A stretch of 32,732 bases of DNA from the NCBI GenBank assembly GCA_019347905.1, contig JAHWKJ010000005.1:1-32732 (forward strand). The letters run 5' to 3'. Both the position numbers and the translations under genes were made by a program. The notes beneath the pieces were generated by a model. The model made no database searches and was not told where the DNA came from. It saw nothing but the letters and a program-made list of their open reading frames with translations. Shown piece after piece: positions 1 through 32,732 of the stretch (the first letter of the stretch is position 1; each line of letters begins with the position of its first letter). The DNA comes from Planctomycetota bacterium (lineage in GTDB: Bacteria > Planctomycetota > Planctomycetia > Planctomycetales > Planctomycetaceae).

Positions 1-2
1 TC

Positions 3-593
3 TTATTCACCCTCGCTTCTGCCCTGTCGCTGATGCTATGCGCGGGGTCGGTGGTGCTTTGGGTTCGCAGCCATTACCGCGGTGATCAGGTCGGCTGGTA
101 CGTCAATCGGTGGGACGATGGCGAAGGGCGATTCCGAGCCATCGGGTTCGATTCGGACTCGGGGGGCATCGTCTTCTTCCTCCTGCGGCGGGAATCACAC
201 CTGGACCTGTCCGATCCGGCCGATGCGGCATTTCGGAACGATAATCCCCCTCTCAGTCACCCCACATGGATCGTGCATGACAATTACGGCTACCCGCATA
301 TGACGGATTATTCCGGCACGAGCAGTTTCGGGTTCGGTTACTTCGGAGGCGGCTCGGCTCGCACCGAATTGCCGATGGTCTACCACGATCACTTCGTCGT
401 GGTGCCCGGATGGTTGCCGTCGGTGCTCGCCGCGGTCCTGCCGGCCACTTGGATCATGCGATGGCGACGGCGTCGATCGGCCCATGAGCCGGGGCCGATC
501 GCTTGCAGGGCGTGCGGTGATGATGTGCGGGCAACGCCCCAGCGCTGCCCTGTGTGCGGAAGCGTGGCAGAGGGTGGCCCGGCCGCCGCATAA
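3..593 (+). CDS. Hypothetical membrane protein with C-terminal zinc ribbon; 5' end truncated by window edge
   Basis: Frame is open to the left edge (LFTLASALSLMLCAGSVVLWVRSHY), second TM segment (VVVPGWLPSVLAAVLPATWIMRW), CxxC...CPVCG zinc ribbon at C-terminus. Confidence 0.75.
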   Translation, partial: LFTLASALSLMLCAGSVVLWVRSHYRGDQVGWYVNRWDDGEGRFRAIGFDSDSGGIVFFLLRRESHLDLSDPADAAFRNDNPPLSHPTWIVHDNYGYPHMTDYSGTSSFGFGYFGGGSARTELPMVYHDHFVVVPGWLPSVLAAVLPATWIMRWRRRRSAHEPGPIACRACGDDVRATPQRCPVCGSVAEGGPAAA

Positions 594-950
594 CTTCGGT
601 CCGCCAGGCGGGAGAGGAGACAGCCGATCGACGCCCGGCACACTCGGCGGCGGGATCCGCTGCGCTCGGTCGTTCGGCCCAACGGCATCGGTTGGAGGGC
701 GAGACTTGGAACGGTCTCCTCGCGATTGCCCCAACCAAAGAACCGACAACGCGGGCGGGGGGGGGAGGAACCTCAACATGCAGGACACGCTGGGGACTTC
801 TGTCGTTCTCTCAATCGCGGTTCAGCGCGACCCACGGCGCGGATTCGCCACGGGCCATTCGATTGGGCGCGACGCGACTGCCGAGTAGGATGGCGGCGTT
901 GTTCGCGCACTGACTTGTCACCCGTGCCACCTTGCCTCATGGAGACGCTC

Positions 951-2243
951 ATGCGACTCGTGTGCCGTTTGCTCTTCATCGGTGTCCTGGGAATGGTCGT
1001 GCCGGCTGTCGCCGTGGGTCAGCCGCAGGCGAATTACGATGAGAGCAAGGTGCCCGACTACACGCTGCCCGATCCGCTCGTCACTCGCAGCCGGGAGAAG
1101 GTGACGACCGCACGCGAATGGTTCGCGAAGCGGCGGCCGGAGGTGCTGGGGCTGTTCGAAGAGCATGTGTATGGCAGGGCGCCTGAGCCGCTCGAAGGCA
1201 TGCGGTTTATGCGGCTGGAGTCGTCGGCCAAGGCCCTCGATGGGAAGGCCGTGCGCAAGCAGGTGCGGGTGCTGTTCTCCGCTGAGGAGAGCGGGCCGGC
1301 GATGGATCTGCTCATCTATCTGCCCAAGGACGCGCCGCGGCCGGTGCCGGTGTTTCTGGGGTTGAACTTCAACGGCAATCACAGCGTCCACGCAGATCCG
1401 GCGATCCTGCTGTCGACGAAGTGGATTCGCGACCGCGCGCCCGGAGTCGAGAAGAACCGGGCGACCGAGGCCGCGCGGGGGACGGCGTCGTCGCGGTGGC
1501 CGATTGAGGCGATGCTGCAGCGCGGGTATGGGGTCGCGACGGCGTATTCGGGGGATATCGACCCCGACTTTCACGACGGGTTCGAGAACGGCGTGCATCC
1601 CCTGTTCTATGGAGAGGGGCAGACGAAACCGGCCGACGACGAATGGGGCACCATTGCGGCGTGGGCCTGGGGGCTGAGCCGCGCGCTCGATTACTTTGAA
1701 ACCGATGACGACATCGATCAGCGGCGGGTGGCGGTGCTGGGGCACTCGCGGCTGGGGAAGACGGCGCTGTGGGCGGGGGCGCGGGATCCGCGGTTTGCGC
1801 TGGTGATCTCGAACAACTCGGGCTGCGGCGGGGCGGCGCTGTCGCGGCGGGCCTTCGGTGAGACGGTCGAGCGGATCAACACGTCGTTCCCGCACTGGTT
1901 TTGCGGAAACTTCAAGAAGTACAACGGCCGCGAGGGCGAACTGCCGGTCGATCAGCACCAGTTGATCGCACTCATCGCGCCGCGGCCGGTGTTCGTCTCC
2001 AGCGCGACCGAGGATCGGTGGGCCGATCCGCGCGGCGAGTTCCTGGCGGCCAAGGGGGCCGAGCCGGTGTATCGGCTGCTGGAGGCCGGCGGACTCGATG
2101 CCGATGAACCGCCGCCGCCCGATGAGCCGGTGCTGAGCCGCATCGGCTACTGGATCCGCACCGGGCCGCACGACATCACGGCGGCCGACTGGCAGGTGTT
2201 CGCCGACTTCGCGGATAAGCACATGCGCGCGGCGGACGAATAG
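951..2243 (+). CDS. Glucuronoyl esterase-like (CE15-type) alpha/beta hydrolase, secreted
   Basis: Signal peptide MRLVCRLLFIGVLGMVVPAVAVGQ; nucleophile motif GHSRLGKTALWAGARDPRF; NNSGCGGAALSRR and ...HWFCGNFKKY typical of CE15. In-frame ATG at 939 is an alternative start; ORF-track start at 726 is too far upstream. Confidence 0.85.
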   Translation: MRLVCRLLFIGVLGMVVPAVAVGQPQANYDESKVPDYTLPDPLVTRSREKVTTAREWFAKRRPEVLGLFEEHVYGRAPEPLEGMRFMRLESSAKALDGKAVRKQVRVLFSAEESGPAMDLLIYLPKDAPRPVPVFLGLNFNGNHSVHADPAILLSTKWIRDRAPGVEKNRATEAARGTASSRWPIEAMLQRGYGVATAYSGDIDPDFHDGFENGVHPLFYGEGQTKPADDEWGTIAAWAWGLSRALDYFETDDDIDQRRVAVLGHSRLGKTALWAGARDPRFALVISNNSGCGGAALSRRAFGETVERINTSFPHWFCGNFKKYNGREGELPVDQHQLIALIAPRPVFVSSATEDRWADPRGEFLAAKGAEPVYRLLEAGGLDADEPPPPDEPVLSRIGYWIRTGPHDITAADWQVFADFADKHMRAADE

Positions 2244-2284
2244 GGTGGGGAAGAGGTGAAACAGGAATGAAAGGGCGGCAGCGG

Positions 2285-2395
2285 CCCAGTGTCTGTGCAA
2301 CCCCTTCGGGGTAGCAACGCATTGGCGAGCTTCGCGTGCGGGGGTACGCTGCGCGAACCCCCGCCTTTGTTGTGAGAACCCCTTCGGGGTAAGCG
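2285..2395. repeat. Intergenic palindromic element: two ACCCCTTCGGGGT hairpins (2300-2312, 2378-2390) flanking GCGGGGGT...AACCCCCGC
   Basis: Read directly; lies between convergent genes, so may act as bidirectional terminator. Confidence 0.75.
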
Positions 2396-2411
2396 GCAAA
2401 GCGGCCGAGGC

Positions 2412-5387
2412 TCACTCGCCGGCGGCGGGGTTCAGGCGTGGGGCCGGGGGGATTTGGGAGAGGTCGGCGCCGACGTCGCCTTCGTCGGTGGCGGCGGCGA
2501 TGGCCGGGTTGCTGACGACCTGGCGGTCCAGGGCCACGTCGGAGGGCTCGACTTCGCTTGCCTCCAGGGACCGCCAGTCTTCCCGCCAGGCGATGCCGCC
2601 GCCCACCGCGTCGACTTCCGACGTGGCCTCGCCGCGGGCCCAGTAGCGCGTCCAGTCGTCGAAGCTGGAGGCCTCCGCGCTGCGCAGGCCCAGTTGCGAC
2701 TCGATCGACCAGAAAGCTTCGAAGCCGTCGTAGAAATTCCGCGCACCGCTCCAGCGGAGCAGCTCGCGAAACGCGTCACCCGACGTGTCGCCCCGCATGG
2801 CCACCAGCGGCACGCCCGCGACGCCGGAGGCGAAGATGTTGTTCCGGGCCGAGGCGACGTCGACCGGCAGCAGCTCGTACGGCAGATCGCCCGACTCGAA
2901 GCGGAGCAGCCCGTCACCGACGAGCGCCGTCACGTGCGAAAGCTGCAACTCCAGCTCGCGGTCCCGTTCCGGCATGTCGAGGCTGCCGAGCGACCGCAGG
3001 AGCGTGCCGTCGACCGACACGACCGACTGGCGCAGCTCGAACCGCGCCGGCAGCGTGTGCTCGACGAACAGCACGTCACAGGTCCCGCGGATCAGGCTGC
3101 GGCTGACGTCGACGACGAAGCTGGGGCCGGCCCCCGTATCCATGCCGCCGACGTTCATCATCTTCATGCGGGGCATGTCGGCGGACGTGCCGGGGCGCAT
3201 TTCGACGAGGGCCGCCGGCTGCGCGGAGGGATTGACGAGCGTGACGGTGACGCCGTGCATCCGCAACTCGCCTGAGCCGATGAGGGAGGCGAGGGTCCAG
3301 CGCTCGTCGCCGCGGAGGGGCACGCCGTCGCGCACGCGGACGACAAGATCGACATTGACCAGCTCCAGCGAGGCCTCGCCGAGCGTGATCATCCGCGTGC
3401 CCCAGCCGTCGCCCGCTGCGGCATCGACGGCGAACTCGACCAGCGGCCGGTAGCGTTCGCCGCCGGGCTTTGTGCCTGCGCGAATGGTGAGCGACTTGTT
3501 GGTAATCCGCAGGGGCAGCTCGCTGCGGCCGGGCCGCGCGCCGTCGTAGCGCAGCTCGATGGTGCTGCCGTCGCGCGCGTCGGCACAGGCGGCTTCGAGG
3601 GTGGGCCGCGGTACGTCGCCTTCAGACGACAGGACGACGAACGGGCGGTCGTCCATATTGACCATCGGGACCGCGGGCGGCGGCGACGGTGCGCCGGTGC
3701 CGCCCGCCGAATCGGCGGCTGTGCGGGTCTCGGGCGTCGTCGCGGCAATGGGCGCGGGCGGCGGCTCGGGCCGGGCGCTTGCAGAACCATTCGGCCGCTC
3801 GTCGAGGACGGTCGTGGGGCGCGGGATACTTGTCAGCGGCTGCAGCGCCTGGTCGTTGCCGAAGATCGGCGGCATATCCGGTATCGGGCCAGCGCCGGCA
3901 TCGTTAGAAGACGGTTCCGGACCGCGCGACCCCGCCAGCTCCTGGTCGGTGTTGTCGGGGACGAGTTCCGGCCTTGCGCCGTCGGCCGCTCCGTCGCCGT
4001 CATTCGCTGAGGCACTGAAGTCGTGGCCCGTCGAATCCGCTGCGGCCAGTTCGCCGGCGACGGTGCGCCGCGGCCCGGGGAGCATCTCGCGTTCCTGCTC
4101 GTCGGCATCGGCGCTGCGACGCACGAGGTCGTCGCCGGTGGGAGACGCGGCCGTGGGCCAGCGTTCGACGAGAATGGCGATCAGCACGAGTGCGGCGGCG
4201 GTGGCCATCCAGCCCAGATTGCGTTCCCAGAAGGTCGTGGTGTGCCGCGGCGGGACGGTCCAGACCATGCCTTCCGGGTGCAGTCCGCGCAAGCCCAGCG
4301 TGCCGGCCACGTGCATCAGGCTGCGGATCAGTTCTTCCGCGCTTTGAAACCGCCGCCGCGGGTCGCTGGCCATCATCGTGCGGACGACGGCGGAGAGTTC
4401 CGGCCCGACGTGCGGGTTCTTGAGCGCGGGCTCCGGCGGATCTTTGCCCTGATGGTCGAGCAGCTTTTGCAGGACGGTGCCTTCGGGGTACGGAGGCTCA
4501 CCCGCCAGCATGTGGTACAGCGTGCAGCCGAGCGAATAGATGTCGCTGCGGACGTCGACTTTGCGCGGGTCTTTGGCCTGCTCGGGCGAGATGTAATCGA
4601 ACGTGCCCAGCGTGGTGCCGGCCATTGTGAGGTCGCCGGCCGCATCGGTATTCACCTTCCGCGCGAGGCCCAGATCGACCAGCTTCGCCCGTCCGCTGGG
4701 AGTGATGATGATGTTCGAAGGCTTGATGTCGCGATGCACGACCCCCGCCGCGGAGGTATGGTTGAGCGCCATCGCGATCTGCAGGACGTAGTTGACCGCC
4801 TCGGCGGGCTGCAGCCGGCCATGGTCGCGGATCAGGTCGCGCAGGTTTGTGCCCGTGACGTATTCAAACGCGATGAAGTGCAAACCCCGGTCTTCGCCGA
4901 TGTAATGCACGCGGGCGATGTTGTCGTGATCGAGCCGGGCGGCGGCGCGGGCCTCGTTGTGAAACCGCCGTACGGCCCCTTCGTCCCGGGCCTGCGCGGG
5001 GGCGAGCACCTTCAGCGCGACGACGCGTTCCAGCCGCTCGTCCATGGCGCGGAACACGGCCCCCATACCGCCGGTGCCGATCCGCTGCTCGATCGCAAAG
5101 TGGTCGAGCCGCGCCCCCTCGGGGGAGAGCGGCAGCGCTCCACTCTCTTCGATATCGGAGGGAAACAGCCGGCTCCACAGACTCGAGCCGGTGTGCGGGA
5201 TGCCCGTGGCCTGTGAAGACGCCGATGAACCGAGCGAACCCGACGAGGAGCCGCTCCGGCCGCGGCGCTCCAGCTTGATGACGGTTTCCGGCGAGGCCGC
5301 ACCCGGGAGCGGTGCGTCAAACGGAAATCGCGCCGCCACCGGCTCGTGCGGTTCGTGCGTCCGCTGTTTAGGGCCGGTGGAATCCAT
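2412..5387 (-). CDS. Transmembrane serine/threonine protein kinase with long extracytoplasmic C-terminal region
   Basis: GTGGMGAVFRAMD...VALKVL, VVHRDIKPSNIIIT, DLGLARKV, SDIYSLGCTLYHML; TM MATAAALVLIAILV after kinase domain; about 550 aa C-terminal region. Confidence 0.95.
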   Translation of the reverse strand: MDSTGPKQRTHEPHEPVAARFPFDAPLPGAASPETVIKLERRGRSGSSSGSLGSSASSQATGIPHTGSSLWSRLFPSDIEESGALPLSPEGARLDHFAIEQRIGTGGMGAVFRAMDERLERVVALKVLAPAQARDEGAVRRFHNEARAAARLDHDNIARVHYIGEDRGLHFIAFEYVTGTNLRDLIRDHGRLQPAEAVNYVLQIAMALNHTSAAGVVHRDIKPSNIIITPSGRAKLVDLGLARKVNTDAAGDLTMAGTTLGTFDYISPEQAKDPRKVDVRSDIYSLGCTLYHMLAGEPPYPEGTVLQKLLDHQGKDPPEPALKNPHVGPELSAVVRTMMASDPRRRFQSAEELIRSLMHVAGTLGLRGLHPEGMVWTVPPRHTTTFWERNLGWMATAAALVLIAILVERWPTAASPTGDDLVRRSADADEQEREMLPGPRRTVAGELAAADSTGHDFSASANDGDGAADGARPELVPDNTDQELAGSRGPEPSSNDAGAGPIPDMPPIFGNDQALQPLTSIPRPTTVLDERPNGSASARPEPPPAPIAATTPETRTAADSAGGTGAPSPPPAVPMVNMDDRPFVVLSSEGDVPRPTLEAACADARDGSTIELRYDGARPGRSELPLRITNKSLTIRAGTKPGGERYRPLVEFAVDAAAGDGWGTRMITLGEASLELVNVDLVVRVRDGVPLRGDERWTLASLIGSGELRMHGVTVTLVNPSAQPAALVEMRPGTSADMPRMKMMNVGGMDTGAGPSFVVDVSRSLIRGTCDVLFVEHTLPARFELRQSVVSVDGTLLRSLGSLDMPERDRELELQLSHVTALVGDGLLRFESGDLPYELLPVDVASARNNIFASGVAGVPLVAMRGDTSGDAFRELLRWSGARNFYDGFEAFWSIESQLGLRSAEASSFDDWTRYWARGEATSEVDAVGGGIAWREDWRSLEASEVEPSDVALDRQVVSNPAIAAATDEGDVGADLSQIPPAPRLNPAAGE

Positions 5388-5496
5388 GAGACGGCCGACT
5401 TACAGGCACAGGCGAGGTGTCAGTCACAACCCCCACAAGATCGGTCCAGAAGACGCGGGGCATGAAGGAAAGGTTCCGGGCGTCTGGGACGCCAGC

Positions 5497-5946
5497 CTAA
5501 GTTCCTGTCAGAATGTGTTTTACGGAGTCGTCAATGCTCTGGAGGTAAGCGGCCAGCTTCTCGTGCAAGTTCGCGGTGAAGATGTCGCTTTCGAGGAGCT
5601 TTCCGGCGTCGTTGCGGACGGTAATATCCTCAACTTCGTCGAATTCGTAGTCCGGGTCTGCGAGGTTCACCAGCTTTCGCAGTTCCCGCGTGCGCGGCAG
5701 AAAACCGCGCTCCAGGTGGTCGATCAGCTCCCGCGTCATTCGTTCGGCGTGAATGAAACGATCGCTGAGGGTGAGTGCAGCGGGCGATACGTCGGCCACA
5801 GGCGACCTCGTGCCCAGTGAAAACAGAGTCCTGGATCGACGGGGAGCCGGACCGTTCCGACGGCAGGCCGGAACCGGCCACATGACCCATCGGGACCCCC
5901 CGGGAGAGTTGACTGCATTATCGAGACGGTTACGAACTTCCGTCAA
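5497..5946 (-). CDS. Conserved-looking hypothetical protein (start codon uncertain, probably internal)
   Basis: Acidic/helical C-terminal part SDRFIHAERMTRELIDHLERGFLPRTRELRKLVNLADPDYEFDEVEDITVRND... looks like real protein; N-terminus less so. Confidence 0.5.
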   Translation of the reverse strand: MTEVRNRLDNAVNSPGGSRWVMWPVPACRRNGPAPRRSRTLFSLGTRSPVADVSPAALTLSDRFIHAERMTRELIDHLERGFLPRTRELRKLVNLADPDYEFDEVEDITVRNDAGKLLESDIFTANLHEKLAAYLQSIDDSVKHILTGT

Positions 5947-6145
5947 GTCGATTGCTTCCCGTCGGCCCTCCGCATTAGATTGGAATTCACCCGGAGCCGC
6001 CGCCGCGGCTGTGGAATTTTTTCTTCCAACGTCGCTCTCCGTAGCTGCGTAAGTCGTTTGCGGGCGTTCCGGGTTTCATGTCTTGCGCTTCCGGTCGCTG
6101 ACGCCTCCGGCTGTTTCAAGCCGCCTCTCCAGTCGAAGGGCCTCG

Positions 6146-7102
<957 letters not shown>

Positions 7103-7169
7103 TCCCGACGGGACGCTCCGGCCCTTTCGTTCTTTCGATCCTTTCGACCTTCGACCCCCGCTGCCTGCC

Positions 7170-9770
7170 ATGTCGTTCGACGCTGAAGCCTTCAGCATTC
7201 TCCAGGGCATCACGCACTGGCTGTTGATCTTTTCCGCCGTGTTTGGCATCGCGCTCGTCGTCGCCTTCTTGACGTCGCTGGTCGCGGGGGGCGCCGCAGG
7301 GCCGGGGCTGTTTTTCAATCGCTTGTCGGAAGGCGCCGCCGACGCGGCGTCGACCTCGTGGCGACGCGTGTGGGCGCTGACGATGCTCACCTACAAGGAG
7401 GCTTTTCGCCGCAAGGCCCTGCTCGTATTCGTAGTCTTTGCACTGCTGTTCATGTTCGCGGGCTGGTTTCTCACCGGCACCGAACAGGCCCCGCAGATGC
7501 AGGTGAAGGTTTACGTCGCCTTCGTGCTGACGGCCATCAGTTGGCTCGTCCTGCCGGTGGTGATGCTGCTGGCCTGCTGGGGACTGCCGCAGGATATCCA
7601 GAACCGTTCGATCCACACCGTCGTCACCAAGCCGGCCCGCCGCAGCGAGATCGTGCTGGGACGGATGCTGGGCTTCATCGGCATCGGCACGCTGCTGTTG
7701 GCGGTGATGGGCGCGGTGGGCTACGTGTGGACGCTGCGGAATTTTCCCGCACCGTCGGAGACGCTGGCCTTCGACGCCGATGCCGATCCGGACCGCGAAG
7801 AGACGTACGAGATCTCCGCCACGCTGGGCACGCGCATCAACGTGCGGATCGAGGGACCGGACGGCCAGGCCCGCAGGTTTGTCGCGGCCAACGACGCCGA
7901 ACTCGCGTCGCTCATGGCCGGCCGCTATCCCGCGCCGGTGGAGGAGCAGGCCCGCGAGCTGGTGCGGACTTTGCGCGAGCGGAACCAGCCGGTGCTGGTC
8001 AGCCGCGTGCCCGTCTACGGCTCGATCAGCTTTACCGACCGCGAGGGCAATCCGGTCGAGCGGGGCATCAACGTCGGCGACATCTGGGATTTCCGCAGCT
8101 ACATCGACGGCGCTACGCGGGCCTCGGCCATCTGGGAGTTCGACGGCATCTCGCACGACCGGATGGGCGACGCGCTCGTGCTGGAATCGCACTTCGAGGC
8201 CTTCCGCACGCACAAAGGCAAGATCGACAAGGCGGGGCTTGAGCCCGGGGAAGAAACCCTCACCTGCCAGTTCACGCTCCGCAATGACCTGCGTTCGCAG
8301 ACGGCGCGGGCGCTCGCCGTCGGCAAGGGTTTTACGCACCTCGAGCCCATGATCCGCCAAGGCGCGTTCACGCCGGTCGCGGACGAACTGGCCCGCATCG
8401 CCGACGGCCTTTCCGGGCGGAAGCTGACGCTGACCGACGAACAGTTCGACGACGTGGCGCAGGGATTCCAGGATTTTGTTGAGCTGTTGCGGCCGTTCGA
8501 GAACAAACCGGCGTTCAGCGGACTGGTCGCTTCCGCCCGCCGCGCCGCCGCGGATGCTCGTTCCGCCGCGGAAGAGGCTTCGCTGGAGCGGATCTCCGCA
8601 CTGCCGTCGTCGCTGACCGGGCTGTCGCAGGACCTGGCCGCCCAAAGCCGCGAGCTGAAAGCCCGGATCGACGAACAGACGCGGACGTCCGTGTCGAAAG
8701 AACTTGCGGCCGGGGGAAAGTTCCCCGAGCTGGCGGACGCCGTCGCCGCCGGTGAACTCGAGACCGCTGCGGCCCAGTTGCAGCAGCTTGCCGAGAACCT
8801 GCTGGGCGGCGAAGGAACCGTGGATTCCGCGGGTCTTGCGCCGTTGGCCGCCGGATTGAACAAACTGGCGGACACCCTCGAGGGAATGCAGCGGCTGCCG
8901 GAGGCCGACAAGCTGGCCGCGCTTGCTGCCGACTGTGCCTCCGCGGCCGACGATTCCAATCCCCAGGCGCTCGCGCAGGCTCTGGAGGCCCTCGCCGGCG
9001 GCTTCCGCGAGCGCGCCGCCGAACTGGAGTGGGCGCTGGCGGATCTCAACGTGCCGCTCTCGTCGTTTCAGGTCCGCGAGTTCAAGGAGAACCTCACGCC
9101 GGTCCGCCGCACGATCGTCTATCACGACGATCAGCTCAATCAGACCCGCACGGCCGACCTGTACGAAGACCTGGTGCACGGCGACAAGTTGAAGATCGTC
9201 GCCCAGTGCCTCGATCCCGGGCAGCTTCTGGGCATGGCCCGGCCCGACTTGTTCATCCGCACGCCCGACCGGCCGTTTGCCAGCGGCTATTTCAAAGCCG
9301 TGCTGGGCATCTGGCTGATGATGGTGCTCGTGGTGCTCATCGCCGTGACGGCCAGCACGTTTCTCAAAGGCCCGGTGGCGACGCTGCTGACGTTTACGCT
9401 CTTGATTCTGGGCACCGGCTTCCATCCTTTCCTCAGCGACCTCGTAAAGGGCGACGTCAAGGGCGGCGGCGTGCTGGAGGCGGCGTATCGCATCGGGGCC
9501 GGCACCGCGCCCACCGTGCCCTTCGAGCAATCGACGGCCACCGAGGTCATTCAGACCTCCGACCGGGTAATTCTCGGCGGGCTGTGGGGCGTCCACAAAA
9601 TCGTGCCCGACTTCAACACCTTCCGCATGTCGCCCTGGGTGGCCAATGGTTTCGACGTGCCTTGGAGCACGGCCCTGTTGCCGGGCCTGGCGACGACGTT
9701 TGCGTACCTGCTGCCGTGCCTGTTGATCGGCTACTTCGCGCTGCGACTGAGGGAGCTGGAAGCGAAATGA
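7170..9770 (+). CDS. ABC-2-type permease with very large extracytoplasmic helical insertion
   Basis: N-terminal TMs (LLIFSAVFGIALVVAFLTSLV, ALLVFVVFALLFMFAGWFL, ISWLVLPVVMLLACWGL), C-terminal TMs (FKAVLGIWLMMVLVVLIAVTAS, LLPGLATTFAYLLPCLLIGYFAL), long Ala/Leu/Glu-rich middle region; follows ATPase on same strand. Confidence 0.9.
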   Translation: MSFDAEAFSILQGITHWLLIFSAVFGIALVVAFLTSLVAGGAAGPGLFFNRLSEGAADAASTSWRRVWALTMLTYKEAFRRKALLVFVVFALLFMFAGWFLTGTEQAPQMQVKVYVAFVLTAISWLVLPVVMLLACWGLPQDIQNRSIHTVVTKPARRSEIVLGRMLGFIGIGTLLLAVMGAVGYVWTLRNFPAPSETLAFDADADPDREETYEISATLGTRINVRIEGPDGQARRFVAANDAELASLMAGRYPAPVEEQARELVRTLRERNQPVLVSRVPVYGSISFTDREGNPVERGINVGDIWDFRSYIDGATRASAIWEFDGISHDRMGDALVLESHFEAFRTHKGKIDKAGLEPGEETLTCQFTLRNDLRSQTARALAVGKGFTHLEPMIRQGAFTPVADELARIADGLSGRKLTLTDEQFDDVAQGFQDFVELLRPFENKPAFSGLVASARRAAADARSAAEEASLERISALPSSLTGLSQDLAAQSRELKARIDEQTRTSVSKELAAGGKFPELADAVAAGELETAAAQLQQLAENLLGGEGTVDSAGLAPLAAGLNKLADTLEGMQRLPEADKLAALAADCASAADDSNPQALAQALEALAGGFRERAAELEWALADLNVPLSSFQVREFKENLTPVRRTIVYHDDQLNQTRTADLYEDLVHGDKLKIVAQCLDPGQLLGMARPDLFIRTPDRPFASGYFKAVLGIWLMMVLVVLIAVTASTFLKGPVATLLTFTLLILGTGFHPFLSDLVKGDVKGGGVLEAAYRIGAGTAPTVPFEQSTATEVIQTSDRVILGGLWGVHKIVPDFNTFRMSPWVANGFDVPWSTALLPGLATTFAYLLPCLLIGYFALRLRELEAK

Positions 9771-11332
9771 AACTGAACCGTATGACCACCCGGCAGCGAA
9801 AGCTCTTGTACGCCGGCATCATCCTGGCCCTCTCGGTGCCGATCATCGTTCTGGGCCGGCCGTCCAGCGAACCGGGCACGGGCGGCCTCCTCACGCAGAA
9901 GCGCGAGCTGCCGGTCGCTCAGGGCGGCTACGACTTGGGCGAGACGACGTTCGGCCGCATCGATCCCACCAGTTCGGTGATGAACCTCGCCCTCCTGGGG
10001 CTGCGGGGCGTCGCGGCCAACATCCTGTGGATGAAACACGACGACTATAAGCGCCAGAAGAACTGGGCGGAAATGCGGGCCGTCACTGAATCGATCATCA
10101 CCCTGCAGCCGCACTTCCTGCAGGTGTGGCGGTTCCACGGCTGGAACCTGGCCTACAACGTCTCGGCCGAGTGGGACGCCGTCGCCGACCGCTGGTACTG
10201 GGTGAAGGAGGGCGGCAAGTTCACGATGAAGGGCGCCGCCCGCAACCGCATCTATTCCGAGCTGCCCTGGGTCACGGGACGCATTCTGGGACAGAAGGTT
10301 GGCCGCAGCGACGAGTGGCGGCAGTTCCGCGGCTTCTTCCGCGACGACCCCGATGACTACACCTGGGGCGAGAACCGGCCCGATACCGACTTCAACCGGC
10401 CGCCCGTTGGCGTCGTCGTCGCCGAACCCTTCGCCGACAATTACCTCGCCGCCAAAGCCTGGTACCTCGACGCCAACCGGCTGGAAGTGGAACACGACCA
10501 GCACATCATGTGGCGGCCGCTGTTCCGCCACTATCCCATGCGCAGCCAGCTCGACTACGCCGAGGCGCTGCAGCGCGACGGCACCTTCGGCGAGATCACC
10601 CGCGGAGAGTGGGTTCGCGCCTACAACGAGTGGACCGGCGAAGACCGCACGCGCCTGGCGTGGCTCGACTTCGAGTACCAGGCGTTCGGCAAAGACGAGT
10701 ACGAGTCGAGCTTCGCCGGCTTGTTGATGCTGGACCCCACCGAGGCGGAGCTGAGGGCCTTGGCCGACAAGGACAAAGACCGCCGCGAGCTGCGGGCGTA
10801 CATCGAGGAGCGGTACAAGCAGCTCCCGCCGCCCGCGGACGGCAAGGCCGCCGACTACGAGGCGAAGCTGCTCGCGGTGAAGCGCGACACGGTGCAGCAG
10901 GACCAGAACACCACCAATTACCTCTACTGGAAGCGCCGCGCCCGGCTGGAGAAGCGCGACGAGATGGTCGAGCTGCATTACCAGATCCATCTCGGCAAAG
11001 AGGCCTACCGCAAGGGCCGCGTCGATTTCGGCCCCAATGGCGAAAAGCCGGAATCGATCCAGCACCTGGAGAAGGGGCTGCTCAAGTACGTCGAGCTGCG
11101 CGACGAACTCGCCCAGAGCGAGAACGCCAGCGAGCTTCGGGAGGAAATGCGCGACCTGAATATCAAGGAAGAGATCCTGATGGCGATGATCTACTGGCGC
11201 TACATCATCGAGCAGATCAACGGCCGCCAGGTGCCGGAGGACTTCCCGCTGAACGATTTCTGGCAGGACGAGGACAATCAGCAAACGATCAACGATTTGC
11301 GGGGCAGGTTCCTGCGTGAGACTTCGGGCTGA
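9767..11332 (+). CDS. Membrane-anchored protein of unknown function, third gene of the ABC operon
   Basis: Start ATG overlaps permease stop (ATGA, 9767-9770); one N-terminal TM KLLYAGIILALSVPIIVLG; ORF-track start at 9029 is spurious. Confidence 0.85.
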   Translation: MKLNRMTTRQRKLLYAGIILALSVPIIVLGRPSSEPGTGGLLTQKRELPVAQGGYDLGETTFGRIDPTSSVMNLALLGLRGVAANILWMKHDDYKRQKNWAEMRAVTESIITLQPHFLQVWRFHGWNLAYNVSAEWDAVADRWYWVKEGGKFTMKGAARNRIYSELPWVTGRILGQKVGRSDEWRQFRGFFRDDPDDYTWGENRPDTDFNRPPVGVVVAEPFADNYLAAKAWYLDANRLEVEHDQHIMWRPLFRHYPMRSQLDYAEALQRDGTFGEITRGEWVRAYNEWTGEDRTRLAWLDFEYQAFGKDEYESSFAGLLMLDPTEAELRALADKDKDRRELRAYIEERYKQLPPPADGKAADYEAKLLAVKRDTVQQDQNTTNYLYWKRRARLEKRDEMVELHYQIHLGKEAYRKGRVDFGPNGEKPESIQHLEKGLLKYVELRDELAQSENASELREEMRDLNIKEEILMAMIYWRYIIEQINGRQVPEDFPLNDFWQDEDNQQTINDLRGRFLRETSG

Positions 11333-11358
11333 GCGGTGCGAGCGGCGTGAAATGAGCC

Positions 11359-11606
11359 GTTTAGCCGCGACTCGGAGTCTTCGGAGAGGAGCGCTCGGTG
11401 TCGACGAGACGCTACGGGTGCCACTGGTGGCTTGCCCACCAGTGTCGGACGCCAACACGTGACCCGATGCGGCACAGCGATCGACGGTGAGGAGGTAGGC
11501 GGATTTCTTCCAACATGGGCCGCCGCTCCCGCGCTCGGCACTGGTGGGCGAGCCACCAGTGCCACCCCTCGCGCTCCTCTGCAAAGCCTCCGCGTCGCGG
11601 CTAAAC
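11359..11606. repeat. Nested palindromic element: outer GTTTAGCCGCGAC...GAGGAGCGC / GCGCTCCTC...GTCGCGGCTAAAC, inner pair built on CACTGGTGG/CCACCAGTG
   Basis: Outer arms 11359-11395 and about 11575-11606; inner double palindromes about 11417-11444 and 11539-11566. Confidence 0.85.
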
Positions 11607-13076
11607 GCGGCTTGCCGCCGGGATGAGGCGTCGGAACTCCGCCAGATTCTCCCATTCGTCGAGCTTCCAGCAGGCGTCGAGCAGCCGATCCTGCTGCGCT
11701 TCGTCCAGCACGCCCGCGGCCGGCCGGCGGAACTTGGCGATCAGCTCCTCATCGCTCATCGGGTTCTGATCGTGGCCGCGGGGGAATTCGTTCTCCGCCG
11801 TGAGCCGCCGGCCGTCGTCCAGCGTCACCTCGATGCGGTTGGGAATTCCGCGGGGATACTTCGCCGTCAGCGCGGCATCCCGGTGAACGCGAACCTTCGC
11901 GACAAGTTCCAGCAGCCGCTCGTCGCGCAGCCGCTCGTCGCGGAACGAATCGAGCGTGACATCGCCGTCCATGAGTGCGACGGCGACGCAGTACGGCAGG
12001 CTGTGGTCGGCGGTCTCCCGGGTTTTCGGCCGCCACTTCTCGGGATCCTTGCCGATGATGTCCACCGCCGCGTCGAAGGACGCGATGTCGATGGACTTCA
12101 CCCGGTCCGGATCGCCAATCTGCGGCCGCAGCTCCAGCGCGGCATGGATGGCGCTTTGCGAGTGGTATTCGGCCGGCCAGAACTTGATCGACGTGCGGTC
12201 GATCATGAAGCCGCCGCCCTCCGTTTGCTGGAAAGGGGGACAGGCACCCTCACCGCTCCCGGCTTCCGGTACAAGTCCGGCATGGGGCCGGGAGCCAGTC
12301 CCCCTTTCCAGCGGACCGTCGCGTTCACCGCACAGCGGCTCTAGCTCGAATTCGCCCGAAACCTGACGGAAAAAACCCATCGTTCCCTCGAATAGCGGCG
12401 CCGGCCCCGTCAGTCCTTCGGCGGCGAGCAGTGCGGCGAACACGCCGTTCCGGGCCGCATTGGCGAACGCGCAGCCCTTCCATTCGGACAATTCGCCGGC
12501 GCGCGTCTGCCGCAGCGCGACGTTCGGCGTGCCGGCGAGGTTCAGCGCCTGCTCGATGCCGCCCGCGTCCAGTCCCAGCAGACGCGCGGCGGCGGCTGCC
12601 GTCGAAAACGCGCCGTAGGTCACATGGTCCCAGCCGCGGGCGCGAATGCTGGCGGCGTCGCACAGCCGGCACTGAATCTCATAGGCCAGGACGGTCGCAA
12701 CGATGATTTCGCGCCCGTCGGCCCCGGCCGCATCCGCCGCGGCGAACACGGCGGCGAGGTTGTCGCTGGGATGGGCCGGCTCCAGCGAGAGGTACGTGTC
12801 GTTGTAGTCGAGATAGCGGATGAGGACGCCGTCGGCGAACGCCGCCAGTTCCGGGCTGGTCCGCCGCTCGCCACCGCCGAGCCAGCCGGCGCCGCGCTCG
12901 CTCCGCGTGCGCACCGCCAGCCGCCGCGCGACGCTCGGCGCGTGCGCCCGCCACGCGCCGCACGCGCAGGCCAGCGAATCGATCACGCGCCGCTTGACCT
13001 CGTGCACGGTCGACGCATCGAGCTGCTCGTATCGCAGCGACTTCGCATAGGCAGCGAGGCGGGCGGCGAGGGTCAT
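11601..13076 (-). CDS. MmgE/PrpD family protein (2-methylcitrate dehydratase-like) with in-frame palindromic insertion
   Basis: MTLAARLAAYAKSLRYEQLDASTVHEVKRRVIDSLACA...; YNDTYLS; DRTSIKFWPAEYHSQSAIHAALEL. ORF-track N-terminal 65 aa come from an intergenic repeat; start taken at 13076. Confidence 0.9.
   Translation of the reverse strand: MTLAARLAAYAKSLRYEQLDASTVHEVKRRVIDSLACACGAWRAHAPSVARRLAVRTRSERGAGWLGGGERRTSPELAAFADGVLIRYLDYNDTYLSLEPAHPSDNLAAVFAAADAAGADGREIIVATVLAYEIQCRLCDAASIRARGWDHVTYGAFSTAAAAARLLGLDAGGIEQALNLAGTPNVALRQTRAGELSEWKGCAFANAARNGVFAALLAAEGLTGPAPLFEGTMGFFRQVSGEFELEPLCGERDGPLERGTGSRPHAGLVPEAGSGEGACPPFQQTEGGGFMIDRTSIKFWPAEYHSQSAIHAALELRPQIGDPDRVKSIDIASFDAAVDIIGKDPEKWRPKTRETADHSLPYCVAVALMDGDVTLDSFRDERLRDERLLELVAKVRVHRDAALTAKYPRGIPNRIEVTLDDGRRLTAENEFPRGHDQNPMSDEELIAKFRRPAAGVLDEAQQDRLLDACWKLDEWENLAEFRRLIPAASRV
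12227..12312. repeat. Palindromic element inside MmgE/PrpD CDS: GCTGGAAAGGGGGACAGGC...GCCAGTCCCCCTTTCCAGC with inner CTCCCGGC/GCCGGGAG
   Basis: Arms read directly; translates in frame as LERGTGSRPHAGLVPEAGSGEGACPPFQQ. Confidence 0.85.
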
Positions 13077-13113
13077 GCCTGGGGTCCAGAATTGGCCTTC
13101 GTTTCTAACGACC

Positions 13114-13314
13114 AGCCGCGGCAGCGGCGACAGACCGTAGCCCACGGCGCCAGCCGTGGGGCGACCAACACCCACGTCCGACGAAGCCCCGGAAGGGGCG
13201 AAAGAAGCCGAGTGTTCGTTCTGCCGCCCCTGCCGGGGCTCACCGAAGCGAGGTATCTCCAGTCTCCCCACGGCTTTCGCCGTGGGCTACGCTCTACCGC
13301 CGCTACCGCGGCTA
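13114..13314. repeat. Triple-nested palindromic element
   Basis: Outer AGCCGCGGCAGCGGCGACAGA / TCTACCGCCGCTACCGCGGCT; middle CGTAGCCCACGGC..GCCGTGGG / CCCACGGC..GCCGTGGGCTACG; inner AGCCCCGGAAGGGGCG / CGCCCCTGCCGGGGCT. Confidence 0.85.
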
Positions 13315-13326
13315 AGGCTCGCCATC

Positions 13327-14280
13327 TCAAAACGGCAACTCGCGTCCCAATCCCTCGCGCCGAGCCCGTTCCAGAATCTCCGCCCCCACCGCCACATCTT
13401 CGATCGCCAGGCCGACCGACTTGAAGAGCGTGATATCGTCCGGGACTGCGCGGCCCGTCTGTCGGCCGGAGACGACGTCGCACAGCTCGTGCATCAGCGG
13501 CCAGTCGACCGCGCCTTCCTCCAGCGCCTCGACGAAATCGCCCGCCTCCAGGCGGCACTGTTCGATGCTGTCGCACACGATGTGGTTTGCCCGCCGCACG
13601 GTCGTCTCGTCGATCTCGGCCTTCAACAGAAAGTTCGAGCCGATCACGTTCAGGTGCGTGCCCTCGTCGAGCGCGCGGCCGTCGAACACCGGCGTCTTAC
13701 TGGAGGTCGCACAGATCACGATGTCTTTTTCCGCGGCGGCTTCCTCCGGCGAATGCACCGGCACGACCTGCGTGCCGCAATACTCGCTCATTTCCTCGGC
13801 GAAGGCGATCTGCCGTTCCGCGTTCGGGCTGAAGACGTCGACGCGGTCGATGCGGCGGACGGTGCAGACGGCCTTGAGTTGCGTGCGGGCCTGCCGTCCG
13901 CTGCCGAACAGCCCCACGACCCGCGCATCGGGGCGGGCCATGTACTCGGTCGCGACGCCGCTGGTGGCGCCGGTCCGCAGCCGGCCGAGATGATCGGCCT
14001 CGATCAGCGCGCGCATCTCGCCGCTGCCGGCGTCGTATAATGCCACGTGGAACCGCGAGTTTTTGGCCGTCGTGGTATAGGCTTTGAAGCCCACGAGGCC
14101 CAGGTACTCCGCCGCGGCCGACATGGTGTGCAGCATGATCCCCGGCGCTTGCGCGCGGGCGCGGGGCACGTTGACGGCCTCGCCGGACGCCAGACGACGA
14201 AACGCCTCCTCGACGACCTCGATCGCCGCCTCCATGTTCATCAGCTCGCGGACGTCGTCTTCCGTCAGGTACAACGCCAT
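13327..14280 (-). CDS. Ornithine cyclodeaminase / mu-crystallin family protein
   Basis: MALYLTEDDVRELMNMEAAIEVVEEAF; GAATSG-like LRTGATSGVATEYMA; Rossmann VVGLFGSGRQARTQLKAV; VIGSNFLLKAEID. Confidence 0.9.
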   Translation of the reverse strand: MALYLTEDDVRELMNMEAAIEVVEEAFRRLASGEAVNVPRARAQAPGIMLHTMSAAAEYLGLVGFKAYTTTAKNSRFHVALYDAGSGEMRALIEADHLGRLRTGATSGVATEYMARPDARVVGLFGSGRQARTQLKAVCTVRRIDRVDVFSPNAERQIAFAEEMSEYCGTQVVPVHSPEEAAAEKDIVICATSSKTPVFDGRALDEGTHLNVIGSNFLLKAEIDETTVRRANHIVCDSIEQCRLEAGDFVEALEEGAVDWPLMHELCDVVSGRQTGRAVPDDITLFKSVGLAIEDVAVGAEILERARREGLGRELPF

Positions 14281-14373
14281 GGGTCACCGGCTTTCGAGAG
14301 TATCTGATGCTGGGACGCATTGTAGTCCGCGCGGGTGGAATGAACAGAGGGCGCGAGGAATGACGAAGCTCGA

Positions 14374-17025
14374 ATGACGAAGCCCGCTACGATTCGCATA
14401 CGCGGTGCGCGCACGCATAACCTGCGGGGAGTCGACGTCGATATTCCGCACGGGCGGCTCGTCGTGCTCACGGGGGTCAGCGGCAGCGGGAAAAGCTCGC
14501 TGGCGTTCGACACCATCTTCGCCGAAGGGCAGCGGCGGTTCCTCGAGAGTCTCTCGGCGTACTCGCGGCAGTTTCTCGATCTGCTCCAGCGGCCCGACGT
14601 GGATGCCATCGACGGGCTGCCGCCCACCGTGAGCGTCGATCAGCGGACCGGGGCCGCGCAGCCGCGGAGCACGCTGGGCACGACAACCGAGATTCTCGAC
14701 TACCTGCGGCTCTTATACGCCCGAGCCGGCACCGCGCACTGCACCGGCTGTGGGCGCGAAGTGGCCGGGCAAAGCTCGCAGGCGATTGTCGAGCGAGTGC
14801 TCGCGCTGGGCGAGCGGCGGAAGGTGATGCTGCTCGCGCCGGTCGTCCGCGGACGCAAGGGGCAGCACCAGCAGGTGTTCGCCGACATCGCCGCGGCAGG
14901 CTTCGTGCGCGCCCGCGTCGATGGCGAGATTGCCGACATCGCGGAGCCTCCCGCGCTCGATGCCCGCCGCCGGCACACGATCGAGGCCGTCGTCGACCGG
15001 CTGGTGCTGAAGGAGGGCCTGCGGGGCCGCGTGCAGGAATCGGTCGATCTCGCGCTGCGCTACGGCGAGGGCACCTGCTCGGTCGTGTGGCAGGAAGACA
15101 ATGAGTGGCTCGAGCGGCTCTACAGCGAACGCTTCGCCTGTCCCGACTGCGGCCTGAGCTTCCCCACGCCAGAGCCGCGCACGTTCAGCTTCAACAGCCC
15201 CTACGGCGCCTGCCCGACGTGCGATGGGCTGGGAGTCGGCGCTCACCCCCCCTCACCCCCCCTTAGTAAGGGGGGGGCAGGGGGGGTCGAGGAGGTGAAG
15301 GTCGACGTTGAACTCGACACTGTACTCGCCTGCCCCGACTGCGGCGGCAGCCGACTCAACGACTTCGCCCGCCGCGTGACGATCGACGGCCGCAGCATCG
15401 CCGAAGTCTCCGCCATGAGCGTCGGCGACGCGGTTGTCTGGGCGGAGAATCTCCTGCGAGCGCTGCGCTCCTCGTCGCCGCCGTTCGCTCCCGAAGGCCG
15501 CGAAGTCGCCCTCCGCACGCTCCCGGAAGTCGCACGTCGGCTGCGCTTCCTCGTCGAAGTCGGGCTGGATTATCTCACGCTCGATCGCCGCACGCACACG
15601 CTCTCCGGCGGCGAGTTTCAGCGTGCCCGCCTGGCTGGATGCCTGGGATCGGGGTTGATCGGCACGTGCTTCGTACTCGACGAGCCGACAATCGGCCTGC
15701 ACCCGCGCGACACGGCGAAGCTGCTCACCGCACTGGAAGAGCTGCGCAATCAGGGCAACACCGTCCTCGTGGTCGAACACGACATCGACACGATGCGCCG
15801 CGCCGACTATCTCATCGATCTCGGCCCCGGAGCCGGTGCCGACGGCGGACGCATCGTCGCCACCGGCACCCCCGCTGAAGTGGCCACCGCGAATGATTCA
15901 CTCACAGCGCGCTACCTCTCCCACGACGACACTGCCACATTTCCCCCCCTTACTAAGGGGGGGCCAGGGGGGGGTGGCCGCAGAGCACGTCGCCTCATCC
16001 CACAAGGCCTCCTGCGGCTCGAGCAGGTTGGCACCCACAACCTCCAAAACGTCACCGTCGAGTTCCCGCTGGGCCTGTTGACCTGCGTCACAGGCGTCAG
16101 TGGCTCCGGCAAAAGCTCACTGGTGATCGATTCGCTGGTGCCGGCGGTGCGCGACGCGCTGGCAAGCCCGCGGGTTCGGGCCCGTGGGCGCTGGGGACTT
16201 CTTTCAGGCGCCGAAGCCATCGACCGCCTCGTGCAGGTCGATCAGTCGCCGCTGGGACGCAGCGGCCGCTCGAATCCTGCCACGTACTCGGGCGTGTGGA
16301 ACGAGGTGCGGCAGGTATTCGCCACCACCCGCGAGGCGCGCTTGCGCGGCTTCACCGCGCGGCGATTCAGCTTCAACTCGCGCGACGGCCGCTGTGAGAC
16401 CTGCGCCGGCCGCGGCACGCGCCGCATCGAGATGCAGTATCTGCCCGACCTGTTCGTCGCGTGCGAAACCTGCCGCGGGGCGCGGTTCAACCGGCAGACG
16501 CTGTCGATCCGCTATCGCGGCAAGAGCGTGGCCGACGTGCTGGCGATGCGGTTCGACGAGGCGCTTGGCTTCTTCGAGAACTTCCCGCGGATTGTCTCGC
16601 GATTGAAGACGTTTGTGGACGTGGGGCTGGGCTACCTGTGCCTGGGGCAATCGTCGCTGGATCTGTCCGGCGGCGAAGCCCAGCGGGTGCGGCTGGCGAC
16701 GGAGTTAGGCCGCCCCGCCTCCGGCCGCACGCTGTTCGTGCTCGACGAGCCGACCACCGGCCTGCACCCGGCCGACGTCGAACGCCTGCTGAACGTGCTG
16801 CACCAACTGGTGGACCGCGGCGACACCGCGATTGCGATCGAGCACCATCTGGACGTGATGGCCAATTCCGACTGGCTGATCGACCTCGGCCCCGAAGCCG
16901 GCGCCGCCGGCGGCGAGATCCTGTTTGAAGGTCCGCCGCACGAGATCGCCAGCGCCCGCGGCCACACGGCCGCCGCGCTGAGCGAGTTCCTGTCGGCCGC
17001 TCGTGTCACGCCGACGGGCGGTTGA
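14374..17025 (+). CDS. uvrA: UvrA-like excinuclease subunit A (ABC-type ATPase) carrying two in-frame palindromic insertions
   Basis: GVSGSGKSSLAFDTIFAEGQRRFLESLSAYSRQFL; LSGGEFQRARLAGCLGSGL; second half GVSGSGKSSLVIDSLVP, LSGGEAQRVRLATELGR, VLDEPTTGLHPADVERLL; CxxC zinc motifs. Confidence 0.9.
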   Translation: MTKPATIRIRGARTHNLRGVDVDIPHGRLVVLTGVSGSGKSSLAFDTIFAEGQRRFLESLSAYSRQFLDLLQRPDVDAIDGLPPTVSVDQRTGAAQPRSTLGTTTEILDYLRLLYARAGTAHCTGCGREVAGQSSQAIVERVLALGERRKVMLLAPVVRGRKGQHQQVFADIAAAGFVRARVDGEIADIAEPPALDARRRHTIEAVVDRLVLKEGLRGRVQESVDLALRYGEGTCSVVWQEDNEWLERLYSERFACPDCGLSFPTPEPRTFSFNSPYGACPTCDGLGVGAHPPSPPLSKGGAGGVEEVKVDVELDTVLACPDCGGSRLNDFARRVTIDGRSIAEVSAMSVGDAVVWAENLLRALRSSSPPFAPEGREVALRTLPEVARRLRFLVEVGLDYLTLDRRTHTLSGGEFQRARLAGCLGSGLIGTCFVLDEPTIGLHPRDTAKLLTALEELRNQGNTVLVVEHDIDTMRRADYLIDLGPGAGADGGRIVATGTPAEVATANDSLTARYLSHDDTATFPPLTKGGPGGGGRRARRLIPQGLLRLEQVGTHNLQNVTVEFPLGLLTCVTGVSGSGKSSLVIDSLVPAVRDALASPRVRARGRWGLLSGAEAIDRLVQVDQSPLGRSGRSNPATYSGVWNEVRQVFATTREARLRGFTARRFSFNSRDGRCETCAGRGTRRIEMQYLPDLFVACETCRGARFNRQTLSIRYRGKSVADVLAMRFDEALGFFENFPRIVSRLKTFVDVGLGYLCLGQSSLDLSGGEAQRVRLATELGRPASGRTLFVLDEPTTGLHPADVERLLNVLHQLVDRGDTAIAIEHHLDVMANSDWLIDLGPEAGAAGGEILFEGPPHEIASARGHTAAALSEFLSAARVTPTGG
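15245..15287. repeat. G/C-run palindrome, copy 1 of PPxPPLxKGGxGG family
   Basis: ACCCCCCCTCACCCCCCCTTAGTAAGGGGGGGGCAGGGGGGGT; translates PPSPPLSKGGAGGV. Confidence 0.9.
15943..15975. repeat. G/C-run palindrome, copy 2
   Basis: CCCCCCCTTACTAAGGGGGGGCCAGGGGGGGGT; translates FPPLTKGGPGGGG; located between the two ATPase halves. Confidence 0.9.
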
Positions 17026-17144
17026 TAGACTGTCAGAGCGGAGGGTGCATGGGCACGCGGCTCACCGGACGCGGTGTGCAGGGCCTTCGCAGCGGGGCAT
17101 CGATACAAACGCAGTCCCTCACCCGCTTCTGGGATGGTTCGCAC

Positions 17145-18632
17145 ATGGCCACTGTCCACCTCTTGCGCCGCATCGTGCCAGCCGCGTTCGTTGTCGGCTG
17201 GCTGGTGTCTCCCCTGACAGCGCAGGTCGGAGGCGTCTACATCGACGCCGCCGGCATGCTCCGCGAGACGGCCACGCTGGCGCCCGACGACCGGCTCGAT
17301 CTGGTGCGGCGGCACCTCGTGGGGCAGGCTGTTTCCGATGACGTGGCGGCGGAGAGTGCGCTGCGAAAGGTTTCGCTCGCGCGGCTGGAGGCTCGCGTGC
17401 AGGCGCTGCGCGAGGCCGGACAGGATCTGCCGGCCGACGTTGAGTATCTCGCCGGGCTGACGGCCGTGCGTTACGTGTTCTTCGACGCCGCCGGCCGCGA
17501 CGTAATCGTAGCCGGTCCCGCGGAGGGGTGGACTCTGGCAGACAGCGGCGAGGTCGTCGGCGTGCGGTCAAACCGCCCCGTGCTGCATCTCGATGATCTG
17601 ATCGTGGCCCTGCGGTATGCTTTCGCCCGCGAGCCTTTCGGTCCCCCCCCTTACGAAGGGGGGGTTAGGGGGGGTGACGGCGATACGACACGTGATCTTG
17701 CTCGGACCCCCCCTGGCCCCCCCTTAGCAAGGGGGAGAACAGAGGAGGCCGGGTTCATCGGTTGCTCGATCGAGCCGACGGCCGAGGGCGTGACGCGTTA
17801 TGCGTCCTACATGCGAAAGCTGAGCGGCATCGACCGCTCGCAGCCGGGGGCGGTTTTCGCCGGCATGGAACAGGCCATGGGTCCTCAGGACGTCAAGCTG
17901 TACGGCGTCGACGGATCGAGCCGCTTCGCGCTGGTGATGGTCGCCGCCGATTATCGTCTCAAGCGCATCGCGCTCGGCCACGATCCCTCGCCGGTGCGCG
18001 ACGTGGTGAACTACCTCGACTTGTGCGTCCGGCGCTTCAACCGCCGGGCGGTGTCGCGGCAGCACCGCTGGTGGTTCACGGCCGGCTACGATGCGGTGTA
18101 CCACACGCCCGACGAGCTGGCCTTCGAGCTGTCGGGCCACGGCGTAAAAGTGGTGACTGCCCAGACACTGCCAGGGCAGGCCGACGACGACGACACGGAC
18201 GAACCCTCCAGCCCCAACGCAAAGCTGTTTGCTGAAACGTTCACGCGGCACTTCGAGGACGTGGCGGAGAAGGTGCCGGTGTTCCAGGAACTCCAGAACC
18301 TCATCGGCCTGGCGACGCTGGCAGAACTGATCGCGGAGAAGTTCGAGGTCGGTCCGGGCGACGACGCGCCGGCGACATGGCGGCCACGGCATTTCCTCGA
18401 CGAGGACGCCTGCCCCATCGCCCGTTATCCGGTGCCGAAGATGGTCCCCTCGCTGGCCAACTTCCGCCTGGCCGGCGGCCGGCACTGGATCATCTCCATC
18501 AGCGGCGGCGTCGAAATCCAACCACGCGAGCTGACCGCCCGCCGCGTACGAAAGGCGGCCCCCGACGGCAGCCTGACGGAACTGCACGGGCACGCGGTAT
18601 CGCGCTCGGGCGAAGGGTGGTGGTGGGATTGA
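17145..18632 (+). CDS. Secreted hypothetical protein (possibly the planctomycete DUF1598 family, from memory) with two in-frame palindromic insertions
   Basis: Signal peptide MATVHLLRRIVPAAFVVGWLVSPLTAQ; continuous ORF to 18632; family name is recollection only. Confidence 0.8.
   Translation: MATVHLLRRIVPAAFVVGWLVSPLTAQVGGVYIDAAGMLRETATLAPDDRLDLVRRHLVGQAVSDDVAAESALRKVSLARLEARVQALREAGQDLPADVEYLAGLTAVRYVFFDAAGRDVIVAGPAEGWTLADSGEVVGVRSNRPVLHLDDLIVALRYAFAREPFGPPPYEGGVRGGDGDTTRDLARTPPGPPLARGRTEEAGFIGCSIEPTAEGVTRYASYMRKLSGIDRSQPGAVFAGMEQAMGPQDVKLYGVDGSSRFALVMVAADYRLKRIALGHDPSPVRDVVNYLDLCVRRFNRRAVSRQHRWWFTAGYDAVYHTPDELAFELSGHGVKVVTAQTLPGQADDDDTDEPSSPNAKLFAETFTRHFEDVAEKVPVFQELQNLIGLATLAELIAEKFEVGPGDDAPATWRPRHFLDEDACPIARYPVPKMVPSLANFRLAGGRHWIISISGGVEIQPRELTARRVRKAAPDGSLTELHGHAVSRSGEGWWWD
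17643..17675. repeat. G/C-run palindrome, copy 3 (different reading frame)
   Basis: CCCCCCCCTTACGAAGGGGGGGTTAGGGGGGGT; translates PPPYEGGVRGG. Confidence 0.85.
17706..17738. repeat. G/C-run palindrome, copy 4 (third reading frame)
   Basis: ACCCCCCCTGGCCCCCCCTTAGCAAGGGGGAGA; translates TPPGPPLARGR. Confidence 0.85.
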
Positions 18633-18671
18633 AATCAATGGCAGTTCGCGGGTGCCCGGTAGAGGCTGAGC

Positions 18672-18872
18672 TTGGCCAGCAAGAAGGACATCAAACAAGT
18701 TCGGGCCATCGCGAAGGCTCATGGGCTGTCAGCGAAGGACAGGCGGCGGTTCGGCGCGTATATTCACAAGCAGAAGCAGCACGGCCGCCGGGGGAGCAAA
18801 GAGAACGGCGACTTCGACTGGCAGGAACTTGAAGAGCTGATTCACGAATTCATGGGTCATCGAGATGCCTAA
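18672..18872 (+). CDS. Small basic hypothetical protein (TTG start)
   Basis: MASKKDIKQVRAIAKAHGLSAKDRRRFGAYIHKQKQHGRRGSKENGDFDWQELEELIHEFMGHRDA; overlaps next ORF by 8 bp. Confidence 0.65.
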   Translation: MASKKDIKQVRAIAKAHGLSAKDRRRFGAYIHKQKQHGRRGSKENGDFDWQELEELIHEFMGHRDA

Positions 18873-19371
18873 GTCCAAGACTCCATCCATCCCACGCGCG
18901 AAGAACCTCGACAGACTCCACGAGGTTATTCAAGACCTTGTTGGGCAAGAATGCTGGAAGGTCGCCTGTAGCTATGGAGGCGAGCTGGTCTTGCACCTGG
19001 GTCCACGAATCGCTTGCGAACACCCGCAGATGAAGGAGGAACTGGAAGGCGAGTGGATGCTCGGCACGTGTGGCACCTCATGGAAGCTCTCGACGCCGAG
19101 CGGCGACATTGACTCGACGGAGGACGAGGAAGCCGACGTGGAGGAGGCGAAGATCCTGGAAGGCGCCAAGGTCGCAGCTTTCGAGGCCGCTGTCGATTCG
19201 CTACTCGTCTCGTTCGACAACCAATGCAGCCTGCACGTCGTACCCACGGCTCGCGAGGCGCAAGAGCGGGACGTTCCCCTGTGGGAACTGTTCATGCCCG
19301 GCAACATGTTCGTGGAGTTCCATCCAGGCGGAATCTGGTCGTACAAACGGTCGGATCTGCCCGCATCCTGA
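18865..19371 (+). CDS. Hypothetical acidic protein, coupled to preceding small ORF
   Basis: ATG lies inside the end of the upstream ORF (ATGCCTAA); soluble globular-looking sequence. Confidence 0.75.
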   Translation: MPKSKTPSIPRAKNLDRLHEVIQDLVGQECWKVACSYGGELVLHLGPRIACEHPQMKEELEGEWMLGTCGTSWKLSTPSGDIDSTEDEEADVEEAKILEGAKVAAFEAAVDSLLVSFDNQCSLHVVPTAREAQERDVPLWELFMPGNMFVEFHPGGIWSYKRSDLPAS

Positions 19372-19430
19372 CAAAGTCCCTCGCCTGGCCCTTTCGACCT
19401 GCGACCCTTTCGACCTTCGACCCTCCCCCC

Positions 19431-20474
19431 CTACAGCGTCGCCAATTCGCTGTTCGTCAGCATGCCGCCGTAGTAACGGCGGTAGTGGACCTTGCGCTCC
19501 AGGTCGGCGATCACCAGCCGTGGGAAGTCGACGCCCGTCAGTTCCGAGGCGCTGCCCAGGCCGCCGGGGCTGAAGACGTTCACTTCCATCAGCTTGTCGC
19601 CGACGATATCCAGGCCGACGAGGAACATGCCGTCGCGGATGAGCTTCGGCCGCACCATCTCGACCAGTTCCAGGGCGCGGTCGTCGAGTTCGACCCGCTC
19701 GCTCTTGCCCCCCACGTGCATGTTGCTGCGCATGTCGCCGCTCTTGTTGACGCGGCGAAAGGCGGCGTACTTGCCGTCCACTTCCAGCGGGCGGCCGTTC
19801 ATCACGAACAGCCGGATGTCGCCGTCTTCGGCCGCCGGCAGGTACTCCTGGGCCACGACGTAGCCGTCGCGGGTGATGGCCTCGATCATCTGGTTGAGGT
19901 TCGCCCGGTCGCCCTCTCGCACGAGGAACACGCTGTGTCCGCCGGAGCCCTGCAGCGGTTTGAGCACAACCGTGCCGCCCTGCTCGGCGACAAAGCGGCG
20001 GATCTCTTCGGCATTGCGGCTGATGCACGTCCGCGGCCGCGCCTGCTCCGGGAAATGCTGAAAGTAGGTCTTGTTAATGGCATTGGCCAGGTGCGCCGGA
20101 TCGTTGACCACCAGCACGCCGCGCGACGCCGCCAGTTGCGCGAAGAGGATGGGTGTCGTCTGCGCCCACGGCCGCTCGGCGTCTTCGGATGGGTCGTTGC
20201 GCAAGAGCAGCACGTCGAGCGCGTCGACAGTCACTCGTTCGCGCCGGGCCTCGCCGCCCTTCACGTCGGCCAGGTAGCGTTCCAGCGACTTGTACTTCGT
20301 CTTGGGGGCGGCTCGCGCCCAGGCGTGAATCGAACCGTCGGCGTCGTACACGAAATCGCCCACGCTCATCAGCCACGCCTCGTGGCCCATGTTGATGGCG
20401 GCCATGCCCAGACGGGTCGTGGTGAACGCCGGGTCCTCCGTCTCGAGATGGTTGACCAGAAAGCCGAGCTTCAT
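19431..20474 (-). CDS. gshB: Glutathione synthetase-like ATP-grasp ligase
   Basis: MKLGFLVNHLETEDPAFTTTRLGMAA; LLRNDPSED; GTVVLKPLQGSGGHSVFLV; FLVGLDIVGDKLMEVNVFSPGG. Upstream 163 aa of ORF-track entry discarded. Confidence 0.9.
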   Translation of the reverse strand: MKLGFLVNHLETEDPAFTTTRLGMAAINMGHEAWLMSVGDFVYDADGSIHAWARAAPKTKYKSLERYLADVKGGEARRERVTVDALDVLLLRNDPSEDAERPWAQTTPILFAQLAASRGVLVVNDPAHLANAINKTYFQHFPEQARPRTCISRNAEEIRRFVAEQGGTVVLKPLQGSGGHSVFLVREGDRANLNQMIEAITRDGYVVAQEYLPAAEDGDIRLFVMNGRPLEVDGKYAAFRRVNKSGDMRSNMHVGGKSERVELDDRALELVEMVRPKLIRDGMFLVGLDIVGDKLMEVNVFSPGGLGSASELTGVDFPRLVIADLERKVHYRRYYGGMLTNSELATL

Positions 20475-22495
20475 GACGCCGCTTCTCCTGCGAGGTCGAA
20501 GACCGTCCGTCCCCGGACCGACTCCAGCCGCTGCCGCATCACCGGATCCTCGGCCCACCGGGGCACAAGGGCCGCCGGCGCCACGATCTGCCGCCTGCGC
20601 AGCTCGTGCAGAAAGGGCACGTGCCTCAGTGCGATTTTCCCGACCAGCAGCGGATCGATGTCGTGCCCTTGTGCCAGCCACTCCAACAGATCGCGAAAGC
20701 CTCGCAGATAGACGGCGTCTTTGGGGAATCCGCCGGCGCGGTACACGCGCATCGTCGTCTGGAAGGCCTGCCGCGCGGAGAAGCCATACTCCCCGCGCAG
20801 ACGGTCGTGCGTTTCTGCAAACGGTGCGCCGTCGATCATCATCGCGGCGGCGACGACGCGGGCGGCGAGATGCCTTAGCCGGCCCGCCGTCAGCCCGCCG
20901 GCCACGTACTCCGCGAGCACGGCCAAGCCTTCCTGCAGCCCCTCGTATTTTGCCAGTCCCCATGCGAGCAGACCCAGCGGCTGCAGGCCGCCGTTGATAT
21001 ACGTGACCAGGTGCGTGCCCACCTCGTGGTGCAGCAGCGGCGTCACCCGCGCGCGGCGAAGGGCGGTGTCGCGGGCCACCAGCACGCGGCTCCGCGAGAC
21101 CATCAGCGCCGAAACGATGCCGTCGCAGACTTCGACCACCGCCTGCAGGTCCGGGAGCTGCTGCCGGTAGTGACTGATCTCCTCGCGCACGGCCGCCGCG
21201 ATTTCATCAGCGCTGAGGAATTCCCCGTTTAGCCGCGACTCGCCGTTTAGCCGCGACTCGGAGAGGAGCGCTTTGTCGCGCGGTCGAGCGCTCCCCTCCG
21301 GGTCGCGGCTAAACGCTTCGCAGCTACGCGGTCCGCGGCTGAACGAACCGTCATCGTCCTCGTTGTCGGCGGGCCCCTGGAGCAGTCGCTCGGCCATCGC
21401 CAGCAGGTCCGCTTCCACCGGGCCATAAAGCTGCAGCGCGGAGTACAGGAAGTCGCGGGAATTGCGGTCGCGCAGCGCGCTCAGTTGCCGGTCCAGCTCG
21501 TCGCGCTTCTCCCGCAGCAGGTGCGCCAGCGTGGGATCCTCGATGTCATCCACAGGAATCGAGAACAGCCGCCGCTTCAGCTTCGCCGGGCTGAACGGCT
21601 GCGGGCGGTAATAAAACTGCGGCGTCTGGCGGCAGCCATCGGCACAGAACTCCTGCCAGGCCTCTTCCGCGTTGACCGGCGTAACCTGCAGCAGGAAGTC
21701 ATAAGCAGCCGCGATGTCGCGCAGCCGCCGGTCCACGTCGCCCACGGACCGTTCCAGTTCCCGCGGACCGAGATCCTCGATGTGCACAAATGGCTCGGAC
21801 GTTTCGACCTCAATCCCGGCGAACGTAAACGCGGCGCGGCGAATCGCCCGCGAAAGCTGCCGCCTCAGGCCGCGCAGGACAAATGGAAACCGGCGTCCGG
21901 CCTCCAGGTCGCGATACACCGGCGCGACCTCCAGGCCCAGCTTCACCACGCCGGCGCCGCTCTCGCCGGCCTCGATCAGCGGAGGCAGCCCCGGCGGCGC
22001 GACCGGATCGGCGTACCGCACCCTCACCGTTGCCTCCAGACCGCCGAGGCGAATGCGCTCGAGCTCGTCGCGCAGGGCCGCCACGGTGGTCGGGACTTCA
22101 GCGGGGTCGCGGCTGACGATCGTGAAGGCCGGCCGACGCTCAGGACCGCTTTCGTCGGCACCCGACCAGATCTCGATCAGGACAAAGGCACCGAAGTGCT
22201 CGCGCAGCGTCTGGCCGAGCTCCCGGCACAGCCGCAGGATCAGCGGCTGCGCGGCCGGGTCGCCGGACGAGATCAAGAAAGCCGCCTCGGTCGTCACCAG
22301 CCGCGCGGTGCCGGGATCGTCTCGCTCGTGCGGCCGGCGATAGACGCACAGGAAGGGAAGCTGCCGCTCGATCCGCAGGCGTCCGCCGGCCGGCAGCCGC
22401 CGGTCGACGGGTCGGTTCTGCGCGAACCGTCTCAACAGGCCCGCGAAGAGCCGGCGGAAGCGACGGTCGATGGCGCGCTCAGTCGCCGCTTCCAC
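20471..22495 (-). CDS. DUF1704 'flavohemoglobin expression-modulating QEGLA motif' putative metallopeptidase
   Basis: LLHHEVGTHLVTYINGG (HExxxH) and YEGLQEGLAVLAEYVAGGL; stop overlaps gshB-like start (ATGA at 20474-20471). Confidence 0.88.
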   Translation of the reverse strand: MEAATERAIDRRFRRLFAGLLRRFAQNRPVDRRLPAGGRLRIERQLPFLCVYRRPHERDDPGTARLVTTEAAFLISSGDPAAQPLILRLCRELGQTLREHFGAFVLIEIWSGADESGPERRPAFTIVSRDPAEVPTTVAALRDELERIRLGGLEATVRVRYADPVAPPGLPPLIEAGESGAGVVKLGLEVAPVYRDLEAGRRFPFVLRGLRRQLSRAIRRAAFTFAGIEVETSEPFVHIEDLGPRELERSVGDVDRRLRDIAAAYDFLLQVTPVNAEEAWQEFCADGCRQTPQFYYRPQPFSPAKLKRRLFSIPVDDIEDPTLAHLLREKRDELDRQLSALRDRNSRDFLYSALQLYGPVEADLLAMAERLLQGPADNEDDDGSFSRGPRSCEAFSRDPEGSARPRDKALLSESRLNGESRLNGEFLSADEIAAAVREEISHYRQQLPDLQAVVEVCDGIVSALMVSRSRVLVARDTALRRARVTPLLHHEVGTHLVTYINGGLQPLGLLAWGLAKYEGLQEGLAVLAEYVAGGLTAGRLRHLAARVVAAAMMIDGAPFAETHDRLRGEYGFSARQAFQTTMRVYRAGGFPKDAVYLRGFRDLLEWLAQGHDIDPLLVGKIALRHVPFLHELRRRQIVAPAALVPRWAEDPVMRQRLESVRGRTVFDLAGEAAS
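21225..21344. repeat. GTTTAGCCGCGAC palindromic element inside DUF1704 CDS, with tandem-duplicated left arm
   Basis: CCGTTTAGCCGCGACTCG x2 (21225-21260), GAGAGGAGCGCT...AGCGCTCCCCTC, GTCGCGGCTAAACG, then degenerate TCCGCGGCTGAACG; translates SFSRGPRSCEAFSRDPEGSARPRDKALLSESRLNGESRLNGE. Confidence 0.88.
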
Positions 22496-22527
22496 GCGAG
22501 GCCTCCGAATCTTTCACAAACAATCTT

Positions 22528-22690
22528 CTAACCACGGATATCACGGATTGCCACGGATTGAGCAGTCAGCCTTGCCCAAGAGGGGGATGCCTGCTCAGGC
22601 GACAGCAACAGAACTCCGACGGGATAATCTTCTCCCTTGGGCAAAGCAACGGGGAGTTCAAATCAGTGCCATCCGTGATATCCGTGGCTA
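22528..22690. repeat. Nested palindrome: outer CTAACCACGGATATCACGGAT / ATCCGTGATATCCGTGGCTA; inner CTTGCCCAAGAGGG / CCCTTGGGCAAAG
   Basis: Read directly; fills the FGase/DUF1704 intergenic gap and overlaps the FGase 3' end. Confidence 0.85.
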
Positions 22691-23508
22691 AACAAGCGGG
22701 CGTGTGCCTCGGCCGGGTCGAGCGTATTCGACAGGGCCTCGATGAGGCCGGGAACGGTCGATCTCAAAGCGCTGCCGATCTCCGCCACGATCTCGTCAAA
22801 GGCGGAGCCGCTCCATTCGTCCATGTAAAACTTTTTGACCTCAATCGCCAGCGCGCAGCCGCACTCGGGGAAGGTCTCGTTCACCCAGCTCGGCAGGTAG
22901 CCTCCCCGGAAGCGGATGTTTTCGCGCACGTCGCGGCGGCGTCCGCCGATCTCGCACTGCGACAGCTCATCCATGAAGCGATCGACCACCGCCCCCCAGC
23001 GTCCGCGGTCGAGCGAGCCGGTGCCCACGTTGAACTCCGGGTTCGCCGCGGGATCGGCGCACGGTGCGTCCGGCCCCAGCCGCCGGTGATTGTACGAATG
23101 CAGATCGAGGACGACGAAGCCGCCATGCCGCTGCCGCAGCGTTTCGAGCCGGTCGTGTAACTCGTCGAAGAACTCGTCGTGTAACTGCCGCGATCGCTCG
23201 ACCACGTCGCCAGACGGCCGCTCGCTCCAGACCTGCAGGCCCCAGGCTTCTTCCGGCGTCAGGTAGACGCAAGCCGCACGCGAGCGATTGAAATCGACCT
23301 CGAATCGCGAGCGGTGCACCACCATTCCCACGCCGGCCACGTCGGTCCACACGTCCGTCCAAGGGTCTTCTTCCCGACGCCGCTCTCGATCGTCCAATGC
23401 GATGTACTGCGCCACTTCCGGCCTCAGGTCGTGGCCGCTGTGGGCCGACACGGCGAGCACCGGTAATCCCGCATCGAGTTCGTGAACGTCGTACAGGCGG
23501 TTGAGCAT
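22663..23508 (-). CDS. N-formylglutamate amidohydrolase family protein
   Basis: LPVLAVSAHSGHDLRPEVAQYIALDD; VDFNRSRAACVY; FVVLDLHSYNHRR; ALAIEVKKFYMDEWSG. Start taken at 23508 (MLNRLYDVHELD). Confidence 0.85.
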   Translation of the reverse strand: MLNRLYDVHELDAGLPVLAVSAHSGHDLRPEVAQYIALDDRERRREEDPWTDVWTDVAGVGMVVHRSRFEVDFNRSRAACVYLTPEEAWGLQVWSERPSGDVVERSRQLHDEFFDELHDRLETLRQRHGGFVVLDLHSYNHRRLGPDAPCADPAANPEFNVGTGSLDRGRWGAVVDRFMDELSQCEIGGRRRDVRENIRFRGGYLPSWVNETFPECGCALAIEVKKFYMDEWSGSAFDEIVAEIGSALRSTVPGLIEALSNTLDPAEAHARLFSHGYHGWH

Positions 23509-23583
23509 GCGGCCGTTTCTCCCTCCCCTCGGAGATTCCCCGAGCGAGGGGCAGCATCGTTCGTGCCAGCGCCCGGGACGCAA

Positions 23584-23718
23584 CGTTTATCCGCGACTCC
23601 AGAGGAGCGCTCCGCACAGCGTGAGGCCCGTAGTGCAAGCTGCCAGCTTGCCTCGTTGTGGGAGCGGCACAAGCTGGCAGCTTGTGACTACGCTCCTCTG
23701 TCGAGTCGCGGCTAAACC
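23584..23718. repeat. Nested palindrome: outer CGTTTATCCGCGACTC..GAGGAGCGC / GCTCCTC..GAGTCGCGGCTAAACCG; inner GTAGTGCAAGCTGCCAGCTTGC / CAAGCTGGCAGCTTGTGACTAC
   Basis: Same outer family as 11359 and 21225 but different inner palindrome. Confidence 0.88.
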
Positions 23719-23781
23719 GGCTGGATAAAATGGCGTCAGGCTGCGCGCAAAGCGACCAGCCGCCTCCAGGACAACAGCGGC

Positions 23782-24807
23782 TCAATTGAGACGTTCGATG
23801 ATGGCCTCGGCAAAGGCTTCCGTGCCGAGGTCGCCCCCCAAATCCCGCGTCCGGCGGCCTTCCGCCAGCGCCCGCGTGTAGGCGTGGCGGATGCGCTGCG
23901 CCAGCGTCCGGCAGCGTTCGTCGCCGCGCGTATCGGCGAGGTGCTCCAGCATCATTTCCGCCGAAGTCAGCAGTGCCAGCGGATTGGCCACGCCCTTGCC
24001 GGCGAGATCCGGCGCCGAGCCGTGCACCGCCTCGAACACCGCCCGCTCCACACCGAGATTCGCTCCCGGCACCACTCCCAAACCGCCCACGAGACCGGCG
24101 CACAGGTCGCTCACCACGTCACCGTACAGGTTCTCCAGTAAGAGCAGGTCGAACTGCGTCGGATCCTGCACGAGCTTCATGCAGCCGGCGTCGATGATCG
24201 CCTCCTGGTACTCAATTTCCGGATGCGTCTCTTCGTGGACCTCGCGGGCCAGCCGCAGAAACAGCCCGTCGGTCAGCTTCATGATGTTCGCCTTGTGAAA
24301 CACCGTCACCTTGCGGCGGCCGTGACGGGCGGCGTAGTTGAACGCCCACTGCGCGATGCGCCGGCAGCCGGTGCCGGTGGCGACCTTCATGCTGATCACC
24401 ACGTCGTCGGTGACCTGGTTCTCGGCCCCGCTGTAGAGGCCCTCTGTGTTTTCGCGGACGATCACCAGATCGACGTTCTCGAACCGCGTCTTCACGCCGG
24501 CGAGGCTGCGCACGGGACGCACGGCCGCGAACAGGTTCAGCCGCTTGCGAAGCTGAACGTTGACGGAGCTGAAACCTTCACCGACCGGCGTGCTGCACGG
24601 GCCCTTGAGGGCCACGCCGTGCTCGAGAATGGCGCCGAGCGTCTCCGCCGGCAGCACGTCTTTCGCGCCGGCCTCCAGCGCGGCGACGCCGGCTTGATAT
24701 TCGACCCACCGCACGGGCGCACCGGCCGCTTCGAACACCCGCCGCACCGCCCGCGAGACCTCGGGGCCAATACCGTCGCCGGGGATGAGAACGATTGTAT
24801 GGTCCAT
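23782..24807 (-). CDS. NAD(P)-dependent isocitrate / isopropylmalate / homoisocitrate dehydrogenase family
   Basis: IVLIPGDGIGPEVSRAV; VDLVIVRENTEGLYSG; FHKANIMKLTDGLF; NLYGDVVSDLCAGLVGGLGVVPGANLG; EAVHGSAPDLAGKGVANP. Confidence 0.95.
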   Translation of the reverse strand: MDHTIVLIPGDGIGPEVSRAVRRVFEAAGAPVRWVEYQAGVAALEAGAKDVLPAETLGAILEHGVALKGPCSTPVGEGFSSVNVQLRKRLNLFAAVRPVRSLAGVKTRFENVDLVIVRENTEGLYSGAENQVTDDVVISMKVATGTGCRRIAQWAFNYAARHGRRKVTVFHKANIMKLTDGLFLRLAREVHEETHPEIEYQEAIIDAGCMKLVQDPTQFDLLLLENLYGDVVSDLCAGLVGGLGVVPGANLGVERAVFEAVHGSAPDLAGKGVANPLALLTSAEMMLEHLADTRGDERCRTLAQRIRHAYTRALAEGRRTRDLGGDLGTEAFAEAIIERLN

Positions 24808-25043
24808 AGAATATGCCCACGTCTCTCATTCCCGCACACGCCAGGTCGCTGGCTCCACGGTCTGGCAGGCCGTGCCACGTGTGCCCGTGCAACCGCCGCG
24901 CCGTCTTCAGCGGGTTTCGCCGCGCGCATCGGAGGCACGAATCTTGCAATTCCGAGGGTGCGGTGGTTTACTGCTGTGGGGCCGTTTGCGCTTCTCACGG
25001 CAATCGGGTCCCACCTTGCCGCCCTTTTTCGGACCTGCCTCCC

Positions 25044-25628
25044 ATGTCCGATCACGCCGTCGCATTCCGGGACCTGTTCCGCCAGGTCTGCGAGGGCGAC
25101 GAGCAGGCGGCCTGCGAACTGCTCCAGCGCTATCAAGGGGACTTGCGCATCCTGGCCCGCGTGCGGCTGAACGACCCCAACCTGCGCCGTGCGCTGGACT
25201 CGATGGATATCTGCCAGTCGGTGTTCGGTGCGTTTTTCGCGCGGGCCGCGGCCGGCCAGATCGAGCTGGAAACGCCACAGCAGTTCCTGAAGCTGATGGC
25301 CACCATGATCCATAACAAGGTCATCGACTACGCCCGCCGCTACCAGTCGCGGCGGCGCAACGTGCGAATGGTTTTGAACATCGACGTGCAGGACATGCAC
25401 CTTGCCGGCCACGATCCCACCGCCAGCCAGGAGGTCTCGGGACGCGAGCTGGAGCGCGAATTTCGCCAAAGGCTCTCGGACGACGAGCTGCGGATGGCCG
25501 AGCTCCGCAAGGACGGCCGCGGCTGGGACGAGATCGCCGGCGAACTGGGCGGCACCCCCGAATCGCTCCGCAAAAAGCTGACCCGCGCCATCGACCGCAT
25601 CTGCAGGGAACTGGAACTCGGATTCTAG
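25044..25628 (+). CDS. ECF-type RNA polymerase sigma factor
   Basis: MSDHAVAFRDLFRQVCEGDEQAACELLQRYQGDLRILARVRL...LDSMDICQSVFGAFF; C-terminal HTH region GRGWDEIAGELGGTPESLRKKLTRAIDRI. Confidence 0.92.
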   Translation: MSDHAVAFRDLFRQVCEGDEQAACELLQRYQGDLRILARVRLNDPNLRRALDSMDICQSVFGAFFARAAAGQIELETPQQFLKLMATMIHNKVIDYARRYQSRRRNVRMVLNIDVQDMHLAGHDPTASQEVSGRELEREFRQRLSDDELRMAELRKDGRGWDEIAGELGGTPESLRKKLTRAIDRICRELELGF

Positions 25629-25676
25629 GCCCGCAAAGCACGAAGGGCCGGACGACGGCTTCAGGTCGAGAAGAGT

Positions 25677-25802
25677 CTTAACGCAAAGACGCCAAGGACG
25701 CAGAGACACGCAAAGCCTTTTGATTCGGCCCTCATTGCAGCATTCCCAACCCGCGATTTATGTCTTTGCGAACCTCTGCGTCCTCCGCGTCTTTGCGTTA
25801 CA
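25677..25802. repeat. Palindromic element ACGCAAAGACGCCAAGGACGCAGAG / CTCTGCGTCCTCCGCGTCTTTGCGT
   Basis: Arms read directly; sits between sigma factor and FHA gene. Confidence 0.88.
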
Positions 25803-25836
25803 AATTGAATCGCTTCCAGACTCGCGACTTCGACAG

Positions 25837-26496
25837 ATGACAACGCCCTCGGCCGATTCTGAGCTCGCGGACCTGCTGCTGGAGTTGCGGCTCGAGCAGT
25901 CCGACCGCTGGGACGAGGGGGAACGCATCTCGACGGAAGAATTGCTGGAGCGGCTGCCGCAGCTCAAGGGCGACGAGGAAGCCGTCGTCGAGCTGGCCTA
26001 CGCCGAGTTCTACCTGCGCACCGCCCGCGGCGAGACGCCGGCGCCCGCGGAGTACTATGCCCGTTTCCCAGAGCAGCGCGCGCGGCTGGAGCGGCTGTTC
26101 GAGTTGCATGCTGTGCTCGAAAGCCCCGCCATCACGAGCGACGACGTGCTGGGCACGCTGTACCGGCTGTATCGCGTGCCGGTGCTGCGGGCGAAAATCG
26201 ACGACCGCGAGTTCCTGCGGCGGGATGTGGCGGAGCGGCCGATGACGCTGGGACGCGACTCCGAGTGCGACTTTGTGCTCGACGCCCCGGCCGTCTCGCG
26301 GCGGCATGCCCGCGTCTGGCTGGAGGGCCACCACGTGTGGCTCGAAGATCTGCGCAGCACCAATGGCACGTTCGTCAACGGCAAACCCGTCCAGCGCTGC
26401 CGCCTCGATCCCGGCGACCGCATCCGCATCGGCCGGGTGCGGCTCAAGCTGGAGTACCAGAAGCGCGAGGATGCCGTCGCGACGAGTGGATCGTAG
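25837..26496 (+). CDS. FHA domain protein with kinase-associated N-terminal region
   Basis: FHA core: MTLGRDSECDFVLDAPAVSRRHARVWLEGHHVWLEDLRSTNGTFVNGKPV; ORF-track N-terminal 39 aa derive from upstream repeat. Confidence 0.9.
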   Translation: MTTPSADSELADLLLELRLEQSDRWDEGERISTEELLERLPQLKGDEEAVVELAYAEFYLRTARGETPAPAEYYARFPEQRARLERLFELHAVLESPAITSDDVLGTLYRLYRVPVLRAKIDDREFLRRDVAERPMTLGRDSECDFVLDAPAVSRRHARVWLEGHHVWLEDLRSTNGTFVNGKPVQRCRLDPGDRIRIGRVRLKLEYQKREDAVATSGS

Positions 26497-26500
26497 TAAC

Positions 26501-26589
26501 TCGTAGAGCAAGCGTCCCGCTTGCTCCCATCTTCCCGAGGCCGAACTTCCTACCAAGCAACTCGCACAAGCGGGACGCTTGTGCTACGA
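26501..26589. repeat. Palindromic element TCGTAGAGCAAGCGTCCCGCTTGCTCC / GCACAAGCGGGACGCTTGTGCTACGA
   Basis: Between convergent FHA and EEP genes; each arm is itself a palindrome. Confidence 0.88.
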
Positions 26590-26595
26590 CGGAAC

Positions 26596-27576
26596 CTACT
26601 GACGCTGGATCGGACGCGAGGCGAGCGGCACGCTGCGGCCTTCGCGGGCGCTGAAGACTGCGTACACCGGCAGGTGGTCGGAAACCGCGAGCGCCGCCTC
26701 TTCGCCCAGCCCGTACTCGGCCGTCAGGTCCAGGACGCCGCTCCGGCCTGTGAACTCCACCGTCGATCGCCGGTTGAAGACGACGTTGTCGTACGTCTTC
26801 GTCCGCCGCGTATTGGTCGGCATGCCCGAGATCGCCCAGCCAATATCGGGCAACCGCCCGAGCTGGCCGAAATGAGTCTCATCGACGTTGAGATCGCCGA
26901 GCAGGATCACATCGTCTTCGCCGCCCGGCTCGCGCTGCACGCCCACGAACACGTCGTCGAGCGCATCGAGTTCTGTGTCGGTCTCGTCCGGGTCGGTATG
27001 AATGTTGATCAGCGTGAAGCTGAACGGCTGCGGTGAGGACGAGCCGCGCACGCGGAACGTCGCCACGAGCGGCTCGCGGTGCAGCCGGTCCTCTGGATCG
27101 TAAGCGGTGTACACCGAGCGCGGCACGACCTCGATCCGCGACGTGTCGTAGACGAAGGCATACTGCTCCTTGCTCGACGTGCGGCCCAGCCGTTCTCCCA
27201 GCAGGAAGTCGAATTGGCTGCCGTCGGCGTTAATCGCGCGGACGAACTGCGGCACAACCGTCTGGTCCACCGAGCGAATCTCCTGAATCGCCAGCACGTC
27301 GAACCGCCGGGCGACGTTCACGAGCACCTCCATCACGTCGGGCTTCCCGAGCTTCGACGTGCCGAAGACCTGGATGTTGAACGAGCCGACGGCAATCGTG
27401 TCGTCGCCCTTGCCGACGTCGGCCAGTCCGGCGGGCGTTGGACGACTCGCCGTGTCCGCGGCCTTCGAGCCGGAAAGTCCGCTGAGTCCGCTGAGGAAGT
27501 CTTCGGCGTTGCAACCGGCGGCAAACGCCGCGGCCGCGAGCGACGAAACGAGCAGCAACCGGCGAGCGCAAAGCAT
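26596..27576 (-). CDS. Endonuclease/exonuclease/phosphatase (DNase I-like) family lipoprotein
   Basis: Lipobox AAFAAGC; GSFNIQVFG, LAIQEIRS, LINIHTDP, ILLGDLNVDETHFG, VSDHLPVYAVF. Confidence 0.9.
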   Translation of the reverse strand: MLCARRLLLVSSLAAAAFAAGCNAEDFLSGLSGLSGSKAADTASRPTPAGLADVGKGDDTIAVGSFNIQVFGTSKLGKPDVMEVLVNVARRFDVLAIQEIRSVDQTVVPQFVRAINADGSQFDFLLGERLGRTSSKEQYAFVYDTSRIEVVPRSVYTAYDPEDRLHREPLVATFRVRGSSSPQPFSFTLINIHTDPDETDTELDALDDVFVGVQREPGGEDDVILLGDLNVDETHFGQLGRLPDIGWAISGMPTNTRRTKTYDNVVFNRRSTVEFTGRSGVLDLTAEYGLGEEAALAVSDHLPVYAVFSAREGRSVPLASRPIQRQ

Positions 27577-27599
27577 ACGTGGCCTCCCTGCCGCGTGTG

Positions 27600-27613
27600 A
27601 CGGGGTCCGACCC
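27600..27613. repeat. Short palindrome CGGGGTCCGACCCC just upstream of EEP start
   Basis: Read directly; resembles the core of the GGGGAC/GTCCCC family. Confidence 0.5.
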
Positions 27614-27722
27614 CTTTCTTCGTCCATAGAAAACGGGCCGGGAGAATAGCCACATGCTGACATCCGGGTCCAGACAGGTTCGGCGCTTGAAACGCCGTGC
27701 CCTCCGCGGCAGACTTGTCTCC

Positions 27723-29981
27723 ATGAGCGTCGCCTCCACGTCGACCGTTCCGGATACCACTCAGCTCGCCGGCGTGCTGCAGCGGTACTGGGGGTACGAT
27801 GGCTTCCGGCCGCTGCAGGAAGAGGCCATGCGCAGCGTACTCGCCGGGCGCGACTCGGTGGTCGTGCTGCCGACCGGCGGCGGGAAGTCGCTGTGTTTTC
27901 AGGCGCCGGCGATGTGCCTGGACGGGCTGGCGGTCGTGGTCTCGCCGCTGATCTCGCTGATGAAAGACCAGGTCGATGCGCTCACGACCTGCGGTGTGCC
28001 GGCGGCCTGCGTCAACAGCACGCTCACGCAGCGCGAGAAACTCACCGTGGCGGATGCGATCCGCGGCGGACGGCTGCGACTGTTGTACGTCGCGCCCGAG
28101 CGTCTCGTGCAGGACCGCACGCTCGAATTCCTCAAGTCCGTCAACGTCTCGCTGTTCGCCGTCGACGAGGCCCACTGCATCAGCCAGTGGGGGCACGATT
28201 TCCGCCCCGAGTACCGCGCGCTCAACGTCCTCAAGCGCGAGTTTCCCGGCGTCGGCGTCCACGCGCTGACCGCCACCGCGACCGAGCGCGTGCGGCACGA
28301 TATCGTCCGCAACCTGGAGCTTCACGACCCGCAGATCTTCGTCGGCTCGTTCGATCGTCCGAACCTCGTGTACCGCGTCGAGCGCCGCAACAAAGTGCTG
28401 GGGCAGATTCGCGCCGTTCTCGAGCGAAACGCCGGCGAATCGGGCATCGTGTACTGCATCAGCCGGGCCGAAGTCGACCGCACAGCGGCGGCCCTCAAAG
28501 AAATGGGCTACCGCGCGCTGCCCTATCACGCCGGTATGAGCGACGACGACCGCCGCCGCAATCAGGAGGCGTTCATCGAAGACCGGGCGGAAATCATCGT
28601 GGCGACGGTCGCCTTCGGCATGGGCATCGACAAACCCGACGTGCGGTATGTCGTCCACGCCGGCATGCCCAAGTCGCTGGAGCACTACCAGCAGGAGAGC
28701 GGCCGCGCGGGTCGCGACGGGCTGCCGGCCGAGTGCTGCCTGTACTACTCCGGCGGCGACGCCCTGACCTGGAAGCGGATGATCGACAAGGGCGAGCCGC
28801 GCTCCCGCGAAGGAGCCACGGCTGCCCTGCAGGCCATCTCGGACTACTGCACCGGCGTCGTCTGCCGGCACCGGGCGCTGGTCGAGCACTTCGGCCAGAG
28901 TTACAGCAATGGTGGGACCACAGGCTGCGGGGGGTGCGACGTCTGCCTGGGGCAACTCGACCTCGTCGATGAGCCGCTGATTGTGGGCCAGAAGATCCTG
29001 TCGAGCATCGTGCGGCAGGGCGAGCGCTTCGGCGGCGACTACACCGCGATGGTGCTCTCCGGTTCGGAAGACCAGCGGATCCTGCAGCACGGCCACGAGA
29101 AGCTCAGCACGTGGGGCATCCTCGCGGACGAAAACCGCCGTACGATCCGCGATTGGATCGAGCAGCTTGTCAGCCAGGGCTTCGCCAGAAAGACCGGCGA
29201 GTACAACGTCCTCTCGGTGACGGAAGACGGCTGGCGACTGTTGCGGGGAGAAATGGCCCCAAGGCTGCTGCGGCCCAGCAAGCCGTCGAAAGCGACTTCC
29301 ACGTCGCCCGCGGCAGAAGTCTCCTGGGAAGGCGTGGACCGCGGATTGTTTGACGACCTGCGGGCGCTGCGGCGCGAACTGGCCGATGATCGCGGCGTCC
29401 CGCCCTACGTCGTCTTCGGCGACGCGGCCCTGCGCGACATGGCCTGCCGGCGGCCGACTACGCTCGAAGGTTTTCGGGCCGTCCGCGGAGTGGGCGAGAA
29501 GAAGCTCGAAGATTACGGCGCGATGTTCATCGAGCGGATTGCCCACTGGTGCCGCGAGCACGACCTGCCGACGGATGTCGAAGTGAAGTTTCCGCCGCCG
29601 GAGCCTGCCGGTGAGGCCGTTCCGTGGACGCCGAGCGGGAGTGCACTAGCGACGTTTACGCTGTTTCGGGCCGGCCGGTCGATCGATGACGTGGCGCGCG
29701 AAACTGGCCGCGCCCGTTCGACGGTGCAAGGCTACTTGAACGACTATCTGCGGCACGAGCGGGTGACGGATCCCTCGCCGTGGGTGGACGCGGAAATCGC
29801 CAACGCCATCGAAGCGGCGGCAGCCGAAGTCGGCTTGGAGCGGCTGAAGCCGGTGTACGAAGCCTTGGGCGGCCGCATCGACTACGACGCGATTCGCATC
29901 GTGGTCGAGTGCCTGCGGAACCGCGAAATGGCCGAGGCGGGATTCGAACCCGCACGGGGGTTGCCCCCCACAGGATTTTAA
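27723..29981 (+). CDS. recQ: ATP-dependent DNA helicase RecQ, 3' end overlapping antisense tRNA-Leu
   Basis: [81 protein letters not shown]; zinc Cys set, HRDC-like [12 protein letters not shown]. Confidence 0.95.
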
Positions 29982-30014
29982 GTCCCGTGCGTCTGCCTGT
30001 TCCGCCACTCGGCC
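29929..30014 (-). tRNA. tRNA-Leu (anticodon UAA)
   Basis: Minus strand GGCCGAG TG GCGGAACAGGCAGACGC ACGGGACTTAAAATCCTG, long variable arm TGGGGGGCAACCCCCG, T-arm TGCGGGTTCGAATCCCGC, acceptor CTCGGCC, discriminator A. Confidence 0.95.
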
Positions 30015-30126
30015 ATGCGGCGTGTTGCCGGCTTCATCCGGCCCTTGCAGATCCTTGTTGCCGCCTGAGGCAAGTAGACAATCGTTTGCCGGCGCGGTCA
30101 AATGAAGGCCCGCGGCTGACCGACAG

Positions 30127-30193
30127 ATCAGCCGGCACGCGCTAGCGTCCGGTTTGCACGGTGGGAACCGCGGGCTAGCGCCCGGCGGCTGAT
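30127..30193. repeat. Palindrome ATCAGCCGGCACGCGCTAGCGTCCGGTT / AACCGCGGGCTAGCGCCCGGCGGCTGAT
   Basis: Long imperfect hairpin upstream of PSCyt1/PSD1 gene. Confidence 0.88.
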
Positions 30194-30259
30194 TTCATGA
30201 CTCGAATTCTTAGCCCTGACACTGCCCTGGTCCCGCCTTGTCCACGCTGGAGCCTGCCT

Positions 30260-32732
30260 ATGCTCCTCTGCCGCTCTGCTTGCCGGCACACCGCCGGGAC
30301 CCTGTTCGTTGCGCTCGCAATCGCCGCCGCGTCACTGCGTGCCGATGAGGGCGGCTCGGAAGCGGCGTCTTCCGGCGCGAAGAAGGTCAATTTCGCCGCC
30401 GAGGTGGCGCCGCTGTTCGCGAAGCACTGCCAGGACTGCCACGGGCCGGAGTTGCAGGAAGGGCAGTTGCGGCTGGATGCGAAGGCGTCGGTGTTCCGCG
30501 GCGGCGTGTCGGGGGCGGCCGTCGTCGCCGGCAAGAGCCGCAACAGCCTGCTCGTCCGGCGCTTGCTCGGCGCAGGCGACGAACCGCGAATGCCGCTCGA
30601 TGCCGATCCGCTGACGCAGGCAGAGATCGAGTTGATTCGCGCTTGGATCGATCAGGGGGCCGAGTGGCCCGATGGCTTCGGTGCGCACATCGAAACGGCA
30701 AGGCACTGGGCGTACGTGAAGCCGGCACGGCCCGCGGTTCCGCCGTTTGTAGTGACCCGCTTCAGCGGGTCGAGAGCAAGTGACGTGTCTGTCGACGACC
30801 GCCTGAAGGCGGTCACTACGAGCGAGTGGGTCCGCAATCCGATCGATGCCTTCGTGCTGGCGCGGCTGGAAGCCGCGGGCATGGACCCCGCACCAGAGGC
30901 GAGTAAGGAGCGGCTGCTGCGCCGGGTGACGCTCGATCTGACGGGACTGCCGCCGACCCTCGATGAGCTCGATGCGTTTCTGGCCGACGACAGCCCCGAT
31001 GCGTACGAGAAAGTAGTCGACCGGCTGCTGGCTTCGCCGCGTTACGGTGAACGGTGGGCGGTGCCCTGGCTCGATGCCGCCCGCTACGCAGATTCCAACG
31101 GCTATCAGCGCGACGGCCGCCGCGAGTACTGGGCCTATCGCGACTGGGTGGTGCGGGCGCTGAACGTCGACATGCCCTTCGACCGGTTTACGATCGAACA
31201 GATTGCGGGGGATCTGCTGCCGGATCCCTCGCTCGAGACGCGCATCGCCACCGGGTTTCATCGCGGGACGATGGCCAATGTCGAAGCGGGCACCGACCCC
31301 GAGGAAGAGCACGTGCTGGCCGTCATCGACCGGGTGAACACCACCGGCACCGTCTGGCTCGGCAGCACGCTGGAATGCGCCCAGTGCCACAACCACAAGT
31401 ACGATCCCTTCTCCCAGAAGGAGTATTATGGGCTGTATGCGTTCTTCAACAATACGGCGAAGGAAATCGAAAGCAGCGGCTCGACGCGGGAATTCACCGG
31501 TCCCAAGCTCGCGCTGCCTCTGAACGAGGAACAACGAGAGCAGCAGAACGAGCTGCGGGCGAAGCTGTCCGCCGCCGAGGCCGCGGTCGAAGCGGTCCGC
31601 GCCCGTTTGAAGAACGAGCAGCCCGCCTGGGAAGGAGAGATCGCCGCCTCCGACGGCGCGGGGTGGCAGGTGCTAGAACCCGAGGTCGCGCTCTCCGCCG
31701 AGGGTGCGGATCTGAAGAAGCTGGAAGACTCGTCGCTGCTCGCCGGCGGCGATTTTCCGGCGACCGATATTTACACCGTCACGACACGCACTGACATCGG
31801 CGAGATCACCGCATTCCGGCTGGAAGTGCTGACGGATCCGTCGCTGCCGGACGGCGGCCCCGGCCGTGCGAAGCCGGGGAACTTCATTCTGTCGGAGTTC
31901 AAGGTGGAAGCGGCTGCCGGCGACCCCCCCGCACCCCCCCTTGCCAAGGGGGGGCCTGGGGGGGTCGAAAAGTCCGACGCCTTTACCACGCTGGACCTCG
32001 CCCGCGCGACGGCCGATTTCTCGCAGCCGAAGTGGCCGGTCGAAGGCGCCATCGACGGCAACCGCAAGACCGGCTGGGCGATCGCCAAAGAGTTCGGCCG
32101 CCCGCATCGCGCGGTGTTCGTGCTCAAGCAGCCAATTCGGGGCGAAAGATCGCGGCGGCTCAGGTTCACGCTCGACCAGCAGTACGGCAACTCGCGGACG
32201 ATCGGCCGTTTCCGCCTGCTGGCGACGGCGGGCGAGCCGGAACTGCTCGGCGTCCCGGCCGACATCCGCGGCCTCGTCGAGATGCCGGTGGAGAAGCGGA
32301 CGCCGAAACAGGCGAAGCAACTGGAAGAGTTCTACCTTTCGCAATCCAGCGAGCTACAGCCGCTCGAAGGGAAACGCAAAGAACTCCAGGAGCAGTTGGC
32401 CGCCATCGAGCCGCCCACGACGCTGGTCATGCAGGAACTCGACGAGCTGCGGATGACGCGCATGTTCAAGCGCGGCGACTTCCTGAACCCCGGCGAGGAG
32501 GTCGAGCCCACGACGCCGGCGGCACTGCATCCATTGCCGGAAACAGGCGAAGGCCAACGGCCCGACCGCCTGTCGCTCGCCCGCTGGCTGGTAGACGGCG
32601 AGAACCCGCTGACGGCCCGCGTGATCGTCAACCGGCAGTGGCTCTCGCTCTTCGGCCGCGGCCTCGTCGACACGCCGGAAGACTTCGGCACGCAGGGCGA
32701 ACCGCCGACGCACCCGCAACTGCTCGACTGGC
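30260..32732 (+). CDS. PSCyt1 / DUF1549 (PSCyt2) / DUF1553 (PSD1) domain secreted protein, truncated at right window edge
   Basis: Not in ORF track because it runs off the end. MLLCRSACRHTAGTLFVALAIAAASLRA; heme-type CQDCH; LLRRVTLDLTGLPPTLDELDAFL; YGERWAVPWLDAARYADSNGYQRDG; LECAQCHNHKYDPFSQKEYYGLYAFFNNT; ...RLSLARWLVDGENPLTARVIVNRQWLSLFGRGLVDTPEDFGTQG. In-frame alternative ATG at 30197. Confidence 0.92.
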   Translation, partial: MLLCRSACRHTAGTLFVALAIAAASLRADEGGSEAASSGAKKVNFAAEVAPLFAKHCQDCHGPELQEGQLRLDAKASVFRGGVSGAAVVAGKSRNSLLVRRLLGAGDEPRMPLDADPLTQAEIELIRAWIDQGAEWPDGFGAHIETARHWAYVKPARPAVPPFVVTRFSGSRASDVSVDDRLKAVTTSEWVRNPIDAFVLARLEAAGMDPAPEASKERLLRRVTLDLTGLPPTLDELDAFLADDSPDAYEKVVDRLLASPRYGERWAVPWLDAARYADSNGYQRDGRREYWAYRDWVVRALNVDMPFDRFTIEQIAGDLLPDPSLETRIATGFHRGTMANVEAGTDPEEEHVLAVIDRVNTTGTVWLGSTLECAQCHNHKYDPFSQKEYYGLYAFFNNTAKEIESSGSTREFTGPKLALPLNEEQREQQNELRAKLSAAEAAVEAVRARLKNEQPAWEGEIAASDGAGWQVLEPEVALSAEGADLKKLEDSSLLAGGDFPATDIYTVTTRTDIGEITAFRLEVLTDPSLPDGGPGRAKPGNFILSEFKVEAAAGDPPAPPLAKGGPGGVEKSDAFTTLDLARATADFSQPKWPVEGAIDGNRKTGWAIAKEFGRPHRAVFVLKQPIRGERSRRLRFTLDQQYGNSRTIGRFRLLATAGEPELLGVPADIRGLVEMPVEKRTPKQAKQLEEFYLSQSSELQPLEGKRKELQEQLAAIEPPTTLVMQELDELRMTRMFKRGDFLNPGEEVEPTTPAALHPLPETGEGQRPDRLSLARWLVDGENPLTARVIVNRQWLSLFGRGLVDTPEDFGTQGEPPTHPQLLDW
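30749..30819. repeat. Double-hairpin palindrome inside PSD1 CDS: GTAGTGACCCGCTTCAGCGGGTC / GACCGCCTGAAGGCGGTCACTAC
   Basis: Translates in frame as VVTRFSGSRASDVSVDDRLKAVTT. Confidence 0.88.
31924..31967. repeat. G/C-run palindrome, copy 5, inside PSD1 CDS
   Basis: CCCCCCCGCACCCCCCCTTGCCAAGGGGGGGCCTGGGGGGGTC; translates PPAPPLAKGGPGGV. Confidence 0.9.

What the first reader, a model, noticed from the sequence alone, without database searches (positions are those of the whole stretch)
2285..31967. Dense set of nested palindromic elements, about ten families in 33 kb, both between and inside genes
At least ten distinct palindromic sequence families occur here (2285, 11359, 12227, 13114, 15245, 22528, 25677, 26501, 30127, 30749, plus further copies). 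They share an architecture: outer inverted arms, with each arm often a palindrome itself, and at several sites one family sits inside the loop of another. This looks like a population of small non-autonomous elements that use each other's loops, and open coding loops, as landing sites. REP/BIME elements and Rickettsia palindromic elements (RPEs) are known analogues, but many unrelated families nested in one genome is unusual. No transposase or RAYT-like gene is visible in this window.
Basis: partly seen in the sequence, partly recalled or inferred. Interest (0 to 1): 0.85.

Follow-up and report, generated by a model that had tools for sequence, protein, structure and literature searches.

The report
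Nested mobile palindromes, some inside genes
This planctomycete genome carries more than ten families of short hairpin-forming mobile repeats that sit between genes, inside each other and, for one family, mostly inside genes without breaking them; one family is listed in the public RNA catalogue as a small RNA ("Acido-Lenti-1") but sits around transposase genes like a transposon end.

Summary
The listed sites are real inverted repeats of about eleven families, nearly all multi-copy: CGTTTAG type 199 arms, C7-TT-N3-AA-G7 163 copies, CACGGAT 31 arms, ACGCAAAG 31 arms, Acido-Lenti-1-like at least 53; reversed-pattern controls are near zero and distribution across relatives is patchy. Nesting exceeds chance: 7 of 47 CGTTTAG pairs hold another family in the loop (0.5-0.8 expected). 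The 13114 nest, however, is a fixed module that recurs whole. Six sites lie inside coding sequence; three are cleanly absent, in frame, from orthologues. Mobilisers exist outside the window: five of six HUH/Y1 transposase genes are flanked by palindromes. The CGTTTAG foot also flanks homologous transposases in other planctomycetes. Both 13114 arms pass Rfam's cut-off for RF01687 (Acido-Lenti-1 "sRNA"), which flanks IS200-like transposases in several genomes, so that "RNA" is probably a transposon end. These are REP/REPIN-RAYT-type elements. Multi-family genomes, intragenic REPs (even paired in uvrA) and REPs inside palindromes are already published. New here: the CGTTTAG-footed group, the Acido-Lenti-1 link, mixed-family nesting, and a non-GTAG family that is mostly intragenic in one favoured reading frame.

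The parts
11358..11607 (.). Family A unit (CGTTTAGCCGCGACTCG outer arms) with a family C pair nested in its loop
11410..11573 (.). Family C pair (GTGG-type foot + CACTGGTGG/CCACCAGTG hairpins), nested in A
21226..21315 (.). Family A single arm (21226-21242) followed by a complete A unit without insert (21244-21315)
23584..23718 (.). Family A unit with a GTAG-tagged family H pair nested in its loop
23630..23691 (.). Family H REPIN (GTAG-TGCAAGCTGCCAGCTTG ... CAAGCTGGCAGCTTGTGA-CTAC), nested in A; same junction as in L059
13114..13313 (.). B/L module: L arm, GTAG-tagged B hairpin, inner L pair, B hairpin, L arm; a fixed module that recurs in the genome
13114..13160 (-). Left arm of the B/L module = Rfam RF01687 Acido-Lenti-1 (41.2 bits, cut-off 37)
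13267..13313 (+). Right arm of the B/L module = Rfam RF01687 Acido-Lenti-1 (40.2 bits, cut-off 37)
12227..12312 (.). Family D palindrome inside the MmgE/PrpD gene, between its two domains; about 34 residues absent from 10 of 10 orthologues
15245..15287 (.). Family E unit inside the UvrA homologue, reads HPPSPPLSKGGAGGV
15943..15975 (.). Second family E unit inside the same UvrA homologue, reads FPPLTKGGPGGGG
17638..17743 (.). Inverted pair of family E units inside the DUF1598 gene
31921..31967 (.). Family E unit inside the PSCyt/DUF1549/DUF1553 gene, reads DPPAPPLAKGGPGGV; about 14 residues absent from nearly all orthologues
30744..30824 (.). Family I REPIN (GTAG-TGACCCGCTTCAGCGGGTC ... GACCGCCTGAAGGCGGTCA-CTAC) in frame in the PSCyt gene; about 22 residues absent from 19 of 19 orthologues
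26501..26589 (.). Family H2 REPIN (GTAG-AGCAAGCGTCCCGCTTG ...), between genes
22529..22690 (.). Family F element (ACCACGGATATCACGGAT arms)
25679..25800 (.). Family G element (AACGCAAAGACGCCAAGGACGCAGAG arms)
2285..2395 (.). Family K composite (AACCCCTTCGGGGT and GGGGGTACGCTGCGCGAACCCCC), related to the palindromes flanking the L032 transposase
30125..30192 (.). Family J palindrome (ATCAGCCGG..GCTAGCG .. CGCTAGC..CCGGCGGCTGAT); low copy, two further full-length copies (L064, L226)

Best explanation
The palindromes are populations of REP/REPIN-type non-autonomous elements, each copied, now or formerly, by its own Y1 (HUH) transposase of the IS200/RAYT kind, which recognises a short foot plus a hairpin in single-stranded DNA. 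Three groups are visible: (i) GTAG- or GTGG-footed hairpins in inverted pairs (B, H, I, C; and M beside its transposase); (ii) CGTTTAG-footed palindromes (A) with their own Y1 group; (iii) the Acido-Lenti-1-like B/L module around IS200-like genes. Families E, F, G, D and J have the same general anatomy but no transposase was found for them. Elements persist where insertion is harmless: intergenic gaps, the loops of other palindromes, and variable protein loops. Shown here: copy number, patchy distribution, foot tags, transposase association for A and B/L, excess nesting, in-frame presence/absence. Inferred: transposition as the cause, single-stranded loops as preferred targets, selection as the filter for in-frame copies.
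For: Copy number with near-zero controls and patchy distribution. GTAG within 3 nt of the stem in 50 of 59 hairpins of B, H, I, M; GTGG in 8 of 10 of C. Y1 genes flanked by palindromes: L036 on both sides by A-type; its relatives L266, L270, L271, L273 on both sides and L272 on one side by CGTTTAG/CGTTTAA/GTTAGCC-footed palindromes with different stems; L035 by GTAG hairpins; L033; L032 by K-type; L031 by B/L type. RF01687 above cut-off beside 4 of 12 IS200-like loci, sub-threshold beside 3 more, and beside 0 of 40 other Y1 loci. Nesting 7 against 0.5-0.8 expected. Empty orthologous sites.
Against: No transposition or strain-level polymorphism was observed; the empty sites are in orthologues only 45-73% identical. 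No cognate transposase was found for E in four E-bearing genomes, nor for H, I, C, F, G, D. Several L036 relatives show no CGTTTAG flank (L267-L269, L285, L288). No target duplications were established. Contig ends in this draft genome may hide transposases.
Confidence: 0.82

Rival explanations
1. The palindromes are kept as functional RNA structures (sRNAs, terminators, mRNA stabilisers); Rfam files the 13114 arms as Acido-Lenti-1 sRNA.
For: RF01687 match above the curated cut-off; most A, H and B units lie between genes; strong hairpins.
Against: Patchy presence in relatives, inverted paired copies, location around transposase genes, and copies inside genes in a coding frame are not expected of a host sRNA. 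Secondary regulatory roles are not excluded.
Confidence: 0.1
2. Nesting is co-amplification: composite units formed once and copied as a whole, not repeated insertion into loops.
For: The B/L module at 13114 recurs intact in L063, L081, L095; the H-in-A case has the same junction in the window and in L059.
Against: A loops hold at least four different inner families, and family C lies at different positions in the A spacer; 40 of 47 A pairs carry no insert.
Confidence: 0.35
3. Family E is not mobile DNA but a selected peptide linker (PPLxKGGxGG) spread by recombination between genes.
For: 36 of 41 copies are in genes, 26 in one frame; no transposase found.
Against: In G056 and G008 most copies are intergenic units with a conserved non-coding foot and tail, often as inverted pairs; DNA-level palindromes are near perfect, beyond what the peptide needs.
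Confidence: 0.12
4. Chance palindromes in a 66% G+C genome.
For: Generic short hairpins do occur often by chance: 90 in 220 kb against 31-46 in shuffles.
Against: Family-specific counts exceed reversed-pattern controls by one to two orders of magnitude for the main families.
Confidence: 0.01

Closest known systems
GTAG-tagged REPs, BIMEs/REPINs and RAYT (TnpA-REP) transposases (PMC3733652, PMC3116915, PMC8266576)
   Same: Short hairpins with a GTAG foot in inverted pairs, many copies, Y1 transposase flanked by its own repeats; several families can share a genome (R. baltica, O. terrae, S. maltophilia)
   Different: Most families here (A, E, F, G, D, Q, O) have no GTAG foot; more families than usual in one genome; frequent intragenic copies
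TIR/TIRYT elements (PMC3733652) and class 3 TnpA-Y1 of Planctomycetes (PMC6006769)
   Same: Y1 genes flanked by longer, non-GTAG inverted repeats that also occur as dispersed copies
   Different: Conserved foot here is CGTTTAG, not CnGA or GGGGWSAS; assignment to a published subclass was not tested
Acido-Lenti-1 RNA, Rfam RF01687 (PMC2864571)
   Same: The two outer arms at 13114 pass the curated cut-off
   Different: Described as a candidate sRNA; here it occurs as inverted pairs and around IS200-like transposase genes
Rickettsia palindromic elements and other intragenic REPs (PMC3733652)
   Same: In-frame palindromic inserts in unrelated genes, no dedicated transposase known; uvrA among the reported targets
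   Different: Family E foot is CGAC, not CGTC; sequence unrelated as far as the foot shows; favoured reading frame
REP dimers inside longer palindromes (A. variabilis GTAG-15, T. roseum GTAG-23, H. neapolitanus CGTC-1; PMC3733652)
   Same: One palindrome inside another
   Different: There each REP family has one host palindrome; here one host family (A) holds at least four different inner families

Membership tests
GTAG REP / REPIN | GTAG (or GTGG) foot 5' of the stem | tested here: met
   B, H, I, M: 50 of 59; C: GTGG 8 of 10
GTAG REP / REPIN | GTAG foot, for families A, E and Q | tested here: not met
   0 of 80, 0 of 37 and 0 of 60; these are REP-like only in behaviour
GTAG REP / REPIN | Two hairpins in inverted orientation with a spacer | tested here: met
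GTAG REP / REPIN | Cognate RAYT gene flanked by the same repeat | tested here: inconclusive
   Met for M (L035); none found for H, I, C in this draft genome
REPtron-like Y1 group with CGTTTAG foot (family A) | Y1 gene flanked by the family, also in relatives | tested here: met
   L036 and relatives L266, L270, L271, L272, L273; absent at L267-L269, L285, L288
Acido-Lenti-1 (RF01687) | Covariance model score at or above the curated cut-off of 37 bits | tested here: met
   41.2 and 40.2 bits
Acido-Lenti-1 (RF01687) | Expression as a small RNA | not testable with these tools
   No expression data
Rickettsia palindromic element / CGTC REP | CGTC foot (family E) | tested here: not met
   Consensus foot CGACCCCCCCTG
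Rickettsia palindromic element / CGTC REP | In-frame insertion in genes | tested here: met
MITE of a DDE transposon | Target site duplication and terminal repeats matching a DDE transposase element | not tested
   No close empty site to read a duplication from; DDE transposases not searched

The most novel reading that the evidence does not exclude
One bacterial genome hosts an interacting community of more than a dozen HUH-mobilised palindrome families, in which the single-stranded loop of one family is a preferred target for others. One family (E: 41-nt core, about 42-nt insert measured at one site) keeps the reading frame and adds a stop-free PPLxKGGxGG linker, so it can live mainly inside genes. 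The Rfam 'RNA' Acido-Lenti-1 is not an RNA gene but the end of an IS200-like element.
Probability: 0.35. Interest if true: 0.8.

Novelty: new variant of a known kind. Interest (0 to 1): 0.6.

Why it matters
It points to a probable correction of a public RNA family (RF01687), whose copies have been read as possible regulatory RNAs. It indicates a CGTTTAG-footed transposase/palindrome group with changing stems across planctomycetes, useful for asking how Y1 transposases recognise their repeats. It is a dense natural case of one repeat family lying inside another and of mobile DNA adding peptides to working proteins, including a UvrA homologue with two inserts; paired REP inserts in uvrA were reported before in Opitutus terrae and Thioalkalivibrio (PMC3733652).

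Tried and rejected
A generic hairpin scan gave only a twofold excess and no clear foot signal; family-specific tests were needed. A transposase beside E copies was sought in four E-bearing genomes and not found. The short J pattern equals its control. Papers naming the E or Q peptides: none. The search 'REPIN, RAYT, nested' found no relevant paper. One nested hit (L042:14781) was rejected as part of the host hairpin itself. The search for relatives of the L036 protein returned one likely spurious locus (L274, 23 residues). Chance and 'single-copy' readings were rejected by the copy counts.

Full report
Observation. The window is a complete contig (C429) of a 6.18 Mb, 779-contig genome. Its genes (PSCyt/DUF1549/DUF1553, DUF1598, an UvrA homologue, MmgE/PrpD, RecQ) and the named records of relatives of one of its transposases point to Planctomycetota.

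Copy number. Whole-genome pattern searches with reversed-pattern controls give 199 family A arms (control 0), 163 family E palindromes (control 0), 31 F arms and 31 G arms. In relatives the families are patchy: of 99 genomes A is abundant only in this one, G089 (125), G036 (49), G098 (38) and G043 (16); E only in this one, G008 (78), G056 (68), G045 (21), with 8 in G094. Families C, H, I, D, B/L, and also O and Q (not present as full units in the window), are multi-copy in a 0.68 Mb sample. J and K are low-copy. The refutation criterion 'single copy' is therefore not met. Part of the sample was chosen from contigs carrying A and a later part for E, F and G, so densities are not genome averages; the nesting and frame tests do not depend on that choice.

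Anatomy. Hairpins of B, H, I and M carry GTAG within 3 nt of the stem in 50 of 59 cases; C carries GTGG in 8 of 10; A, E and Q never carry GTAG. A arms share the foot CGTTTAGCCGCG followed by one of two arm types, with a variable spacer. E is directional: CGACCCCCCCTG-C7TT-nnn-AAG7-GAGAA. The 13114 element is L-B-L..L-B-L nested threefold; the same arrangement recurs in L063, L081, L095 and partly L039, so it is a module rather than a series of landings in the window.

Mobilisers. The genome has six Y1 (PF01797) genes. L036 is flanked on both sides by CGTTTAGCCGCGGCCC palindromes, the second arm type of family A. Relatives of this protein in other planctomycetes carry CGTTTAG, CGTTTAA or GTTAGCC feet with quite different stems on both sides (L266, L270, L271, L273) or one side (L272), as expected if transposase and repeat coevolve; L267-L269, L285 and L288 show none. 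L035 is flanked by GTAG-GTCCCGCC hairpins, L033 by its own palindromes, L032 by palindromes related to window family K, and L031 by the B/L type. Only the truncated L034, at a contig end, lacks a clear flank.

Acido-Lenti-1. Rfam scanning of the window gave two matches above the curated threshold to RF01687, exactly the two outer arms of the 13114 module. The family has at least 53 matches in this genome and matches in 51 of 99 genomes searched, with none in 14 control genomes; many are in inverted pairs under 200 nt apart. Of 12 IS200-like Y1 loci, four carry it within about 160 nt of the gene at the curated threshold and three more below it, on both sides in L277. By eye both sides are present in L031, L275 and L276. 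None of 40 other Y1 loci has it at the threshold. The original report lists it as a candidate RNA (PMC2864571) and a recent paper speculates on regulation (PMC13298647). The simpler reading is a transposon-end hairpin.

Nesting. Of 47 convergent A pairs, seven hold another family's unit: C in L042, L092 and the window; H in L059 and the window; O in L063; Q in L083. An eighth scored case is a chance match, and a further C case (L076) was not counted because a called gene overlaps it. Expected numbers are 0.8 with uniform placement in noncoding DNA and 0.5 with placement within the same intergenic gap. Counting the two H cases as one event leaves six, P about 2e-4 under the milder null. C lies at different positions in the A spacer, which argues for repeated insertion; H lies at the same junction twice, which allows either reading. 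The gene caller is a crude codon-usage script, so noncoding length is approximate.

Inside genes. Orthologues show in-frame absences: about 34 residues at 12227 in MmgE/PrpD (10 of 10 orthologues, flanks contiguous in G031), about 22 residues at 30749 and about 14 at 31921 in the PSCyt gene (19 orthologues). The two UvrA inserts lie in loops of variable length, so their exact empty site is less clear. Family E is the notable case. In the sample not selected for E, 20 of 21 copies are inside genes; with further contigs 36 of 41, of which 26 read PPLxKGG, 7 are in a second frame and 3 in the third, which usually contains a stop. In G008 and G056 most copies are intergenic (6 of 14 and 4 of 14 intragenic). 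A 41-nt core and an approximately 42-nt insert at 31921 would keep frame, but one measured site is not proof.

Mechanism. The best-supported account is hairpin-plus-foot recognition by Y1 transposases on single-stranded DNA, as known for TnpA-REP and IS200/IS605 (PMC8266576 abstract, PMC6006769). Loops of existing hairpins may be favoured because they are exposed single strands, or may simply be safe ground; the excess over the local null favours a real preference without proving it. Frame conservation is most simply selection against frameshifts.

Known or new. PMC3733652 already reports several REP families in one genome including R. baltica, REPs within longer palindromes, and intragenic REPs, among them double insertions in both uvrA genes of O. 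terrae and in Thioalkalivibrio uvrA. The general phenomenon is therefore known. The CGTTTAG-footed group, the reassignment of Acido-Lenti-1, the mixed-family nesting and the mostly intragenic E family are, as far as the held library shows, not described.

Noticed in passing
window 13114-13160 (-), 13267-13313 (+); L031, L107, L108, L111, L275, L276, L277: Rfam RF01687 (Acido-Lenti-1 'sRNA') matches the arms of the 13114 module and flanks IS200-like transposase genes in several planctomycete genomes; probably a transposon end rather than an RNA gene.
   Followed up: partly
window 14374-17025: The UvrA homologue has two separate family E inserts; paired palindrome inserts in uvrA are reported independently in Opitutus and Thioalkalivibrio, so uvrA may be a recurrent target or unusually tolerant.
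   Followed up: partly
L079, L080, L081, L086, L088, L089, L090 (same genome): A further family (Q, GGGGTCTGACCCC pairs) also lies in genes in frame, reading AKGSDPFADER or PQRGQTP; 16 of 55 arms are intragenic.
   Followed up: no
L246 (G008), L248 and L251 (G056): Inverted pairs of family E lie 28 residues apart at about three quarters of the length of three proteins of 1062-1109 residues; possibly the same protein family and the same loop hit repeatedly.
   Followed up: no
L249-L256 (G056): Inter-E spacers in G056 contain another palindrome, GACCGCTTCGCGGTC, so nesting also occurs with E as the outer family.
   Followed up: no
window 29929-30014 (-): A tRNA gene on the minus strand overlaps the 3' end of the RecQ open frame (27654-29981, +).
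   Followed up: no
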